Below are positions 1-64,000 of a DNA stretch of 64,000 nucleotides, piece after piece. The first letter of the stretch is position 1; each line of letters opens with the position of its first letter. The DNA lies in contig RXJH01000003.1 in NCBI GenBank assembly GCA_003987725.1, forward strand, positions 124,001 to 188,000, written 5' to 3'. The DNA is from Hyphomicrobium sp. (GTDB taxonomy: Bacteria > Pseudomonadota > Alphaproteobacteria > Rhizobiales > Hyphomicrobiaceae). The notes under the pieces are model-generated. The model did not search any database and was not told where the DNA came from. It was given only the letters and a program-made list of their open reading frames with translations. The position numbers were made by a program, and so were the translations under genes.

Positions 1-1
1 G

Positions 2-2041
2 ATACCGCTGTCACTTCTTGCGGCCGTCGCCGTGTTGAGCGAATTCGGCCAGTCGCTGAACACGATGACGCTCGGCGGCTTTGCGCTGGCGCTCGGCGTT
101 CTTGTCGATGACGCGATCATCGATATCGAGAATATCGCAAGGCGCTTGCGCCTCGCGGGGCCCGATGCTAACCGGCTGAACATCATCGAAGACGCGTCGA
201 TCGAAATCCGCGGATCCATGCTCTACGGCACGCTCGCGGTGATCTTCGCATTTTTCCCGGTGCTGTTCGCGGGGGGCGTCCAAGGCCGCTTCATCGGCCC
301 GATGGCGCTGACGTTTATCCTCGCGGTTCTCGCCTCAATGCTCGTGGCGCTGACGGTGACGCCCGCGTTGTGTGCGCTGCTGTTGACGAACAGCGAGGAC
401 ACGAAGGAATCGCCGCTGGTCAGGGGCCTGAAATCCGCTCAGCGGTGGGTGTTGGCGCTTGTGCATCGAGCCTGGGGTGCAACGGTTCTGCTTTTGGCGC
501 TCGCCGCGTTGGCCTCCGCCGCGGCTGTACCATTTCTCCACAGTGAACTCATCCCGCAGTTCCGCGAAGGGCATTTCGTTCTGCAGATGGCGATGGCGTC
601 TCCCGGAACGTCGACGGATGACGTCGTGCAGGTCGGCGAGCGCGTGACACAGGCTCTGCTGAAGCTCCCGTTCGTCGATACCGTTGGACACCAGATCGGC
701 CGCGCCGAAGCCGGCGAGGACACCTGGAGTGTCGATCGAAGCGAATTCCACATCGAATTGAAGCCGGTGCACGATGAAAGCGAGGAAGAAGCCCAAAGCA
801 TCATCCGCGACACGCTGAAGGGCTTTCCCGAAGTGAGAAGCGCGACATTGACGTTCCTCGGCGACCGCATCAGCGAAAGCTTGAGCGGCGAGACGGCGCA
901 GGTCGTCATCAACGCCATGGGAACCGACCTTGCCTCGCTCGAAAGTGCTGCCGAAGACATTCAAAAAGCCGTCGCGGACATTCCTGGCGTCACCGACCTT
1001 AGAATGCCGCGCAGCGCGATGGTGCCGACGCTCTCGGTGAAGCTCGACCCCGTCGCGCTCGCAAATTACGGCCTCTCTTCGCGCGACGCGCTCGATGCGA
1101 TCCAGACGGCATTCGCCGGAACCACGGTGGGCCAGACCTACGATGGCGCACGCACCGTCGATGTCGTCGTCATTCTTTCTCCCGACGATCGAAACCGCAT
1201 CAGTGCGCTCGACAAGCTCATGATTGGCAACGCCGCGACGAGGACGCTTCTGAAGAACGTCGCGACGATAACGCTCACCGAGGGCCGCTCGAACATTCAG
1301 CACGAAGGCGCACAGCGTCGCGTTTCAGTCACCTTCAACGGGGGGAAGGATCATTCGCTACGCGAGATCGTGAATGAAGCGCGCGAACGTGTCGGAGCGC
1401 TGGCCTTGCCCAAAGATGTTTACGTCTCGTTCGCGGGGCAGGCCGAGGCGGAACGCGAAGGACAGATCCGGCTCGCTGGCCTGACCGCCATGAGCACCGC
1501 GCTCATCGTCGCTGCATTGACGATGGCGTTCCGCCGCCGCAGTCTGGCAGTGTTGGTGCTGATCAATCTGCCGTTCTGCCTCATCGGCAGCATAGCGGCG
1601 ATCGTGGCCAGCGGCATCGGCATAACGCTGGGAAGCCTCGTCGGCCTCATCACTGTTTTCGGTATCGGGGCGCGTAACTCTGTCATGATGCTGGCGCACG
1701 TCGAGCACGTGGCGGACGAGGAAGGGAAGGGCTGGAGCCCCGAAACCATCCGTCTTGCCGCCTCCGAGCGCCTCGCGCCGGTGTTCATGACCGCGCTGAT
1801 GGCCGCCCTCGGACTTGTGCCGTTGGCGCTGGGCCTGGGACGTCCCGGTCACGAAATCGAAGCTCCCATGGCGATCACGGTGCTCGGCGGACTGACGACG
1901 GCGACGCTTCTCAATCTCGGCGTTTTGCCGGAAGCGCTGATCCGCCTCGGGCGCCTGCTTCGAATTTCGGGAGCTGAGCCGAAGCCTCAAACATCCGGCG
2001 CGGAATTGGAAGCCGCAACCAAAGCCGCCGCGGCCGAGTAA
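2..2041 (+). CDS. RND efflux pump inner-membrane permease, CusA/CzcA-like (5' end outside window)
   Basis: This is the C-terminal two thirds of an RND proton-antiport permease, which exports toxic cations or drugs across the envelope together with a periplasmic adaptor and an outer-membrane channel. The frame is open from the first bases of the window, so the gene starts upstream. Visible are the transmembrane segment with GVLVDDAIIDIENI, whose paired Asp residues are the proton-relay position of the family, a long periplasmic loop (roughly residues 185-480 of the visible part), and a second membrane block with FGIGARNSVMML. The ARN motif in that place is typical of the heavy-metal (CusA/CzcA) branch. 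The C-terminus is a short Ala/Glu-rich tail. Substrate is not deducible here, and the adaptor gene would be expected upstream. Confidence 0.9.
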   Translation: MPLSLLAAVAVLSEFGQSLNTMTLGGFALALGVLVDDAIIDIENIARRLRLAGPDANRLNIIEDASIEIRGSMLYGTLAVIFAFFPVLFAGGVQGRFIGPMALTFILAVLASMLVALTVTPALCALLLTNSEDTKESPLVRGLKSAQRWVLALVHRAWGATVLLLALAALASAAAVPFLHSELIPQFREGHFVLQMAMASPGTSTDDVVQVGERVTQALLKLPFVDTVGHQIGRAEAGEDTWSVDRSEFHIELKPVHDESEEEAQSIIRDTLKGFPEVRSATLTFLGDRISESLSGETAQVVINAMGTDLASLESAAEDIQKAVADIPGVTDLRMPRSAMVPTLSVKLDPVALANYGLSSRDALDAIQTAFAGTTVGQTYDGARTVDVVVILSPDDRNRISALDKLMIGNAATRTLLKNVATITLTEGRSNIQHEGAQRRVSVTFNGGKDHSLREIVNEARERVGALALPKDVYVSFAGQAEAEREGQIRLAGLTAMSTALIVAALTMAFRRRSLAVLVLINLPFCLIGSIAAIVASGIGITLGSLVGLITVFGIGARNSVMMLAHVEHVADEEGKGWSPETIRLAASERLAPVFMTALMAALGLVPLALGLGRPGHEIEAPMAITVLGGLTTATLLNLGVLPEALIRLGRLLRISGAEPKPQTSGAELEAATKAAAAE

Positions 2042-2076
2042 AGGGACGACCGCGAGAGCTGGCGGACTTAAGGGTT

Positions 2077-2289
2077 TTAGATCGGCAGTTTGAACTGATC
2101 GACCACGTAGATCGTCAGCTTTCGGGGATCATGTTCGCCGGCGCGCATGAAGCCCGTGACCAGAAAGGCAATCCGCTCGCGGCTGGCGCTGTCGGTTTCC
2201 GGAACGGCGAGCTCGCGGCAAGCAAGCTCCATTGCCTGCTGCATGATGTTGAGATGTTCGCTGTCTATGACTCCACGTGGAAACGGCAT
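2077..2289 (-). CDS. Conserved small hypothetical protein (70 aa)
   Basis: This is a 70-residue soluble, mildly acidic protein opening MPFPRGVIDSEHL. It resembles small helical proteins common in Hyphomicrobiales that have no assigned role. It starts with ATG, has no signal peptide or membrane segment, and lies convergent to the RND gene (35 nt apart). It sits beyond the terminator of the neighbouring minus-strand operon, so it should have its own promoter. Composition and codon use look like real coding sequence. I do not recognise a function. Confidence 0.6.
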   Translation of the reverse strand: MPFPRGVIDSEHLNIMQQAMELACRELAVPETDSASRERIAFLVTGFMRAGEHDPRKLTIYVVDQFKLPI

Positions 2290-2432
2290 CTTCGCGCCCG
2301 CTCTCTATCGACACGCAGGCAACGACGCTCGACGGCCGGAGTTTGTTCCGTGCCATTTTCCCGGGACCGCCGGTCCGTGGCGGCAAAGACGCAGTCCCGT
2401 TGAGCAGATCTATTTATCGGTGGCGGACAGGG

Positions 2433-2467
2433 AAAAAAGGGGCGCCGGACTTTCATCCGAGCGCCCC
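2433..2467 (-). terminator. Intrinsic terminator of the monooxygenase operon
   Basis: Read on the minus strand, a GC-rich stem (GGGGCGC paired with GCGCCCC, extended by CGGA/TCCG after a one-base bulge, loop TGAAAG) is followed directly by six T residues. It lies 28 nt past the DUF4242 stop codon and is a textbook rho-independent terminator. It marks the end of the operon that begins at 8231. Confidence 0.85.
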
Positions 2468-2494
2468 GATAGTGCCCCAACCAATCCCAGTTCT

Positions 2495-2767
2495 TCAGCC
2501 GGCCGCCGAAGGATCGATCACCGTCTTGACCTCGATGATGCGGTTCGCCGGGAAGCCGCTGATTTCTGCGTGCTTGCGGATCGCCGCTTCGTCTTTCGCA
2601 AGATAGACGCAGAATGTGCTGTCGCCCGCGATATAGGAGTGTAGCCACTGCACGTCCGGCGATAATTTCGCCAGGGCAGCGTTCGAAGTCGCGGCTGCGC
2701 CTTTGAGCTGGTCCGCGTTGGAATCGCCGACGCCAGGTATGTTCCGCTCGATGATGTACTTTTTCAT
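2495..2767 (-). CDS. DUF4242 (SCO4226-like nickel-binding) domain protein
   Basis: This 90-residue protein opens MKKYIIERNIPGVG and matches the DUF4242 family, a small ferredoxin-like alpha/beta fold whose characterised member (Streptomyces SCO4226) binds nickel. Typical features are the N-terminal beta strand, the central block WLHSYIAGDSTFCVYLAKDE, and a C-terminal strand ending in KTVIDPS. I chose the ATG at 2767 rather than an in-frame GTG six bases upstream because an AGGGAG ribosome-binding site lies 5 nt before the ATG. It is the last gene of the monooxygenase operon, just before the terminator. Its role is unknown. Association with oxidative catabolic operons is common for the family. 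Confidence 0.8.
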   Translation of the reverse strand: MKKYIIERNIPGVGDSNADQLKGAAATSNAALAKLSPDVQWLHSYIAGDSTFCVYLAKDEAAIRKHAEISGFPANRIIEVKTVIDPSAAG

Positions 2768-2866
2768 TTGCACTCCCTTGGGCTTCTTGGGCGCGCCCTG
2801 ATCACCGGACGCGACCCCTTTAAGAAACAGCCTTCTAGCGGGCCGTCTATTGGATATTTGGCAGTG

Positions 2867-4372
2867 TTATGAAGCGTAGTTGACCCAAACGGTCTTCGTC
2901 TGAAGATATTTGTCGAGGCCCTCGCGGCCGTTGTCCTTCCCATAGCCCGACTGCTTGAAGCCGCCCCAGCCGACAGCGGCATCGAACTGATTATAGGTGT
3001 TGATCCAGATGGTGCCTGCCTGGATCGCAGCAGCAGCAGCGTGCGCCTTCGATATGTCGCGAGTCCAGATCCCAGCGGCGAGCCCGAAGTTGCTGTTGTT
3101 CGCGCGCGGCACGAGTTCGTCGAGAGAATTGAATTTCTGGATTGTGAGAACCGGTCCGAAGATTTCTTCTCTGACGACGCTGGCGCTATCAGCCGCGCCG
3201 CAAAGCACGGTCGGCTCGTAGAACGAACCGGACGCGAGATCGCCTTTGCCGCGATTTCCGCCGATGGCGACCTCGACGCCTCCCTTGCGCGATTGCTCAA
3301 CGAAGCCGTCGACCCGTGCAAGCTGACCTTCCGAAATTAGCGGCCCCATGGTCGTATCGGCGTTGAGGCCGTGGCCGAGCTTTAGTTGCTTCGCTTCCGA
3401 CACGACCCGATCGACGACACGGTCGTAGACGGCTGCATCGACCATGAGACGCGAACCTGCGGAGCAGACCTGCCCGCTGTAGAAGAAGATGGCGCCCGCG
3501 GCGACCGAGGCAGCGGCGTCGACGTCGCAATCGGCAAAGATGATGTTCGGATTCTTGCCGCCAAGCTCGAGCGACACGTGCTTCAGGGTTTTGGAAGCGC
3601 TACGCGCGATATGCTTGCCGACCTCTTCGGACCCGGTGAACGAGATCTTGGCGACGCCCGGATGCTCGACCAAGGCTTGGCCCGTCGTCGCGCCTTCCCC
3701 GGTCAAGACATTCAGAACGCCGGGCGGAATGCCGGCTTCGAGCGCAAGCTTTCCGAGAATGAGTGCCGAAAGCGGCGTCTGCTCGGCGGGCTTGAGGATG
3801 ACGGTGCAGCCCGCTGCGAGAGCCGGCGCGATCTTGAAGCAAGCTTGGCAGAGCGGAAAATTCCAAGGCACGATCGCTGCGACCACGCCCACCGGTTCGC
3901 GGCGTGTATAGACGTGCATGTCTGGCGAGCTGACGGGGATCGTTTCGCCGGCGAGCTTCGTGCACCAGCCGGCATTATAGCGAAGCGCGCCGACGCCCAG
4001 CGGAATGTCGACCGCCGCGATGTGCAACTTGGGCTTTCCAGAATCCAAGCTTTCGACTTCGGAAATCCACGCCGCATCGCGTTCGATCAGATCCGCGAAC
4101 CGCAGCAAGAGCGCAGCGCGTTCACTCGGCGCCATCCTCTGCCAAATCGGTTGTGCCGCCTGCGCCGCAGCGACTGCCGCATCGACGTCCGCCTGCTTTG
4201 CATGCGGAACGGATGTCAGCACCTTGCCGATCGCTGGATCGAACGTCTGAAAGGTCTCGCCCGATGCGCTGAGTGCCTCGGTGCCACCGATGACCAGCTT
4301 ATGCTGCGTAGACAGAAAGTCGGTCGTTTGCTTCGAGGCGGACTTCATTTCGACGGTTTCGGCTATCGACAT
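2867..4372 (-). CDS. NAD(P)+-dependent aldehyde dehydrogenase, betaine-aldehyde-dehydrogenase-like
   Basis: This is a full-length ALDH-superfamily enzyme (about 500 aa) that oxidises an aldehyde to the carboxylate with NAD(P)+. Key motifs are PWNFPL in the cofactor-binding domain, ILKPAEQTPL, the FTGS turn, the general base Glu in SLELGGKN and the nucleophilic Cys in GQVCSAG, 34 residues apart as in active family members. A GTG start 12 nt upstream (4384) is also possible; the ATG at 4372 has GTAGG about 10 nt before it. It sits in the monooxygenase operon, so it probably oxidises an aldehyde released by the luciferase-like monooxygenase or amidohydrolase. The exact substrate is not inferable. 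Confidence 0.92.
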   Translation of the reverse strand: MSIAETVEMKSASKQTTDFLSTQHKLVIGGTEALSASGETFQTFDPAIGKVLTSVPHAKQADVDAAVAAAQAAQPIWQRMAPSERAALLLRFADLIERDAAWISEVESLDSGKPKLHIAAVDIPLGVGALRYNAGWCTKLAGETIPVSSPDMHVYTRREPVGVVAAIVPWNFPLCQACFKIAPALAAGCTVILKPAEQTPLSALILGKLALEAGIPPGVLNVLTGEGATTGQALVEHPGVAKISFTGSEEVGKHIARSASKTLKHVSLELGGKNPNIIFADCDVDAAASVAAGAIFFYSGQVCSAGSRLMVDAAVYDRVVDRVVSEAKQLKLGHGLNADTTMGPLISEGQLARVDGFVEQSRKGGVEVAIGGNRGKGDLASGSFYEPTVLCGAADSASVVREEIFGPVLTIQKFNSLDELVPRANNSNFGLAAGIWTRDISKAHAAAAAIQAGTIWINTYNQFDAAVGWGGFKQSGYGKDNGREGLDKYLQTKTVWVNYAS

Positions 4373-4454
4373 TGGGTGTTTCACCTACGCTGGTTGAGTG
4401 CGAGCGAACAGGGCCCGTTGCTCATGGAATGAAAGCGATTGCCGGTGGCGGGCG

Positions 4455-4610
4455 TCACCAGGGCCATCCCCAGATCAGAAGGCCGGCCGGGAAGATGATC
4501 CCGAGCGTGATGAGCGCGAGCCAGTCCCATAAGGTGAAGCCCACATCGTCCGCGCGTGCGTCTTCGAAAGCGCGAAGGCGCCGTTCAAGTTCTGGGTCGA
4601 AACCACGCAT
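4455..4610 (-). CDS. 51-residue single-pass membrane microprotein
   Basis: This is a short gene between the EthD and aldehyde dehydrogenase genes on the same strand. The protein begins MRGFDPELERRLRAFED, a charged amphipathic N-terminus, followed by one hydrophobic segment (LALITLGIIFPAGLLIWGW) that runs to the C-terminus. It has an ATG start with an AGGGAAG ribosome-binding site 8 nt upstream and a TGA stop at 4455. Position, codon use and a good ribosome-binding site support a real gene. Its function is unknown; it could anchor or modulate a neighbour such as the permease. It is below the size cut-off of most gene callers. Confidence 0.65.
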   Translation of the reverse strand: MRGFDPELERRLRAFEDARADDVGFTLWDWLALITLGIIFPAGLLIWGWPW

Positions 4611-4653
4611 TTCCGGCTTCCCTATTTTTGTGTGGCCGCCACGTTCGAGCGTT

Positions 4654-4953
4654 TCAGATCTCAGTTGTCAGGATGGTCGCGCCGCCATCGGCGAAGTTTC
4701 CAACGTCGGCCACAGCCGCCTTGCCTTCGTCGGACGCAAGCGACGCCTCGAGATCGGCTTTTGAAGCATAATCGAGATAGGCGACGAGATGCACTGGCTT
4801 CGCGGCATCGCTGCTGGCGACCGGTCCGCGGCTGTAGACGAAGTTCTTGAGGAGAGGCATCTTCGCGGCGAGCGGAGCGTGCACATCCGTGTAATACGCG
4901 TCGAACTTCGCGGCGTCGGCAGGCACACCGTAAATCACTGTAAGGCGGATCAT
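4654..4953 (-). CDS. EthD-domain protein (dimeric alpha/beta-barrel)
   Basis: This 99-residue protein opens MIRLTVIYGVPADAAKFDAYY, with the EthD-family signature of a beta strand, a Y/H-rich turn (YYTDVHAPLAAKMP) and a central LVAYLDYAS strand. EthD proteins are small ferredoxin-fold proteins in ether, aromatic or ketone degradation operons; some act as isomerases or decarboxylases, others have no known activity. Its ATG overlaps the stop of the flavin reductase gene (ATGA), so the two are translationally coupled. An accessory or isomerase step in the operon pathway is likely, but unproven. Confidence 0.85.
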   Translation of the reverse strand: MIRLTVIYGVPADAAKFDAYYTDVHAPLAAKMPLLKNFVYSRGPVASSDAAKPVHLVAYLDYASKADLEASLASDEGKAAVADVGNFADGGATILTTEI

Positions 4954-5456
4954 TGGTTCGCTCCGTCGTTTTCGAATGGCAGCATCTTCCGGCGTGCGTA
5001 GACTATCGGGTTCAACGCGCTCTCGCGATCGACTTCGATCACGCGGCCGATGACGATCTTGTGGTCGCCGGACTCGATGATCTTTTCAACTTCGCATGCG
5101 ACGGCGACGACGCAGCCTTCGATCTTGGGCAGACCGAGAACGCCAGCGTCCCAAGCAATATCGCAAAACTTATCGGGCGATTTGCCGGAAAACGTGATCG
5201 CGATGTCCTGCTGCCCATGGGCGAGGACGTGCACCAGAAATCGGCCGTGAGACTGGATGGCGCCGAGCGTATTTGATGCATGATCGAAGCACGCCAGCAT
5301 CTGCGGCGGATCGAGAGAGAGCGAAACGACTGCCGAAAGCGTCGCGCCGGACGGAGCGCCGTCGGGCCCCCACGACGTGATGACCGTAACGGCTCCGGGC
5401 ATATCACCCATGGCCGAACGAAACGCACCGGGATCAGCCAATCGCGGACGTTCCAT
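4950..5456 (-). CDS. Flavin reductase (FMN-binding, HpaC/NtaB family)
   Basis: This roughly 168-residue flavin reductase-like domain protein supplies reduced FMN or FAD to a partner monooxygenase. Family features seen are the N-terminal FRSAMGDMPGAVTVIT, the substrate/flavin strand GATLSAVVSLSLDPPQML, FLVHVLAHGQ and GDHKIVIGRVIEV. I prefer the ATG at 5456 (11 nt past the amidohydrolase stop, with CAGG before it) over the ATG at 5489, which lies inside the preceding gene. It is the natural partner of the luciferase-like monooxygenase at the head of this operon. Confidence 0.88.
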   Translation of the reverse strand: MERPRLADPGAFRSAMGDMPGAVTVITSWGPDGAPSGATLSAVVSLSLDPPQMLACFDHASNTLGAIQSHGRFLVHVLAHGQQDIAITFSGKSPDKFCDIAWDAGVLGLPKIEGCVVAVACEVEKIIESGDHKIVIGRVIEVDRESALNPIVYARRKMLPFENDGANQ

Positions 5457-5466
5457 TGGTAGCCTG

Positions 5467-7158
5467 TCAGTTTGCAGCGTCACTGCCATTTCGGTTCCAG
5501 ATCTGCTTGCCGTTCTTGAACACGTGATCGACTTTGATTTTCGGCAGGTCGTCGACCGCCGCCGCGTGCGGATCGCGATCGAGGACGATCAAATCGGCAA
5601 ACTTGCCGGGCGCGAGGCTGCCGCGAACGTCGTCCTCACCGAGCACTGCCGCCGCGTCAAGCGTATGCAGCCGGAGTGCTTGATCGAGCGTAATGGCTTC
5701 TTCGGCATCTAGCGTTGCGCCGGAATACGTTTGGCGTTTGAGGCAGCACCACACCCCGAAGAGCGGGTTCGTCGCGCCGCTTTCCGAGCCGACCCATACG
5801 TCCGAACTGCCCGACAAACGCCAGCCCTGCTTCATGAGCGTGGCGAACGAGAAGCGTCCGAGCTTGCCGTAATCGCCGAGGTAATCGGGGAAGTACTCGC
5901 CGAACGTGTAGAGGAACACCGGCTGCGGAACGGGGATGATGCCCGCCGCGGCCCACTTGTCCGCAGTTACTTCCGAAGGCATCAGGTTGCCGGCGTGTTC
6001 GATGCGCGTGCGCACGCGCCCCGTTGGCGCACCGCCCATTTCGAGAACCGTATCGCACACCCATTCCTGGGCGCGGTCGCCGTTGGCATGGACCGCCAGC
6101 TGCAGACCGGCATTTTGCGTCAACTGGATCGCCTTCTGCGCAAAGGCTTTGTCGAGCGCAACCTCTCCGCGGAAGGTATGGCCGCCGCGGCAACCGCACA
6201 CGAGATACGGATTTTTGACCGCCGCGCTTTTGGCCGAGAAGCCGCCATCCGCGAACAGCTTCACGCCCTGGATGCGAAAGAGATCGTCAGGCGCCGTAAC
6301 GGAAATGCTTTTCTTCCAGTTGCACGCGGCTTCAAGCGAAAGCGTGCCCGGCGCCCAGATATAGGTCCGGACGGAGATTGGCAGCTGATCGCTGGCAGCC
6401 ATGTCGTTCATGATCTGCAGGCCGTCGACCGTCTCGGAAATTTCTCCGATCGTGGTGACGCCGAATTGCGTGAAGAGCTTCGGAATGCCGGTCTCCAACG
6501 CGGCCGCGAGCTGCTCGCGATCCATCGCCGAGAAGGGCAGCAGATTGTCCATCTCTTTCACGATGCCGGTGGGTTCGCCGGACTCGTCGCGCTCGACGCT
6601 CGGCAGCCCCGTAATCGAGTAGGGAGGCGGAGAATAGTTGCGATCGATCATGCAGACCGCAAGCGCCTTCGAGTTGAGAATGGTCAGATGGCCGCCGGCG
6701 CGCAACGCAACCGGGTGCGAATTGCTGACCCGATCCAGCTCATAGCGCGTCGGAAAGCGTTTCTCGGCAAGCTTGCGATCGAAAAAGAGGTTGGCCTGAC
6801 CGACGACCCATTCGCCCGGAGGAGTCTCGACGGCTTTCGCCGAGAGCGCCGCGACGACGTCATCGATCGTCCCGCATCCGGGCGCTCTGCAATCGACGAC
6901 CCCGAAAGACGAACGGCAAGCAACTTCGATATGGGCGTGGGGGTCGACGAAGCCAGGCATGACCGGCCGGTCGCCAACATCGATAATTCGCGTTTTTTCG
7001 TTGGTGACGGACGCGATGTCCTCTCTGCGAAGGAGACGCAGAATGCGCTTTCCCCTAACCGCGACGGCTTCTATCCGCGGGTCGGTCTCAGGGTCCATCG
7101 TGATGATGCGGCGGCTGAGAACGATCAGATCGGCTGGTTCGGGGGTGCTGTCGGTCAT
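5467..7158 (-). CDS. YtcJ-type amidohydrolase family metal-dependent hydrolase
   Basis: This 563-residue protein of the amidohydrolase superfamily (YtcJ/LAF3 branch) carries a composite beta-sandwich plus TIM barrel. It shows the metal-ligand motif GFVDPHAHIE, LAVHANGDRAQEW in the barrel, RIEHAGNLMP, and a C-terminal return to the sandwich with GKFADLIVLDRDP. Such enzymes hydrolyse amide or carbamate bonds; the physiological substrates of most are unknown. Its ATG overlaps the stop of the upstream monooxygenase gene (ATGA). The context suggests it cleaves a C-N bond before or after flavin-dependent oxygenation. The substrate is inferred only from the neighbourhood. Confidence 0.9.
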   Translation of the reverse strand: MTDSTPEPADLIVLSRRIITMDPETDPRIEAVAVRGKRILRLLRREDIASVTNEKTRIIDVGDRPVMPGFVDPHAHIEVACRSSFGVVDCRAPGCGTIDDVVAALSAKAVETPPGEWVVGQANLFFDRKLAEKRFPTRYELDRVSNSHPVALRAGGHLTILNSKALAVCMIDRNYSPPPYSITGLPSVERDESGEPTGIVKEMDNLLPFSAMDREQLAAALETGIPKLFTQFGVTTIGEISETVDGLQIMNDMAASDQLPISVRTYIWAPGTLSLEAACNWKKSISVTAPDDLFRIQGVKLFADGGFSAKSAAVKNPYLVCGCRGGHTFRGEVALDKAFAQKAIQLTQNAGLQLAVHANGDRAQEWVCDTVLEMGGAPTGRVRTRIEHAGNLMPSEVTADKWAAAGIIPVPQPVFLYTFGEYFPDYLGDYGKLGRFSFATLMKQGWRLSGSSDVWVGSESGATNPLFGVWCCLKRQTYSGATLDAEEAITLDQALRLHTLDAAAVLGEDDVRGSLAPGKFADLIVLDRDPHAAAVDDLPKIKVDHVFKNGKQIWNRNGSDAAN

Positions 7159-8231
7159 TCAGCTGCAATCTTATAATCGCGGTCGACGACCGGAATAACC
7201 TCGGTGCCGATCAGGTGGATGCTCTTCATGATGTCTTCGTGCGGCACGCCGTCGATGCGCAGCAGAACCTCATCAATGCCCATGGCTTCGAGCTTGCGCA
7301 GCCGTTCGATGAAGTCCGCCGGTGATCCGACGAGCACGGATGCGGTCTCACTCAGCAGGAAGTCGAGGTTCGTCTCATTGGCCTCGAGAAGCTGGATGCG
7401 GTCGAGATATTCGTAGCTCGGGTTCTTTGAGAGCGGCACATAGAGATCGAGAATGAATTTGAAATACCCGAGCGTGACATTGCGGGCGACCCGCACCGCT
7501 TCCTCGCGCGTTTGTCCGCAAAATGCAGTAGCAACGTAAAGCCCCATGTATTCGTTGGGGTTGGGCATGAGATTTTTCCCACGCGGGTAAGCCGCACGGT
7601 AGGCATTGATGCACTGCTGCAGGTAATCGAACCCAAAGTAGTTTTCGAAGCACATGGCGCCAATCTGCATCTCGCCGGCCGCAGCGTGCGTCTTTATGCT
7701 CGATGCGGCAACCGACACCGGCGGGTGCGCGTCCTTGTCGAACGAGGGAACGATCGTTCTCTGCGGAATTTTCCAGACCGGGCCGTCATGTTCGAGCTGG
7801 TCGCTGGCGAAGATCTTGGCCAGCACCTCCATGGAATCGTTCCATTGCTCGGTCGTCTCCGTCGGCTTCACGCCGAAGGCACCCAACGTCGTGAGATTGT
7901 TTGAGCGCGCCGTACCGATTTCCGCGCGGCCGTTGGAAACGATGTTAAGCGTCGCCAGGCGCTCAGCGACGAGAATTGGATGATTCCATTTCAATAGGAC
8001 CGAGCACATAATGCGGAGCTTGATCCGCTTGGTATGCTGTGAGATCGCGGAATAGAGCACCTCGGGTGCAGAGACCGTAAATCGGGGAGGGCTGAAGTGC
8101 TGTTCGGAAGTACCCCAGGTCGAGAACCCCAGCTTGTCCGCCAGAGCAACCTCTTCAATCATTTCCCGGTAGCGCTGGGCATAGCTCACGCCCGGTATCA
8201 CTTCGCCTTCCTGCAAAATGCCTACTTTCAC
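7155..8231 (-). CDS. LLM-class (bacterial luciferase-like) flavin-dependent monooxygenase
   Basis: This 358-residue TIM-barrel protein of the luciferase-like monooxygenase superfamily uses reduced flavin and O2. Recognisable parts are the N-terminal strand MKVGILQEGE, WGTSEQHFSP (the usual E-H pair), LNIVSNGRAEIGTARSN, the GSPADFIERLRKLEAMGIDEVLLR block near the C-terminus, and a terminal HEDIMKSI helix. The start is GTG with GGGGAG about 9 nt upstream. It is the first gene of the operon and pairs with the flavin reductase downstream. It is not a close RutA look-alike, since the RutA N-terminus is different. The substrate is unknown. Confidence 0.9.
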   Translation of the reverse strand: MKVGILQEGEVIPGVSYAQRYREMIEEVALADKLGFSTWGTSEQHFSPPRFTVSAPEVLYSAISQHTKRIKLRIMCSVLLKWNHPILVAERLATLNIVSNGRAEIGTARSNNLTTLGAFGVKPTETTEQWNDSMEVLAKIFASDQLEHDGPVWKIPQRTIVPSFDKDAHPPVSVAASSIKTHAAAGEMQIGAMCFENYFGFDYLQQCINAYRAAYPRGKNLMPNPNEYMGLYVATAFCGQTREEAVRVARNVTLGYFKFILDLYVPLSKNPSYEYLDRIQLLEANETNLDFLLSETASVLVGSPADFIERLRKLEAMGIDEVLLRIDGVPHEDIMKSIHLIGTEVIPVVDRDYKIAAE

Positions 8232-8251
8232 CGATTGGCGCTCCCCGTACC

Positions 8252-8291
8252 GTAATTCGTCGAAATATGATCTGATAATGCTGTAATTCGT
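8252..8291. promoter_or_regulatory. Direct repeat GTAATTCGT in divergent promoter: candidate Lrp-type operator
   Basis: The 9-mer GTAATTCGT occurs at 8252-8260 and 8283-8291, 31 bp apart (about three helical turns, same face of DNA). A partial inverted copy (ATTACG) lies at 8322-8327. They sit between the monooxygenase operon and the divergent Lrp/AsnC regulator, the expected place for an autoregulatory and effector-responsive binding array. Binding is inferred, not shown. Confidence 0.45.
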
Positions 8292-8399
8292 ATCAACAAT
8301 CGTGTCAAGGCTGGGAAACGCATTACGGACTTGATCCGGTGGCGGCTTCGCGCTTGTTCATAAACCGCGGCGCGTCGCGTCGGCCTGGGGGAGGATTGA

Positions 8400-9416
8400 A
8401 TGAAAGTGACACTGACGACGCCGGACTATCTCCGGCTCGTTGCATCGCTCGACGATCTGGATCGAAGCATCGTTTCGCTGCTTCAGGCGGACGGGCGCAT
8501 GCCATTTTCCCGTATCGCGCGCGAGGTGGGGATAACCGAGAAGACGGCGCGCACGCGCGTGCTCGATCTCATCGAGCAGCGCGTGATGCTGATCACTGCG
8601 GTGACCGACCCGACGGTGCTCGGCTATGGCGCGTCGGCGCTGCTCTCAATGACGAACCGGCCCGACCGTCCCGCCAGCGAGATTGCGCGCGAGCTGCAAA
8701 AAATTCCTTCCGTCGACTACGTCGTCGTCTCGCACTCTCATTATTCGCTCTTCGCCGAAGTCCTATGCCGCGATCGCGCCGCGCTGCAGGCAACCATCGA
8801 AAACGAAGTCGGCAAGATCGACGGCATCCAGACCATCGAGGCCATGCCGTACCTCAGTCTGCACTATCAGCTCGCGCACTTCGCGGCGGCGCAGAACAAG
8901 ATCGGCCCAGAAACGGGCGTGCGGCCGCGAGAAATCGATGCGATGGACGTTCGCATCATTCGCTCGCTGAGCGAGGATGGCCGCAAACCGTTTTTGCAAG
9001 TGGCGGACGAGCTTGGCGTCTCGGAAGGTCAGGTGCGCCTGCGCTTCAAAAATCTATCCGATAACGGCACGGTCAGCGTCATCGCATTGATCAATCCGAT
9101 GAGTCTTGAATACCGTTCCATGGCCTGGGTCGGTATAAACGTGGCGGCCGGCCATCGCGTAAAGGATGTGGCGGATGCGTTGGCGGGACTGGCCAATACG
9201 ACCTACATCGCGATCTGCGCGGGGCGCTATGACATTCTGACGGAGTTCATCTGTCAGACCGATCGCGAACTCCTTGATGTGATCGATCAGAACGTGCGGT
9301 CGCTTGCAGGGGTCGATAGGCTCGAAGTGTCGATCTACAGCGATCTTTACTACAAGCGCCTCGCGGCGATCCGCGATGAAGCGACGTCAGATCAAAGCCT
9401 CGTCGTAGAGAGTTGA
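8400..9416 (+). CDS. Double-length Lrp/AsnC family transcriptional regulator
   Basis: This 338-residue protein is built from two Lrp/AsnC units in tandem. The first winged helix lies around residues 15-65 (LDDLDRSIVSLLQADGRMPF) and is followed by a ligand-binding RAM-like domain. A second helix-turn-helix lies around 177-230 (IDAMDVRIIRSLSEDGRKPF), followed by a second RAM-like domain near the C-terminus (AICAGRYDILTEF). Ordinary family members are about 150-165 residues. It has an ATG start with GGGGAGGA just upstream. It is divergent from the monooxygenase operon and cotranscribed with two transporters, so it probably controls both directions in response to the imported compound or a product. 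Confidence 0.88.
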   Translation: MKVTLTTPDYLRLVASLDDLDRSIVSLLQADGRMPFSRIAREVGITEKTARTRVLDLIEQRVMLITAVTDPTVLGYGASALLSMTNRPDRPASEIARELQKIPSVDYVVVSHSHYSLFAEVLCRDRAALQATIENEVGKIDGIQTIEAMPYLSLHYQLAHFAAAQNKIGPETGVRPREIDAMDVRIIRSLSEDGRKPFLQVADELGVSEGQVRLRFKNLSDNGTVSVIALINPMSLEYRSMAWVGINVAAGHRVKDVADALAGLANTTYIAICAGRYDILTEFICQTDRELLDVIDQNVRSLAGVDRLEVSIYSDLYYKRLAAIRDEATSDQSLVVES

Positions 9417-9490
9417 GAGCGCCGCCCACCCTCGAGCAAACGCCGCCGCTCGATTTATTGTCCGAACCCCGCATCACGGAATCCCATCAC

Positions 9491-10780
9491 ATGTCGCCGC
9501 CGCCGTTGTCCCGTGCGCTCGCAAAAGTGCAGTATCGCATCTTGCCCCTTTTGATCGCGGCCTATTTCACGGCCTATCTCGATCGCGTGAACATCAGCTT
9601 CGCGGCTCTTCAGATGAATGCCGATCTCTCGATCGAGCCAGAGGCCTTCGGCTTTGTCGCCGGCGTGTTCTTTTTCGGCTACTGCCTCTTCGAGGTGCCG
9701 AGCAACATCGTGATGTCGCGGGTCGGCGCGCGCATCTGGCTGGCGCGGATCATGATAACGTGGGGCCTGCTGTCGGCGGCAACCGCATTCGTCACCAGCG
9801 TCAATGCTCTCGCGGTTCTGCGCTTTGTATTGGGTGCGGCCGAAGCCGGGTTTTTCCCCGGCGTCATCTATTATCTCACCAACTGGGTTCCGGCTGCGGA
9901 ACGCGCCCGAACCGTCGCCGTTCTCATGATGGCCGTGCCGATATCGACCGTCATCGGCTCCCCGCTGTCCGGTTGGATCCTCGACGCTTGGAACGGCGTA
10001 ATGGGATTTCGCGGCTGGCAATGGCTATTCATTCTCGAAGCGCTGCCCGCAATCGCTCTCGGCTTGATCTGCTTCTTCGTCCTCACCGACACTCCGGCGC
10101 AGGCAAAGTGGTTATCCGCCGATGAGCGCGATGCGCTTCTTGCGAGGCTCGCGGCCGATCGCAAAGTGAATGTGCCAAGTCATAGTCACTCCATTCGCGG
10201 AGCCCTGACGGACCGGCGCGTGCTCGTCCTCGCCCTGTCCTGCTTCGGGACCGGCCTCGGCCTCTACGGGTTGGGCTTCTGGATGCCGCAAATCGTCAAG
10301 AGCATGTCCTTGACCAATACCGAGACCGGCCTGGTCGTCGCCGTGCCCTATGCCATTGCCGCGTTATTCATGTGGTACTGGGGCCGCCGTTCCGATCGGG
10401 CTGGCGAACGCATTTGGCACATCGCGATCCCGGGTTTCGTCGCTGCCGCAGCTTTTGTAATGTGCGCGTTCGTCTCTTCGCCCATGGTGCTGCTCGTTCT
10501 GTTTACGGTCGCGACGGCGTGCACGCTGTCGATTTTTCCCGTCTTCTGGGCCGTCCCCGCTGCGATATTGAGCGGCCCCGCGGCTGCAGCTGGGATAGCG
10601 CTCATAAATTCCCTGGGAAACAGTGGTGGTTTTTTCGGCCCGTATCTGGTTGGCTTCGCCAAGCAGCATGGGGCATCCTCGCAATCTGCCATTGCGCTGC
10701 TGGCTGTCTTCATGCTCGCTGGTGCCGTTCTGGTGCTCTCGATGAACTTTGGAATTAAGAACACCGCGAAGAAATCGTAG
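9491..10780 (+). CDS. MFS transporter, anion:cation symporter (ACS) family
   Basis: This roughly 429-residue, 12-helix permease of the ACS branch of the major facilitator superfamily carries small carboxylates (phthalate, tartrate, hexuronate types). Diagnostic features are the N-terminal YFTAYLDRVNISFAAL, the helix 2-3 loop FEVPSNIVMSRVGARIW, and the WVPAAERARTVA loop. A longer frame opening at TTG 9413 would overlap the regulator stop; the ATG at 9491 gives the normal family N-terminus. It lies directly behind the Lrp-type regulator and probably imports the substrate or exports a product of the adjacent monooxygenase pathway. Confidence 0.9.
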   Translation: MSPPPLSRALAKVQYRILPLLIAAYFTAYLDRVNISFAALQMNADLSIEPEAFGFVAGVFFFGYCLFEVPSNIVMSRVGARIWLARIMITWGLLSAATAFVTSVNALAVLRFVLGAAEAGFFPGVIYYLTNWVPAAERARTVAVLMMAVPISTVIGSPLSGWILDAWNGVMGFRGWQWLFILEALPAIALGLICFFVLTDTPAQAKWLSADERDALLARLAADRKVNVPSHSHSIRGALTDRRVLVLALSCFGTGLGLYGLGFWMPQIVKSMSLTNTETGLVVAVPYAIAALFMWYWGRRSDRAGERIWHIAIPGFVAAAAFVMCAFVSSPMVLLVLFTVATACTLSIFPVFWAVPAAILSGPAAAAGIALINSLGNSGGFFGPYLVGFAKQHGASSQSAIALLAVFMLAGAVLVLSMNFGIKNTAKKS

Positions 10781-10788
10781 GGGGGAAG

Positions 10789-12180
10789 ATGAGTTCGCAG
10801 GACAGCGTGACGGAATCCGGTTGGCCGCTGACGGTCAAGGATAGGACGTGGACGACGAAGCAGTTGACCGTCGTCCTGCTCGTCACCGCCTGCGGGAACT
10901 GGTCCTATCTCATCGGCCAATACGTCGCTTTCTACCTCGACTTCAAAATGGGCGTGGCGGCGTTGATCGCAGGATCGATGATCGGCATGCTGATGTTGAC
11001 GCTCGCGGTCGTGCCGATGTCGTCGAAATACGGCATCGATTCAATCGCGGCATCGAAGCCTCAGTTCGGAAACCGAGGCTGGCTGATCACGGTTTTCCTG
11101 CAATATGCATCGATTATCGGCTGGAATGCGCTGCTTCTCGTATTCTTCGGGAAAGCGGTTGCGCAGGCGGCGATCACGTTGGGCCTCGCAGAGCCCGAGT
11201 CATCGCTGACGATCGTGCGCATCGTATCGGCGATCACCTGCGCCGTCGTCTATTTGGTATTGCTCCGCGGCCTGAAAGGCCTCGAGGCCGCCGCGAACAT
11301 CCTGTTCTTTGTTGTCGTCGGCATCGGGATTTGGATGCTCTATCAACTGCTCTCCTCGCAAGCGGACGCTCTTGCCGTCGCCAAGCCCTCGATGCCGTCG
11401 AGCAGCCTCAATTGGAACTACGTCACGGGAGTAGAGATCAGTATCGTGTCGCTGCTGGGCTTCTGGGCCTACTTCGGAACGATCGTCCGTGAATCGCCAT
11501 CTCCATCAAGCTCCGTTCTGCCGTCGATGCTGGCAATGGGATTGTCGCTGCCCTTGCTGAGCATCGTCGGGCTCGCCGCAATGCTTGTTCTGAAGGTGCC
11601 GGATCCGACGGCTTGGCTCGTATCCCTCGGCGGACCACTCTATGGCCTCATCGCGCTGCTGTTGATCATGGCCGCAAACCTCGGGCCGTCGCTCGCTGGC
11701 GTTTATTCGACGGCCATTGGCTTGCGGCGCGTGCCGGTCCTTGAAAATGCGCGTTGGAGCACGCTCATCCTCTTTTCGATTGTGCCCGTGGCAGCCGTCG
11801 GCATCTTCATCCCGGAAGAGTTCTTCTCGAATTTCGGAACGTTCCTGGCCTTCATTGGCGTTTTCTTCGCGCCGTTATGCGCGATTCAAATCGCCGACAC
11901 GTTCCTGCTGCGCCGGAAGGTGCTCAATGTTCGCGGGATATATCAAGACGGCCCGGATACGCCTTACCAGTTTTGGGGCGGCTTCAATCCTGCGGCTCTG
12001 CTGGCGATGGCCGCGGGCTTCGCAACCTATCTCTATCTACTGAACCCGGTCTCGTACGAAAGCCGCTGGCCATACGAATACACGACCGCGTCGTTGCCTG
12101 CCGCTTTCGTCGCCGGAATTGTTTTCGTCGCCGTTACGCACCTCGTCGTCATCCGCCTGCGCAAGGGCGACTACAGGTAA
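10789..12180 (+). CDS. NCS1-type permease (nucleobase/hydantoin/allantoin-like)
   Basis: This 463-residue membrane protein has about 12 hydrophobic segments and NCS1 (purine-cytosine permease) features: an N-terminal helix 1 around TACGNWSYLIGQY, GSMIGMLMLTLAVVP, a helix 6 region with LGFWAYFGTIVRE, and the GVFFAPLCAIQIADTFLLR segment. NCS1 carriers take up nucleobases, hydantoins, allantoin, thiamine or related nitrogen heterocycles with sodium or protons. It begins 8 nt after the MFS gene (GGGGGAAG ribosome-binding site) in the same operon. It hints that the pathway substrate is an N-heterocycle or ureide. The exact ligand is unknown. Confidence 0.87.
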   Translation: MSSQDSVTESGWPLTVKDRTWTTKQLTVVLLVTACGNWSYLIGQYVAFYLDFKMGVAALIAGSMIGMLMLTLAVVPMSSKYGIDSIAASKPQFGNRGWLITVFLQYASIIGWNALLLVFFGKAVAQAAITLGLAEPESSLTIVRIVSAITCAVVYLVLLRGLKGLEAAANILFFVVVGIGIWMLYQLLSSQADALAVAKPSMPSSSLNWNYVTGVEISIVSLLGFWAYFGTIVRESPSPSSSVLPSMLAMGLSLPLLSIVGLAAMLVLKVPDPTAWLVSLGGPLYGLIALLLIMAANLGPSLAGVYSTAIGLRRVPVLENARWSTLILFSIVPVAAVGIFIPEEFFSNFGTFLAFIGVFFAPLCAIQIADTFLLRRKVLNVRGIYQDGPDTPYQFWGGFNPAALLAMAAGFATYLYLLNPVSYESRWPYEYTTASLPAAFVAGIVFVAVTHLVVIRLRKGDYR

Positions 12181-12208
12181 ACAGCAAAGCTTGAGCAAAG
12201 GCTGCGCA

Positions 12209-12231
12209 GCGGGCTGATCAATTCAGCCCGC
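12209..12231 (+). terminator. Stem-loop after NCS1 permease gene
   Basis: A 9-bp perfect stem (GCGGGCTGA with TCAGCCCGC) surrounds the loop TCAAT, 29 nt past the permease stop. A second overlapping pairing (AGCCCGC with GCGGGCT) follows. No T tract follows, so it may be a processing or weak termination structure rather than a strong intrinsic terminator. Confidence 0.5.
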
Positions 12232-12277
12232 CCGCGGGCTTGCGCGGACGCGTCTGAAAAATCCTGAGATCCGATAC

Positions 12278-12492
12278 ATTGCGCAATATTTCGAGAGACG
12301 GTCCAGCCTCAGCGAGCCCAAGATCACCTTGGAAGGGACGGGCATCGCGACGATCACTTTTTGCGCACCGCAAAATCGAAAGGCAACGACAGTGGACACG
12401 ACGTCGTTGACTTAAATCAATTTGCGAAATACGGTCGCAAAAGGCATCGCAAATACGCATTCCGGTTTGCATAAGCCCAAGTGGTGCGCAAA
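12278..12492. promoter_or_regulatory. Cluster of TTTGCG/CGCAAA half-sites, candidate multi-site operator
   Basis: A perfect 10-bp palindrome ATTGCGCAAT (12278-12287) is followed by a perfect inverted repeat TTTGCG-CAC-CGCAAA (12360-12374). A second inverted repeat TTTGCG-N9-CGCAAA follows (12421-12441), with further copies of CGCAAA at 12448-12453 and 12487-12492 and TTTGC at 12466-12470. Six exact hexamers in 133 bp is far above chance. It most probably regulates the downstream ABC importer. The cognate regulator is not identified. Confidence 0.5.
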
Positions 12493-12871
12493 CTGCCTCG
12501 AATTTGGACGGTAATTCAAATCGTGGCACGCAAGCGGGATGCGGGGATTGGGATGTCGCACAGGGGAATTGAACGATCTTCAAAGTCGGCCAAAGGCCAC
12601 GGAGGCAGGATGCATTCTTGGAATGCCGAATGGGCGATCGGGCCGGCCGGGGCTTTTTCGCAAGCCGACCCCGTGAGCGTTCTGTGTCCTCGTTTCATCG
12701 ACGGGCAAGCCTCGCGCGCTGCCACAACGAGCAACATCGGGCTCGCCACCCATCATCTACCCTCAACCCGCGTCGACGTTTCCGGGGCCACGGCATTCGG
12801 GCGGAAGACTTGCCCGCAGCAGCACTTCGCAACCGCACAATCAGCAGCATCATCCATCGGGAGTTTCTGAA

Positions 12872-14035
12872 ATGAATCACGGTGAAAACAAGACCGGCAA
12901 GAAAACTCTGTCTCGCCGCCAGCTATTGCAGGCAGGCAGCGTGGCCGCTGGTGCAGCCCTTCTGCCGATGCCCGCTATTATCGGACGCGCGTACGCACTC
13001 GACGCGAAGGACGCCTTCAAGGGTGAAGAGCTGACGGTGTGTGCTTGGTCGGGCGGCTACCTGGACTCGTTCAAGACGGCAATCTCGGATCCCTTCAACG
13101 AGAAGTACGGCACCAAGATCTCGCTGGTCGGCGGCTGGGATCAGATGGTCGCGCAGATGAAGGCAGCACCGGCAGGTAAGCCTCCGTTCGACATCACCAT
13201 CTCCGAAGAATACACCACGCTCGGCGCGCTCTCCGAAGGCCTCTACGCAAAGACGGACAGGTCCAAGCTTCCGCAGCTCGCCGACCTGCAGCCATTCTTC
13301 CTCACCGCACGGCCCGAAAGCGCACGCGACTACGGTGTGCCTTTGGGTCTGGGCTTCTCGCTACCCCTGTTGAACACCGCCCTCACTGCCGACAAGCCGC
13401 TCAGCTGGTCGTCGATGTGGGACAAGGATCTCGAAGGCAAGCTCGCACTCGATGCCGGCGCTTACTGGTGGCTCATCGCCATCTCGGCGATCTGGGGCGC
13501 AAAGAAAGACTTCCAGGCATTCTACGAGTGGAAGCCCAAGATGGCCTCCGACCCGATCTTCGAGGCTGTCGAGCGTCTGCGTCCTGCGAAGTATTACAAG
13601 GACGGCGCGGAACTCTCGTTCCTGATGCTGCAGGAGCAGGCATCGTTTGCGCAGATCTATTCGGCGGACGCTCTCGGCCTCGTTCAGAACGGCGGCGCAA
13701 CTTTCAAGACCGGCATTCCGGCCGACGGCACGGTCGCTTACGGCGATTGGTACATCAAGGTTAAGGGCACGCAGCACGACGCACTCGCCGATGCCTTCCT
13801 CGGTTATTTGCTTGAAAAAGAAACTCAGGATCGCTTCATTCAAGTGCAGATGTCTGTGATGTCGCGTAAGGATGTGACCGTGCCGGCCTTCTGGCACAAC
13901 TATCCTAAAACGAACGAAGACCTGGTGAAAAACGTGCGCCTGATGACCATGCAGGGCCTGGAGCAGCTTTTGCCGAACTTCGATGCAATGGGTGAACGCT
14001 TCCAGCAAGCAGTGCTGAAGACTTCGAAGGGCTAA
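12872..14035 (+). CDS. ABC transporter substrate-binding protein, spermidine/putrescine (PotD/PotF) type, Tat-exported
   Basis: This 387-residue periplasmic binding protein has a twin-arginine signal peptide (LSRRQLLQAGSVAAGAALL, probable cleavage near AYA-LDA). The mature part is the extracellular solute-binding fold of the polyamine/iron group, with LTVCAWSGGYLDSFKTAI at the first strand. It feeds the ATPase and two permeases encoded immediately downstream. Tat export suggests folding in the cytoplasm. Given the dimethylglycine-dehydrogenase-like gene after the transporter, the ligand may be a betaine, N-methylated amino acid or polyamine; the sequence alone does not decide. Confidence 0.9.
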   Translation: MNHGENKTGKKTLSRRQLLQAGSVAAGAALLPMPAIIGRAYALDAKDAFKGEELTVCAWSGGYLDSFKTAISDPFNEKYGTKISLVGGWDQMVAQMKAAPAGKPPFDITISEEYTTLGALSEGLYAKTDRSKLPQLADLQPFFLTARPESARDYGVPLGLGFSLPLLNTALTADKPLSWSSMWDKDLEGKLALDAGAYWWLIAISAIWGAKKDFQAFYEWKPKMASDPIFEAVERLRPAKYYKDGAELSFLMLQEQASFAQIYSADALGLVQNGGATFKTGIPADGTVAYGDWYIKVKGTQHDALADAFLGYLLEKETQDRFIQVQMSVMSRKDVTVPAFWHNYPKTNEDLVKNVRLMTMQGLEQLLPNFDAMGERFQQAVLKTSKG

Positions 14036-14041
14036 GACGGG

Positions 14042-15052
14042 ATGGTTTGTGCCCTTCGATTGGAACGTGTCGTCAGGCGTTACGGAAGTCACGCCGCAGT
14101 CGATGAGATCGATCTCTCCGTTGAGAAAGGGGAGTTCCTAACGCTCCTCGGTCCAAGCGGCTGCGGAAAGACGACCACACTCCGTCTCATTGGCGGAATG
14201 GATCGTCCTGATGGCGGCATCATCGAGATCATGGGGCGCAGAGTCGACCGCCTGCCGAGTTACAAGCGCGATACGGCTACAGTCTTTCAATCCGGTGCAT
14301 TGTTTCCTCACCTCACGGTGGCGGAGAACGTTGCCTACGGATTGAAGATGCGTGGCGTCGCCTCGGGTGATATCGCGCCGCGCGTGAAGCGCATCCTCGA
14401 TGTCGTGAGGATGGCGGGCTTCAGCGAGCGCTATCCGGCCGAGATGTCGGGAGGCCAGCGCCAACGTGTGGCGCTGGCGCGCGCGATGGTTGTCGAGCCG
14501 AGCATATTGCTTTTCGACGAACCGATGAGTGCACTCGATCTGAAACTCAAGCTCGAGCTTCGCACCGAGATCCGCCGCCTTCACGACGAGCTGGGCTACA
14601 CCGCAGTCTTCGTGACGCACGATCAGAGTGAGGCGATGGCACTTTCCGATCGCATCGCCGTCATGAACAAGGGCAAGATCGAGCAAATCGGTTCGCCGAT
14701 CGAAATCTTCGAAAAGCCCGCGAGTGAATTCGTCTACACGTTCGTCGGCGAGTCCTGCTCGCTGCAGCTTTCGCCAATTCTCGGTGCCTCGGCGATGGAC
14801 GCCAACGCTCCGGTCGGCAAATTGTTCATCCGGCCGACGAGCCTCGGACTGGTCAACGGAGCGGGCGCCGAAAATGTCGTGATCGCACGCGTAACGTCAG
14901 TCGAATATCTCGGCGGCACCTATCGCATTCATGCCGATACGGACCGCGGAAGTCTGTTCTTCGATAGTCCGATAGCGCCCGCTGTTGGCCCCGATCATAT
15001 GGTCAAGATCGGCTGGAAGAGCGCCGACGCAACCTACTTTCCTCTCCCATGA
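14042..15052 (+). CDS. ABC transporter ATP-binding protein, PotA-like
   Basis: This 336-residue ATPase energises import. It shows Walker A GPSGCGKTTTLR, the Q-loop VFQSGALFPH, the signature MSGGQRQRVALARAM, Walker B ILLFDEPMSALD, the D-loop, and the H-switch VFVTHDQSEAMAL. A C-terminal TOBE-like domain (about 260-336) is typical of MalK/PotA subunits and can be regulatory. It starts 6 nt after the binding-protein stop. Its stop overlaps the ATG of the first permease gene (ATGA), so the subunits are translationally coupled. Confidence 0.93.
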   Translation: MVCALRLERVVRRYGSHAAVDEIDLSVEKGEFLTLLGPSGCGKTTTLRLIGGMDRPDGGIIEIMGRRVDRLPSYKRDTATVFQSGALFPHLTVAENVAYGLKMRGVASGDIAPRVKRILDVVRMAGFSERYPAEMSGGQRQRVALARAMVVEPSILLFDEPMSALDLKLKLELRTEIRRLHDELGYTAVFVTHDQSEAMALSDRIAVMNKGKIEQIGSPIEIFEKPASEFVYTFVGESCSLQLSPILGASAMDANAPVGKLFIRPTSLGLVNGAGAENVVIARVTSVEYLGGTYRIHADTDRGSLFFDSPIAPAVGPDHMVKIGWKSADATYFPLP

Positions 15053-15942
15053 CGGCCGAGACCGACATCCTGCCGACGCGCTCGAAGTTCTCGGCAGCCT
15101 TGCCGAGTCTTCCGTGGCTGATCATGCCGACGCTGGTGTTCATCGTCGTCGCATTCGGCTGGCCGCTTCTTTATCTCGTCCGCATGAGCTTCAACGAGCA
15201 CCCTGCGGGCGGCATTTATGTTGAAGCCTGGACGCTGAAAAACTATCTCGTGGTGCTGACCGAGCCGAACATGCTCTCGGTGATCGGGAAGACGATTTAC
15301 ATTTCTCTTGTCACAGCGATCGTCACGGTCGTCGCGGCATTCTTCTTCGCGCAATATGTTTGGCTTTGCGACGGTCACAACAGAATATTACTGCTTGCGA
15401 TCGCCATCGGGCCGATGCTGATTTCGGAAGTCTCCGTCATCATCGGCTGGCGGATGTTTTTCCCGTCGAACGGACTGCTGTCCTATACGCTGATGTCGGC
15501 AGGGCTTACCGACCAGAAGGTCAATCTTCTCGGCACCGAGCTCGCGGCCGTCGTCGGCCTGTCCTACATCTCAGTGTCTTATTGTTTCTTCTCGATCCTG
15601 AGCGTTCTGAACGGGATTGACCGCAATCTTCTGACCGCCAGCGCTGACCTCGGCGCGTCGCCGGCGCGAACGTTTTTCACAGTTCTGTTGCCGCTCGCGA
15701 AGGGCGGTATCGCGGCCGCTTTCACGCAGGCGTTCGTCTTCACGATGGGCATCTACGCAACGACGAATGCGCTCGGACCGGATTCGCTCTGGACGATGCC
15801 GTACGAGATACAGCTTCAGATGCTGACGCGCCGCAATTGGCCGATGGCCGCCGCGATTGCCGTCGTGCTGATTGCAATCATCGCCGTGGCGGCGATGGGA
15901 ATCCAGTGGCTGCGGCACAGGAAGGGGGCGAGCCATGTTTGA
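15049..15942 (+). CDS. ABC transporter permease, PotB-like
   Basis: This 297-residue inner-membrane permease has about six hydrophobic segments and the cytoplasmic EAA loop in the form ASADLGASPARTFFTVLLPLA, which docks onto the ATPase. Its ATG overlaps the ATPase stop. A leading hydrophobic helix (LIMPTLVFIVVAFGWPLLYL) is typical of the PotB/CysT group. Confidence 0.9.
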   Translation: MTAETDILPTRSKFSAALPSLPWLIMPTLVFIVVAFGWPLLYLVRMSFNEHPAGGIYVEAWTLKNYLVVLTEPNMLSVIGKTIYISLVTAIVTVVAAFFFAQYVWLCDGHNRILLLAIAIGPMLISEVSVIIGWRMFFPSNGLLSYTLMSAGLTDQKVNLLGTELAAVVGLSYISVSYCFFSILSVLNGIDRNLLTASADLGASPARTFFTVLLPLAKGGIAAAFTQAFVFTMGIYATTNALGPDSLWTMPYEIQLQMLTRRNWPMAAAIAVVLIAIIAVAAMGIQWLRHRKGASHV

Positions 15943-16756
15943 GGAGCGCACCTTTCGCTTTCTCCATCGTGCCTTCGCCGCGCTTTTCATACTGTACGTG
16001 GTGCTCCCGCTCGCGATCACGGCGGTCGTGGCCTTCAGCGATGACAACGTCGTCCGCTTTCCGATCCGCGGTTTTTCGGGACGCTGGTTCGGAGTGTTCT
16101 TCAACGATGCGCAATGGATCAACGCCGCCTGGAATTCACTCCAGATTGCTTTGATCACCGCGGCCATGTCGATGGTTCTTGCGCTGCCCGCGTCCTACGC
16201 ATTGGCGAACGGCAAGAAGGCCCGTCCGGTCCTGCAAACGCTTTTGATTTTGCCGCTGTTCGTCCCCGGCGTCGTGTTGGGCATTTCGGTGGCGATGGGC
16301 CTCGGTTCCATCAATCTGTTCGGCTACGACCTTTTCGGCTCGAGAATTCTTGTCGCCTGCGCACACACGCTTTGGGCGTTGCCATTGGCGATTACCGTTC
16401 TCATTCCGACGTTCGAGACGCTCGACAAGAGTTTGATGGAAGCTGCGGGTGATCTCGGCGCGTCGCCGCTGCGGGCGTTCTTCAATGTGATCATGCCTGT
16501 TGCGATGACGGGTATCGTCTCGGCAGGGCTCTTCGCGTTCATCACGTCGCTGAACGAATTCATCATGGCGCTCTTCCTGACGACGCGGGATACACAGACG
16601 CTGCCGGTCATGCTTTGGCTTTCGCTTCGCTCGAGCGCGACGCCTCAAATCGCGGTCGCGTCCTTCGTTTTGGCAGGCTCCGTGTTCACCGCCGTCGGCC
16701 TCGCGTATGCCTGGTTTACGCTCTCGCGCCGCCGCCGCGAGCCCACCGCATTCTGA
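15935..16756 (+). CDS. ABC transporter permease, PotC-like
   Basis: This 273-residue second permease subunit has six hydrophobic segments and the EAA loop AAGDLGASPLRAFFNVIMPVA. The frame stays open 63 nt further upstream, but the ATG at 15935 has a strong GAAGGGGG ribosome-binding site, overlaps the end of the first permease gene by 8 nt, and gives a normal PotC N-terminus (MFEERTFRFLHRAF). Together with the preceding three genes it completes a polyamine/betaine-type importer. Confidence 0.9.
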   Translation: MFEERTFRFLHRAFAALFILYVVLPLAITAVVAFSDDNVVRFPIRGFSGRWFGVFFNDAQWINAAWNSLQIALITAAMSMVLALPASYALANGKKARPVLQTLLILPLFVPGVVLGISVAMGLGSINLFGYDLFGSRILVACAHTLWALPLAITVLIPTFETLDKSLMEAAGDLGASPLRAFFNVIMPVAMTGIVSAGLFAFITSLNEFIMALFLTTRDTQTLPVMLWLSLRSSATPQIAVASFVLAGSVFTAVGLAYAWFTLSRRRREPTAF

Positions 16757-16782
16757 AATCAATAACGAAAAATAATGCAATA

Positions 16783-16808
16783 GTGAAATTATCTATTGAA
16801 AATTTCAC
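16783..16808. promoter_or_regulatory. Inverted repeat GTGAAATT-N10-AATTTCAC before the dehydrogenase gene
   Basis: A perfect 8-bp inverted repeat lies in a very AT-rich 103-nt gap between the importer and the dehydrogenase-like gene. Its AATTTC core resembles the repeats found near the XRE-cupin and AraC genes further down, so it may be an operator for one of these. It may also form a hairpin in the transcript. Confidence 0.45.
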
Positions 16809-16859
16809 ACTGCCGAACAATTATCCCCGCAGGGAAAATAATTCGAATAGGCGGGTGTA

Positions 16860-19310
16860 ATGTCTTCGTTCCGGAATCGCGTTGAGGTTCTGATCGTCGG
16901 AGGAGGCGTCGCCGGCGTCTCGATTGCCTATCACCTGGCAAAGCTCGGCATCACCGACGTCATGCTCTGCGAACGCAAGCAGCTGACGTGTGGCACGACC
17001 TGGCACGCAGCCGGCCTCGTTACGCAGCTCCGCGCCACCCGCAATATGACGGAGCTGGCGAAGTACACGGGCGAGCTTTTCGCCAGTCTCGAATCCGAAA
17101 CGGGCCAAGCTACCGGCTTTCGCCAAAACGGCGCGCTTCGAGTTGCGAAGCACGAAGGCCGCTTCGAGGAGCTGAAGCGCGGCGCCTCGATGGCGCGCAA
17201 TTTCGGACTGCCGGTTGAAGTGCTGAGACCGGAAGAACTCAAGGAGCGGTGGTCGCCGCTGAATATCGATGGAATCGTCGGCGGCCTCTGGGCGCCGAAA
17301 GACGGTCAGGTCAATCCGGTTGACGTGACCATCGCGATGGCAAAAGGCGCGCGCAACGCCGGCGCTACCATCCTCGAGAATATCCGCGTCGAACGCATCC
17401 TCGTCGAAAACGGCCGCGCCGTTGGAGCGATCACCGATCATGGCGAAGTGCGCGCCGACAAGGTCGTGATTTCCGGCGGAATGTGGTCGCGTGATCTTGC
17501 GGCCTTGAGTGGCGTATCGCTGCCGCTCCATGCCGCCGAGCATTTCTACATCGTCACCGAACAGCTGCCGAACCTGCCGCGCGACCTGCCCGTGCTCTTC
17601 GTCACGGACGAGGAAGCCTACTACAAGGAGGACGCTGGAAAGATCCTCCTCGGCTGCTTCGAGAAGAACGCCAAGCCCTGGGGCCACAACGGCATCTCTC
17701 CCGACTTCTGCTTCGACTCGCTGCCCGAGGACTTCGAGCATTTCGAGCCAATATTGGAAAGGGCTATGAACCGCGTGCCGATGCTCGCGGAAGCCGGCAT
17801 CCAGCTCTTCTTCTGCGGACCTGAAAGCTTCACGCCCGATGACCGCTATTTGCTCGGCGAAACGCCTGAAGTCGAAAACTTATTCTGTGCCTGCGGTTTC
17901 AACTCCATCGGCATTCTATCATCTGGCGGCGTCGGCAAGGCGCTCTCGCAATGGATTCGCGACGGTCGGCCGCCTGTCGAACTGACCGATGTCGACGTGC
18001 GCCGCATGATGCCGTTTCAGTCGAACAGCAAGTACCTCTACGATCGAACCACCGAAACTCTCGGCCTGCTGTTCGACATGCATTGGCCTTACCGGCAGTT
18101 CGAAACCGCGCGCAACGTCCGTCGGAGCCCGTTCCACGATAGGCTGATCGCCCAGGGCGCGTTCATGACGGAAGCCGCAGGCTACGAGCGGCCCGGCTTC
18201 TTTGGTGCGCCGGGAACGAAGCCCGAAATCGAATACAGCTACGGCCGCCAGAACTGGTTCAACTTGGCAGCCGAAGAGTGCCGCGCCACGCGCGATGCCG
18301 TCGCCTTGTTCGACCACAGCTGCTTCACAAAGTTCGCCGTCGATGGACGCGACGCGTGTGCAGCGCTCAATCGCATCTGCGCCAACGACATCGACGTTCC
18401 GATCGGCCGCCTCGTCTATACGCAGTGGCTGAACGAGCACGGCGGCATCGAGGCCGACGTAACGGTGACGCGCCTGTCGGAAACGTCCTTCATGGTGGTC
18501 TCGATAGCGGTTTCACAGGTTCGCGATTTCGCCTGGCTGACCCGTCACCTTCCGAAGGATACACACGTTTTCGCCCGCGATATCTCGTCGGGTCTGCCGA
18601 TGCTGGCGCTGATGGGCCCGAAATCGCGCGAGCTTTTAAGCTCCATCTCGAACGCCGATCTGTCGAATGCAGCATTCCCGTTCGGCACCAGCCGCGAAAT
18701 CGAGATCGGATACGCAAAGGCCCGCGTCAACCGCGTGACCTTTGTCGGCGAACTCGGATACGAAATTCTGATGCCGGCTGAATTTGCTCAACACATCTTC
18801 GATGTCCTCGTCGAAGCGGGCAAGGCGTTCGGTCTGAAACAAGCCGGCTACTTCGCGATGAATTCGCTGCGCATGGAAAAGGGATACCGGCACTGGGGCC
18901 ACGATATCGGCGAGGATGACACGCCCCTTGAAGGCGGGCTCGGATTCGCAGTCGCGTGGGACAAGAAGGGCGGCTTCATCGGCCGCGAGGCGCTTTTGAA
19001 GCAGCGCGAAAGTGGTCCCCTCAAAAGACGGCTGGTGCAAATCCAGCTCGAAGGCGCCGATGCTCCGTTGCTGTATCATGAGGAGCCGATCTGGCGCGAT
19101 GGCAAGGTGATCGGGTCGGTCACGTCGGGCGGCTACGGCCACCGCATCGGTGCTTCACTCGGAATGGGCTACGTCCGCTGCGAAGAGGGCGTCGACGCCG
19201 CCTGGCTGGCCGCCGCGCCGCTCGAAGTCGAAGTTGCGTGGAAGCGCTATCCCGCACGCGCGCAGCTCGCCCCGTGGTATGACCCGAAGGGCGAGCGCAT
19301 CAAAAGCTGA
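16860..19310 (+). CDS. Dimethylglycine/sarcosine dehydrogenase-like flavoprotein (DAO + GCV_T)
   Basis: This 816-residue two-part enzyme has an N-terminal FAD-dependent amine oxidase domain ([21 protein letters not shown]) with the TTWHAAGLV motif, whose His (about residue 49) is the covalent FAD attachment site in dimethylglycine and sarcosine dehydrogenases. The C-terminal half is an aminomethyltransferase (GCV_T) fold with [15 protein letters not shown] and a GCV_T C-terminal barrel. Family members demethylate N-methyl amino acids and pass the one-carbon unit to tetrahydrofolate. Following a betaine/polyamine-type importer, it likely oxidises the imported N-methylated compound. Close relatives can also act on other secondary or tertiary amines. 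Confidence 0.92.
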
Positions 19311-19316
19311 GCGCGT

Positions 19317-19880
19317 TTAGAATTCAGAACCCAAGCGCCGCGCGGCCACGAGAATGTTCTCCGGCCCCGGCGGACCTTCGATCGCGTCGAACAGAATCTC
19401 AAGCCGCGTCTCCGCGATGCCGCAATAGCCGAGAATTCCGACTTCGAGCTGGGTGCGCATGGCGTCGTCATAGCCGCGCTTTGCGTAGGCCTCTGCTGAA
19501 CTTCCCGCGATTGCCAGCATCCACGCGCGGCTGTGAGGATATTTCCGGTCGCCGTAAGCCCAGCCGTTGTTCCAGACGCGATCGATCCAGCCTTTGAGTA
19601 GCGCCGGCATCGACCACCACCACACGGGAAAGATCATCACGGTGGCGTCGTTCCGCTCGATGCGCGCCATCTCGGCCCGCACCGCTGCGGAATAAATCTT
19701 CTTTGAATCGGACCAATCCGGTTCGTCAGGTTCTCTCAGAACCGGATCGAACCCTTCCGCCGTGAGATCCGCGATTTCGATCTCGTGGCCGTTGGCCTTC
19801 GCCGCTTCGGCAAAAGCCTTGGCGGCGGCGAGGGTAAGAGAATCCGCGCGCGGATGGGCCGTAACGAGAAGAATTTTCAT
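19317..19880 (-). CDS. NAD(P)H:quinone oxidoreductase-like flavoprotein (flavodoxin fold, KefF/MdaB group)
   Basis: This 187-residue protein has the start MKILLVTAHPRADSL, typical of flavodoxin-like NAD(P)H dehydrogenases, with FMN/FAD-binding FPVWWWSMPALLKGWIDRVW and a GWAYGD segment. Such proteins do two-electron reduction of quinones, or act as KefF-like ancillary subunits. The ATG at 19880 overlaps the stop of the upstream aldehyde dehydrogenase gene (ATGA). It converges on the dehydrogenase-like gene, with 6 nt between the stops. The physiological electron acceptor is unknown. Confidence 0.85.
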   Translation of the reverse strand: MKILLVTAHPRADSLTLAAAKAFAEAAKANGHEIEIADLTAEGFDPVLREPDEPDWSDSKKIYSAAVRAEMARIERNDATVMIFPVWWWSMPALLKGWIDRVWNNGWAYGDRKYPHSRAWMLAIAGSSAEAYAKRGYDDAMRTQLEVGILGYCGIAETRLEILFDAIEGPPGPENILVAARRLGSEF

Positions 19881-21388
19881 GCGGTGGGTTCGAAGCTTTC
19901 CGCCTGGGAGTAGGGGAACCACCAGAAATCCTGGTTTGAGGCTTTCGGGTCGATCATGACGAACTTGGTGTTCTGGAACTGCGCGAGGCCTTCCGGCCCG
20001 AGCTGGCGCCCGCTGCCCGAAAGCTTTCGTCCGCCGAAGGGCAGGGCGTCGTTATCGAGCAGAGGCGCATTCACCCACAGGATGCCGCTTTCGATTTCGC
20101 GCACCGCGCGGAACGCTTCGTCCATGTCGAGCGAATAGAGGTTGGCGCCAAGCCCGAACCGCGAACGATTGGCAAGGGTAATGGCCTCATCGAAACTCTT
20201 GACCTTGCAGATGGGCGCGACGGGACCGAATGGCTCCTCGTTCAGGATCTCCATATCCGGCGTCACGCCGGTCAGAACGGTCGGCTCGACGAACCAGCCT
20301 CGATTGAGTTCCGCAGGACGTCCGCCGCCGGTCGCGGTTTTGGCGCCCTGTTGACGCGCGCGCGCCATCAATCCTTCGAACCGATCGCGCTGCCGGCTGG
20401 TGGCGAGCGGGCCGAGATCGACGGGCCCAAGCCCGTTGCCGATGCGAAGCTTGCGCGCTTCTTCGACGAGGCCTTCGACAAAGGCATCGTGAATGGATTC
20501 ATGCACGTAGAAACGTTCGGCCGATGTGCACACCTGTCCGCAGTTGAGGTAGGCCGCAAATGCTGCGCCTCTCACTGCCATGTCGAGCGGCGCCGAAGGC
20601 ATGACGATAAACGGATCATTGCCCGAAGCTTCGATGAGGCTCGGCTTGAAGCTTTCCGCGCACGTGCGCGCCACCGCCTGACCCACAGCAACGGAGCCAG
20701 TGTAGGCGACGCCATGCGTCTTCGAGCTGGCAATTAGCCGCTGACCGACGCGTGCGCCGCCGGTAATGACCTGCATCAATCCAGGCGGCAGGCCCGCAAA
20801 AACCTCCATGAACTTCAACGTCGTCAGGCTCGTCTGCTCATGCGGCTTGATGATGACAGAGTTTCCGCCTGCCAGCGCTGCCGCGGCTTCCCAGCACAAC
20901 AGAACGAGTGGATAGTTGAACGGCAGGATGATCACGATCGTGCCGAGCGGCTCCTTGACGCTGAAGTGAAATTGCCCAGGCACGGTCGCGCCCGCGAGAC
21001 GTCCGGTCTCGTGCCGCGCGAGTTCGGCATAGTAATCGATCGCCGTCGCGCACCAGGAAACCTCGTCGACGGATTCCTTGAACGGCTTGCCCTCTTCGCG
21101 CGTCAGGCATTCCGCGAACGGCCGCCGGTCCCGGCGAAGCGTCGCTGCGATATCATGGAGGACGACAGCCCGGCTGCGTGCATCCATCGCCATCCAAACG
21201 CGGCGCGCGTCATTGGCCGTATCCATGGCGGCGTCGACTTCATCGTCGGGACAATCCGCGATCGATCCGATCTTGGCTTCGGTAGCCGGATCGATGACGT
21301 CGAAGTGCTCTCGGGCCTTGCTGGCGACGAATTTGCCCCCAGCGTAGATTTTGCCCGATAGGAATGCGAAGTCGTCCAAAGCCGCCAT
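19877..21388 (-). CDS. Aldehyde dehydrogenase family protein (variant Glu motif)
   Basis: This protein of about 503 residues is an ALDH-superfamily enzyme with LPFNYPLVLLCWEAA, IIKPHEQTSL and AYTGS. Its nucleophile Cys is in NCGQVCTSAERF and its general base Glu in LIEASGND, 34 residues apart. The usual ELGGK/N context of the Glu is replaced by EASGN, a pattern seen in semialdehyde and phosphonoacetaldehyde-type ALDHs. The ATG at 21388 has GGGGAG 7 nt upstream; an ATG at 21403 is also in frame. Divergent from an XRE-cupin regulator and cotranscribed with the quinone-reductase-like gene, it probably oxidises an aldehyde from amine oxidation. Confidence 0.9.
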   Translation of the reverse strand: MAALDDFAFLSGKIYAGGKFVASKAREHFDVIDPATEAKIGSIADCPDDEVDAAMDTANDARRVWMAMDARSRAVVLHDIAATLRRDRRPFAECLTREEGKPFKESVDEVSWCATAIDYYAELARHETGRLAGATVPGQFHFSVKEPLGTIVIILPFNYPLVLLCWEAAAALAGGNSVIIKPHEQTSLTTLKFMEVFAGLPPGLMQVITGGARVGQRLIASSKTHGVAYTGSVAVGQAVARTCAESFKPSLIEASGNDPFIVMPSAPLDMAVRGAAFAAYLNCGQVCTSAERFYVHESIHDAFVEGLVEEARKLRIGNGLGPVDLGPLATSRQRDRFEGLMARARQQGAKTATGGGRPAELNRGWFVEPTVLTGVTPDMEILNEEPFGPVAPICKVKSFDEAITLANRSRFGLGANLYSLDMDEAFRAVREIESGILWVNAPLLDNDALPFGGRKLSGSGRQLGPEGLAQFQNTKFVMIDPKASNQDFWWFPYSQAESFEPTA

Positions 21389-21429
21389 CGGCGTTCTCCC
21401 CATTGGATACCGTTGGAAGTGTAGCGTAT

Positions 21430-21468
21430 AAATTTATCGAACACATTGCTATAAAAATTTGATCGAAC
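21430..21468. promoter_or_regulatory. Direct repeat AAATTT(G)ATCGAAC between ALDH and XRE-cupin genes
   Basis: AAATTTATCGAAC (21430-21442) recurs as AAATTTGATCGAAC (21455-21468), start to start 25 bp apart, inside the AT-rich divergent promoter. This is a likely operator for the adjacent PuuR-like regulator, which would then control the aldehyde dehydrogenase. Inferred from position and repetition only. Confidence 0.45.
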
Positions 21469-21496
21469 CGAAACGCTGCAGTGCAAACAGGATACG

Positions 21497-22111
21497 ATGG
21501 CACAAACGAAGAAGATCAGAACCGCGATCGGAACCAAAAGCCGGGCCCGCGCAGAGGAGGCGAGCGAGCTTGCCGTCGGCTCGCGTCTCAAATCTGTGCG
21601 TGAGGCGGCAGGTCTTTCGCAGCGCGAACTCGCCAAACGTGCGGGCGTCACCAACGCAACCGTTTCGATGATCGAACAGGAAACGCACGCGCCGTCGCTC
21701 GCGTCCCTGCATCGCCTTCTGGCCGCGATCCCGATTTCGCTCGCCGACTTTTTCGCTTTGCCCGTGTCGCAGAAGAACGCGCTTTTTTACGATGCGGCAG
21801 ATCTCGCGGTCGTCTCGCGCGGCGCCGCCGATCTTCGCGTGCTCGGCAGTGAGCGCCGCGAGAAGAAACTGCAAATGTTCATCGAGCGCTATAAGCCGGG
21901 CGCAGGCACCGGCGAAGATCCGATCGTGTTCGACGGCGAAACCGCGGTCGTCGTCGTCCAAGGAACGATCGAAGTGGAGGCGGATGGTGAGATCCGCCGG
22001 CTGACCAAAGGCGGAGGCTATCAGCTCTTTGGGCGCGTACCGTATCGCCTGCGCAATATCGGCAAGATAGATGCGATTATCGCCTGCGCCTGCACGCCGC
22101 CAATTATTTGA
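21497..22111 (+). CDS. XRE-family regulator with C-terminal cupin (PuuR-like)
   Basis: This 204-residue regulator has an XRE helix-turn-helix at about residues 30-85 (LSQRELAKRAGVTNATVSMIE). A C-terminal small-molecule-sensing cupin (about 130-204) includes VVVVQGTIEVEADG and ends in ACTPPII. This architecture is that of PuuR-type repressors of polyamine and amino-acid catabolism. It is divergent from the aldehyde dehydrogenase gene with operator-like repeats between them, and convergent (3 nt between stops) with a second XRE-cupin gene. It probably represses the ALDH/oxidoreductase pair. Confidence 0.88.
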   Translation: MAQTKKIRTAIGTKSRARAEEASELAVGSRLKSVREAAGLSQRELAKRAGVTNATVSMIEQETHAPSLASLHRLLAAIPISLADFFALPVSQKNALFYDAADLAVVSRGAADLRVLGSERREKKLQMFIERYKPGAGTGEDPIVFDGETAVVVVQGTIEVEADGEIRRLTKGGGYQLFGRVPYRLRNIGKIDAIIACACTPPII

Positions 22112-22114
22112 GCC

Positions 22115-22723
22115 TCAATACGAGGGTGGCGTAATCGCCCAAACAACAACGGTCTCGACGTTGCCGGGATTGCGATAGCGGTGCGGCGTCGTCGACGGAA
22201 AGCTGAAGCTATCGCCTTCCCGTAGCGTGAATGATTGTTCGCCGATCCAGAGTTCGAGCGATCCGGTGAGAACCAGGCCGGCCTCTTCGCCATGATGCGT
22301 GTAAGAGGATCCGGTCTCGGTCGATCCCGGCGGAAATCGCGACATCAGCAACTCGAGCTGTCCGCGGAGATTTGGAGAAAGCAGCTCGTCGGTTATCCCC
22401 GACGAAAAACGCAACGTCCGTCTGTTGCTGGCGCGAACGATAAAGTCGCGCTCGTCCGGATCTCCGCCTTCGGCGTTATGCAGAAACCACCCGATGGTGA
22501 CGCCGAGAGCCTTGGCGATATCGTGCAGCGTCTTGATGCCCGGAGATGCGATACCGCGCTCGATTTCGCTTAAGTGCCCGATTGATAGCGACGTCGCGAG
22601 AGAGAGTTCCTTGATCGTCAGCCGCTTGGCCTTCCGCAAATCACGGATCTCGGCCCCGACGCGCGAAGGCGTCAGATCTTCATCCTCTGAGACGGTCGCT
22701 GCCCTTTCTTTTGCCGCCGACAT
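22115..22723 (-). CDS. XRE-family regulator with C-terminal cupin
   Basis: This 202-residue protein has an XRE helix-turn-helix at about 22-76 (LTIKELSLATSLSIGHLSEIERG). The cupin at about 130-202 contains THHGEEAGLVLTGSLELW and PSTTPHRYRNPG, where the His residues could hold a metal. It is a paralogue of the convergent neighbour in layout but not a close copy. It is divergent from an AraC regulator gene, sharing an AT-rich region with an 8-bp inverted repeat that may be its operator. Ligand unknown. Confidence 0.88.
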   Translation of the reverse strand: MSAAKERAATVSEDEDLTPSRVGAEIRDLRKAKRLTIKELSLATSLSIGHLSEIERGIASPGIKTLHDIAKALGVTIGWFLHNAEGGDPDERDFIVRASNRRTLRFSSGITDELLSPNLRGQLELLMSRFPPGSTETGSSYTHHGEEAGLVLTGSLELWIGEQSFTLREGDSFSFPSTTPHRYRNPGNVETVVVWAITPPSY

Positions 22724-22759
22724 TTTCCGTCCCCCTAGCTCTTTGATTAGTCACGCCTA

Positions 22760-22801
22760 AAATTTCGACTTGTCAGGCGAAATTTGCAAGGCATAATTTC
22801 G
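22760..22801. promoter_or_regulatory. Inverted repeat AAATTTCG-N10-CGAAATTT plus third half-site
   Basis: AAATTTCG (22760-22767) and CGAAATTT (22778-22785) form a perfect 8-bp inverted repeat, and a further AATTTCG lies at 22795-22801, next to the AraC start codon. It is located in the 80-nt divergent promoter of the XRE-cupin and AraC genes. A cross-regulating operator is likely. Confidence 0.5.
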
Positions 22802-22803
22802 CC

Positions 22804-23736
22804 ATGCTGAATTTATCAGACAGCCTCGCACTCCCGCGTGATGTGCACCCCGACATTTTGTCGGCGAGGGCTTGGATCGGCAAACTTGGCGGAAACCCCG
22901 TGAAGCCCCAAAGCTTCGCGGCATCGGAGGTTCTCGCCGTCGGCCATTTTCGTTTTGACGGACTGGCGGAAGAAGTCGAGGCGCCCCAGCTTCCTTTTCA
23001 CTACATCTCGGTCACGCTCGGCGGGCCATTGATCGTCGAAGCGCGCCTCGGCGGAGAGAAGGTCAAGGCGCGCGTTCTGCCTGGCCAATCCCTGATCATG
23101 GCGGCGGAACGCAGCAACATCTGGCGCTGGGACCGTCCGACGGAAGAAGCGCACGTTTTTCTTCACTCTGATTTTCTCGAACGCGTCGCGTCCGATGCCG
23201 GCAAGGGGCGGGCGGAAATTTGCGATCGGCTCGCATTCACCGACACGCGGCTTCGTCACACGATCCTGGCGCTGACCGAAGAAATGCAGCGTTATGGGCG
23301 CATCTCAACGCTTTTCTTCGATATGGCAGCGGATGTTCTCGCGCGCCGCATCCTGTTTCGTCATTGCGAGAAGGACGGAAAATCCGCTGCGAAGGGTAGT
23401 GCGGGAGCGCTGACGGCGCGTCAGCTGCGGCGCGTCCTGGAGGTTGTCGAGGATCGGCTCTCTCAGGATATTTCGCTCGACGATCTTGCGAGCGCAGCCG
23501 GCCTCAGTCGGTTTCACTTTGTGCGCGCCTTCAAGACAGCCGTTGGAATGCCGCCACATCGTTGGCTCGTCGGCCTGCGGATCGAACATGCCAAGGAACT
23601 GCTCTTGAGCCGCACCGCGACAATTATAGAGGTCGCCGCGCTTGTCGGATTCGAAAGCCAGAGCCATTTCGGTCAGGTTTTCCTCAGCCAGGTCGGCATG
23701 CCCCCGCGCGAATGGCGCCGCCGCGCGCTTTCCTGA
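22804..23736 (+). CDS. AraC-family transcriptional regulator
   Basis: This 310-residue regulator has an N-terminal sensing part (about 1-190) of the AraC-binding-like type. The C-terminal double helix-turn-helix (about 205-308) has ISLDDLASAAGLSRFHFVRAF followed by the conserved ATIIEVAALVGFESQSHFGQVF. It lies immediately upstream of the flavin-dependent monooxygenase-like, flavin reductase and cupin genes on the same strand (94 nt gap), so it is the obvious candidate activator of that set. Confidence 0.9.
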   Translation: MLNLSDSLALPRDVHPDILSARAWIGKLGGNPVKPQSFAASEVLAVGHFRFDGLAEEVEAPQLPFHYISVTLGGPLIVEARLGGEKVKARVLPGQSLIMAAERSNIWRWDRPTEEAHVFLHSDFLERVASDAGKGRAEICDRLAFTDTRLRHTILALTEEMQRYGRISTLFFDMAADVLARRILFRHCEKDGKSAAKGSAGALTARQLRRVLEVVEDRLSQDISLDDLASAAGLSRFHFVRAFKTAVGMPPHRWLVGLRIEHAKELLLSRTATIIEVAALVGFESQSHFGQVFLSQVGMPPREWRRRALS

Positions 23737-23830
23737 GCAAATAGCGCAATTTTCCGAGAGACGGTTCCCCTCCCTCCCGCCCATCATTCCGCGAATAGGA
23801 GCGGGGGTTGGCCGCTGCCGGGAGATGATA

Positions 23831-25234
23831 ATGACGACAATGTGGGGCGATAGCGCCTATTACGGGCTTGACGCAGAGTTCGATCCAGACTGGTTCCTGA
23901 CGCGCGAACAAAAAGAGCTGCGCCGCGAGCTGATCGAGGTTTGCCACAAGGTCCTCAGGCCGAACGCGATCGAGTGCGATAAGACCAACGCCTATCCGCG
24001 CGCGAATGTCGAAGCGCTCGCCAAGCTGCGGCTCCTCGCGGCGATCGTCCCCAAGGAATTCGGCGGCCGAGGCGAAAACCACGTCGGCATCACGATGATC
24101 GCCGAGACGATTGCGCGCTATGGCTGTCCGTCCACCGCGCTGATTTACATGATGCACATGGTGGCCGTAGCGGGTCTCGTCTATCGCGCCAAAGGCAACA
24201 GAGAGATCGAAAGCTTGCTGTCGCGCATCGACAGCGAATGCCTAATCGGCACGGCTTCCTACACAGACCCCGAAACCGGCGGCCATTTCTGGTACCCGAA
24301 GATGTCCGGCGCGAAGCGCGTCGAAGAAGGCTGGCACGTCCACAAGAAAGCGGCATGGACGACATCGTCGGGCTACGCCGATTGGTACATCTCGCAAACG
24401 ACAAGCCCGGATTTCGACGGCAACTACGGCAACCTTTCCGTCTTCCTGTTCTACAAAAATGAAGTGAAAGGCTCCGCGGGCAAGTGGGACGCGATGGGCA
24501 TGCACGGAAACCAATCCGGACCCGTCGAGATCGACACGGTCGTCCCTCCGAACCGCATTGTCGGATGGCCGGGCGACGGCGCGATGTCGAACGACGAAGC
24601 CATCGATCCGCTTGCTATGCTGATGTATGCAGGCTCGTACAACGGCCTTGGACTTGCGTGTATCGACGTCGCTAAGCGGCACGTAACCCGCAAGGCCCAC
24701 GTGCAGTACGGCCGCCGCGTTGCCGACTACCCGACGATCCAGGATACCTTCGGCCGTGCGATCATGGACGGCCAAGCCTCGCGCCTCTATGCCTACTCGG
24801 TCGCCAAGGCGCTGGACGATGCGACGGATGGCGGACGCTGGGACATTTACTACGAAGATCCAAAGGCGATGCCGCGCGCCGAATACGCGCTATGGTGCTT
24901 CAAGGCGAAGTTCATCTCGACACGCTTCTGTTTCGAAGTTTCCGACAAGATGCTGCAAGCGTGCGGCGGCCGCGGCTACATGCGCGATCTCGAGCTGGAG
25001 CGTCTCGTTCGTGACTCGAAGGCCGGCTGGATCATGGCGCCGTCGAACGAAGTCACCGCGCAGCTCATCGGCAAGTGGGGCCTGTTCGGTGCCGAAGCGA
25101 TCGACTGGTGGAATCAGAAGGTCGACGAGCCCGTTTTGATGACTGAGCTCGGCAAGCTCGACGATGCCGGCAAGCAGCGCATCATCGATAAGCTGACGTC
25201 CGAAATTCAAACCAAGAAGGTCGCTGCGGAATGA
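23831..25234 (+). CDS. Acyl-CoA-dehydrogenase-fold protein, probable flavin-dependent monooxygenase
   Basis: This 467-residue protein shows all three ACAD domains: the N-terminal helical bundle, the beta domain (LIGTASYTDPETGGHFWYP), and the C-terminal helices with QACGGRGYMRDLELERLVRDSK. At the place of the usual YEGT catalytic Glu it has IMAPSNEV, so the Glu is Ala (about residue 403). Together with a flavin reductase overlapping its stop codon, this points to a two-component monooxygenase of the ACAD fold (HpaB/DszC-like use of reduced flavin and O2) rather than a CoA-ester dehydrogenase. The ATG at 23831 has GGGAG 6 nt upstream; an ATG at 23825 is too close to it. Caution: isovaleryl-type ACADs carry their base elsewhere. 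Confidence 0.85.
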   Translation: MTTMWGDSAYYGLDAEFDPDWFLTREQKELRRELIEVCHKVLRPNAIECDKTNAYPRANVEALAKLRLLAAIVPKEFGGRGENHVGITMIAETIARYGCPSTALIYMMHMVAVAGLVYRAKGNREIESLLSRIDSECLIGTASYTDPETGGHFWYPKMSGAKRVEEGWHVHKKAAWTTSSGYADWYISQTTSPDFDGNYGNLSVFLFYKNEVKGSAGKWDAMGMHGNQSGPVEIDTVVPPNRIVGWPGDGAMSNDEAIDPLAMLMYAGSYNGLGLACIDVAKRHVTRKAHVQYGRRVADYPTIQDTFGRAIMDGQASRLYAYSVAKALDDATDGGRWDIYYEDPKAMPRAEYALWCFKAKFISTRFCFEVSDKMLQACGGRGYMRDLELERLVRDSKAGWIMAPSNEVTAQLIGKWGLFGAEAIDWWNQKVDEPVLMTELGKLDDAGKQRIIDKLTSEIQTKKVAAE

Positions 25235-25752
25235 TCTCTGCCGACGATTGGACTTCGCCCGACGATCCGTTGGACTTGCGCAAAGCGCTCAGCTGCTTTG
25301 CAACGGGCATTACGATCATCACGGGCACGACGGAGGAAGGCGCACGCTTCGGCTTGACCGCATCGTCCTTCCAGCCCGTCAGTCTGACGCCGCCGCTGGT
25401 CCTTTATAGCGTCCGCAAAGGCGCAGCCAGTGTCGATCTCGTGAAGGGCAGCGGATCGTTCTGCGTGAACGTGCTCCGTCATGAGCACGTCGAACTCGCC
25501 AAGCGCTTCGCGGCTCCGATCGCAGATCGCTTCGAAGGCGTAGAGTGGCATCGCGGATCATTGGGATGCCCCGTGTTGCCGGATGCCATCGCAACGTTCG
25601 AGTGCCATCTGTGGACCACGTACGATGGCGGCGACCACGAGATCGTCGTCGGCAAGGTCGCAAAAATGCGGCGAGCCCCAGCGGGAAATCCCCTGGTCTT
25701 CTTCCGCGGCGAATTTCATCCGGTCGTCGCCGATGCCCCGCGCATATCCTGA
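25231..25752 (+). CDS. Flavin reductase family protein
   Basis: This 173-residue FMN-binding split-barrel protein has LRKALSCFATGITIITG, FGLTASSFQPVSLTPPL, CVNVLRHEH and GDHEIVVGKVAKM motifs of the HpaC-type short-chain flavin reductases. Its ATG overlaps the stop of the ACAD-fold gene (ATGA), so translation is coupled. It should deliver reduced flavin to that protein. It is only distantly similar to the other flavin reductase in this window (4950-5456), so the two are not a recent duplication. Confidence 0.9.
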   Translation: MISADDWTSPDDPLDLRKALSCFATGITIITGTTEEGARFGLTASSFQPVSLTPPLVLYSVRKGAASVDLVKGSGSFCVNVLRHEHVELAKRFAAPIADRFEGVEWHRGSLGCPVLPDAIATFECHLWTTYDGGDHEIVVGKVAKMRRAPAGNPLVFFRGEFHPVVADAPRIS

Positions 25753-25764
25753 GAGGTTTTGCTG

Positions 25765-26289
25765 ATGACACTTATTGCTCCGGTCAAATCGGAACACGTC
25801 ACGTTCGATCCGCCCCAGTTCGCCCACCTCGGAATGATTCCCGAGCTGGTCGTGGGGCCCGTGAAGGACGAGCGCATATGGGTGCTGCTCGAACCGAACG
25901 TCTGGTTTCGTCCGCTGTTTTTCGACATGAACTCAGGGTCACACGGAGAAGTGCTGAAAGTAAAAAAAGGCGGAGTTCTATCGCGTCACCGTCACCCGTC
26001 GCCAGTGCATGGATTCGTCCTCAAGGGCAGCTGGCGATATCTCGAGCACACGTGGCGCGCGACGGAAGGCTCCTACGTTATGGAGCCGCCGGGCGAGACG
26101 CACACGCTGACATGCGACAGCGGCGACGAAATGCAGACCATGTTCATCATTCAGGGCGCGACGCTGTACATCGACGAGCAGGATAAAGTGACCCTCGTCG
26201 AAGACAACTTCCAGCTCATCGAAGCCTGCCGCAAACACTACGAAGCGGTGGGCCTCGGCGCGGACTTCGTCAACCAGTTCATCCGCTAG
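25765..26289 (+). CDS. Cupin protein, 2,4'-dihydroxyacetophenone-dioxygenase-like
   Basis: This 174-residue protein has a ChrR-type/DAD cupin with LSRHRHPSPVHGFVLKGSW and MEPPGETHTL, which together supply His, Glu and His metal ligands. The family includes 2,4'-dihydroxyacetophenone dioxygenase, a non-heme iron enzyme that cleaves a C-C bond next to a ketone. The ATG at 25765 has GAGAGG about 9 nt upstream. It lies 12 nt after the flavin reductase and is probably the third enzyme in the same pathway, an oxygenative cleavage step. The substrate is not known. Confidence 0.8.
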   Translation: MTLIAPVKSEHVTFDPPQFAHLGMIPELVVGPVKDERIWVLLEPNVWFRPLFFDMNSGSHGEVLKVKKGGVLSRHRHPSPVHGFVLKGSWRYLEHTWRATEGSYVMEPPGETHTLTCDSGDEMQTMFIIQGATLYIDEQDKVTLVEDNFQLIEACRKHYEAVGLGADFVNQFIR

Positions 26290-26368
26290 CGCTGGCGCTC
26301 CGGCAAGTCCCACGCGCGCTTTTGGGGACGCGCAGGGGAGCGGTCGCGCACTGCCGATCGCTGGAGAG

Positions 26369-26394
26369 CGCGGGTCGAAAGGCCCGCGTTTTTC
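26369..26394 (+). terminator. Intrinsic terminator after the cupin operon
   Basis: Stem CGCGGG (26369-26374) with CCCGCG (26383-26388), loop TCGAAAGG, followed by five T residues. It lies 80 nt past the cupin stop and before the next small gene, closing the monooxygenase/flavin reductase/cupin transcript. Confidence 0.75.
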
Positions 26395-26480
26395 ATTCCC
26401 ACGAGGCCCCTGCGTTGCCAGACGGGAACCAATGGCCACGATCAGTCATTTCCCTGGCATCATTGCCATGGAGAGGCTTT

Positions 26481-26708
26481 ATGGCTGCTCAACAAGACGT
26501 TTCGTCGACTGTCCGCGCCGCGACGAGTGCCGCCAAGCAAAATATCGATCAAACCGCTGACTACGCCGTCTCAGTCATCGATGACGTTCAGAGCGTTGGA
26601 ACCGAGTTCAAACGCGCGGTGAACAAGTCGATGAAAAAGGAGCCCTATACGACGCTCGCCCTGGCGGCGGCAGCGGGCTTCATTCTCGGCGCCCTATGGC
26701 GAGCATGA
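26481..26708 (+). CDS. Small DUF883/ElaB-YqjD-like membrane-anchored protein
   Basis: This 75-residue protein opens MAAQQDVSSTVRAATSAA, has an amphipathic helical body, then a single C-terminal hydrophobic anchor (TLALAAAAGFILGALWRA) with a terminal Arg. This is the ElaB/YqjD/DUF883 layout, whose E. coli members bind ribosomes at the membrane in stationary phase. The frame continues upstream, but the ATG at 26481 has a GGAGAGG ribosome-binding site 4 nt upstream. It has an independent promoter after the terminator at 26369. A stress role is inferred from family only. Confidence 0.75.
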   Translation: MAAQQDVSSTVRAATSAAKQNIDQTADYAVSVIDDVQSVGTEFKRAVNKSMKKEPYTTLALAAAAGFILGALWRA

Positions 26709-26761
26709 ACCGTCGCGAAATTTGCGCGCGGAAGGTGTGCCCGATCCATGTCGGATAAGGA

Positions 26762-26790
26762 ATCGACCCCGGAGTGGCACCGGGGTCGAT
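26762..26790 (-). terminator. Strong hairpin between convergent small genes
   Basis: A perfect 11-bp stem (ATCGACCCCGG with CCGGGGTCGAT) encloses a 7-nt loop, 8 nt past the stop of the small secreted protein gene and 53 nt past the stop of the DUF883-like gene. The T-run is poor on both strands, but the stem strength and the convergent position indicate a bidirectional terminator. Confidence 0.65.
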
Positions 26791-26797
26791 CAAGAAA

Positions 26798-26998
26798 TTA
26801 CTTCTTCTTACGAGAATCTTCGCACTTGCCGCCCTTCCAGTACTTGAAGGTGCCCTTGCAGTCCTTTTTCTTGTCCTTTTTCGCCTTGTGATGGTGCGCC
26901 GCCTTGTGCGGCTTCGCCTTTGCAAAGGCATCGGTCGTCGCCAAGCCGGTTCCGCAGAAGCTGAAAGCAGCCAGAGCGAGCACAGTCGTAAGTTTCAT
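26798..26998 (-). CDS. Small secreted Lys/His-rich protein
   Basis: This 66-residue protein has a Sec signal peptide (MKLTTVLALAAFSFCGTGLA, probable cut near AFA-KAK). The very basic mature part (KAAHHHKAKKDKKKDCKG) ends with two Cys and several Lys. The ATG at 26998 has GGGGGA 8 nt upstream; an in-frame TTG 15 nt earlier is less likely. The Cys pair (CKG...GKC) could form a disulfide in the periplasm. Similar short basic exported proteins occur widely in Hyphomicrobium and Bradyrhizobium, with no function known. Confidence 0.7.
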   Translation of the reverse strand: MKLTTVLALAAFSFCGTGLATTDAFAKAKPHKAAHHHKAKKDKKKDCKGTFKYWKGGKCEDSRKKK

Positions 26999-27111
26999 AG
27001 TGAAGTCCCCCAAAAGCCGATCCTAAGTGATCAGATGGGTTCCGCTTATCTTAAATCTGTGACAAGTGCGTGTAACGAAATGCCGGTCCCCACAAGGTAC
27101 CGTATTCGCAA

Positions 27112-28365
27112 TCATTTTCTCGTTTCGCCCGCCAACATCTCGTCGTAGGCGAGCACGGCGTCGAGAAGCACCTGGGCCCCCGCCGCGCATTCATCGTAGC
27201 TCGTTGATTCCGCCTCGTTATGGCTGAGGCCGCCTTCGCACGGCACGAAGATCATCGTCGTCGGCGCGACGCGCGCGATATAAGCCGCGTCGTGGCCTGC
27301 GCCGGAAACCATGTCCCGCATCCCGAAATTCGATTTCGCAGCCGCACGGCGAACGCAATCGATCAACTCCGGCGCGAATTTCACCGCACGAGACGACCAG
27401 ATCCGCTTCTCTTCGTAGCTCAATCGAAGGGGAGCGAGGCTCGCTTCGAGAGCCGCGCGCAATTCTGCTTCCATGACATCCAGCGTGTTCTCGTCAGGAT
27501 GGCGCAGGTCGACGGTAAAAAAGACTTCGCCCGGCACGACGTTGCGGCTGTTCGGCTTGTTTTCGATGAGGCCCACCGTGGCAACGCCTGGCTGATGCTT
27601 CTGACCGATCGCGTCCACCACCTCGATCATCCGGGCGGCGCCGACGAGCGCATTCTTCCGCAGCCACATCGGCGTGGCGCCGGTATGCGCGTCCTCGCCT
27701 TTGATCGTAACCTCGTACCACCGCATGCCTTGCACGCCGGTCACGACGCCGACGATCTTTTTCTCGCTTTCCAGAACCGGACCCTGCTCGATGTGAAGCT
27801 CGAACATGGCCGAAAACTTGTGATCTCCGGCCTTCATTGGACCGCGATATCCGATGCGCTCGAGCGCTTCGAGAAACGTCACGCCGTCCCGGTCCGTCTG
27901 CTGGTAGATGTATTCCGCAGTTAACGCGCCTGCGAAAACGCCGGAAGCCATCATGGCCGGCGGAAATCGCGAACCTTCCTCGTTCGTCCAATTGACGACC
28001 TCGATCGGCGCGTTCGTCTGATAATCCTGCTCATGCAGCGTGCGCAGAACCTCGAGCGCGCCAAGAACGCCGAGCACGCCGTCGAACTTGCCGCCCGTCG
28101 GCTGCGTGTCGAGATGCGATCCCATGGCGATGGGGGCGAGCTCATTGCGCCGCCCGGGCCGGACCGCGAACATGTTGCCGGCCTCATCGACGCGCACGGT
28201 GCAGCCGAGCGTCTCGCATTGCGCCTTGAACCAGTCGCGAACTTGCCGGTCTTCGTCCGAGAGAGCGAGCCGGCAAATGCCGCCTTTTTCGGTACCGCCG
28301 AACTTGGCGGTATCCATCAAGCTATCCCACAGGCGTTGCGAATTGATGCTGAGATTGGTTGGCAT
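27112..28365 (-). CDS. M20-family Zn-dependent amidohydrolase (N-carbamoyl-L-amino acid hydrolase/allantoate amidohydrolase type)
   Basis: This 417-residue enzyme of the hydantoinase/carbamoylase branch of M20 hydrolyses carbamoyl or ureido C-N bonds. Metal and catalytic motifs are visible: GSHLDTQPTGGKFDG (His, Asp), WTNEEGSRF (Glu-Glu), FELHIEQGPVLE (His) and SGAGHDA near the C-terminus. The dimerisation (lid) domain lies in the middle (about 215-330). It stands alone on the minus strand. Together with the NCS1 permease and amidohydrolase upstream it is consistent with use of ureides or hydantoins as nitrogen source, but there is no operon link. Confidence 0.9.
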   Translation of the reverse strand: MPTNLSINSQRLWDSLMDTAKFGGTEKGGICRLALSDEDRQVRDWFKAQCETLGCTVRVDEAGNMFAVRPGRRNELAPIAMGSHLDTQPTGGKFDGVLGVLGALEVLRTLHEQDYQTNAPIEVVNWTNEEGSRFPPAMMASGVFAGALTAEYIYQQTDRDGVTFLEALERIGYRGPMKAGDHKFSAMFELHIEQGPVLESEKKIVGVVTGVQGMRWYEVTIKGEDAHTGATPMWLRKNALVGAARMIEVVDAIGQKHQPGVATVGLIENKPNSRNVVPGEVFFTVDLRHPDENTLDVMEAELRAALEASLAPLRLSYEEKRIWSSRAVKFAPELIDCVRRAAAKSNFGMRDMVSGAGHDAAYIARVAPTTMIFVPCEGGLSHNEAESTSYDECAAGAQVLLDAVLAYDEMLAGETRK

Positions 28366-28878
28366 GGCATTCCAGTGAAGTGGCAGCGCACACTAACCGC
28401 AAATGAACTCAACGCAATTACGAAAAAGTCCTCCACACCTCGAGAGGAGTAAATTGCACAGATGACGCAAAAATAATCAGGGCCACCCGAATGGATTCCC
28501 CGACTGCCAAACTAAACGCCATCGACCTGTCGGCGGGAGTTGGACGTTCGGCGATCAGCCCCGAAAGACTTCCACACGCTTCGGTAAGGCTCGGCGCGAA
28601 CATTGGCCGCTAGTGAAGTCCGCGATCGGATCAGGCGGCGTTTTGGAAAAACCGGCGGCACCGGCAATCCAATTTCGGCACTCCGGCTCCTCTCCGGCGC
28701 CCCCTCATATCCATCCGTGTTAATCTGAATTTTTACGCGCCGTTGACGATAAGCGCAGAAGTGGCGCAGAAAAAATCAAAAGCTAGGCGATGTTATCGCG
28801 CATCACAGGAATCCGAATAAGCTAAAGCTCATCAGGCGGACCATTTTGGAGCCGCATGGAAGAAGTGGGTGGAGTGTC
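28366..28878. other. 513-nt intergenic region, no gene recognised
   Basis: This lies between the divergent M20 hydrolase and DUF2092 genes. Short open frames on both strands have no ribosome-binding site or recognisable sequence. The last 150 nt are AT-rich and contain a TTGACG box, which fits a promoter for the DUF2092 gene, but no convincing -10 box was found. Confidence 0.5.
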
Positions 28879-29631
28879 ATGTCATTTCGCGCGCTATTTT
28901 ATATCTTGTTTTGTCTGATTGCGGTTCCGGCCAGCGCCCAGGAATCAGCGAAAAGTCCGGCGAACACGGAAGGCGCCTCGGCATTGCCGACCGCTCTGAA
29001 GGAGCTTCGAGAATTTATCGACGCCCAACAGGATATGGATTTTCAAACGACGTTCCACGGGACGAGCAATGTGTTGGATACAACAACACAAGGAACAGGT
29101 CAGTTTACGACACGACGGCCGAATCTGTTTCGAATCAAGGCGAGCAGTGGTGCCAACGCCTATGAATATATCTCCGACGGAACCATACTGACGATTTATA
29201 ACGTCCACACCAACGCGTATGCCCAAACGGCAGCTCGCCCGTCGGTCATCGGAAACATGACCTTGATTGCCGGGCTAATGTCGTTTCAGGCGCGCATCTT
29301 CGATTTCTTTGCCGCGCTCGATCAGGCGGCGGCCGGAGGAGGAGGCGTAAAGATCACGGCGAAAGGCACGGAATCCGTCGGCGGCCGCGAATGCGATCGC
29401 TTCGACGTCGTCACGATGACCGAAAAATGGGAGTCCTGGGTGGAGAAGGCGGCGCCCCATCTGCCCTGCAAACTCGCAAGCAGCGACGTGGATGACCCTT
29501 CCGCAATGGTGCAGGTCAACGAATTCACCTGGAAAAAAGCCCCGAGCATCGATACGGCAACATTCCAATTTTCGCCGCCGCATGGGAGCAAACAATTGGA
29601 TATCGGCACGCTGTTGGCGACGCCTCAATAA
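28879..29631 (+). CDS. DUF2092 periplasmic protein
   Basis: This 250-residue exported protein has a signal peptide MSFRALFYILFCLIAVPASAQ (cut after ASA). The mature part matches the DUF2092 family, a LolA/LolB-like half-barrel, with GQFTTRRPNLFRIKA, YEYISDGTILTIYNVHTNAYAQ and a C-terminal FTWKKAPSIDTATFQF strand. Such proteins are thought to bind lipidic or hydrophobic ligands in the periplasm, but this is inference. The ATG at 28879 is preceded by GGTGGAG. It appears monocistronic. Confidence 0.82.
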   Translation: MSFRALFYILFCLIAVPASAQESAKSPANTEGASALPTALKELREFIDAQQDMDFQTTFHGTSNVLDTTTQGTGQFTTRRPNLFRIKASSGANAYEYISDGTILTIYNVHTNAYAQTAARPSVIGNMTLIAGLMSFQARIFDFFAALDQAAAGGGGVKITAKGTESVGGRECDRFDVVTMTEKWESWVEKAAPHLPCKLASSDVDDPSAMVQVNEFTWKKAPSIDTATFQFSPPHGSKQLDIGTLLATPQ

Positions 29632-29722
29632 TCCAAAACCGTACGCCGGCCGGCAGACCAAAAGTGAGACGACTGCGGGAGCTCCACCTGAACAGACTAG
29701 GCTCCAGTTTGCTCGCCGTGGA

Positions 29723-30241
29723 CTAATGAGTTTGTGAGGAGTCGGACGACTTACTTTCCTTGCCGCCCTTGGCCTCTTTAACTTCGATTTTCTTGGCCTC
29801 GGCATGAGCGGGCTTTGGGATCGTAATCCTCAACACGCCATCCGACATCATTGCGTTGATCTTCGACGTATCCACGCCTGGCGGTAACTCGATGGTTCGT
29901 AAGAAATTCCCATAGGCGCGTTCGCTGACGAAGACGTTCTTGTTCTCCCGATTGGACTCGACTCTCTTCTCGCCACGGATCGTGAGCATGTTGTCTTCTA
30001 GAGAAATATCGACATCGCGCCGCTCCAGCCCGGGCAACTCCACCGAAACGTCGATCTCCCTGTCACTTTCGGCGACGTCGATGTTGGGCAGAAGATTCAT
30101 AGACATTGATGATTGAGAGCTAAGTCCGCGCGAAAAATCATCGAACAGGCGATCGATTTCGCGGTGAAGCGGGCCAAAAAGCATGGCGCTTGAACGATGG
30201 TCTCCGCGCTGCGTAGCGGGAACTTGCGGTCTTAGTTTCAT
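29723..30241 (-). CDS. Hsp20/alpha-crystallin family small heat-shock protein
   Basis: This 172-residue small heat-shock chaperone has a variable N-terminal arm (about 1-55). The alpha-crystallin domain (about 56-148) has VELPGLERRDVDISLEDNML and GNFLRTIELPPGVD, and a C-terminal region shows the I-x-I motif as RITIPKP. A charged Lys/Ser tail follows. It has an ATG start with AAAGGA 8 nt upstream. It prevents aggregation of unfolding proteins. It is transcribed alone; I could not confirm a ROSE-type thermosensor in its short leader. Confidence 0.92.
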   Translation of the reverse strand: MKLRPQVPATQRGDHRSSAMLFGPLHREIDRLFDDFSRGLSSQSSMSMNLLPNIDVAESDREIDVSVELPGLERRDVDISLEDNMLTIRGEKRVESNRENKNVFVSERAYGNFLRTIELPPGVDTSKINAMMSDGVLRITIPKPAHAEAKKIEVKEAKGGKESKSSDSSQTH

Positions 30242-30774
30242 TGTAGCGATCCTTTCCTTGCGTTCGGATGAGACAGTTCCTCGGCTTGGCGTTCGTGCAC
30301 CGCCACGGCACTGACAATCGGCTTGGCATTCGAACTTTGGGTCATTCGATTGGAGCCGTGCTGTTCGAGTTATCTCGCGCGATCGGCGACCGGCTCTTCG
30401 CCGTGAGACGCGACGTCATCAGTCATGTGCCTCAGCGACACATCCATCAAGACCGGGATTGTTCGCACCACACGTTCTGTGGAGTCTCGCTTCTGAAGGA
30501 CGGCAGGCCAGTCCGCCGAGCGTGCCGGTCAGTCTTCGCCAAGCAGGTTTATGTTCTCTGAAAAAAAACGAGAGATTTGTGCCTTCGCCGGGTTCCGCTC
30601 AGGGCGCTTATTCGCTCGGATTCGGCCAATGCACGAAATGGTCTAGCTGCGCTCGACGTACATTTTGACGAAATGGAACAGCGCAGCTTTGTTCGGGGGG
30701 AGCGCGGGATGAAGCTGGAACCGTTGACGTGAAGCCCTGTTACTTATTGTTGAAGACTATCGAAAGTGGCGACA
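30242..30774. other. 533-nt intergenic region between Hsp20 and a small membrane protein gene
   Basis: No gene is convincing here; a plus-strand 97-codon frame has low-complexity His/Arg-rich composition and no ribosome-binding site. The right end holds a candidate general-stress (EcfG-type) promoter. Confidence 0.5.
30717..30741 (+). promoter_or_regulatory. Candidate EcfG-type general stress promoter
   Basis: GGAAC (30717-30721) is separated by 17 nt from GTT (30739-30741), close to the GGAAC-N16/17-CGTT consensus of alphaproteobacterial EcfG, with one mismatch in the -10 box (TGTT). It lies 33 nt upstream of the ATG of the small membrane protein. It is suggestive, not proven. Confidence 0.35.
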
Positions 30775-31038
30775 ATGACCGGCATCTCAAGTCAGTGGGT
30801 CAGCAATCTGCTCCAGGTGTTGGCGTATATGGTGGGTCCGGTCGTCTTGGGCGCAATGCTCTTCTATGGAATTTCGCGCTCGCGGAATCGGCGCGATGCC
30901 GCCTGCAAGGCCCAGGATGACGCTGTACGCAAACTTTATTCCGAAGCTGAAGCTGAACGCTCCGCGAAAGAACAGACGGCGGAAAAATCCTCCAACCCGA
31001 TAGACATCATCGAACGCAAATCCGGATTGACGGGCTAA
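30775..31038 (+). CDS. Small single-pass membrane protein
   Basis: This 87-residue protein has one N-terminal hydrophobic segment (LLQVLAYMVGPVVLGAMLFYGI) followed by a charged cytoplasmic helix rich in Arg, Lys and Glu, and a SGLTG C-terminus. A GTG 9 nt upstream of the ATG at 30775 could also start it. It converges with the Rieske-FAD oxidoreductase gene (18 nt between stops). Family unknown to me; the layout is that of stress-induced membrane proteins near EcfG promoters. Confidence 0.6.
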   Translation: MTGISSQWVSNLLQVLAYMVGPVVLGAMLFYGISRSRNRRDAACKAQDDAVRKLYSEAEAERSAKEQTAEKSSNPIDIIERKSGLTG

Positions 31039-31056
31039 TTTTCGATCCCTCCCGAG

Positions 31057-32586
31057 CTACCGCTGGGCGGCGATAGCATTCTCAAGCTCGACCTCTTCAC
31101 GGAGGTTCGCGAGGTCGCGCGATACAGTGGCGACGGCCAACTTCTTGCGCTCTTGAAAATATGAAACTCGGCAATCGCGCGCCGCGGGATCGCCGCTGAC
31201 TTCGACGTGAGTCCAGTGCTCGGCATGTCCGACGTAACGGATCGCGACGTCGTAATGCTGGCTCCAGAAGAACGGCACAGCTTCAAATCGCTCCTTGTAT
31301 CCGAGTATGTTGCGCGCGGCTGTCTGACCTTGCCGCTCGGCCACGACCCAATGTTCGACGCGAATGGAACTTCCCGTAAGCGGGTCTGGCCAGCGCGCGA
31401 TATCGCCCGCGGCGAAGATGCCCTGGGCGCTCGTCTGTAGGTACTCGTCGACGGCGATGCCATTGTCGACAGCTAGGCCGGCTTGCAAAGCGAGCTCGAT
31501 ATCCGGCCGAACGCCGATGCCGGCAACGACGAGATCGGTTTCGATCAATTCGCCGTTCGTGAGCGCAATGCTGCTTTCGTCGATCGCCGCGGCGCTTGTG
31601 CCCAGATGAAATATGACGCCGTGTTCCTCATGAATGGCTTTGATCATGTCGCCAAGTTCCGGCCCTAGGATGCGCTCGAGCGGTCGCGATTGCGGCCCGA
31701 TCACGTGGACCTCGAGGCCCCGCTCCCTGAGCGCTGCCGCGGTTTCCAATCCGATAAAACTCGCGCCGATCACGGCGACGCGCTTGGCATCCTTGGATGT
31801 CGCGATGAGTGAAAGGCTGTCGTCGAACGTGCGGATGTAATGAACTTTCGGCAGGCCGGCGCCGGGCACGTCGAGACGAACGGGCGTAGCGCCGGTAGCG
31901 AGCAACAATGCGTCGAACGCGACGCGTCCTCCATCTTTCAAAACCACGCATCGTGCTGCCGTTTCGATGGCGGCAACCTGCGCGCCGAGACGAACATCGA
32001 TCCGCTTTTTTTCGTAAAATTCCGCGGAGCGCAGCGGTATCCAGTCTGCGGGCGCCGTTCCGGCAAGGAAGTCTTTCGAGAGATTAGGCCGATCGTAGGG
32101 TAGCGCATCGTCCGCACTAAGCATCGTAATGGCCCCGTCATAGCCTTCGCGCCTCAGCATCTCGGCGGCAGCATTGCCGGCCGCACCACCGCCAATAATG
32201 ACGACCGAGCGTAACTCTGCCCCGGTGCGCGCATGCTTGCGGTCCACCTTCAATTTCTCGCGCACGAAGAGCGTTTCGCCGTCTCGATCGACTCGCCAGC
32301 AGGCAACGGGACTGAGCGCAGGCGCGCGGAGAGCTTCGCCTGTGCGCAAGCTGAAGCAAGCGTGATGCAGCGGACAGCGAACCGTGTCGCCAACCTGCAA
32401 GCCATCGGCGAGGGGACCGTTGTAATGCGTGCAAACCGCACCGATGGCGAAAATCTCATCGCCATGCCGCGCCACCAGAACGGCGTCATCGCCGACATGA
32501 CCAAGCAGCATCGTGCCAGGAGACAGAGCAGAAGCGGCGAACCCCTGCGTAAGATCCGGTCCGCTCGACTGCGCAGCTTCAGACAT
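31057..32586 (-). CDS. Rieske 2Fe-2S/FAD-dependent NAD(P)H oxidoreductase fusion (AIFM3-like)
   Basis: This 509-residue protein fuses an N-terminal Rieske domain (about 1-110; cluster ligands in CTHYNGPL and CPLHHACF) to a ferredoxin-reductase-type FAD/NAD module. The module has VVIIGGGAAGNAAAEMLRREG (FAD), RVAVIGASFIGLETAAALRE (NAD), GIFAAGDIARWP and a C-terminal dimerisation domain with FFWSQHYD. It resembles AIFM3-type or self-sufficient ferredoxin reductase proteins that pass NADH electrons to an oxygenase or cytochrome. The ATG at 32586 has GGAGGA 7 nt upstream. The adjacent flavin monooxygenase normally needs only NADPH, so its electron acceptor is unclear. Confidence 0.9.
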   Translation of the reverse strand: MSEAAQSSGPDLTQGFAASALSPGTMLLGHVGDDAVLVARHGDEIFAIGAVCTHYNGPLADGLQVGDTVRCPLHHACFSLRTGEALRAPALSPVACWRVDRDGETLFVREKLKVDRKHARTGAELRSVVIIGGGAAGNAAAEMLRREGYDGAITMLSADDALPYDRPNLSKDFLAGTAPADWIPLRSAEFYEKKRIDVRLGAQVAAIETAARCVVLKDGGRVAFDALLLATGATPVRLDVPGAGLPKVHYIRTFDDSLSLIATSKDAKRVAVIGASFIGLETAAALRERGLEVHVIGPQSRPLERILGPELGDMIKAIHEEHGVIFHLGTSAAAIDESSIALTNGELIETDLVVAGIGVRPDIELALQAGLAVDNGIAVDEYLQTSAQGIFAAGDIARWPDPLTGSSIRVEHWVVAERQGQTAARNILGYKERFEAVPFFWSQHYDVAIRYVGHAEHWTHVEVSGDPAARDCRVSYFQERKKLAVATVSRDLANLREEVELENAIAAQR

Positions 32587-32776
32587 GTCACCATCCTCCG
32601 CCCGTGGCAGCAGTGAACGTCGCGATGCGCTAATCAATAGGCCACTGCGGAACCCGTTTCAATGTAACTCCGAGTTCCATCCGCATGGCGAGTATCCGCG
32701 CACGCGCGCCGGCATGCCGCCGGGCGCGATAGCGTTTCTCGAAGGCCAATCAGCACTCCGCTGCAATAGCGCCCGA

Positions 32777-34258
32777 TTAGCGAATTCGCACGGCGAAGGC
32801 CTTCGCCAGCTTTGTTGCAGCGATGTAGGCCGAGGCGCTGAACGGCCATTGCGACACGACTTTCCCGGTGCGGCCCTGGAAATAGCTGGTCGTCGATACC
32901 CAAACCGTCTTCGCGAGCTTGGCCTGCAGCCACGCATTGAACCGCCGATACGCGTCAGGAACGACGCTGATCGTCGATTTCTTCATTCGCAACATCTTCG
33001 AGATGAGCGAAGCTGCGAAATTCGCTTGGGCTTCATAGAACGAAACAAGGGGAACGCTGTTGGTGTTTGGACCGTACATCATGAAGAAATTCGGAAAGCC
33101 AGGGACCATAAGACCCAGCAGCGCCTGCGGCTCTCCCTTCCACGTTTCATGCAGATCGATCCCGTTTTCGCCCTTGACTGAAAATCCTCCGAGATAGTTG
33201 GCGGCATCGAACCCCGTCGCATAGACGATCATATCGAGTTCGTGTTCCACACCGCTCGCATCGATCGCGCCAGTGGCAGTTAGGCCCTTCACCGCTTGCG
33301 GTATGAGTTCGACCTTGGGATTTTTTAGGTCCTGATAGTAGGTATCGCTGATGACGGTCCGGCGCGCCTCGTGATGGAACGAAGGCGTCGCAAGCTTCAG
33401 AAGATCGGGACGATCTCCGAGCGAGTCTTGAAGGAATTTCCTCGATAGCACGTCGCGTCGGCGGTTCGACCGGCCCTCCTTGCGCGCGTGACTGGAGCCA
33501 TAAGAACGCCGGTCGTAACCCGTGTACAACCTGAAGCGCCTCCACCAGTAAACCGGTGCGAACTGATTCCAGAACCGTTCACGCGCCGTGAAGTCGCGAG
33601 CGTCCTTCGGCAGCAGCCAGTTCGGTTCGATTTGAAAGATCTTGACGGACTTCGCGGTGCGCACCGCCTCGCCGATGACTTGAACGGCTGACGATCCCGT
33701 TCCCAGAATGCCAACACGCTTGCCTGCCATGTCGAGGCCGGCTGGCCAGCGCGAGGTATGGCACTGCGGGCCTTTGAACGGCGTCTCTCCACGCGCGAAC
33801 GGTGGGAGCAAGGGGATATTGAGAAATCCTACCGCGCTGATGACCGAACGGAAAGGCCCGTGCTCGGCACCGGACGCCGTGATGATCGTGTACTGCTTTT
33901 TCTGATCGGACCAGACGACGGAGGACACGCGCTCATTGAAGCGCGCATGCTCGGCCAATTTCCATTTTCGAGCGACGTGATTGAGATAGTCCAGTAGCTC
34001 TTGTTGGCTCGCGTAATTCCGCGTCCAGTCATAGCGCTCGAATGAATACGAATAAATATGGGATTCAAGATCGACTTCGGCGCCGGGGTATCGGTTGTTG
34101 TACCAGGTGCCGCCGAAGTTCGCTTCCTGCTCGAAGATTGTGAAGTTCTCGACGCCCCTTTTCTTGAGGGCGATCGCTGCGGCGATGCCGCTGAAGCCGG
34201 AGCCGATAATTGCCACAGAAGCAGCCCCACGTTGCGTGGCCGGCGTCTCAGAATTCAC
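32777..34258 (-). CDS. Flavin-containing monooxygenase, Baeyer-Villiger type
   Basis: This 493-residue class B flavin monooxygenase uses NADPH and O2. It has an N-terminal FAD Rossmann motif (AIIGSGFSGIAAAIALKKRG), the FGGTWYNNRYPGAEVD segment, and the BVMO fingerprint FxGxxxHxxxWP present as FKGPQCHTSRWP. The second NADP Rossmann motif is GILGTGSSAVQV. Such enzymes insert oxygen into ketones or oxidise N/S atoms. Its promoter carries the palindrome GGTCTA-N5-TAGACC shared with the neighbouring catabolic island, so it probably belongs to that regulon despite facing the same way as the Rieske-FAD gene. Confidence 0.92.
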   Translation of the reverse strand: MNSETPATQRGAASVAIIGSGFSGIAAAIALKKRGVENFTIFEQEANFGGTWYNNRYPGAEVDLESHIYSYSFERYDWTRNYASQQELLDYLNHVARKWKLAEHARFNERVSSVVWSDQKKQYTIITASGAEHGPFRSVISAVGFLNIPLLPPFARGETPFKGPQCHTSRWPAGLDMAGKRVGILGTGSSAVQVIGEAVRTAKSVKIFQIEPNWLLPKDARDFTARERFWNQFAPVYWWRRFRLYTGYDRRSYGSSHARKEGRSNRRRDVLSRKFLQDSLGDRPDLLKLATPSFHHEARRTVISDTYYQDLKNPKVELIPQAVKGLTATGAIDASGVEHELDMIVYATGFDAANYLGGFSVKGENGIDLHETWKGEPQALLGLMVPGFPNFFMMYGPNTNSVPLVSFYEAQANFAASLISKMLRMKKSTISVVPDAYRRFNAWLQAKLAKTVWVSTTSYFQGRTGKVVSQWPFSASAYIAATKLAKAFAVRIR

Positions 34259-34287
34259 GGACGAACCTCATGCTACCAATGTGTATT

Positions 34288-34306
34288 ATGGTCTATTAGT
34301 TAGACC
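34288..34306. promoter_or_regulatory. Palindrome GGTCTA-N5-TAGACC, candidate GntR operator (site 1)
   Basis: A perfect inverted repeat at 34290-34295 and 34301-34306, written with flanks as ATGGTCTATTAG, lies 30-48 nt upstream of the monooxygenase start. The same TGGTCTA core recurs at 39165-39171 and 47395-47403 in inverse orientation. This suggests binding by the GntR/FCD regulator encoded at 47464. Confidence 0.55.
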
Positions 34307-34386
34307 TTTAAGTGGATGTCAAGGCGATAGACGGTGGAAATAGTGGTTGGTCACGATCCCCAGGCGCCGCTTTTTCGAAGTTGCGC

Positions 34387-35133
34387 TTAGGGACCCGGTG
34401 GAACGATCGGCCACGGTTCCGCGAGCGCTTTCTTCAAGAGTGCCGTGAAGTCCTCGACTAGAAGTTCCATCATCTCGCGCCCGTATTGGACGGTCGCCTC
34501 GCTTGGCTTCCCTACGGCTCCCGTCGGAGTCGTGCGCGGAGGTGGATATTGGAAGACGCATCCCGGAGTGACGTCAGGCACGTCGAAGGCCTTTTCCATC
34601 CGCACCATGTCGGGAGCCGCATGCAGAAGAAGCGAGGTCTCGCCACGATTGGCGTGAAAGTCCTCCGCGTCCATGGAGTAGAGTTTGCCGCAACGTTGTG
34701 AAATGTCCCAAAGCCCAAGCTGCCGAAAGCGGACATCAGGCTGTTCGTAGCGGAGCCGCAAAATAGCGCTGCCGAGCGGTGGCCCGTTCGTGGCGTGTCC
34801 CGAAAGATAGACGATCCGGCGGATGCCGGAACGTATGGCCCAAGTCGATATGTCGTAGACCAATCCCGTGAGCGTGACGGGGTCCAACGAAAGTGTGCCT
34901 GGCCACTGATGCGTATGGCCATGCGAGCAGCCGTAGGCGAGGGACGGAAGAACGAGAACGCCTGCTGCGTCCGCGGCGCGTTCGGCAATCATCTCTGCGG
35001 AAATCGTATCCGTTCCCGTCGCCAAATGCGCGGCATGTTGTTCGGTTGCGCCTATAGGTAAGACCGCAAGATCCATCCCTCGCGCAACGAGGGCTCCGAT
35101 CTCCGGGCTCGTAAGCCTATCCCAGCGTGGCAT
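34387..35133 (-). CDS. Creatininase-family amidohydrolase
   Basis: This 248-residue protein of the creatininase family comprises metal-dependent hydrolases of small amides and cyclic ureas. The usual metal motifs are recognisable in altered form: IGATEQHAAHLATGTDT (family PxGSxEQHGPHLPxxTD), SGHATNG in place of NGHGGN, and HANRGETS in place of HAGExETS. The key Glu, His, Asp and Glu are kept, so it is probably active with a shifted substrate. It is cotranscribed with an SDR gene upstream (17 nt gap) and lies in an amine/amide catabolic island. Confidence 0.87.
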   Translation of the reverse strand: MPRWDRLTSPEIGALVARGMDLAVLPIGATEQHAAHLATGTDTISAEMIAERAADAAGVLVLPSLAYGCSHGHTHQWPGTLSLDPVTLTGLVYDISTWAIRSGIRRIVYLSGHATNGPPLGSAILRLRYEQPDVRFRQLGLWDISQRCGKLYSMDAEDFHANRGETSLLLHAAPDMVRMEKAFDVPDVTPGCVFQYPPPRTTPTGAVGKPSEATVQYGREMMELLVEDFTALLKKALAEPWPIVPPGP

Positions 35134-35150
35134 CGTCGGTGCTCCTGCGA

Positions 35151-35912
35151 TTAGGCTGCTGTCACACCGCCGTCGACCATCATGACGTGACCTGTGATGT
35201 AGGACGCGTCATCGGAGCTGAGAAAAAGCACCGGTCCGGCTATCTCGTCCGCGCGGCCAGGACGCGCCATCGGCGTTTGTCCTATGCACCAGGCGAGTGC
35301 GTCCTGATCATTGTCGGCATGAGCGATGAAGCGCATCGACGCGCTCATAGGAAGTACTGCGATAAATCCTGGGGCGACCGCGTTCACGCGAATGCCGCGC
35401 GGCGCCAACTCTATAGCGAGATACTTGGTCAATGCGTCGAGTGCGGCCTTGGATGATCCATACATCGCCCCGCCACGCATGCGGCCGATGCTGCCGGTCA
35501 CACTCGAAATATTGATGATCGATGCACCTTCGGAAAGATGCGGACTCGCGGCGCGGCATACACGAGCGGCGCCAGCAATATTCACGTCCCACACGGTGTT
35601 CAACGCATCGTCGGTAATGTCTTCGACGAGACCGTGGCGCAACAATCCCGCGCAGTTGACGACGACCTTGAGGCGTCCGAGCGACGCGCAATAGGCGATG
35701 CAAGCATCGACGTCCTTCGAGCTGCGAACATCCATGCGGTAAAGAAAAACGCCGTTGGGCTGGTCCGCGGCCTGCCGGCTTGAGTCGTCTTCGGGGACAT
35801 TCATGTCCGCGGCGACGACGATGTAGCCCGCGTCGATGAACCTTTTGTTGATCTCGCGGCCGATGCCTCCGGTTCCTCCGGTAACCAACGCGACATTCTT
35901 CAGGTACGTCAT
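35151..35912 (-). CDS. SDR-family oxidoreductase (1)
   Basis: This 253-residue classical short-chain dehydrogenase has the cofactor motif VTGGTGGIGREINKRF, VVNCAGL, the catalytic Ser in INISSVTGS, and the active-site YGSSKAALD (Tyr and Lys). An Asp after the second strand (ADMNVPEDD) favours NAD(H). It oxidises an alcohol or reduces a ketone. It sits directly upstream of the creatininase homologue; three different SDR genes occur within 4 kb, so several alcohol/ketone steps are likely in the pathway. Confidence 0.9.
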   Translation of the reverse strand: MTYLKNVALVTGGTGGIGREINKRFIDAGYIVVAADMNVPEDDSSRQAADQPNGVFLYRMDVRSSKDVDACIAYCASLGRLKVVVNCAGLLRHGLVEDITDDALNTVWDVNIAGAARVCRAASPHLSEGASIINISSVTGSIGRMRGGAMYGSSKAALDALTKYLAIELAPRGIRVNAVAPGFIAVLPMSASMRFIAHADNDQDALAWCIGQTPMARPGRADEIAGPVLFLSSDDASYITGHVMMVDGGVTAA

Positions 35913-35983
35913 TGTTCTTCCTTTTTAAGCCCTTTGAGTGAGTAGAGAGATCTCGTCACATGAAGACCGGATTGAGCGAATGC

Positions 35984-37357
35984 TCAGATGCGCTCGAAGT
36001 AGCGGACGAGTTCCCAATCGGTAACGGTGTCTTGCTCGAAGGCATCGAGCTCGTTCTCGGCGAAGTTCCTGAGATGATCGTGGACGTCGTTTCCGAGGTC
36101 GGAGCGAACCAGATCGCTCGCTGCGAACAGCGATACGGCTTCCCGCATCGTTGCCGGAACGCGCGGAAGCGACGGATTTTCGTAAGCGTTGTCCATGTAC
36201 AAGTCGGGTGTCGGCCGAGCGCGATCGATGCCGCTCAGGCCGCTTGCGATGAGGCCGGCGAGGGCAAGGTAAGGATTGGCGTCAGCACCTGGAATGCGGG
36301 ATTCGACCCGGAAGCTCTTGTCGTGTCCGACAAGGCGGAAGCCGCAGGTTCGATTGTCGTTTCCGACGCAGAGTTGAACGGGCGCGAACGAGGTCTTTCG
36401 GAAGCGCTTGTAGGAGTTGATCGTCGGAGCGGCCAAGTATGCGTATTCGCGTCCGTGGTCGATCATGCCTGCAACGAACGAACCAAATTGTCGAGACATA
36501 TGCGTGGCGGAGCCGCCGTCGTAACTCGTCGGCTGGCCGGTCGCCTTGTCCCATAGGCTGATGTGAACGTGACAGGATGAGCCGATTTCATCGATGAAAG
36601 GCTTTGCCATGAAGGTTGCCGAAAGCCCACGCAGGCTCAGCAGCTCTTTGACCCAGCACTTGTACAGCACATGCCGGTCTGCCATCTCGAGTGCATCGGT
36701 GTAGCGGAGCGCAATCTCCTGTTGGCCGAGGCCCCATTCCGTTTTCGCGTTTTCCACCTCGATGCCCGCCGCATTCATCGCATCGCGGATTTCGCCGATA
36801 ATCTCCTCGTCTCGCGTTGACTGCAGGATGTGATAGTCGGCGCGATAGCGCGACGTCGGAACGAGATCTCTGTAGCGCTTGTGCCAAGCCTCATCGTAGG
36901 TATCGCGAAACAGGAAGAATTCGAGTTCCGTCGCGCACTTGAACGTAATACCCATACCCTCTGCGCGAGCGATCTGCCGCTTAAGAATGCTTCTCGGCGC
37001 TACGGGCACCAGCTCGCCCGTCGTTTCCTCGATCGCGTCACAGAGGACGAACGCAGTTCCCGGCGTCCAGGGAAGAAGCCGGATCGTCGAGAGATCGGGC
37101 TTCATCACGAAGTCTTGGAAGCCTTTGTCCCATCCCGTCAGCGCATATCCGGGACGGGGATCCATATCCATGTCGGTGCAGAAGAGATAGACGGAGGCGT
37201 GCAGGCCCTCGTTGCCGGAAACGCATTGCATGAAGCTCTTTGCGGTCACACGCTTGCCGACGATCCGCCCCCAAAGATCGGCCAAACCGCAGACGACCGT
37301 CTTCACTGACCCGTCTTCAATCCGTCTCTGCAGTTCGGCGAGTGTCACAGCGGTCAT
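35984..37357 (-). CDS. Glutamine-synthetase-family protein, gamma-glutamylamide synthetase type (1)
   Basis: This 457-residue GS-fold ligase has a beta-grasp N-domain (about 15-110) and a catalytic domain with the metal/ATP motifs CATELEFFLFRD, ENAKTEWGLGQQEIALRYTD, GSSCHVHISLWD, the APTINSYKRFRKTSFAP loop, and RVESRIPGADANPYLALAGL. The C-terminus WELVRYFERI is typical of PuuA/IpuC/GMAS-like enzymes, which couple glutamate to an amine with ATP rather than to ammonia. A true GlnA would be accompanied by glnB and an adenylylation-site loop, not seen here. It lies between SDR genes in the island and probably activates the pathway amine as a gamma-glutamyl amide. Confidence 0.88.
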   Translation of the reverse strand: MTAVTLAELQRRIEDGSVKTVVCGLADLWGRIVGKRVTAKSFMQCVSGNEGLHASVYLFCTDMDMDPRPGYALTGWDKGFQDFVMKPDLSTIRLLPWTPGTAFVLCDAIEETTGELVPVAPRSILKRQIARAEGMGITFKCATELEFFLFRDTYDEAWHKRYRDLVPTSRYRADYHILQSTRDEEIIGEIRDAMNAAGIEVENAKTEWGLGQQEIALRYTDALEMADRHVLYKCWVKELLSLRGLSATFMAKPFIDEIGSSCHVHISLWDKATGQPTSYDGGSATHMSRQFGSFVAGMIDHGREYAYLAAPTINSYKRFRKTSFAPVQLCVGNDNRTCGFRLVGHDKSFRVESRIPGADANPYLALAGLIASGLSGIDRARPTPDLYMDNAYENPSLPRVPATMREAVSLFAASDLVRSDLGNDVHDHLRNFAENELDAFEQDTVTDWELVRYFERI

Positions 37358-37394
37358 TCGAATTCCCCGTTGCCCGGACGATTTCTGAGATCGT

Positions 37395-38180
37395 TTATTC
37401 AGAGAGATCTGGTGGCGCCAGATACGCGCCGGTCATGCCCCCATCGACCGCAAATGCTTGCCCGGTAATGTAGGAAGAATCGTCGGAGGCCAGAAATGCA
37501 ACTGTCGCTGCTGTTTCATCCGGACGTCCCATGCGGCCCATCGGAATGTGCAAACGGCGAAGCTGATAGGCGGCATCGTTCTCCACGAGCTGCGAAGACA
37601 TCTCGGTTGCAGTCAGTCCGGGACAGACGGTGTTCACGCGAATCCTGCGGCGGGCCAACGTCACCGCAAGTTCCCGGCTGAATGAAAGAACGCCACCCTT
37701 GCTCGCCGTATATGCGATCTGCGCCGGACAAGATCCGAGCATCGCGACGATCGAGCTGATGTTGACGATCGAGCCGCCGCCGCTCTTCTCCATCTCGGCA
37801 ATGGCGTATTTCGAGCAGAGAAATACGCTCTTCAGATTAACCGCAAGCGTCAGATCCCAGGCTTCCTCGGTCGTACCTTCGGCATCGGCATCGTCTGGGT
37901 GCACGATCCCGGCGTTGTTGATGAGGATGTCGAGGCCGCCAAGGGCACTCACGCTTTGATAAATCAGCCCTCGCACTGAGCTCGCCGATGCAACGTCGAC
38001 TTCGATTGCAAGGGCTGTTCTGTTCTGTGCGCCGAGCTTCGCCGAAAGTCGTTCGGCTTCCGCGATATTTTTGTCGGCGATAATGACGGAAGCGCCTTCG
38101 TGGAGGAGGCGCTCAGCGATCGCTGCGCCAATTCCACGAGCTCCGCCCGTCACGATCGCACGTTTTCCATTGAGTTTCAT
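37395..38180 (-). CDS. SDR-family oxidoreductase (2)
   Basis: This 261-residue classical SDR has VTGGARGIGAAIAERL (cofactor), ILINNAGIVHP, NISSIVAMLGSCP and YTASKGGVL (Tyr, Lys), and an Asp (ADKNIAEAE) favouring NAD(H). A longer GTG start (38198) exists, but AAGGGG 6-7 nt before the ATG at 38180 supports the shorter form. It follows the third SDR gene closely and precedes the GS-like gene (37 nt), so these form one transcript. Confidence 0.9.
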   Translation of the reverse strand: MKLNGKRAIVTGGARGIGAAIAERLLHEGASVIIADKNIAEAERLSAKLGAQNRTALAIEVDVASASSVRGLIYQSVSALGGLDILINNAGIVHPDDADAEGTTEEAWDLTLAVNLKSVFLCSKYAIAEMEKSGGGSIVNISSIVAMLGSCPAQIAYTASKGGVLSFSRELAVTLARRRIRVNTVCPGLTATEMSSQLVENDAAYQLRRLHIPMGRMGRPDETAATVAFLASDDSSYITGQAFAVDGGMTGAYLAPPDLSE

Positions 38181-38194
38181 GCGTTGCCCCTTGC

Positions 38195-38962
38195 TCACAG
38201 CTTTGCGAGCAGTCCGCCGTCGACCGGCAGATCGATCCCAGTGATGAATCTCGCCTTCTCAGAGAGAAGGAACAGCGTCGCTGCCGACACGTCTGCAGGC
38301 AGGCCGATGATGCCGAGAGGCGTCCGCGCCTCCATCGCTGCGGTCCGGCGAGGATCGACGTAGATGTCTGCCGTCATCGGCGTGGATATCGATCCGGGAC
38401 ACACGGTGTTGGATCTGATCTTTTCGCGGGCATATTGCATTGCGATTGAGCGCGAAAAGGAGATCAGCCCGGCCTTCGAAATCTGGTAGGCATCAGCAGG
38501 ACCGCCATCGATGATGTTCTCCATGTTTCTGAGACCCACGACACTCGCTATATGAACGAACGCGCCGCCGCCTGCCTTGCGAAGCAAAGGCAGGCTCGCC
38601 CGAACGACGCGAATTGCGCCCGTCAGGTTGACGTCGATGGTCGCCGCGAAGACGGCGTCATCTGCCTTCTCCACCGACCCGTCACGCTCGAAAAAGCAGA
38701 GACCGGCGGCATTGACGACGAGATCGAGCTTGTTGTGAGCCTTGTCGATTGCATCGAAAATGGACTGCACTTGCGCACTGTCGCGCAGATCACCTTGCAC
38801 AAAACGCGCGCGCGGATGTCCTTGCAGTGCGTCGGGCTCCGCTTTGAGATCGAAGGCAAAGACGTAAGCGCCGTGCTCGAGAAGATCGGACGCAATTGCG
38901 AGACCGATGCCACCGCCCGCTCCGGATACGAACGCGACCTTGCCGTCGAATTCTCGACTCAT
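38195..38962 (-). CDS. SDR-family oxidoreductase (3)
   Basis: This 255-residue classical SDR opens MSREFDGKVAFVSGAGGGIG, with VVNAAGLCFF, HIASVVGLRNME, and the active-site YQISKAGL (Tyr, Lys). It has a second-strand Asp (FAFDLKAEPD) for NAD(H). The frame stays open far upstream to a TTG at 39178, but the ATG at 38962 gives the normal family start. It is the first gene of the minus-strand half of the island, divergent from the ABC importer across a region with an inverted TGGTCTA-type site. Confidence 0.9.
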   Translation of the reverse strand: MSREFDGKVAFVSGAGGGIGLAIASDLLEHGAYVFAFDLKAEPDALQGHPRARFVQGDLRDSAQVQSIFDAIDKAHNKLDLVVNAAGLCFFERDGSVEKADDAVFAATIDVNLTGAIRVVRASLPLLRKAGGGAFVHIASVVGLRNMENIIDGGPADAYQISKAGLISFSRSIAMQYAREKIRSNTVCPGSISTPMTADIYVDPRRTAAMEARTPLGIIGLPADVSAATLFLLSEKARFITGIDLPVDGGLLAKL

Positions 38963-39152
38963 TGCGAAGACCTTGTCATTGTGAGTGCCGATACGCGCAG
39001 CAGCTTCGAATGGCATCGCGCCGCGCGAAAAGTATCGGAGATCGGCGCTGGCAAGGCGAGGAAGATTTTGTTCGCTGTTGCGCAATCGAATTGTGAGTGA
39101 GGCGCGTTTCGCGAAGGCATGAAGACAATTCCTGTTGACTTGGATCAGACTA

Positions 39153-39171
39153 TGGACTGAAATGTAGACCA
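39153..39171. promoter_or_regulatory. Imperfect palindrome TGGACT-N7-AGACCA, candidate GntR operator (site 2)
   Basis: The arms match in 5 of 6 positions, and the right arm reads TTTGGTCTACATT on the minus strand, matching the TGGTCTA core at the other two sites. It is placed in the 252-nt divergent region between the SDR transcript and the branched-chain-type ABC importer, so it could control both. Confidence 0.5.
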
Positions 39172-39214
39172 AAGGCAAGACGAGTTATTTAAACGGTCGA
39201 GCTGGGGGCTAGGA

Positions 39215-39978
39215 ATGCAACTCGTCGAGCAAGCGCCACAGCAATCGCGCGGACTGATCGTGAGTGGCGTGCGCAAAAGTTTCGGCGGCCTTAAGGTCCT
39301 TCGCGGTGTTGATCTTGCCTGCGAGCCCGGGGAAATCGTCGGATTGATCGGGCCGAACGGCGCGGGGAAATCAACGCTCATCAATGCCATCACGTCGCTG
39401 ATGCCCGTCGATGAGGGACACGTTGCGATCGCCGGGCAGTCGTCAGCAACACCACTCCGCAACATTGCATGGCCGCTGGCCTGGCGCGTACATTTCAAAA
39501 CATCAAGCTCTTCACGCGGCTCACCGTGCGCCAGAACATCGAGGTCGCGCTGACGAGCGGACGGCGTGATCGCCCGAAGCAAACCGAAGCGATTTCAGTG
39601 GATGATCTGCTCGGCTGGTTCAATCTGGATCAGATCGCCGACTGGAAGGCCGCCGCGCTGTCCTATGGCAATCAGCGCCGGCTGGAGATCGCGAGGGCGC
39701 TCGCTCTAGGCCCCGCGCTGCTCATGCTCGACGAGCCGGCCGCCGGTATGAACGCGGCCGAAACGACAGTCCTCGGTTCGGCGATCAAAGGAATCCGCGA
39801 CCGCTTCGGATGCGGCGTCATCGTGATCGATCACGACCTCCGGTTCATCATGACCCTCTGTCAGCGCATCTACGTGCTTGACGCCGGAGAGATCGTTGCA
39901 ACCGGAACGCCCGCCGAAATCCGGAAGCACCCCCGGGTCATTGAAGTTTACATCGGCCACACCCGTTCAACTCAGTAG
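39215..39978 (+). pseudogene. LivG-type ABC transporter ATP-binding protein, frameshifted
   Basis: This is the ATPase gene of a branched-chain amino-acid-type importer. The first part encodes Walker A (GPNGAGKSTLINAIT) in one frame. From about 39437-39460 onward the family sequence continues in another frame with GLARTFQNIKLFTRLTVRQN, the signature SYGNQRRLEIARAL, Walker B LLMLDEPAAGMN and the H-switch VIVIDHDLRF. The total of 764 nt is one base short of 255 codons, so a single-base deletion in the TCGTCAGCAACACC stretch explains it. It could be a real inactivating mutation, a programmed shift or a sequencing error. The rest of the importer is intact. Confidence 0.85.
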
Positions 39979-40002
39979 TCTGGAACCTGAAGGAGCGTCA
40001 CT

Positions 40003-41151
40003 GTGAAGATAAAGCCTTTGCTTCTGAACTCGATGATCGCCGTTGCCATATCTGGCGCTCCAGCCAGCGCCGAAGATCAGCTCGTCATCGGATATGCGGC
40101 GGCCGTCACAGGCTCCTTGGCTCCCTATGATAGCCCGGCAGGCGTCACGTGCCGTGTCGAGCAGATCAATGAGGCGGGCGGCATTCTCGGGAAGCCGGTC
40201 AAGCTCATCATTCGCGACACCAAGAGTGACGCCGTTACTGCAAGCAACGTCGGCCAGGAATTGCTTGACCAGGGTGCGAACGTGATCCTCGGACCTCCAA
40301 CCGACGACGGTTTGATTCCGATTGCGCAGCTCGCGCTGCCGAAGGGCATCCCGGTTCTTTCCGTCGGCGCCACGCAGCCTGCCTTCCCGGTTGCGTCGCC
40401 GGAAAACGGATACCTTGTTCCATTCGGCGACAACGCTTCGGCCGCGGGCGCTGCGGAAGTGGCCTATAAGGCCGGGCATCGCAAAGCCATCCTGATGATC
40501 GCGAACGATGTCGGCGCCTACTCGGCGATCACGCCGGAGTATTTCGGGAAGGCGTTCGAGAAGCTCGGCGGCAAAATCGTCGGTCGCGTCAATTACCACC
40601 ACGGTCTGGCCGACTACAACACGCAGGTCGCCGAGATCCGCAACAATGCTGAAAAGCCGGACATGATCTTCGCGGCCATCCTCGTGCCGGATGCCGGCGT
40701 TCTCGTTCGCACGATCAATGCGGCGGGCCTTGATATCCCCGTTTATGGCACCGACGGCTTTGACGATCCTTCGTTTATCGAGGTCGCTGGCGCCGGAGCA
40801 GGCCTGGCGACGTTCGTCACGCATGGCTATCCCTCAGAAGGAAGCCCGCTCAAGGCCTTCTACGACGATTGTACGAAACGCGGACATAACCCTCAGAACA
40901 TCTTCTTCGGGCTCGGCGGAGAAGCCGTGGAAGTCGTCAAGGCTGCCATCGAAAGCGCCAACTCTTTCGACCCGCCTGCCATCAATGCAGCTATCAAGAA
41001 CATCGAGAACCTGAAGGGCATCACGACCGGATCGATCACCTACAAGGATCGCGGCGGTGTGCCTCTCAAGGAAATGACGGTGATGCACGCCAAGGACGGA
41101 AAGGTTCTGCCGGTCGAGACCGTGCGCCCGAGCTGGGTCGCAGCTCCTTGA
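40003..41151 (+). CDS. ABC transporter substrate-binding protein, LivK/amide-urea type
   Basis: This 382-residue periplasmic protein has a signal peptide (MKIKPLLLNSMIAVAISGAPASA) and a type I periplasmic-binding fold (Peripla_BP_6). It has LVIGYAAAVTGSLAPYDSPA at the first strand, the hinge GKPVKLIIRDTKSDA, and FVTHGYPSEGSP in the second lobe. It has a GTG start with AGGAG upstream. The family carries branched-chain amino acids, amides, ureas or aromatic compounds. With the GS-like enzymes beside it, an amine or amide ligand is plausible. Its stop overlaps the second ATPase start. Confidence 0.9.
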   Translation: MKIKPLLLNSMIAVAISGAPASAEDQLVIGYAAAVTGSLAPYDSPAGVTCRVEQINEAGGILGKPVKLIIRDTKSDAVTASNVGQELLDQGANVILGPPTDDGLIPIAQLALPKGIPVLSVGATQPAFPVASPENGYLVPFGDNASAAGAAEVAYKAGHRKAILMIANDVGAYSAITPEYFGKAFEKLGGKIVGRVNYHHGLADYNTQVAEIRNNAEKPDMIFAAILVPDAGVLVRTINAAGLDIPVYGTDGFDDPSFIEVAGAGAGLATFVTHGYPSEGSPLKAFYDDCTKRGHNPQNIFFGLGGEAVEVVKAAIESANSFDPPAINAAIKNIENLKGITTGSITYKDRGGVPLKEMTVMHAKDGKVLPVETVRPSWVAAP

Positions 41152-41867
41152 TGCTCAGCCTCAGCAACGTCCACGTGAGTTACGGGCCGATCAAAGCTGT
41201 CCGTGACGTATCGATTGAAGTCAAGGAAGGCGAGATCGTCGCCCTCCTTGGACCAAACGGCGCGGGCAAGACCAGTCTCATCTCATCGGTGGTAGGTATC
41301 GCCCCCATCGCCTCCGGCCGCATTGCATTCGATGGCCACGAGATCTCGAGAGAGCCGACGGAAGCAATCGTGGCGCGGGGGCTGACCCTCACGCCCGAAG
41401 GCCGAAGAGTGTTTGCGGATCTGACCGTCGGAGAAAACCTTCGGCTGGGCGCAGCAAGCCGGCGCGATAAAGCAGGCATCGCTGAGGATCTCGAGAAATA
41501 CCTGGAGCTCTTCCCGATTCTGCGAAAGCGTTATGCATCCCGCGCGCGCATGCTGTCGGGTGGCGAGCAGCAGATGTTGGCGATTGCGCGCTCGCTGATG
41601 TCGCGGCCGAAAATGCTGATGCTGGATGAGCCCTCGCTCGGTCTTGCACCGCGCATCGTCGATCAGATCTTCGAGCTTTTGAGCAGTCTCCGGAGCCAAG
41701 GTCTAACCATGCTCATCGTCGAGCAGAACGCGAACGAAGCACTGTCGCTCGCCAATAGCGCTTACGTCGTTGCAAGTGGCTCGCTCGTTTTTTCCGGAAC
41801 GGCGTCCGCCCTCAAGGCTTCGGGCGAAGTCATGGAAATGTATCTCGGTCTCGAGGGGCAAGAATGA
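41151..41867 (+). CDS. ABC transporter ATP-binding protein, LivF-type
   Basis: This 238-residue ATPase has Walker A LLGPNGAGKTSLISSV, the signature LSGGEQQMLAIARSL, Walker B MLMLDEPSLGLAP and the LivF-typical C-terminus with SGTASALKASGEVMEMYLG. The ATG at 41151 overlaps the binding-protein stop (TGATG). The downstream permease start overlaps its stop. It is intact, unlike its LivG-type partner. Confidence 0.93.
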   Translation: MLSLSNVHVSYGPIKAVRDVSIEVKEGEIVALLGPNGAGKTSLISSVVGIAPIASGRIAFDGHEISREPTEAIVARGLTLTPEGRRVFADLTVGENLRLGAASRRDKAGIAEDLEKYLELFPILRKRYASRARMLSGGEQQMLAIARSLMSRPKMLMLDEPSLGLAPRIVDQIFELLSSLRSQGLTMLIVEQNANEALSLANSAYVVASGSLVFSGTASALKASGEVMEMYLGLEGQE

Positions 41868-42766
41868 TGTCCGACTACGCTTTGCAGCAGGCCTTCAATG
41901 CCCTGAGCGTGGGCGGCGAATACGCGTTGCTCGCGTTGGGTCTTGCTATTGTTTTCAGCGTCATGCACCTCGTGAATTTCGCTCACGGCGATATGATCAC
42001 GGTGGGCGGCTACGCGATGTTTCTCCTGATTATGTTCGGCGTGCGCGACCCTTTTCTCGTGCTGCCGTTCGGCGTGCTGGTCACCGTGCTCGCCGCTCTG
42101 CTGATCGAACGGGTCGCGTTCAAGCCCGTGCGAGGCGCTTCGCCGACGACGGGAATGCTGACGGCCTTCGGCGTGAGCATCATTATTCAGAACGTCGCGC
42201 TCATATTCGGAGGCAGCAGGCCGAAGGCGGTTCCGACCGCCGATTGGCTCGCATCGTCTCTCTCGATCGGTTCAGTTCAAATTCCTGTCGTGCAGGTTCT
42301 CGAAACCATCGTGACGCTGGCCGCCATCATCGGCTTGGTCGCGCTCATGCGTTACACAACCGTCGGACTTGCGATGCGGGCGGCGGCCAAGGATGTGCCG
42401 GTCGTCCGTCTCATGGGCGTAAAGGCGGATCGGGTCATCTTGTCGGCGTTCGCCATCTCGGGCTTTCTCGCGGGTCTCGCGGGAATCTTCATCCTAGCGC
42501 GACGCGGTGCGGTGGATCCGTTCATGGGGTTTGCGCCCGTCCTCAAAGCTTTCGTCGCTGCGGTGTTGGGGGGATTTGGCAGTCTTCCGGGCGCGGTCGT
42601 CGGCGGCTTCGCCCTCGGCATCGCTGAAGTTGCGCTTCAGGTTCTGCTTCCGCCCGAGATCGCTGGCTTCAGAGACGCGTTCGTCTTTCTTCTTATCGGA
42701 ATTGTCTTGGTGTTCCGTCCGCAGGGCATCCTCGGCGAACGCCCGGATTTTGGAGAAAAGTCTTGA
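41864..42766 (+). CDS. ABC transporter permease, LivH-type
   Basis: This 300-residue permease has about eight hydrophobic segments and the family motifs LGLAIVFSVMHLVNFAHGD near the N-terminus, LRYTTVG-like MRYTTVGLAMRAAAKD in the cytoplasmic loop, and AVLGGFGSLPGAVVGGF. It overlaps LivF by the ATGATG/TGA junction. It forms the translocation pore with the LivM-type subunit. Confidence 0.93.
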   Translation: MMSDYALQQAFNALSVGGEYALLALGLAIVFSVMHLVNFAHGDMITVGGYAMFLLIMFGVRDPFLVLPFGVLVTVLAALLIERVAFKPVRGASPTTGMLTAFGVSIIIQNVALIFGGSRPKAVPTADWLASSLSIGSVQIPVVQVLETIVTLAAIIGLVALMRYTTVGLAMRAAAKDVPVVRLMGVKADRVILSAFAISGFLAGLAGIFILARRGAVDPFMGFAPVLKAFVAAVLGGFGSLPGAVVGGFALGIAEVALQVLLPPEIAGFRDAFVFLLIGIVLVFRPQGILGERPDFGEKS

Positions 42767-43830
42767 GCAACTTTCTTCAATCGGTCCGCGGGGCACTCAT
42801 CCTGGGTGTCGCGGTCGGCGTCATCGGCGTCTTGGCGCTTCTGTTTGCCGAGCCGTTCTATCAACGCATCGTCTTCATCTTCATGGTCAATCTCATCGCA
42901 GTGATCGGCCTGCAGGTATTCATGGGCAATGCCGACATCACCAATTACGGTCATATCAGTTTCATGGGGATCGCCGCCTACGCGGTGGCAATCCTTGCGA
43001 CACCCGCGGCCATCAAGAAGACGTCTTTGGCGACTGCGCCGTTTGGTCTTGGTACGATCGAAGTCGCGCTGCCGATCGCCATTTTGATCGCATTGGCGCT
43101 GACAGTTCTGATCGCATTTCTCGTCGGTACGATGTTGGTGCGCCAGTCCGGAACGCCCGCTTCGATTGCCACGCTGGCCCTCCTCGTCATCGTCCATGTC
43201 GTGATCATGAACTGGGTCGATCTGACGAGGGGGCCACGGGCGATCTATGGCATTCCCGTAAAGGCGACGCTGGGCATGGCAACAATCTGCGCGATCCTGG
43301 CGATCGTTGCTGCGCGCTTATTTCGGGACTCGTCATGGGGACTGCAACTTCGCGCCGCGAGCGAGAATATCGCCGCCGCCAGTGCCATGGGCGTCCGGAT
43401 CAAGCGCTTGCGATTGGTGGCCTGGGTCGTAAGCGCCGCGATTTGCGGCGTCGCAGGAATTCTTTTCGCCCTGTTCGTCGGGACGATCAGCCCCAAGAGC
43501 TTCTATTTCGATCTGACGTTTTTGACGCTCGCGATGCTGGTCGTCGGCGGAGCCTATAGCGTCAGTGGCGCGGTGCTCGGCTCCATCGTAGTTACATTCG
43601 GTTTCGAGATAATGCGGTATCTTGAAAACGGCCCGCAAATCGTAGGGCTGAAATTGCCGACCATGTTCGGTCTCACGGGCATATTTCTCGGAGCCATCAT
43701 CGTGCTCTGCATGATCTTGCGTCCGCGCGGTCTGGTCGGAGACGACGAAATAGATGAGATTTGGCGGCGCCGATCGAAAAATCGAGAGCGTTCGGAAATC
43801 TCAGCCAATGCCAGCGGAGCAGCGCAATGA
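42763..43830 (+). CDS. ABC transporter permease, LivM-type
   Basis: This 355-residue permease has about ten hydrophobic segments and IGLQVFMGNADITNYGHISFMGIAAY, the usual LivM segment, SSWGLQLRAASEN in the loop contacting the ATPase, and VVGGAYSVSGAVLGS. The likely start is TTG at 42763, overlapping the LivH stop. Its stop overlaps the ATG of the cysteine-rich unknown gene (ATGA), showing that the unknown protein is made from the importer transcript. Confidence 0.92.
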   Translation: MSNFLQSVRGALILGVAVGVIGVLALLFAEPFYQRIVFIFMVNLIAVIGLQVFMGNADITNYGHISFMGIAAYAVAILATPAAIKKTSLATAPFGLGTIEVALPIAILIALALTVLIAFLVGTMLVRQSGTPASIATLALLVIVHVVIMNWVDLTRGPRAIYGIPVKATLGMATICAILAIVAARLFRDSSWGLQLRAASENIAAASAMGVRIKRLRLVAWVVSAAICGVAGILFALFVGTISPKSFYFDLTFLTLAMLVVGGAYSVSGAVLGSIVVTFGFEIMRYLENGPQIVGLKLPTMFGLTGIFLGAIIVLCMILRPRGLVGDDEIDEIWRRRSKNRERSEISANASGAAQ

Positions 43831-44900
43831 GCGCCAGGGAGCGGGAAGCGCCATCGCCACTGGTGATGCATGAGACCATCGGCTACGAAATTCGCCGTGG
43901 CAATTATCTCGAGCACGCGGCATCAACCTACACCCTGGCGGCGGCAGCAATCGTCGAAGGACGTTTCCAGGACGCGATGGAGCTGGGTCGCTATACGGTT
44001 CGCGAAGCGGTCGAAGCGCATGAACTCTACCGCGACTGGATCGTAGAGATTAAGGGCTATCTCCGCGAACGCGGTGTATCCGAAGATGTGATTGCGACGG
44101 AAGAGCGCCGTATTCGCAATCTTCTGAAGTTCGACGACGGCGGCGAATTCGACGCCGAAGCGGGTTGGGCGAGCTACAACGCAACGATCGAAGCATTCGC
44201 AGCAGCTTGCACCGCCGGTCGCGCAAAGGACGCCACTTCACTTCTCGATATCGCGCGCGAGACCTGGCGCGATACCCACGATCGCAAATGCGATTGGGTT
44301 TACGGCCTCATCGATGTCGCCGCACGCCAGCTCGGCGAGAACTGCATCGGTGAGCTCTGGGACGTGCTGATGGCGCCGATGTATGCCTATTACGTCCGCT
44401 ATGACGTTGACACTAATCCTTGGCCGAGATCCTTCGATCTGCTCATGCACTACGCGCTCGAAGGCCTGCGCGGCCACCTGAGCGGTCCGGCGCGCCTTGG
44501 CGAAATCGAGGTGTTCGAGGAAGAGGATCGTTGGGGCATGCGATTCGATCCGTGCGGGTCAGGCGGCAGGACATACCGCGACGATCCCAAGGCCGGTTTG
44601 ACGCCGCGCATGGAAGCGCCGTTCAACTTCGGCGTGACGACCAAAGAGCATGACTGGGCGTGGAACAAGAAGGGCATCTGTCACTACTGCGTGCACTGTT
44701 GCGCGCTGAATGAGAGGATGCCGATGCGAAAATTCGGCTATCCCACGCGCGTCGTCGATCCGCCGACTTGGCCTGATGCCCAGAGCGGAGGGAAATGCAC
44801 GTGGTATGTCTACAAGGACCCGACGCGAATACCCGCTGCCATCTACGAGCGGGTCGGCATGAAGAAGCCGGCCGCAATCGGCGGTTCAGCGCAAAAATAG
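43827..44900 (+). CDS. Cysteine-rich protein of unknown function in the amine island
   Basis: This 357-residue soluble protein has no family I can name. A helical N-terminal half (about 20-215) is followed by a C-terminal part with two conserved-looking clusters: RFDPCGSGGRTY (about 240-250) and ICHYCVHCCALNE (about 284-296), plus Cys 324. Cys and His spacing (C-x-x-C and H-C-C) suggests a metal or Fe-S site, or a redox/thiol enzyme. The ATG overlaps the LivM stop, and 39 nt after its end the second GS-like gene begins, so it is an integral member of the operon. It could be the catalytic step that acts on the gamma-glutamyl amide. That is inference. Confidence 0.75.
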   Translation: MSAREREAPSPLVMHETIGYEIRRGNYLEHAASTYTLAAAAIVEGRFQDAMELGRYTVREAVEAHELYRDWIVEIKGYLRERGVSEDVIATEERRIRNLLKFDDGGEFDAEAGWASYNATIEAFAAACTAGRAKDATSLLDIARETWRDTHDRKCDWVYGLIDVAARQLGENCIGELWDVLMAPMYAYYVRYDVDTNPWPRSFDLLMHYALEGLRGHLSGPARLGEIEVFEEEDRWGMRFDPCGSGGRTYRDDPKAGLTPRMEAPFNFGVTTKEHDWAWNKKGICHYCVHCCALNERMPMRKFGYPTRVVDPPTWPDAQSGGKCTWYVYKDPTRIPAAIYERVGMKKPAAIGGSAQK

Positions 44901-44939
44901 CGGATCACCTCAATCCGCAGAAGTTTACGAGGGGAGAGA

Positions 44940-46304
44940 ATGGCGACAGCAACATCGGAGCGGCTCGCTCTGGATAAGCTTGCCGAGTCCGGCATCGAAT
45001 TCGTGCAGATGGAAACCGTCGACCTCGACGGCGCGCTGAGAGGAAAGTTTCTCCCGGTATCCAAAGTTAAGCCCGACGCCCAAGGCGCGTTTTGCACCAT
45101 CCTGTACCAGATGACACCGGTCGACGACGTGTGGGTGACGCGTCATAGCTCCTTCGACAACGGTTTTCCGGACATGCGAGCGATGCCGGATCCGCAGACG
45201 GCTGTGCGGTGGAACTGGCAGCCCGATACGGCGGCGGTCCTTTTCGATATGTTCAACGTGGACGGCGCGCCCTATCCGCTGGCGCCGCGATCGATCCTCA
45301 GGCAAGTCGCCTCGCGCTTCGCAGAGACCGGCTATGAACCGCGATTTGGCATCGAGTTTGAAGCCTTCGTGATGCGCGCTGACGAAGAGCTGATGACGCA
45401 AGGGCGCCATCACGAAATGAAGCCGCTCGGTGGAATGCATAACGCTTACAGGCTGAACGATGCCGCCGAAGCGCGCGATCTCGGAAAGACATTCATCCAG
45501 CGCATGCGCGGTTTGGGAATTGACGTCGAAGCCTTCCACACCGAGCTTGGATACGGCGCCATCGAATTCGCCTTTGCTCCCGTCGGAGCCCTCGCTGCTG
45601 CCGACAATGCGACGCGCGCGAAATCGTACTTTCGCCAGCTCTGTGCCGAACGGGGGCTTGTCGCGACCTTCATGGCAAAATGGAAGGTCGGCGAGTCGGG
45701 TGCCGGTGGCCATGTCCATCAAAGCATGTGGCGTGACGGACAGAACGCCTTCTACGATCCCGCGCGCAGCACGCTTTCGGACGTCGCACTCCACTACGGC
45801 GCAGGCCTGATCAAGTCCATGCCGGACTTCGCCGTTCTCTTCAGGCCCAACGTCAATTCGTACCGAAGGTTCGACCATCGCGCCTGGTCGCCGGAGAACG
45901 CCTCGTGGGGCTATGACAATCGCAGCGCCGCGCTACGTGCGATCCGGCAGCCGGGTCAGAATGCCTATCGATATGAGCATCGCGTTCCGGGCGCCGATAC
46001 CAATATCTATCTCAGCCTCGCTGCAATGTTGGCGGGCGGCCATCTCGGACTAAAGAACAAGCTCACACCGCCTGCCGCTGCCGAGGGCAATGCAGCGTTG
46101 GATGCGAGCTGCGCCCGCCTGCCATCGACTCTGCCGGAAGCAACCGAGCTTTTCCGCAGTTCGGCGATCGCGAAAGATTACCTGGGAGCCGCATTCGTAG
46201 AGCACTACGCGGCTTCGCGCGACGTCGAACACCAGCACTGGGAGGCGTGGCTCGCCGAGCAGGTCACGTCCTACGAACTCAAGCGCTACTTCAAGACGAT
46301 CTGA
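44940..46304 (+). CDS. Glutamine-synthetase-family protein, gamma-glutamylamide synthetase type (2)
   Basis: This 454-residue GS-fold protein has VDLDGALRGKFLPVSK in the N-domain, RFGIEFEAFVMRADEEL, VEAFHTELGYGAIEFAF, GESGAGGHVHQSMW, RPNVNSYRRFDHRAWSP and RYEHRVPGADTNIYLSLAA in the catalytic barrel, with the C-terminus SYELKRYFKTI. It has an ATG with GGGGAGA upstream. It is the second such gene in 10 kb and only moderately like the first. Paired GS-like genes in amine operons often make a gamma-glutamyl amide in one step with a second paralogue of different specificity, or act as a hetero-oligomer. A nitrogen-assimilation role is less likely. Confidence 0.88.
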   Translation: MATATSERLALDKLAESGIEFVQMETVDLDGALRGKFLPVSKVKPDAQGAFCTILYQMTPVDDVWVTRHSSFDNGFPDMRAMPDPQTAVRWNWQPDTAAVLFDMFNVDGAPYPLAPRSILRQVASRFAETGYEPRFGIEFEAFVMRADEELMTQGRHHEMKPLGGMHNAYRLNDAAEARDLGKTFIQRMRGLGIDVEAFHTELGYGAIEFAFAPVGALAAADNATRAKSYFRQLCAERGLVATFMAKWKVGESGAGGHVHQSMWRDGQNAFYDPARSTLSDVALHYGAGLIKSMPDFAVLFRPNVNSYRRFDHRAWSPENASWGYDNRSAALRAIRQPGQNAYRYEHRVPGADTNIYLSLAAMLAGGHLGLKNKLTPPAAAEGNAALDASCARLPSTLPEATELFRSSAIAKDYLGAAFVEHYAASRDVEHQHWEAWLAEQVTSYELKRYFKTI

Positions 46305-46369
46305 CGATTGCCAGCGGCGCATCTCAACAACGGCCAACAAAAGCAAAAGAGCAAAGCGAGACCTTTTCC

Positions 46370-47308
46370 GTGAGCGAACTTCATCCGACACTCAAGAACA
46401 TACTTCAGCAGCCGGAAAACCCGAATGCAACACCCGTCGAGATCCAGGATCCCGACGAAGCGCGGCGCGAGTGGAAATCGGATATGGCCGCCGTTGACGC
46501 ACCGGCGCCCGAGATGGCCAAGGTGCGCGACTTCGTAATTCCGGGTCCAGCGGGCCCGATCCCGGCACGAAGCTATGTTCCCACAGGTTTGCCGGACACC
46601 GGCCGCCCGCTGCTCGTCTATTACCACGGTGGTGGCTACATCCGCGGTGATATCGATACGCACGATTCGGTCTGCCGTGTCCTGGCGCGCGAGGCGGGCT
46701 GCATGGTCGTCTCACCCGCATACCGGCTCGCGCCGGAGCATCGCTTTCCGGCGGCCGCCGAAGACGCGTTCGCGGTCGTCGACTATATGAGCAGGAAGGC
46801 CAAGGATTTTGGCGTCGATCAGAGCCGGATCGCCGTCGGTGGCGATAGCGCCGGCGGCAATCTCGCCATTGCTGCCAGCATACAGGCGAGGGACAAAGGC
46901 GCTCCGAAAATTCGCTTCCAGCTTTTGATCTATCCCGTTACCGACCTGACGAGCGCCAATGAGTCCAAGCGGCTTTTCTCGAAAGGCTTTCTTCTCAACA
47001 GCATGCCTTTCTATATCGCCAGTTATCTCGGCCCCAATGGGGATGGCCGGAATCAGCTTGCGTCGCCGCTGCTGAGCGATGATCTGTCTCGTCTCCCTCC
47101 TGCATTTGTCATTACGGCGGGCTTCGATCCCTTGCGGGATGAAGGTCAGGACTTCGCGCGGAAGCTCGCAGCGCACGGTGTTGCCGTCGAGCACAAATGC
47201 TATGAAGACATGATTCACGGATTCGTATCGCTTCGCGGACTTCTGCCCGAAGCCGATGCGGCGCTCGGCGACTGTGCACGCCGTTTGGCGAAATCCTTAT
47301 TACCGTGA
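46370..47308 (+). CDS. Alpha/beta hydrolase, hormone-sensitive-lipase family
   Basis: This 312-residue esterase/amidase-like enzyme has the oxyanion-hole motif YYHGGGYIRGD, the nucleophile elbow GGDSAGGNLA (Ser), acid residue DPLRDEG (Asp), and MIHGF (His). It hydrolyses short acyl esters or amides. The start is GTG at 46370, 65 nt after the GS-like stop. An in-frame start further upstream would overlap that gene. It sits at the end of the importer/GS operon, likely processing a lactone, ester or amide intermediate. An ester intermediate would fit with the Baeyer-Villiger monooxygenase of the same putative regulon. Confidence 0.87.
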   Translation: MSELHPTLKNILQQPENPNATPVEIQDPDEARREWKSDMAAVDAPAPEMAKVRDFVIPGPAGPIPARSYVPTGLPDTGRPLLVYYHGGGYIRGDIDTHDSVCRVLAREAGCMVVSPAYRLAPEHRFPAAAEDAFAVVDYMSRKAKDFGVDQSRIAVGGDSAGGNLAIAASIQARDKGAPKIRFQLLIYPVTDLTSANESKRLFSKGFLLNSMPFYIASYLGPNGDGRNQLASPLLSDDLSRLPPAFVITAGFDPLRDEGQDFARKLAAHGVAVEHKCYEDMIHGFVSLRGLLPEADAALGDCARRLAKSLLP

Positions 47309-47394
47309 GGAAAAAGCAACCGGCGGCGCCTGCCTGCGGATTGGCCATCAAATGCTAAATTTCGCCGCGCCCACAATTCCAATTCCATCATTTA

Positions 47395-47414
47395 TTAGAC
47401 CATTGGACCAATGG
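47395..47414. promoter_or_regulatory. Operator-like palindromes upstream of the GntR gene (site 3)
   Basis: TTAGACCATT (47395-47404; minus-strand AATGGTCTAA) overlaps a perfect 15-bp palindrome CCATTGG-A-CCAATGG (47400-47414). The AT-rich promoter lies 50 nt upstream of the GntR GTG start. It shares the TGGTCTA core with sites 1 and 2 and is probably autoregulatory. Confidence 0.5.
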
Positions 47415-47463
47415 ATGCTACATACTTCGTCATCTGCATATTTATCTGGCAATAGAGAAATCG

Positions 47464-48249
47464 GTGAAAGCAGTGAAGCAGCCCGATGCAAGCAAGCCTG
47501 GCGACCCCGCCATAGGCTCGATTAGAGCTGCTGCCACCTATGAGCTCGTGGTCGAGCAACTGCGCAAGGCAATCTTCCTCGGACGTTTCATGCCGGGCGA
47601 CAAACTCCCGCCGGAGCGTGATCTAGCGCAGCAGATGCTTGTTTCGCGAACCACGATCAGAGAGGCAATCCGCGTTCTCGAAGGCGAAGGGCTGCTCGTC
47701 GTCAAAAGAGGCGCGGCTGGCGGCCTTGTCGTTCTCGGTCAAAATCGCCTGAAGCCCGCTGAAATTGAAGTCTACATGGAAACCCAACGCGGGCTTCTAG
47801 ATAGTCTCTTCGAATATCGCCTCGCAAACGAGTGCGCCGCTGCATCACTCGCCGCCAAGCGGCGGGAAAAGAAACATCTGAAGTTGCTGAAAAAGGCTCT
47901 CGTTGAAATGGATACGCTCTGCGCCAGCCGCGAGGCGAGAGCGCACACGGCAAACATCTCGCGATTTTTTGCATGCGATTCCGAATTTCATCTGGCCATC
48001 GCACAGGCATCCCAGAACCATTATCTTCTGGAGGCAGTCGAGAAATCGCGCGCAGCCATGTTCTTGCCGGTCGGCAAGGTCTTCAATCGCCTCGAAGACA
48101 GGGCCAACGATCACCATCAGGGCATTTATCAGGCGATCGAAGATCAGAATGCCGATCTCGCCGCACAGCGCATGAAGATGCACATCGAAGCAACCCGCGC
48201 GAGCTTGTACGACCTCATGCCGAAAGCCATCAAGGCGAAGCGCCCATAA
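47464..48249 (+). CDS. GntR/FadR-type (FCD domain) transcriptional regulator
   Basis: This 261-residue regulator has a winged helix at about 30-95 (PGDKLPPERDLAQQMLVSRTTIREAIRVLEGEGL). The C-terminal FCD ligand-binding helical domain (about 100-250) has a metal-binding Asp/His set (CDSEFHLAIAQAS, NDHHQGIYQAI). It has a GTG start. It likely controls the island: the TGGTCTA-type palindromes fit the usual TGGT-N-ACCA style of FCD regulators and occur upstream of itself and two divergent promoters. Ligand is probably the substrate or a carboxylate product. Confidence 0.9.
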   Translation: MKAVKQPDASKPGDPAIGSIRAAATYELVVEQLRKAIFLGRFMPGDKLPPERDLAQQMLVSRTTIREAIRVLEGEGLLVVKRGAAGGLVVLGQNRLKPAEIEVYMETQRGLLDSLFEYRLANECAAASLAAKRREKKHLKLLKKALVEMDTLCASREARAHTANISRFFACDSEFHLAIAQASQNHYLLEAVEKSRAAMFLPVGKVFNRLEDRANDHHQGIYQAIEDQNADLAAQRMKMHIEATRASLYDLMPKAIKAKRP

Positions 48250-48337
48250 TGGGAGGCTGCTCTTGGCCCCATTCCACGCGGCCCGGATGCTCTCGCCAAG
48301 CTCAGACATCATCTCACGCACTGAACGAGGAATTATC

Positions 48338-49093
48338 GTGAGCGTAAATCGCCGGGAACTGAATATTCTTGCCGTCATGCCTGGTGGAATGCAGGGGATC
48401 GAAGAAACCGGATGTATTGGCGAGGTCGTCGAGAAGCGCGGCGCGAAGCTCCACTGGGTTTACAAAAGTCGAGATGATCTGCTTCCGAAATCGCACGACG
48501 CCTTCGATGGGCTCATCGTTTTTGGCGGTGAAATCGGAGTACATGAAGAGAAGTTCGCCGATTATTTCCGCGAGCTGACCGGGCTCGTCCGGTCATTCCA
48601 TGCTGCTGGAAAACCTATTCTGGGCTCCTGCCTCGGATCACAAACAATCGCGCATGCATTTGGCGGCCAAGCCAGGCCACAAGGCTTCTTCGAATTCGGC
48701 TTCTCCGACCTCGACTTGGAGCCAGCGGCCGAAAACGATCCGCTGCTCGCGGGCACACCGGCCACCATTTCGCTTTTCGAAATGCATTACGACACGATGA
48801 CTCTGCCGAAGGACGCGGTTCGTCTAATGCGTGGCCGCGAGGTTGAAAACCAGGCGTTCCGCGTCGGACAAAAGACATACGCGTTTCAATGTCACTTCGA
48901 GGCGACGAAAGACATCGTCGAATTCTGGGTCGCTCGCGGCCTTCGGGGAGGCGGGTCAGGCTTTACCGATGCCGAGCTTGACGCGATGATGGCGAAGGTC
49001 GCGTCTGAGTTTGATAAATTGGGGTCCGGTCAACGCGCCTTCGGGGAAAAGGTCGTCAACCGTTGGATGGATCTTTTTAAAGATCGCACCTGA
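48338..49093 (+). CDS. Class I glutamine amidotransferase-like protein
   Basis: This 251-residue protein has a GATase-1 fold with nucleophile Cys in GSCLGSQTIAHAFGG and the catalytic His in FQCHFEATKD. Such stand-alone proteins resemble GMP-synthase-like amidotransferase domains. In the presence of gamma-glutamylamide ligases, a gamma-glutamyl hydrolase role, releasing glutamate from the gamma-glutamyl intermediate as PuuD does, is attractive but unproven. The GTG at 48338 has GAGGA upstream. It lies 88 nt after the regulator gene. Confidence 0.85.
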   Translation: MSVNRRELNILAVMPGGMQGIEETGCIGEVVEKRGAKLHWVYKSRDDLLPKSHDAFDGLIVFGGEIGVHEEKFADYFRELTGLVRSFHAAGKPILGSCLGSQTIAHAFGGQARPQGFFEFGFSDLDLEPAAENDPLLAGTPATISLFEMHYDTMTLPKDAVRLMRGREVENQAFRVGQKTYAFQCHFEATKDIVEFWVARGLRGGGSGFTDAELDAMMAKVASEFDKLGSGQRAFGEKVVNRWMDLFKDRT

Positions 49094-49112
49094 CGCTGTA
49101 TTTGCCGTGAGC

Positions 49113-49134
49113 CGACGCGCGAATTCGCGCGTCG
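49113..49134. terminator. 22-bp perfect palindrome between convergent genes
   Basis: The arms CGACGCGCGAA and TTCGCGCGTCG join without a spacer, forming a very strong hairpin (with a small melted loop) 20 nt past the amidotransferase stop and 13 nt before the end of the ClC gene on the other strand. It lacks a T tract but is positioned as a bidirectional transcription barrier. Confidence 0.55.
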
Positions 49135-49146
49135 TATCAAAAGGGC

Positions 49147-50943
49147 TTAACGGACGTTAGTGCAGGAATCTTCTTCGCGCGGGCCGCGTCTGCCCAGCCC
49201 GAAGAAAACAGTTCGGCGTTCCACGCGTGTGCTTGCTTGCGAGCGGATGACGTCCTTCCAGGAAACGTACCCGACAAGACGGCCATCGTGTTTGTCAACA
49301 ACCGACAGATGAGCGACGTTCGCAGAATTCATTCGTTCGACGACAACGTCGAGACGCTCATCGGGGTGAGCGACAATAGGCTTTGTCCCCTTCAAAAGAT
49401 CGCCAAGCGTGGCCGTCCTCGGATGGCCATCTCGGCGCCATCGCAGGATGGAAGGAGGATCCATCGTGCCGAGAACGCGGCCGTGATCATCAATCACGGG
49501 ATAAGTCGGATGAACGGTTTTAGGATCAACCAGTAGAGCCGCCGAACCGCGTAGCGTCATTGACGACGGAACGATTTGTACATTTGTCGTCATTACGTCC
49601 GCAATCCGCGTCACCGCGAATGACGGGACATGATATTCGCAGACAATATGGTGTCCTCGTCGGGCTAACCGTTCGGTCAAGATAGAGCGACGCGTCGTGA
49701 GGATCGCGACGCAATAGGCCGTAACGCAAGCCGCCATGACAGGCAGGAAGCAGTTCATGGCGCCAGTCAGTTCGACGGCAAAGAACGTTGCAGTGAGCGG
49801 GACGCGCATCGTTCCGCTCATCGTCGCGGCCATGACCAGAAATGGCCAGAAACCCGCGCTCGCCGTTGGCATGACGGCGGTCAAAACCATCCCTGTAGCG
49901 CCACCAATAATGAGCAGCGGGGCGAGGACGCCTCCGGACGTGCCCGAGCCGAGCGCGATACCCCAAATGGTCATTTTGACCAGCATCAGCGACAGCGCGC
50001 TCATGGTGGAGAGATCGCCTTTGAGAAGATGATCGATGTTGTCGTATCCGACGCTGAGGGCGCGCGGGTCAATAATGCCTCCGATCCCGACGAATAGGCC
50101 ACCGATCATCGGCCACCACATCCAGTGGATTGGCAGTTTGGAAAACAAATCTTCTGTCGTGTAGACGAGCTTCGTGAGGCACCCCGAAAGCAGGCCCGCG
50201 ATTGCTCCTACCGTTACCCAGATCAACAGTCCCGTGAAAGAAATCTGCACGTCAGCCGCAAAGGGAAACAAGGTCGACGGCATATGCAGATACGTGCGCT
50301 CGACCGCGGCCACAGCAGCGGCCACGGCAACTGGAATGAAACTGCGCGGCGCCCACTCGAAAAGAAGTAGTTCGACCGCAAGCATCACCGCGGCAATTGG
50401 AGTGCCGAAGACCGTTGTCATCCCAGCAGCCGCGCCAGCGACGAGAAGCGTCTTTCGCTCGTTGTCGCTGACGGGAAGCATCTGAGCAATGAGCGAGCCA
50501 AGTGCCCCGCCCGTCATAATGATCGGTCCTTCGGCACCGAAAGGGCCGCCGGTTCCAATCGAGATCGCCGATGAAATAGGCTTCAGGACAGCGACCTTCG
50601 GGCTGAGACGCGAGCGGCCCAAAAGAATGGCCTCCAGCGCCTCGGGGATACCGTGGCCGCGGATTTTCTCGCTGCCATAGCGCGCCATGAAGCCGATGAT
50701 CAGCGCGCCAGTCATAGGGATCAAGATCGAGCCCCAGCCGAGCGGAGTTTGCCCGATCGTATGAGGCGTGAAGGACAACTCGCCGAAATAAGCGACATTC
50801 GTGCACAGGCGAATGAGGGCGAGCAAAGCGACGCCCGCGGCAACGCTGGCTGAGGCGATGAAGACGGCGATGGCCGCAACGAAGAGCACGCGCGGGCTCG
50901 TGGTAAAATCGCCGAGGGTGCGATCGATTTCTATGGGCTTCAT
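49147..50943 (-). CDS. ClC-family chloride channel/transporter with C-terminal CBS domains
   Basis: This protein of about 598 residues has 10 or more transmembrane helices and ClC signatures GTGGPFGAEGPI (gating Glu preserved; the usual Arg of GREGP is Ala), KTLLVAGAAAGMTTVFGTPIAAVM and GSGTSGGVLAPLL. A cytoplasmic C-terminal pair of CBS domains (about 430-580) follows, with IADVMTTNVQIVPSS and VVDKHDGRLVGYVSWKDVIR. The ATG at 50943 has AAGGCGG just upstream; longer starts at 50994 or TTG 51021 are possible. It probably handles chloride or fluoride/proton flux. The presence of CBS domains suggests nucleotide control. It is divergent from a MarR gene. Confidence 0.88.
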   Translation of the reverse strand: MKPIEIDRTLGDFTTSPRVLFVAAIAVFIASASVAAGVALLALIRLCTNVAYFGELSFTPHTIGQTPLGWGSILIPMTGALIIGFMARYGSEKIRGHGIPEALEAILLGRSRLSPKVAVLKPISSAISIGTGGPFGAEGPIIMTGGALGSLIAQMLPVSDNERKTLLVAGAAAGMTTVFGTPIAAVMLAVELLLFEWAPRSFIPVAVAAAVAAVERTYLHMPSTLFPFAADVQISFTGLLIWVTVGAIAGLLSGCLTKLVYTTEDLFSKLPIHWMWWPMIGGLFVGIGGIIDPRALSVGYDNIDHLLKGDLSTMSALSLMLVKMTIWGIALGSGTSGGVLAPLLIIGGATGMVLTAVMPTASAGFWPFLVMAATMSGTMRVPLTATFFAVELTGAMNCFLPVMAACVTAYCVAILTTRRSILTERLARRGHHIVCEYHVPSFAVTRIADVMTTNVQIVPSSMTLRGSAALLVDPKTVHPTYPVIDDHGRVLGTMDPPSILRWRRDGHPRTATLGDLLKGTKPIVAHPDERLDVVVERMNSANVAHLSVVDKHDGRLVGYVSWKDVIRSQASTRVERRTVFFGLGRRGPREEDSCTNVR

Positions 50944-51151
50944 TCCGCCTTCGACTTGATGAACGATGTAGCTGAGGAAGCTGAGCGGCGACATAAGTAT
51001 CGTATTACGATATAAATGCAAGTATGGCCATTCGGCCGCGACAACCCACGCGGCTAGGGTGCCTACAACTTCTCGTTCGCACCGTTGACCAATGAGACGT
51101 GCGACCTATTGTGAAGGGCGAGCGTGAAAATTTGCATGGAAAGGAGGGGCA

Positions 51152-51628
51152 GTGGACAAACACCGCCCGAAGGCTCGTCCTTCTCCGACCCGTAAGGGTG
51201 CGGCGAAGCGCGGTGCGGTCACAAAGGCGAACTACGAGGCGCTTGCGGAATTCCGCTATGAGCTGCGCAAGTTCCAAGCTTTCAGTGAGGATGCGGCGGC
51301 TCGATCAGGCCTCACGCCGCAACAGCATCAGGCGCTTCTCTCGATCAAAGGTGCTCCCGAGGCGGATTGGCTCAGCATCAGTCAAATTGCGGAACGCTTG
51401 CTCATTCGTCATCATACGGCGGTCGGACTCGTCGACCGCCTAGTGAGTCTCGGGCTCGTGGTCAGGAAAACCGATCCGGCTGACGGCCGCCGGATACAGG
51501 TTCACGTGACGAAAGAGGGCGAAGAAACGTTGGCTGCGCTCTCCGTCAATCACCTCGAAGAACTGAAAAGCATACGTCCGGCTCTCGGCAAATTACTCGA
51601 GCAGTTCGAGCGTGAGTACGGGTCGTAA
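51152..51628 (+). CDS. MarR-family transcriptional regulator
   Basis: This 158-residue regulator has a basic N-terminus and a winged-helix core with TPQQHQALLSIKGAPE, LSISQIAERLLIRHHTAVGLVDRL and the wing RKTDPADGRRIQVHVTKEG. It has a GTG start with a strong AAGGAGGGG ribosome-binding site. It is divergent from the ClC gene and may regulate it and itself. No clear palindrome was noticed in the 130-208 nt between them. Confidence 0.88.
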   Translation: MDKHRPKARPSPTRKGAAKRGAVTKANYEALAEFRYELRKFQAFSEDAAARSGLTPQQHQALLSIKGAPEADWLSISQIAERLLIRHHTAVGLVDRLVSLGLVVRKTDPADGRRIQVHVTKEGEETLAALSVNHLEELKSIRPALGKLLEQFEREYGS

Positions 51629-51719
51629 CGATACAGAAGCGGTCATTTGCGTATCAACGAACAGCTCGTTGTGCGGCGCCGCCGTCTCGTTTATGTTCGA
51701 TTTTCTCTACGGTACGCGA

Positions 51720-54104
51720 CTAGCGCGTTCGTTGTTTGAGTTCCGCGAGCAACCGCGTAACATCTGCACGGTCTGGTTCAAGTTCATTAAGAAGTTCAGC
51801 GCGACCGAGCGCCGAGGCATAGTCGCCAGCCTCGATCTCGTATGTTGCCACAGCCCACAAGATCTCGCGATCGTACGGGTGGTGCGTGAGAGCACTCTTT
51901 AACGCTTCGACGGCTTCTCGCGGCTTGCCGGTATCATGGAGTGCGACGCCAAAAACGTAGCTGAAGCGTGGATCTTCGGGAGCAAGCTCAGCGGCCTTTG
52001 CAAGAGCATCCATCGCTTCGGAGATGCGCTGCTGACGAATGAGACTGAGACCTAGGGCGTGCCACAGCCCACCGGAATGGGGATTTCGTTCGAGCGATTT
52101 GCGTAACGCCGCTTCAGCACCACTTTCGTCGTGCTGCCCTCTCGTCAGCTCGGCCAATGCGATGACTGCCGGGACGAAGGTCGGATCGATTTCGATCGCC
52201 CTTGCGAAGGCGGCTCGGGCGTCGTAGGGCTTGCCGCGATCGCGATAAAGTGTGCCTAGATTGGTTTGCGACTCTGGCCGTTCCGCATTGAACAACTGGG
52301 CATCGACATATTCGGCGAGCGCCTTCTCGAATGAGGCCAGATCGTCGGGCGACAAATTCTGTTCCGCTTCTCCGGCAATGGCCCGAGCGGCATCCATGCG
52401 AACCAAGCGAGTCTCGTCGCGCAACAAAGGCGCGAGAAGCGATCGGCGCGTCTCGGGGTCCGCCCCGGCGATCACTGACACCGCCGCAGCGCGAATTTGA
52501 GGATCATTGATTTTCAAGGAGCCCGCTGCGAAGTCCAGGACCTGAGGCGAGGGAAATCGTCCAAGCCGGGCAATCGCACTTGCGCGTACGATTGGTGCCT
52601 CCGTGCTGGCTTTTGCAATTCCCATCAAACTGAGTTGAGCGCCAGGAGCTCCCCAGTCACCACGATCGAAGGCTTGAGCGAAATCTTGGAATCCCGGCTT
52701 CGCCGAAGGATACCAAGCCTTGATGGCATCTGCCGCCCATTTGGCGCTTTTGTCAGTATGGCATTGATTGCATGCGTTGGGCGTTCCGAGCAGCACCGAT
52801 TGATCGGGGCGAGGAATGCGAATCGAATGATCGCGGCGGCCATCGATGCCCATGTACGTGCTGATCGGCATATGGCACGCGGCACATTCTGCTCCCTTTG
52901 AATTCGGCACGTGGTGATGATGCGAACTGGCGTCGAATCGTTCGGGGGCGTGGCACAGCCCGCAGAGCGAATTTCCGGTTTGGCGTAGCTTCGCTGTATG
53001 GGGGTTATGACAATCGGAGCAGGTTACGCCTGCTGAATGCATCCGACTTTCGAGAAATGATCCGTAATTGTAGACCTCGTCGCGCTGCTGGCCATCCACG
53101 TGATAGAGCCCGGCTTCCAGCAGCGAAGGGCGAAAGGCATCAAACAAACGCCCAACACTTTCCGGATCATCAGAGAACTGTTGGCGCCGCGAATGACAGC
53201 CTGCACAAATATGAATCTCATTTGCCGATGTGCGAGGCACAGAGCGGTGAGCCTGCCCATCCGTATCCATAGGCCACGTCACACCTTTGCGTTCATCGAA
53301 GATTTGCGCAAATCCCTTGCCGCGCTGATCTGATTGCTCCCATCCGTTCGACCTCGTCGCCCAAGCCACATGGTTCGATCCCGGACCGTGGCAGGCCTCG
53401 CATCCCACGCTGATCTCGGACCACGTTGTGCTAAATCGCCCGCTTGCCCGATCGTAGTTTTTCTTGATGTTGGTCGAGTGGCACCAGGCACACTGGTAAT
53501 TCCAGTTTTGATCGATGCCCGTCCAATGCTGGGGATCTCCGGCTTTTAATTTGCGATCCGGGTAGAGCTGATACCAGCGCTGACCGCCATTTTCCTTCGC
53601 GCGCGCATCCCACGCGATGCCGAGCGCTTGAATGCGCCCCCCGGGAAACTCAATGAGATACTGCTGCAGAGGCCAAACGCCGAACGTATATTTTATCTCA
53701 AAGTCGCCGAGTGCTTCGTCAGGTCCATCAGTGCGGACCCAAAATTTGCCGTCCTTCCTGTAAAACGTGCTTGTGACATCGTCCTTGCTGAATGTGACAC
53801 CGTCGAAACGGCCAAGCACGGTTTTCTCGGTCGCCTCCTGCATAGCCACAGCGTGCTGGGAGCTAAGCCAGTCTTTGTGCTCGGCTGCATGACATTGTGC
53901 GCATCGATCTGATCCGACGAAATCGGGATGCGCAACCGGACGGGTTATCTTCACCTGCGCTTCTTGGGCGAGTGAAAGAGGAGTTTCGCGCCAGAGTCCT
54001 ACAGCTAGAAATAATGCGAGGCAGGCCAGGATCAGCCTGGAAGGTTCTGCAACGCTGCGCATCCAAGCAGAACACCCTGGGCGGTTCATATCGCGTCCGA
54101 ACAT
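51720..54104 (-). CDS. Octaheme cytochrome c with HEAT-like and TPR repeats
   Basis: This exported protein of about 794 residues has an N-terminal hydrophobic signal segment (RLILACLALFLAVGLW). The multiheme region has eight CxxCH sites (CAQCH, CAWCH, CEACH, CAGCH, CSDCH, CGLCH, CAACH, CNQCH) resembling the cytochrome c554/nitrite-reductase-like fold. A helical repeat region (about 530-600) and C-terminal TPR repeats (about 640-790: LGTLYRDRGKPYDARAAFARAIEIDP and three more) follow. It likely moves electrons in the periplasm and docks partners via the TPRs. ATG starts at 54104, 54086 or 54062 are possible; a GTG 84 nt further upstream would add another hydrophobic stretch. It is divergent from a sulfatase. 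Confidence 0.88.
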   Translation of the reverse strand: MFGRDMNRPGCSAWMRSVAEPSRLILACLALFLAVGLWRETPLSLAQEAQVKITRPVAHPDFVGSDRCAQCHAAEHKDWLSSQHAVAMQEATEKTVLGRFDGVTFSKDDVTSTFYRKDGKFWVRTDGPDEALGDFEIKYTFGVWPLQQYLIEFPGGRIQALGIAWDARAKENGGQRWYQLYPDRKLKAGDPQHWTGIDQNWNYQCAWCHSTNIKKNYDRASGRFSTTWSEISVGCEACHGPGSNHVAWATRSNGWEQSDQRGKGFAQIFDERKGVTWPMDTDGQAHRSVPRTSANEIHICAGCHSRRQQFSDDPESVGRLFDAFRPSLLEAGLYHVDGQQRDEVYNYGSFLESRMHSAGVTCSDCHNPHTAKLRQTGNSLCGLCHAPERFDASSHHHHVPNSKGAECAACHMPISTYMGIDGRRDHSIRIPRPDQSVLLGTPNACNQCHTDKSAKWAADAIKAWYPSAKPGFQDFAQAFDRGDWGAPGAQLSLMGIAKASTEAPIVRASAIARLGRFPSPQVLDFAAGSLKINDPQIRAAAVSVIAGADPETRRSLLAPLLRDETRLVRMDAARAIAGEAEQNLSPDDLASFEKALAEYVDAQLFNAERPESQTNLGTLYRDRGKPYDARAAFARAIEIDPTFVPAVIALAELTRGQHDESGAEAALRKSLERNPHSGGLWHALGLSLIRQQRISEAMDALAKAAELAPEDPRFSYVFGVALHDTGKPREAVEALKSALTHHPYDREILWAVATYEIEAGDYASALGRAELLNELEPDRADVTRLLAELKQRTR

Positions 54105-54282
54105 AAGAGTAGCGCCACGCTTGGCTGCACCGTCGCCGACGATCAATAGGATAATCAGTACACAGTATAGAACCTGTTTACGATCCACGTCCTCGTCGAT
54201 TGCGCAGGGATTTAATCAGAGGCAGCTTGCCTTTTTGGTGTGTGGGCCGGTGCGCAGCGTCCTCATTTACGGAGCGCCAAAC

Positions 54283-55998
54283 ATGCAAATCTCTCGAAAA
54301 ATTTGGATCGGGTTTTCCACGCTACTGTGTGCGCTGTCAGCAATCGGTTCACAGGTATCGGCACAAACGAGCAAGCCCAACATCATGTTCATCATGGGCG
54401 ATGACATCGGCTGGATGCAGCCCAGTATCTACCATGAAGGTCTGATGGTCGGAGAAACGCCGAACATTGATCGCATTGGCCACGAGGGTGCGAAGTTCAT
54501 GGATTACGTGGCCATGCAGAGTTGCACGTCGGGCCGCAATGCCTTCTTCACGGGCATGTACCCCTTGCGCACCGGCATGATCCCGCCGCAACTGCCGGGC
54601 AGCCCGTCCTATCTCCGACCCGGCACCCCTGCTCTCGCCAAGTTCCTGATTGATCTCGGCTATACGACCGGAGAGTTCGGCAAGAACCACCTCGGTGATC
54701 ACACCGCATCGCTACCGACCGCGCATGGCTTCCAGGAATATTGGGGCTATCTCTATCACCTCGATGCGATGCAAGGTGTGAGCTTCCCCGACATCAACAA
54801 GACGCCGACGATCCAGGCAGTCGCACCGCCGTGCAAGAACACGCCGGTTCCGGGTCTCCCGGAGGTCCCAGGAGCCGTAGATCAGAAAACCACCCTGTGC
54901 TTGATGCCGCCGCGCCCTGTCATTTGGTGCAACTCGTCCGACGGCACGGAAGCTAACCAGACGTGCAAGGACGAGGGTCCGCTCACGCTGGAACGTTCGA
55001 AGACGGTGGACGAAGAAATCTCCGCCAAGGTCGTCGATTTCCTCGATCGCAACGACCCGAAGAAAACGAACAAGCCATTCTTCGTTTGGTACAACCCGGC
55101 GCGCATGCACGTCACCACGGTGCTGTCCGACAAGTACATGGCCATGGTGGGAGAGCCGGGCGGAAAGGATTGGGGCGTCAACGAAGCCGGCATGAAACAG
55201 ATGGACGACAACATCGGAGTCGTTCTGAAGAAGCTGGAGGACATGGGCCAGCTGGATAACACCATCGTCGTCTTCACAACCGACAATGGCGCCGAGGCGA
55301 TCACTTTCCCTGACGGCGGCGTCACGCCCTTCAAGGGGCAGAAAGGTGAGGCGTGGGAAGGCGGCTACCGCGCGCCGATGGTCATCCGTTGGCCTGGCCA
55401 TATCAAACCCGGGACGGTCAAAAACCAGCTGTTCGCGGCTCTCGACTGGGTACCCACATTCGTTGACATCGCCGGCGGCCCGAAGGGCGACGAACTGAAG
55501 AAGAAGATCGAAGCTGGTGCATATCCGGGTATCGTCAAGACCACGCTCGATGGCTTCGATCAGCGCGCCTATCTCGAAGGCTCTTCGGAGAAATCGGCGC
55601 GCGACTACTTTTTCTATTTCTCGGGCGCAACGCCGTCTGCGGTGCGCTACAAGAATTGGAAGATGTATTACACCATGTCTCAGCCGGGCCCGGCCGGTTG
55701 GCTCATGCCGCTGATCCCGTTCCACTTCACTTTGGTCCAGAACATCAAGCGTGATCCATTTGAGCAGGCGGTCGGTATAGACCAGAAGACGGCGATGAGC
55801 ATCGGCGGCGCACTCGCCGGGCCGGTGACCGCCTTCCAATACGATTGGAACATGCTGCCAATAGGTCAGCAGCTCTGGTTGGAACATCTCCAGAGCTACA
55901 TCACATATCCGCCGCTCCAGGCACCTGAATCCTACAATCTGAGCCAGATCATGGATCAGATGAAAAAAGCCCAATCGATAAGCCACGCAGGCGAATAG
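54283..55998 (+). CDS. Exported arylsulfatase-like sulfatase
   Basis: This 571-residue protein has a signal peptide (about 1-27, cut near VSA-QT). The sulfatase domain has PNIMFIMGDDIGW (metal Asp pair), the formylglycine site CTSGRNAFFTG (Cys 81) in place of the common CxPxR, YTTGEFGKNHLGDH and FTTDNGAEAITFPDGG. It hydrolyses sulfate esters in the periplasm; the Cys must be converted to formylglycine by an enzyme not encoded in this window. The ATG at 54283 has GGAGCG upstream. It is followed by a 2H phosphoesterase and a HAD protein, both also exported, so it may be a sulfur/phosphate scavenging set. Confidence 0.9.
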   Translation: MQISRKIWIGFSTLLCALSAIGSQVSAQTSKPNIMFIMGDDIGWMQPSIYHEGLMVGETPNIDRIGHEGAKFMDYVAMQSCTSGRNAFFTGMYPLRTGMIPPQLPGSPSYLRPGTPALAKFLIDLGYTTGEFGKNHLGDHTASLPTAHGFQEYWGYLYHLDAMQGVSFPDINKTPTIQAVAPPCKNTPVPGLPEVPGAVDQKTTLCLMPPRPVIWCNSSDGTEANQTCKDEGPLTLERSKTVDEEISAKVVDFLDRNDPKKTNKPFFVWYNPARMHVTTVLSDKYMAMVGEPGGKDWGVNEAGMKQMDDNIGVVLKKLEDMGQLDNTIVVFTTDNGAEAITFPDGGVTPFKGQKGEAWEGGYRAPMVIRWPGHIKPGTVKNQLFAALDWVPTFVDIAGGPKGDELKKKIEAGAYPGIVKTTLDGFDQRAYLEGSSEKSARDYFFYFSGATPSAVRYKNWKMYYTMSQPGPAGWLMPLIPFHFTLVQNIKRDPFEQAVGIDQKTAMSIGGALAGPVTAFQYDWNMLPIGQQLWLEHLQSYITYPPLQAPESYNLSQIMDQMKKAQSISHAGE

Positions 55999-56016
55999 CG
56001 GCTTAAGGAGTTCTGA

Positions 56017-56736
56017 ATGCTGAGGTATATCGTGGTCTTCGCGGCGCTCTGCGTCGGCCTGGCTTCACTCGGCGATCATGCAGAGAGCCGCGGTGCCCAG
56101 CAGAGCGCGGTCACGGCCATCGATATCGCACTGGAGCCGGATGCAACGATGATCCAGCGGGCAGAGGCCGTGAACGCGCGCCTGCTCAAGGTCTTCCCAA
56201 AAGGTTTTGCTCTAGGCGCGACGCACCACCCGCACATCTCGATACTACAGCGGTATGTTCGTACGGCAGATCTCGACAATGTTTACGCCTCCGTCGCCAA
56301 AGTGCTTGCCGCCGAGAAGATGTCTGGCTGGAAGCTGCGGGCGTTCAAGTACTACTACATTCCATGGAAGAGCATCGGCTTGGCAGGCATTGTCGTTGAG
56401 CCGACAGACAATCTGCTCAGGCTGCAACAAGAATTGATTGACGCGGTTGCTCCTTTCACAGTGAGGACTGGCACCGCGGCGGCGTTCGTCACCACTCCGG
56501 AAAGCCCGAGCATCAATAAGCCGACGATCGAGTATGTCGCGAAATTCGTTCCCAAAGCGACAGGAAGGCATTTCAACCCACACGTTACCGTCGGAATTGC
56601 CCCTCAGCGATACCTGAAGAAAATGCTGGCCGAGCCCTTCGATGCATTCACTTTCTCGCCAGCAGGAGCCTCGGTTTACCAACTCGGTAATTTCGGGACA
56701 GCCCGGAAAAAACTTAAGGCTTGGGAGATCAAATAA
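56017..56736 (+). CDS. Periplasmic 2H phosphoesterase-superfamily protein (2'-5' RNA ligase-like)
   Basis: This 239-residue protein has an N-terminal signal sequence (MLRYIVVFAALCVGLASLGDHAES). It carries two His-x-Thr/Ser motifs of the 2H superfamily, HPHISIL (about residue 69) and NPHVTVG (about 189), the pair that forms the catalytic centre in LigT-type 2',3'-cyclic phosphodiesterases. An exported 2H enzyme is unusual because most relatives work on RNA in the cytoplasm. It lies 18 nt after the sulfatase gene with an AAGGAG ribosome-binding site, so it is coexpressed with it. A role in cyclic-phosphate or nucleotide scavenging is a guess. Confidence 0.8.
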   Translation: MLRYIVVFAALCVGLASLGDHAESRGAQQSAVTAIDIALEPDATMIQRAEAVNARLLKVFPKGFALGATHHPHISILQRYVRTADLDNVYASVAKVLAAEKMSGWKLRAFKYYYIPWKSIGLAGIVVEPTDNLLRLQQELIDAVAPFTVRTGTAAAFVTTPESPSINKPTIEYVAKFVPKATGRHFNPHVTVGIAPQRYLKKMLAEPFDAFTFSPAGASVYQLGNFGTARKKLKAWEIK

Positions 56737-56803
56737 TAAACGAGTCAACGGCCAGTAATGGGGTCGTCACTGTTGCGTCGCCCGTGCGAGCTCGGAGGTT
56801 TCC

Positions 56804-57823
56804 ATGAAGTCAGACAGCGCTTTCCTCTCGGCCGCTCGCGTGGCTACGGTGACGCTGTTCGCTTTCCTGTCGAGTTGCCTTCAAGTGCGAGCAGAGAGCG
56901 ACCCGCTACCATCGTGGAACGAAGGTGCAGCCAAGACGGCGATCATCGACTTCGTAAAAACCACGACAGATCCAGCGAGCCCCAAGTTCGTATCGCCCGA
57001 GGCGCGGATCGCCACGTTCGATCAGGACGGCACGACGTGGGTTGAGCAACCTATGTACACGCAGGTGATGTACTGCCTGGACCGAGTTCCTGCGCTGGCG
57101 GAAAAAAAGCCGGAACTGAAATCCATCGAACCATTCAAGACCGTACTGTCCGGCGATCGGGAAGCAATAGCGAAGTTGCCGAAGGAGGATCTGTTGAAGA
57201 TTCTCGCTGCCACCCTCACCGGCATGACGGTCGACGACTTCAACGCTGAGGTGAAGACGTGGATCGAAACGGCGAAGCATCCCCGTTTCAAGCGGCTGTA
57301 TACGGATCTTACATACCAACCCATGCTTGAAGTGATGCGCCTGTTCCGTGACAACGGCTACAAGACCTATTTTGTCACCGGCGGTGGCCAGGACTTCGTG
57401 CGCGTATATGCCGAGCGTGTCTATGGGGTGCCGCTGGAACAGGTGGTCGGCAGCGTCGGCGCGACGGAATTCAGCCACGACAAGGACGGTAAGCCGATCC
57501 TCATCAAAGTGCCGAAGCTCCTCCTCAATGATGATAACGCCGGTAAGCCCGAAGGCATCCACTTCGTCATCGGGCGGCGCCCCGTCGCCGCATTTGGCAA
57601 CTCCATCGGCGACAAAGAGATGCTGGAATACACTCAGGCAGGCGGCGGTGCCCGCTTGATGCTGCTCGTGCACCACGACGATGCCGAGCGCGAATACGCC
57701 TACGGACCCGACTCCAAGGTCGGCACATTCTCTGACGCTCTTATGGACGAAGCCAAAAGCAACGGCTGGATCGTTGTCAGCATGAAGAATGATTGGAAGC
57801 GGATTTTCGCATTCAATCCATAG
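56804..57823 (+). CDS. Exported HAD-superfamily phosphatase
   Basis: This 339-residue protein has a hydrophobic N-terminus with FLSSCLQVRA, which could be either a lipobox (LSSC) or a Sec cleavage site near VRA-ES. HAD motif I is TFDQDGTTW (nucleophile and acid Asp), a middle cap follows, TGGGQDFVRVYAERVYG contains a motif II-like Thr, and NSIGDKEML gives motif IV Asp. It probably removes phosphate from a small phosphate ester in the periplasm. It is the third exported hydrolase in the sulfatase-2H-HAD run. Confidence 0.87.
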   Translation: MKSDSAFLSAARVATVTLFAFLSSCLQVRAESDPLPSWNEGAAKTAIIDFVKTTTDPASPKFVSPEARIATFDQDGTTWVEQPMYTQVMYCLDRVPALAEKKPELKSIEPFKTVLSGDREAIAKLPKEDLLKILAATLTGMTVDDFNAEVKTWIETAKHPRFKRLYTDLTYQPMLEVMRLFRDNGYKTYFVTGGGQDFVRVYAERVYGVPLEQVVGSVGATEFSHDKDGKPILIKVPKLLLNDDNAGKPEGIHFVIGRRPVAAFGNSIGDKEMLEYTQAGGGARLMLLVHHDDAEREYAYGPDSKVGTFSDALMDEAKSNGWIVVSMKNDWKRIFAFNP

Positions 57824-57876
57824 AGCCGATTTTCTACGGATAGAGCTGCAGGGCTGCCGCGAGGAACGAACCGGCT

Positions 57877-58437
57877 CTAGGTTGGCCGGACGTCCACTGG
57901 AGCGCGCGCCAGTCGCCGGTAGAGGTCGCGCCTCCGCTTAAATGGCCACCAGTCGTATAGGAATGTTTCTATCGGCTTCCAGTTTGCGACCCAACCAACC
58001 AGAATGAGACTTTCGGCGAGGACGCTCTCCACTGGGCCGGTACCCAAATGCGTGCGCGCCATTTGACTACCGAGGAGGCACACAATCAAGACAAGGCTGC
58101 CGATCAATAAATAGCGTCGACCGACACGAAACAGTTCGTTGAGTTCCCGCTGTTGCATTGCGGCGCGTTCCGCAAAGTAATTGGCCAGCGCGGCGCCGAG
58201 CCCGCGCTCCTGTGCTTTGCGAGCCTCCTCTTCAGGAAGATGCACGACAATTCGAAGCGGCGCGTCCGAAGGAAGTTCACGCGCCCAGCCGACGATGTAT
58301 TCTTCAGCATCGCGATCGAGGTCGCGCTCGTGGAACGGTGAAGGATCGAAGGAATTGAAGAGCTGCCCAAGCTCTCGAATTCGAACTTCGATCACCGCAT
58401 TTTCCTTCGCCAAAGCTTGCCTCGCATGTATCGGCAC
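57877..58437 (-). CDS. Conserved membrane-associated protein of unknown function
   Basis: This 186-residue protein has a GTG start. Its soluble N-terminal half (about 1-100) begins with a helical region and a strand/helix pattern (PLRIVVHLPEEEARKAQ). Two hydrophobic segments follow at about 107-128 (YLLIGSLVLIVCLLGSQMA) and 140-158 (ESLILVGWVANWKPIETF), with a basic tail (WWPFKRRRDLYRRL). I do not know the family. It lies on the minus strand next to a kinase-like fusion, but in a separate gene position. Confidence 0.65.
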   Translation of the reverse strand: MPIHARQALAKENAVIEVRIRELGQLFNSFDPSPFHERDLDRDAEEYIVGWARELPSDAPLRIVVHLPEEEARKAQERGLGAALANYFAERAAMQQRELNELFRVGRRYLLIGSLVLIVCLLGSQMARTHLGTGPVESVLAESLILVGWVANWKPIETFLYDWWPFKRRRDLYRRLARAPVDVRPT

Positions 58438-58598
58438 GCGCCGAATTCAGCCTTGAAAAGGATTTTATTAGATACAACGTCCGATGACTAATCGGTTATC
58501 TGCTCTTGAAGCCCATTTTGCTCGGCACCCAAGCTCATCGCGTCGTGACGCAGAGCACGACGTCGACCTTGATCAGTCAATAAAGTCGAGGATTCGAC

Positions 58599-60113
58599 TT
58601 AACGCTCCACCATATCGGACGCGGCTTGCACGCACCCGATCAGCCTCGCAGCCGTATTCGCGACCGCTTCACCGGAGCTGAGCGATTGCCATTCCGTCTT
58701 CGTCGCACTCCTTGCCTGTTGTCGTAAGACGCTTGGCGTCGCATCGGAGGGATCGCCAACTCGATTCCTCACACGATCAATAAGCAGCTCGAGCGGCGCG
58801 TCCAGCCAGAAGCCATTGAAGGGAACGGTTTCAGGGACCGCCGCTTCAATCCGTTGCCGGTCTTCCACGCGATCAAAGACGGCGTCGGCGATAACAGCAT
58901 GGCCATTTTTCAGATATGTTTCTGCTATGCGGGCTTGCTCCGCATAAACGAGCTTTGAAACGTTAGGTTGATAGGCTTCGGGCGGCAAACGCGTTTCGGC
59001 GGACACACCGTATAAGCGCTTGCGAATTCGATCGCTGGAAAGCACGCGGGCTCCTGGTGGCTGCCCCAACCGATGGGCGGCAGCTGCGGCAACGGACGAC
59101 TTGCCGGAACCGCTCAGTCCACCGACAGCAACGAGCTGCGGTGGACTGACATTCAAGAGATCGCTTGCAAGCTCAAAATAAGCGCTGGCTTCTTTGAACG
59201 CCGCTGCGGTTTCATTCGTGGCTTGGACGGCGACGACATGTGCGCGAACAGAAGCACGAACAGCCATGAAGAAAGGCAAGAGAGTGACACCGTCATCGTC
59301 ATCAGCGGCATCGAAATGGCGATTGAACACCCAGTTTGCTTCGGCGCGAAGTCCCCGGCCCCATAAGTCCATGAGCAGGAAGGCGAGATCATAGAGCACG
59401 TCGATGGTGGCCAGATCCTCATCGAATTCTAGGCAGTCGAAGAGTGTGGGAGAGCCATCGAGAAAGCAGATGTTTCGAAGGTGCAGATCGCCATGGCAGC
59501 GGCGCACTTTGCCCGATCTCGACCGCTCATCCAATAACCACCCCAACCGGTCGAGCGACGCCTTGAACGCCATTTCAAGGGCGTGCGTCCGGTCAGCGCT
59601 GAATATTCCCACGGCCCTGATCGATTCCGAATTCATACGCTGGACAGCCGCCATGATCTCGCTACCCGATCGCCGGTCATCGATCGTGGCATCTCGATGG
59701 AAGTCCGCGATAGCGAGTGCCGTATTGGTGAGGAGGGCAAGCCCGAGTTCGTTCCGTTCAGCGATTTGGCTGAAGAGATCCCGCTGATCGAAGCGCACCA
59801 TTTCAACAACAGAATCGACCAACTCGCCGCTTCCGTCGAATGTCAGGCGGCCGCTTTTCTCGCGCGTGATGCGTCGCACGGCAACATAAAGGGACGGTGC
59901 AGTGCGTCGATTAAGTTCCAGTTCTCGCTGGCACGCAGAGAGTCGCTGGCTGGAAGTAGAGAAATCCAAATAGGGGAAGCATACCGCACGTTTAAGCTTA
60001 TAGGCGCGTCTATCACTCAAGATAATGATGGAGATATGCGTGTCATGTCGTTCGGTAACATCCGATAGGCTTGAGAGGAAAGCAATTGCATCGCTTTGAT
60101 CTTGCCGGGTCAT
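58599..60113 (-). CDS. Fusion of aminoglycoside-phosphotransferase-like and AAA/Zeta-type ATP-binding domains
   Basis: This 504-residue protein has an N-terminal kinase-like APH domain with RCHGDLHLRNICFLDGSP (catalytic Asp) and LFDCLEFDEDLATIDVLYDLAF. It is followed (about 335-504) by a P-loop NTPase with GGLSGSGKSSVAAAAA and an adenylate-kinase-like VLSSDRIRKRLYG and lid region. This bifunctional layout is widespread in proteobacteria without a defined substrate, and its members are often called stress-related kinases. The ATG at 60113 has GAAGGCGC upstream. It stands alone on the minus strand before a CBS-domain gene. Confidence 0.85.
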   Translation of the reverse strand: MTRQDQSDAIAFLSSLSDVTERHDTHISIIILSDRRAYKLKRAVCFPYLDFSTSSQRLSACQRELELNRRTAPSLYVAVRRITREKSGRLTFDGSGELVDSVVEMVRFDQRDLFSQIAERNELGLALLTNTALAIADFHRDATIDDRRSGSEIMAAVQRMNSESIRAVGIFSADRTHALEMAFKASLDRLGWLLDERSRSGKVRRCHGDLHLRNICFLDGSPTLFDCLEFDEDLATIDVLYDLAFLLMDLWGRGLRAEANWVFNRHFDAADDDDGVTLLPFFMAVRASVRAHVVAVQATNETAAAFKEASAYFELASDLLNVSPPQLVAVGGLSGSGKSSVAAAAAHRLGQPPGARVLSSDRIRKRLYGVSAETRLPPEAYQPNVSKLVYAEQARIAETYLKNGHAVIADAVFDRVEDRQRIEAAVPETVPFNGFWLDAPLELLIDRVRNRVGDPSDATPSVLRQQARSATKTEWQSLSSGEAVANTAARLIGCVQAASDMVER

Positions 60114-60416
60114 CGTTGGCGCCTTCGTTTATGCCTTATCTGCAAGTTCTCCGTGTCTGTGCGCCTTGCGCCAAATCAATGATCCCTGGCTTCAGGCAAT
60201 CGTATCCTCAAATTTGAAGCTAAATACGATGTTTCAAAACGATTTCATTAAGGCAGGTCGAGCAGGGTTGATCGCTCGAATACGGAACGTGCTCGCGCGA
60301 AACATACTTGATCTACGGCGTGGAGCTGCAGACGAGGGGTTCTATGGGTTGATGACCGCTTGACCCGCATCGTCGTGAGTTTAGTCGAAGTAGTCTTAGT
60401 GTGTCAGGAGGAGGCC
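60114..60416. other. 303-nt intergenic region
   Basis: This is the divergent promoter region of the APH/ATPase fusion and the CBS protein. A 65-codon plus-strand frame has no ribosome-binding site or recognisable sequence. A GGAAC stretch at 60284-60288 lacks a matching -10 box. Nothing else stands out. Confidence 0.5.
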
Positions 60417-60836
60417 ATGAAGGTCAGAGACGTAATGCACAAAGGCGCCGAGTGGATAAGTCCACAAACTCCGCTTAGCAAAGTTGCTCAGCTGATGAAG
60501 GATCTCGATATTGGTGCGCTACCGGTTGGAGAGAATGACCGGCTCGTCGGCATGGTGACTGACCGCGATATTACATGCAGAGCGATTGCCGGCTCCCAAG
60601 ATGTTTCGAAGATGACTGCCCAGAACGTGATGTCCAAGGGAATTGTTTACTGCACCGCCGAGGAAGAGCTCGAAGACGCGCTGCGGCTCATGGAAACAAA
60701 GAAAATTCGCCGTCTACCCGTCATCGATGGAAAAAAGCGCATGGTCGGCATGCTCAGCCTTGGGGATGTTTCTCACGCGGCGCCACTTAACGTCTCGGGA
60801 GAAGTCATAACGGCTGTATCCGCGCATCACGCGTGA
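60417..60836 (+). CDS. CBS-domain pair protein
   Basis: This 139-residue protein is made of two CBS domains, MKVRDVMHKGAEWISPQTP at the start and QNVMSKGIVYCTAEEELEDALRLM in the second repeat, each with the usual VIDG/LVGMVTDRDI strand-turn pattern. Such small proteins bind adenine nucleotides (AMP, NAD, SAM) and modulate partners. It has an ATG with a very strong AGGAGGAGG ribosome-binding site. A stress or general regulatory role is likely from the family; no partner is evident in the neighbours. Confidence 0.87.
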   Translation: MKVRDVMHKGAEWISPQTPLSKVAQLMKDLDIGALPVGENDRLVGMVTDRDITCRAIAGSQDVSKMTAQNVMSKGIVYCTAEEELEDALRLMETKKIRRLPVIDGKKRMVGMLSLGDVSHAAPLNVSGEVITAVSAHHA

Positions 60837-60849
60837 CTGGAACTCTTCG

Positions 60850-60882
60850 TGCGCGCGCCGGCGAGTGCGAACCGCGCGCGCA
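60850..60882 (+). terminator. GC-rich hairpin after the CBS gene
   Basis: TGCGCGCG (60850-60857) can pair with CGCGCGCA (60875-60882) around a 17-nt loop, 14 nt past the CBS stop. There is no T tract, so it is a weak or factor-dependent terminator candidate. Confidence 0.35.
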
Positions 60883-61080
60883 ATATCGGATTGGAGCCGG
60901 GATCGGGTTCCGAACTCCCGAGCCTTGATGCTTACGAAGCAGACTAGCCGGAAGAAGGCTTAAGGTTATCGAGGATCGAGGCAATAAACACCGATCAAGG
61001 CTCTAGTGTCCCAGCGGCCCATCTTTTAAAGAGATGAAGGCGCGTGTGGCGTTTATTCCAAAATCGAAGGTCTTTGATCC

Positions 61081-61566
61081 GTGAACCTGCGAAGTCTCAC
61101 TCAGGATATCGATAAACTGTCGGCGGCTGACGCTGTCGTTGTAAATAGTTATGCGCGTTATATCTTGAAAAAGTCCGCGCTCTGCGCACTCTCCGCGTTC
61201 ATCGCGATTTGCGGCATCGGATTGTTGGAACTCGCTTCGTTTTGGCTTCTTGAGCCGTCTTTGGGGCCTGCTGGAGCCGTGGCTGTCCTGGGCGCCGTCA
61301 ACGTGTTCGTGGCACTTTTGGTTTTTGCAGTTGCTGTATTACTCAAACCTGGCCCCGAATTCTCATTCGCACTCGACGTCCGAAAATCGGCAATACAGGC
61401 GCTGGAGCAGGACGTTTCGCCGATGGCCGGCAGACCTGATGCCTCGGCGTTTACAGTGGGCGAAGCATTGGTATCAGCGGTCGTTTTGCCGCTACTGGTG
61501 ACGCTGCTCCGAAATTTTAAGACTGCGCAGTCCGCGAAGACCGAATTAGCCGAAACAGCGAAATGA
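61081..61566 (+). CDS. Holin-like/phage-shock-type integral membrane protein
   Basis: This 161-residue protein has a short soluble N-terminus, two central hydrophobic helices (CALSAFIAICGIGLLELASFWLLE and AVAVLGAVNVFVALLVFAVAVLL) and a C-terminal helix (VVLPLLVTLLRNF). This resembles the small holin-like proteins encoded near DUF883/YqjD genes in Hyphomicrobiales. It has a GTG start with GAAGG upstream. The layout suits a membrane-stress protein. Family assignment is tentative. Confidence 0.6.
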   Translation: MNLRSLTQDIDKLSAADAVVVNSYARYILKKSALCALSAFIAICGIGLLELASFWLLEPSLGPAGAVAVLGAVNVFVALLVFAVAVLLKPGPEFSFALDVRKSAIQALEQDVSPMAGRPDASAFTVGEALVSAVVLPLLVTLLRNFKTAQSAKTELAETAK

Positions 61567-61585
61567 AGATCGATTTCTCAACTGC

Positions 61586-64000
61586 CTAAGGCAGGCTCGC
61601 ATGGGCCGTGACGCCTTGAGGACGCCAGACGATTTCGCGAACAGACGGATCGTCCGGGATTATGTGCAACTTGAAGCCGAGTTCGTCCGCCATCGTGAGC
61701 ATCTGCCGGTTCTCGATGTGCACAAGTCCAAACACCTCGGTCACCCCCTCTGAACGCGCGTAGCTCATCAGCGCGTTCATAAGGTGCCGGCCAAGACCGT
61801 AGCTATGCAGGTCTGATCTGACGAGCACGCCAAACTCACCTCGGGTGCGGTCAGGTTCTAGAATGAGGCGTGACACACCGAGCAGTTCGCCGGAGTCCTT
61901 CTTTATCGCGACAAACGCCATTTCTCGTGCGTAGTCGATCTGTGTCAGCTTGGCTAAGAAGGTATGCGGAAACGCACTCCGGCCCGTGAAGAAACGCAGG
62001 CGGATATCGTCCGGTGATATGCGCGCGAAGAACGGTCCGTAGCGCGGCTCATCGTCTGGCCTCACCGGCCGCAGTGTAATCTCACCAATGCCATCTATTG
62101 TAATCGCTTGTTGCAACCCTGAGGGATAAGGCCGGATAGCGAGTTCCTGTCTTGGGCTGACCCGTTCATCTGCGAGCTTCAGACGGGCGTCGATCGCGAT
62201 CACGCCGTTCTCGTCGACCAACAGCGGATTGATATCCAATTCGCGGATCTCAGGGTGACGGATAATGAGATCGCTCACGCGTACCAACACATCGGCGACG
62301 GCATTGATGTCGGATGCGGGCCTGTCCCGATATCCGGCTAACAAACGAGAGATGCGCGTCTCCGCAATCATCTGGCGGGCGAGAAGCATATCGAGCGGCG
62401 GTAACGCGAGGGCACTGTCGCCGATGACTTCAACGGCGACGCCACCGGCGCCGAACAGCATCATCGGCCCAAATGTTTGATCGACGTTCATCCCGACGAT
62501 GATTTCGAGCGCATTTGGTCTGCTGATCATAGGTTCAATGGTAAATCCATCGATGCGCGCGTCTGGGAGCTTGGTCTTGATGTGCGCCAGCATTTCCACT
62601 GCCGCCTGTTCCGCAGATGCAGCGCTTTCCAGTCCGAGGCGTACGCCCCCGACGTCGGATTTGTGCGAGATATCGGGCGAGGCGATCTTGATCGCGCATG
62701 CCTGGGCCTGTTTCAACACGTCAGAGGCGATGGTTCGAACCTCGACGGGAGTCTTTGCGAGCACGGCCTTGTTGGTCGGGATACCATAGGCTGCCAGTAT
62801 CGTCTTCGTTTCGAGTGCTGACGCCACCGTGCGTCCTGCTCTGAGTATGCGTTGAATTTCCGCAGCCGCGTCTTCCGCGTGGTGCGTCCGTTCTTCCCCA
62901 GTAACGGGAGGCGTCTGCATCAGCTCGGTCTGCGCTCGCGCATAGCCGACCAACTGCATGAAACCGGTGATAGCCTCTGACGTCGTCGCGAAGGTCGGTA
63001 TATTGTTTGCCGTGAATAGCTCGCGAGGTTCCTTTGCAGCCGCCTCTCCGAGCCAGCACGTTATGACAGGCTTTGGCGGGTTGCTGCCGCTGCGGTTCAA
63101 CTTGATTTCGCTGATCACGGCAGCCGCCGCATCGCGCGCAGATGTGATCGCGGTTGGACAGTGTAGGACAAGCACGGCATCGGACTGCGGATCTTGGAGA
63201 AGCTCGTGAAGCGCATCGGTGTAACGCTTCGCAGTGGCGTCGCCGATGATGTCGACAGGATTGCCGTGCGACCAGGTTGTCGGAAGCACCTTATCGAGCG
63301 CCGCTGTCGTCTTCATATCGAGCTTCGCCAGGACTCCGGTAGCATCCTGCAATTCGTCCGCGGCGAGGACGCCGGCGCCGCCGCCGTTCGTCAGGATTGC
63401 CAGTCGTTCGCCGTCGAGCTTTGGTGCGTGGGCGAGGATTTCGGCGGCCGCGAAAAGTTCGTCGAGCGTTTTGACCCGAAGCAAACCCGAACGGCGGAAC
63501 GCAGCATCATAGGCAGCATCGGATCCGGCCAACGCGCCCGTGTGCGAAAGTGCGGCGCGGGCTCCTCCCGTGTGGCGTCCGCTCTTGACGACGACGACGG
63601 GCTTTAATCTTGCTGCACGGCGCGCGGCAGAGAGAAATTTTGAAGCGTGGGTCACTGCCTCGACGTAGAGAAGAATGGCGCGGCTAGACCGATCGGTCGC
63701 GAGATAGTCGAGCATGTCGCCAAGATCGACATCTGCCATTTCTCCGAGAGACACCACGTGCGAGAAGCCGATGCCACGTGGAGCCGCCCAGTCGATAATC
63801 GCAGTTAGCAGCGCGCCGGATTGCGATACGAAAGCCAAATCGCCGCCTAGCGGAGCCCGATGTGCGAAGCTCGCATTGAGGCCAATCTGCGGAACCATAA
63901 GGCCGATGCAATTCGGTCCGAGGATGCGCAGACAATTCGGACGAGCGGCGTCGAGCATTTCTTTCGATCTTGGGCCGAGACCTGCCGTCAACACGACAGC
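61586..64000 (-). CDS. ADP-forming acyl-CoA synthetase fused to GNAT acetyltransferase, Pat-like (5' end outside window)
   Basis: At least 804 codons are visible, and the frame is open to the window edge, so the start lies beyond 64000. Parts seen in order are the end of the CoA-binding domain (AVVLTAGLGPRSKE), a succinyl-CoA-ligase-like domain with the phosphorylatable His in LSHTGALAGSDAAYDAAF, an ATP-grasp domain (about 400-620), and a GNAT domain at the C-terminus (GEITLRPVRPDDEPRYGPFF to GYGLGRH-type SYGLGRHLMNALMSYA). This is the architecture of Pat/YfiQ-type protein lysine acetyltransferases that tune acyl-CoA synthetases, with an often catalytically silent synthetase part. Here the synthetase His motif is intact. 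Confidence 0.9.
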   Translation of the reverse strand, partial: AVVLTAGLGPRSKEMLDAARPNCLRILGPNCIGLMVPQIGLNASFAHRAPLGGDLAFVSQSGALLTAIIDWAAPRGIGFSHVVSLGEMADVDLGDMLDYLATDRSSRAILLYVEAVTHASKFLSAARRAARLKPVVVVKSGRHTGGARAALSHTGALAGSDAAYDAAFRRSGLLRVKTLDELFAAAEILAHAPKLDGERLAILTNGGGAGVLAADELQDATGVLAKLDMKTTAALDKVLPTTWSHGNPVDIIGDATAKRYTDALHELLQDPQSDAVLVLHCPTAITSARDAAAAVISEIKLNRSGSNPPKPVITCWLGEAAAKEPRELFTANNIPTFATTSEAITGFMQLVGYARAQTELMQTPPVTGEERTHHAEDAAAEIQRILRAGRTVASALETKTILAAYGIPTNKAVLAKTPVEVRTIASDVLKQAQACAIKIASPDISHKSDVGGVRLGLESAASAEQAAVEMLAHIKTKLPDARIDGFTIEPMISRPNALEIIVGMNVDQTFGPMMLFGAGGVAVEVIGDSALALPPLDMLLARQMIAETRISRLLAGYRDRPASDINAVADVLVRVSDLIIRHPEIRELDINPLLVDENGVIAIDARLKLADERVSPRQELAIRPYPSGLQQAITIDGIGEITLRPVRPDDEPRYGPFFARISPDDIRLRFFTGRSAFPHTFLAKLTQIDYAREMAFVAIKKDSGELLGVSRLILEPDRTRGEFGVLVRSDLHSYGLGRHLMNALMSYARSEGVTEVFGLVHIENRQMLTMADELGFKLHIIPDDPSVREIVWRPQGVTAHASLP

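Follow-up and report, generated by a model that had tools for sequence, protein, structure and literature searches.

Ketones of the cyclohexanone type are degraded by an SDR, a Baeyer-Villiger monooxygenase (BVMO) and an alpha/beta-hydrolase acting in series. To our knowledge, neither a BVMO nor an esterase is part of the GlnA4, GlnA3, PuuA (ethanolamine, polyamines) or GmaS (methylamine) routes, in which, as proposed for the locus described here, a glutamine synthetase-like (GS-like) ligase caps an amine at the expense of ATP. Gamma-glutamylation by ligases of this type is the subject of PMC6529630, PMC5403932 and PMC7948447.

Two further systems come close to the locus. In the Ipu (isopropylamine) system, IpuC, the gamma-glutamylisopropylamide synthetase, is a GS-like ligase with an aromatic residue at the position of Glu327, and pTC1 has SDR and glutamine-amidotransferase genes beside ipuC. 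The pTC1 stretch, however, encodes one ligase with a P450, a ferredoxin and a reductase and no BVMO, whereas two ligases and a BVMO-type enzyme are encoded here. The tpd (tetramethylpyrazine) system of Rhodococcus jostii TMP1 is represented by tpd-type genes that neighbour the cassette on the three Rhodococcus plasmids considered below, but the published steps, as given in sections of PMC9818360 and PMC4647570, include no mention of the cassette's kinds of enzyme. In these sections, the last described product of the tpd pathway is N-(3-hydroxybutan-2-yl)acetamide. None of the matches listed from open-licence PMC full texts described the gene set of the cassette or the catabolism of 3-amino-2-butanol.

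A conserved, putatively catabolic cassette in Hyphomicrobium

We analysed a 64,000-nucleotide stretch of a Hyphomicrobium sp. genome (the window), in which a first-pass annotation had proposed an island of catabolic genes built around two GS-like ligases of the amine type and a protein not described before. That proposal is supported, and every gene named in it is an open frame of the expected family in the expected place. Its left bound, 34387, has to be moved: the unit starts at 32777, with a BVMO-type gene that had been overlooked. The genes are as follows.

32777..34258, minus strand: BVMO/FMO-type flavin monooxygenase (Pfam FMO-like/Pyr_redox_3; start codon uncertain)
34387..35133, minus strand: creatininase-family amidohydrolase (PF02633, E=9.1e-61)
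35151..35912, minus strand: SDR1 dehydrogenase (SDR family; 40-42% in Rhodococcus, 50% in Oceaniradius)
35984..37357, minus strand: GS_A, putative amine-type GS-like ligase (PF00120, active site, tree clade)
37395..38180, minus strand: SDR2 dehydrogenase (SDR family; start assumed, open frame to 38198)
38195..38962, minus strand: SDR3 dehydrogenase (43% in Rhodococcus; start assumed, open frame to 39178)
39215..39978 (about), plus strand: LivG importer ATPase (broken frame in the window; from comparison with L020)
40003..41151, plus strand: Liv/HAAT-type substrate-binding protein (Peripla_BP_6)
41148..41867, plus strand: LivF ATPase (ABC ATPase domain)
41864..42766, plus strand: LivH permease (BPD_transp_2)
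42763..43830, plus strand: LivM permease (BPD_transp_2)
43827..44900, plus strand: CysR orphan protein (PCGSGGR / CxYCxHCC / CxW motifs; 357 aa from ATG at 43827)
44940..46304, plus strand: GS_B, putative amine-type GS-like ligase (PF00120, active site, tree clade)
46385..47308, plus strand: HSL-type esterase, GDSAGG (PF07859, Abhydrolase_3; start assumed, open frame from 46247)
47464..48249, plus strand: GntR/FCD regulator (GntR and FCD domains; 41-44% in Rhodococcus)
48338..49093, plus strand: class I GATase-fold hydrolase, GSCLGSQ (PF00117, PDB matches; start assumed, open frame from 48263)

The conserved unit, 32778-49096 (16.3 kb), is collinear in the congener G344 at 90.7-90.8% DNA identity, while 23.7 kb of G344 flanking sequence match nothing in the window at E<=1e-20. 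Another congener, G342, lacks the cassette, but 83 bases of the monooxygenase gene remain there at the insertion position. We found the cassette core in seven genomes or plasmids, namely the window genome, a Hyphomicrobium MAG (L020/G344), H. zavarzinii (L021/G357), Oceaniradius and three Rhodococcus plasmids; the G344 and G357 stretches repeat L020 and L021, and each was counted once. Relatives of both ligases, CysR, the monooxygenase, the esterase, two SDRs and the regulator co-occur in Oceaniradius and on the three plasmids. The first-pass annotation had staked its reading on conservation of the gene set elsewhere, and the set is indeed conserved, collinearly in G344 and also in Oceaniradius and on the Rhodococcus plasmids.

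A Rieske-reductase gene at 31057-32637 was considered as a further member and rejected, as the collinear unit stops at 32778 and this gene lies beside the vacant position in G342. Within the cassette, LivG is one base short relative to its 90%-identical relative in L020, where an open frame of 272 codons that resembles LivF covers the place. PDB matches of the substrate-binding protein are amino-acid/amide-binding and Leu/Ile/Val-binding proteins. No RNA family was found in 30000-52000 at gathering score, and between the divergent halves, at 38900-39260, a search for promoters gave a single weak site, of no use.

Active sites of the ligases

Both GS_A and GS_B keep the metal and phosphate residues equivalent to E129/E131, E212/E220, H269, R321 and R339/R344, in GS numbering; the equivalents of R355/E357/R359 were read off alignments. 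The ammonium-site position Glu327 is occupied by Phe in GS_A and by Trp in both GS_B and IpuC, with Phe in all four Rhodococcus copies compared and Glu in the genome's own GlnA. Against TIGR00653, the GlnA equivalog, the two ligases score 212.3 and 209 bits versus a cut-off of 429.15, and neither comes near the cut-off of the PuuA equivalog or of the type III equivalog. An assignment as ordinary glutamine synthetases, which the first-pass annotation had named as fatal to its own reading, is rejected for both proteins on this score and on the absence of Glu327. The earlier assignment of two GS-family ligases of amine type thus stands, with PF00120, the retained GS catalytic residues and the aromatic residue at the Glu327 position pointing to putative amine ligases of the IpuC/GmaS kind.

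A tree of 16 of the 19 aligned ligase rows groups GS_A with two A copies from Rhodococcus (100/99) and GS_B with the Rhodococcus B copies, IpuC lying outside both clades. The rows left out were own_L004 and own_L008, in which the longest frame of the stretch is not GS, and the partial A_Ocean; all three are incomparable at most sites.

The monooxygenase and the hydrolases

Type I BVMOs carry the fingerprint FxGxxxHxxxW(P/D), flanked by two Rossmann motifs. The window monooxygenase matches this pattern with FKGPQCHTSRWP, and its Rossmann motifs, GSGFSG and GTGSSA, lie on either side; by these features it is a predicted type I BVMO. The best PDB matches are cyclohexanone, steroid and phenylacetone monooxygenases (up to 215 bits), versus 56.3 bits at best for FMO entries and 61.4 for a 'flavin-dependent monooxygenase' entry. 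The fingerprint His and Trp are present in all seven aligned copies; in Rhodococcus, Tyr replaces the Phe and Ile follows the Trp, which relaxes the strict pattern. Among the eight genes common to the window and Rhodococcus, the monooxygenase is the most conserved, at 63-65%; in a search of plasmid records, it is 63-64% identical to the copies on the three plasmids, with the next plasmid record at 36%. Oceaniradius yielded no BVMO match at E<=1e-40, and a BVMO-type protein, 29% identical, adjoins GS_A there.

The HSL-type esterase scores 346.6 bits against the LipP1 family, whose cut-off is 350. The creatininase homologue named in the first-pass annotation belongs to the family (PF02633) but not to the creatininase equivalog, scoring 122.5 bits versus the TIGR04448 cut-off of 235. 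Classical creatininase function is rejected on this score, and creatinine is therefore not implied as a substrate. The Rhodococcus clusters are without a creatininase homologue and contain an AllG-family protein.

Association with tpd-type genes in Rhodococcus

On all three Rhodococcus plasmids (SB3094, 1CP and JS3073), tpd-type genes lie 0-20 kb from the cassette. Among 72,556 plasmid records, TpdB at >50% identity occurs on exactly these three, and the same three carry the CysR matches that cover at least 80% of the protein. The name tpdB rests on the pR1CP1 annotation, and the other tpd names on family and gene order. No TpdB match was found in the window genome (G000), in a search without a positive control; the same query retrieves 54.5% relatives among the plasmids.

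In a comparison of SB3094 with 1CP, the eight genes measured upstream (tpdA, B, C, E and R types, a small protein, a flavin reductase and a DMFase-like gene) are 37-78% identical, and the 14 cassette-side genes measured are 76-93% identical. As the upstream genes are less alike than the cassette side, tpd-type genes and cassette seem to have joined separately in the two plasmids, the two ranges just overlapping (tpdA 78%, hydrolase 76%). Insertion sequences separate the tpd-type genes from the cassette in SB3094. Since 1CP and JS3073 carry near-identical tpd-type genes, the three plasmids amount to about two independent cases.

Glutaminase A and gamma-glutamyl hydrolase genes are added in all three Rhodococcus clusters, and acetyl-CoA synthetase is encoded in both annotated clusters (JS3073 lies outside this count); these are the functions that the pathway proposed below would need. 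The Hyphomicrobium cassette has neither acs nor glsA, and the transporter type differs between the two versions. A DMFase-beta-like hydrolase encoded between the tpd-type genes and the cassette could release the amino-alcohol.

A proposed route through gamma-glutamyl-capped intermediates

From the observed gene content, conservation, gain and loss, ligase sites, BVMO fingerprint and nearness of tpd-type genes, we infer a substrate, a set of reactions and their order. In our estimate, the probability is about 0.5 that 32778-49096 is a catabolic cassette spread by horizontal transfer and that it breaks down a small vicinal amino-alcohol via gamma-glutamyl-capped intermediates. The logic of this pathway comes from the BVMO-type enzyme together with the esterase. 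The substrate would be taken up by the Liv-type importer and its amine capped with glutamate by a GS-like ligase at the expense of ATP, after which an SDR would convert the adjacent secondary alcohol into a ketone. Next, the BVMO-type enzyme would insert oxygen beside the carbon that bears the capped nitrogen, giving an acyl ester of an N-acyl hemiaminal, from which the HSL esterase would free an acid (acetate, for a methyl carbinol substrate). Collapse of the hemiaminal would yield an aldehyde and glutamine, and glutamate would be regained from the glutamine by the GATase-fold enzyme and, in Rhodococcus, also by glutaminase A. Capping would prevent the condensation of an alpha-aminoketone to a pyrazine. 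Unlike in Baeyer-Villiger ketone routes, amine capping is added here, and the monooxygenase substrate would be a gamma-glutamyl aminoketone.

In Rhodococcus, the cassette would constitute the lower tetramethylpyrazine pathway, in which 3-amino-2-butanol, its likely substrate there, would be gamma-glutamylated, oxidized, subjected to Baeyer-Villiger oxygenation and hydrolysed to acetate, an aldehyde and glutamine. In Hyphomicrobium, the probable substrate of the set is a vicinal amino-alcohol taken up from outside, 3-amino-2-butanol or a similar one. Because the Rhodococcus versions lie near tetramethylpyrazine-type genes, the 'cyclic or branched amine' first envisaged can be narrowed, at least in Rhodococcus, to a branched vicinal amino-alcohol; the tpd association weakens our earlier guess of 1-amino-2-propanol. 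These comparisons suggest that the cassette gives a soil bacterium an undescribed route for small amino-alcohols, in which the nitrogen is capped with glutamate first. If so, gamma-glutamyl capping and Baeyer-Villiger oxidation, unpaired in the pathways compared here, would be joined in one route, and alkylpyrazine degradation would gain candidate genes for its lower half. Since pyrazines and amino-alcohols are common both as flavour compounds and as industrial chemicals, the cassette genes could then also serve as markers.

The same logic of capping, SDR, BVMO and esterase might instead serve another amine in Hyphomicrobium, such as a cyclic or branched amine or an amino-ketone, with tpd confined to Rhodococcus and the cassette borrowed there. 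We regard this as unlikely, although a serious contender: it fits the lack of a TpdB match in that uncontrolled search, and the transporter and the accessory hydrolase (creatininase family versus AllG) differ between lineages, but eight common genes and orthologous ligase pairs suggest a shared core series of reactions, whose best conserved member is the BVMO. It is distinctly improbable that the flavoprotein is an FMO-like N-oxygenase or hydroxylase, that the esterase cleaves an unrelated ester and that the creatininase homologue opens an amide or lactam, which then feeds an Ipu-type amine route through the ligases. The creatininase-family gene does adjoin SDR1, a P450 fills the oxygenation slot in the IpuC cluster and the Rhodococcus copies depart from the strict fingerprint; the lead of BVMO over FMO entries in the PDB matches and the presence of another BVMO-type protein in the same place in Oceaniradius argue the other way.

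That common catabolic genes and ordinary glutamine synthetases merely came to lie side by side is barely credible, even though genes for SDRs, Liv importers and GS paralogues are often encountered and the window genome has nine GS-domain matches. A unit collinear over 16.3 kb in a congener with unmatched flanks, shared by three Hyphomicrobium genomes and Oceaniradius and recurring on three Rhodococcus plasmids, in another phylum, represents a grouping that exceeds chance, and both ligases have amine-type active sites.

CysR and other neighbourhoods of its partners

CysR, described in the first-pass annotation as a Cys-rich unknown, is indeed without a family, giving no match in Pfam, NCBIfam or PDB sequences, but it is not rich in cysteine (9 of 357 residues). 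What distinguishes it is a conserved order of motifs, PCGSGGR ... CxYCxHCC ... CxW, with five invariant Cys across eight full-length sequences, the short relatives s_L014 and s_L015 having been left out. Neither the whole structural model nor its C-terminal part alone gave a clear match to a known fold, from which a new fold does not follow. A joint reading, in which the capped amino-alcohol route is a new kind of amine catabolism that supplies the lower part still missing from tetramethylpyrazine degradation, while CysR represents a new metal- or thiol-dependent enzyme family acting on such small keto or hydroxy intermediates, is tentative, its chances somewhat below even. The proposed route would nonetheless give an orphan family with a strict Cys motif a testable metabolic setting.

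Two actinobacterial MAG genomes, possibly incomplete, encode CysR but yielded no GS_A match at E<=1e-60, and in two others the CysR gene adjoins luciferase-like monooxygenases; CysR is therefore not confined to the proposed scheme. The neighbours of GS_A-like ligases elsewhere are in keeping with the proposed route: an SDR and an ethanolamine permease in Thermomicrobium, and an SDR and an ALDH in Allomeiothermus.

A conserved cassette of two divergent halves

The open frames proposed by the first-pass annotation were confirmed, in position and family alike, by open-frame and family-profile checks. The island drawn around them held all the genes named, but its outer edge was set too far in, as a flavin monooxygenase (BVMO) gene at 32777-34258 falls outside it. 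The observation was right, and understated. The unit consists of two halves that diverge from ~39000:

From ~39000, minus strand: dehydrogenase genes SDR3 and SDR2, glutamine-synthetase-like ligase GS_A, SDR1, creatininase-family gene, flavin monooxygenase
From ~39000, plus strand: LivG, binding protein, LivF, LivH, LivM, the Cys-motif protein CysR, second ligase GS_B, esterase (HSL), then GntR/FCD regulator (FCD) and class I amidotransferase-fold (GATase) gene

DNA comparison with a congener that appears to be a Hyphomicrobium metagenome-assembled genome (MAG) gave a single matching stretch, 32778-49096, at 90.7-90.8% identity, and 23.7 kb of its flanks, divided into 15.2 and 8.5 kb between the two sides, did not match the window at E<=1e-20. 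In a second genome, apparently H. zavarzinii, the cassette genes share 66-76% DNA identity with those of the window, and the monooxygenase gene is inverted. LivG (39215-39978) is off frame in the window, which is 1 base short near 39440 compared with a 90% relative whose frame is open, reflecting either a genuine frameshift or an error in the sequencing. At 51720-54188, a large protein with multihaem cytochrome and TPR/HEAT repeats adjoins a sulfatase gene (54121-55998).

One congener, G342, had no CysR match (4 of 103 family genomes matched, 3 over the full length). There, the equivalents of window positions 32662 and 51694 lie only 181 bases apart, and an 83-base stretch between these flanks (L068 16831-16913) shares 96% identity with the end part of the monooxygenase gene. 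This piece is likely a deletion scar, so G342 probably once had the cassette and then lost it. The neighbouring CLC gene sits elsewhere on the same contig.

Distribution and conserved core

CysR matched 7 of 289 genomes at the class level (2 full-length, the window's own genome and G196) and 2 of 398 at the phylum level (1 full-length, the window's own); these samples and that of the family partly overlap. The monooxygenase, at E<=1e-120, was found in 1 of 385 class genomes, again the window's own. Six CysR loci were found in the genome collection. Among 72,556 plasmid records, 4 matched, and in 3 the match covered at least 80% of CysR length: those of Rhodococcus pyridinivorans SB3094, R. opacus 1CP (pR1CP1) and Rhodococcus sp. 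JS3073.

Proteins of these three Rhodococcus clusters share 47-48% (GS_A), 42% (GS_B), 40-42% (CysR), 40-42% (SDR1), 43% (SDR3), 37-38% (HSL), 41-44% (FCD) and 63-65% (BVMO) identity with those of the window. Oceaniradius stylonematis holds both ligases, CysR, three SDRs, HSL, FCD, the importer and the creatininase homologue. No BVMO match was found there at E<=1e-40; a 29% relative with the motif FKGTSVHTGRW lies directly upstream of GS_A, preceded by a GATase-fold gene, and the opposite end of the cluster carries a transposase-type integrase gene.

Other CysR loci have looser gene sets. In a proteobacterial MAG (L023), CysR is accompanied by HSL, FCD, a luciferase-like monooxygenase and two SDR3-like genes, with a GS_A relative (55%) on a separate contig; the G196 locus also pairs CysR with a luciferase-like monooxygenase, plus one SDR and an FCD regulator. 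In two CysR-bearing actinobacterial MAGs (L024 and L025), GS_A was not matched at E<=1e-60. L025, an Acidimicrobiia contig, has two CysR copies (4274-5338 and 9911-11089) near GFO/IDH/MocA, ceramidase-like and zinc alcohol dehydrogenase genes.

Two predicted amine ligases and CysR

In the ligase tree, GS_A and the Rhodococcus A copies form one group (support 100/99). GS_B falls with the B copies in another clade, likewise supported at 100/99, to which the Oceaniradius ligase and one from Roseateles also belong. Each ligase has its own Rhodococcus counterparts, so the two were retained as a pair. In both, the residues with which glutamine synthetase binds metals, ATP and the acyl phosphate are conserved. 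At the ammonium-site position Glu327, in standard glutamine synthetase numbering, GS_A has Phe and GS_B has Trp, the latter as in the gamma-glutamylisopropylamide synthetase IpuC, whereas the canonical GlnA of the same genome has Glu. Neither ligase has the FDGSS loop of GlnA, their GlnA profile scores (212.3 and 209) fall below the cut-off of 429.15, and the type III and PuuA cut-offs are not reached either. GS_A and GS_B are both predicted to be active amine ligases.

Alignment of eight full-length CysR (43827-44900, plus strand) sequences revealed five invariant Cys residues (243, 285, 288, 291 and 324), together with His151, His217, His290 and several acidic residues. Five shorter relatives, counting those read in the right frame, retain PCGSG-R and YCxH but not the first Cys of CxYC; in one of them, YCxHE and PCSF replace the YCxHC and PCxW of the others. 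The short relative on R. jostii RHA1 pRHL3 (L019 11887-12654) neighbours genes for a 2-oxoacid dehydrogenase complex, an alcohol dehydrogenase, a GAF-domain protein and an AMP-binding enzyme, a setting that recalls an acetoin catabolism operon. The structure model of CysR is fair (pLDDT 84.5), with no clear match among solved folds. Our guess is that CysR may be a metal- or thiol-dependent enzyme acting on small keto or hydroxy compounds.

Association in Rhodococcus with tetramethylpyrazine-type (tpd) genes

On pR1CP1, the genes upstream of the cassette include one annotated as tpdB and, at the tpdA position, a luciferase-type gene. Others encode an amidase, a flavin reductase, an SDR and a LuxR regulator of 787 residues, and a DMFase-beta-like gene immediately precedes the gamma-glutamyl hydrolase genes; tpd names other than tpdB were assigned by family and gene order, independently of the R. 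jostii TMP1 sequence. A tpdABC operon has been described, together with TpdR, a LuxR protein 788 residues long (PMC6099782). In SB3094, genes of these kinds lie as far as ~20 kb from the cassette, with insertion sequences in between, and those of JS3073 are 99-100% identical to pR1CP1. In G196, of the window's class, a DMFase-beta-like gene (L027 13-2055; 33% to that of pR1CP1) lies ~15 kb from CysR.

Between SB3094 and 1CP, the tpdA-, B-, C-, E- and R-type proteins are 78, 54, 57, 45 and 46% identical, and the small protein, flavin reductase and DMFase-like protein 37, 43 and 58%, compared with 78-88% for seven cassette-side proteins (both ligases, CysR, BVMO, HSL, SDR3 and acs) and 90, 91, 88, 93, 80, 84 and 76%, in listed order, for glsA, AllG, FCD, two SDRs, the permease and gamma-glutamyl hydrolase. 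An SB3094 TpdB query returned 17 plasmid records: itself, two other Rhodococcus plasmids (54.5%) and 14 below 38%. The identity contrast suggests that one and the same cassette was joined to a different tpd module in each of the two strains. Uneven evolutionary rates could alternatively account for it, and the two identity ranges do just overlap.

Published accounts of the pathway place (Z)-N,N'-(but-2-ene-2,3-diyl)diacetamide, N-(3-oxobutan-2-yl)acetamide and N-(3-hydroxybutan-2-yl)acetamide in succession after tetramethylpyrazine (PMC9818360), the last step being that of TpdE (PMC4647570). Hydrolysis of the final amide would yield 3-amino-2-butanol, against which the Rhodococcus cluster makes chemical sense. 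The ligase would act first, followed by SDR, BVMO and esterase, with acetate taken up by acetyl-CoA synthetase and glutamine by glutaminase; we infer every one of these reactions. Alpha-aminoketones condense to dihydropyrazines and pyrazines, so capping the nitrogen ahead of alcohol oxidation would block re-formation of the starting compound.

The Hyphomicrobium cassette lacks acs and glsA and has a creatininase homologue where the Rhodococcus clusters have an AllG-family protein; its amino-alcohol would be brought from outside by the Liv/HAAT-type importer. The initial reading of an island for an undescribed amine is partly supported, with a substrate that can be narrowed beyond its original wording. 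A search of the window's own genome, run without a positive control, gave no TpdB match. Far from the cassette, at 7191-8069, lies a luciferase-type oxidoreductase that shares 35% identity with the TpdA-like protein of pR1CP1, probably reflecting a general family resemblance.
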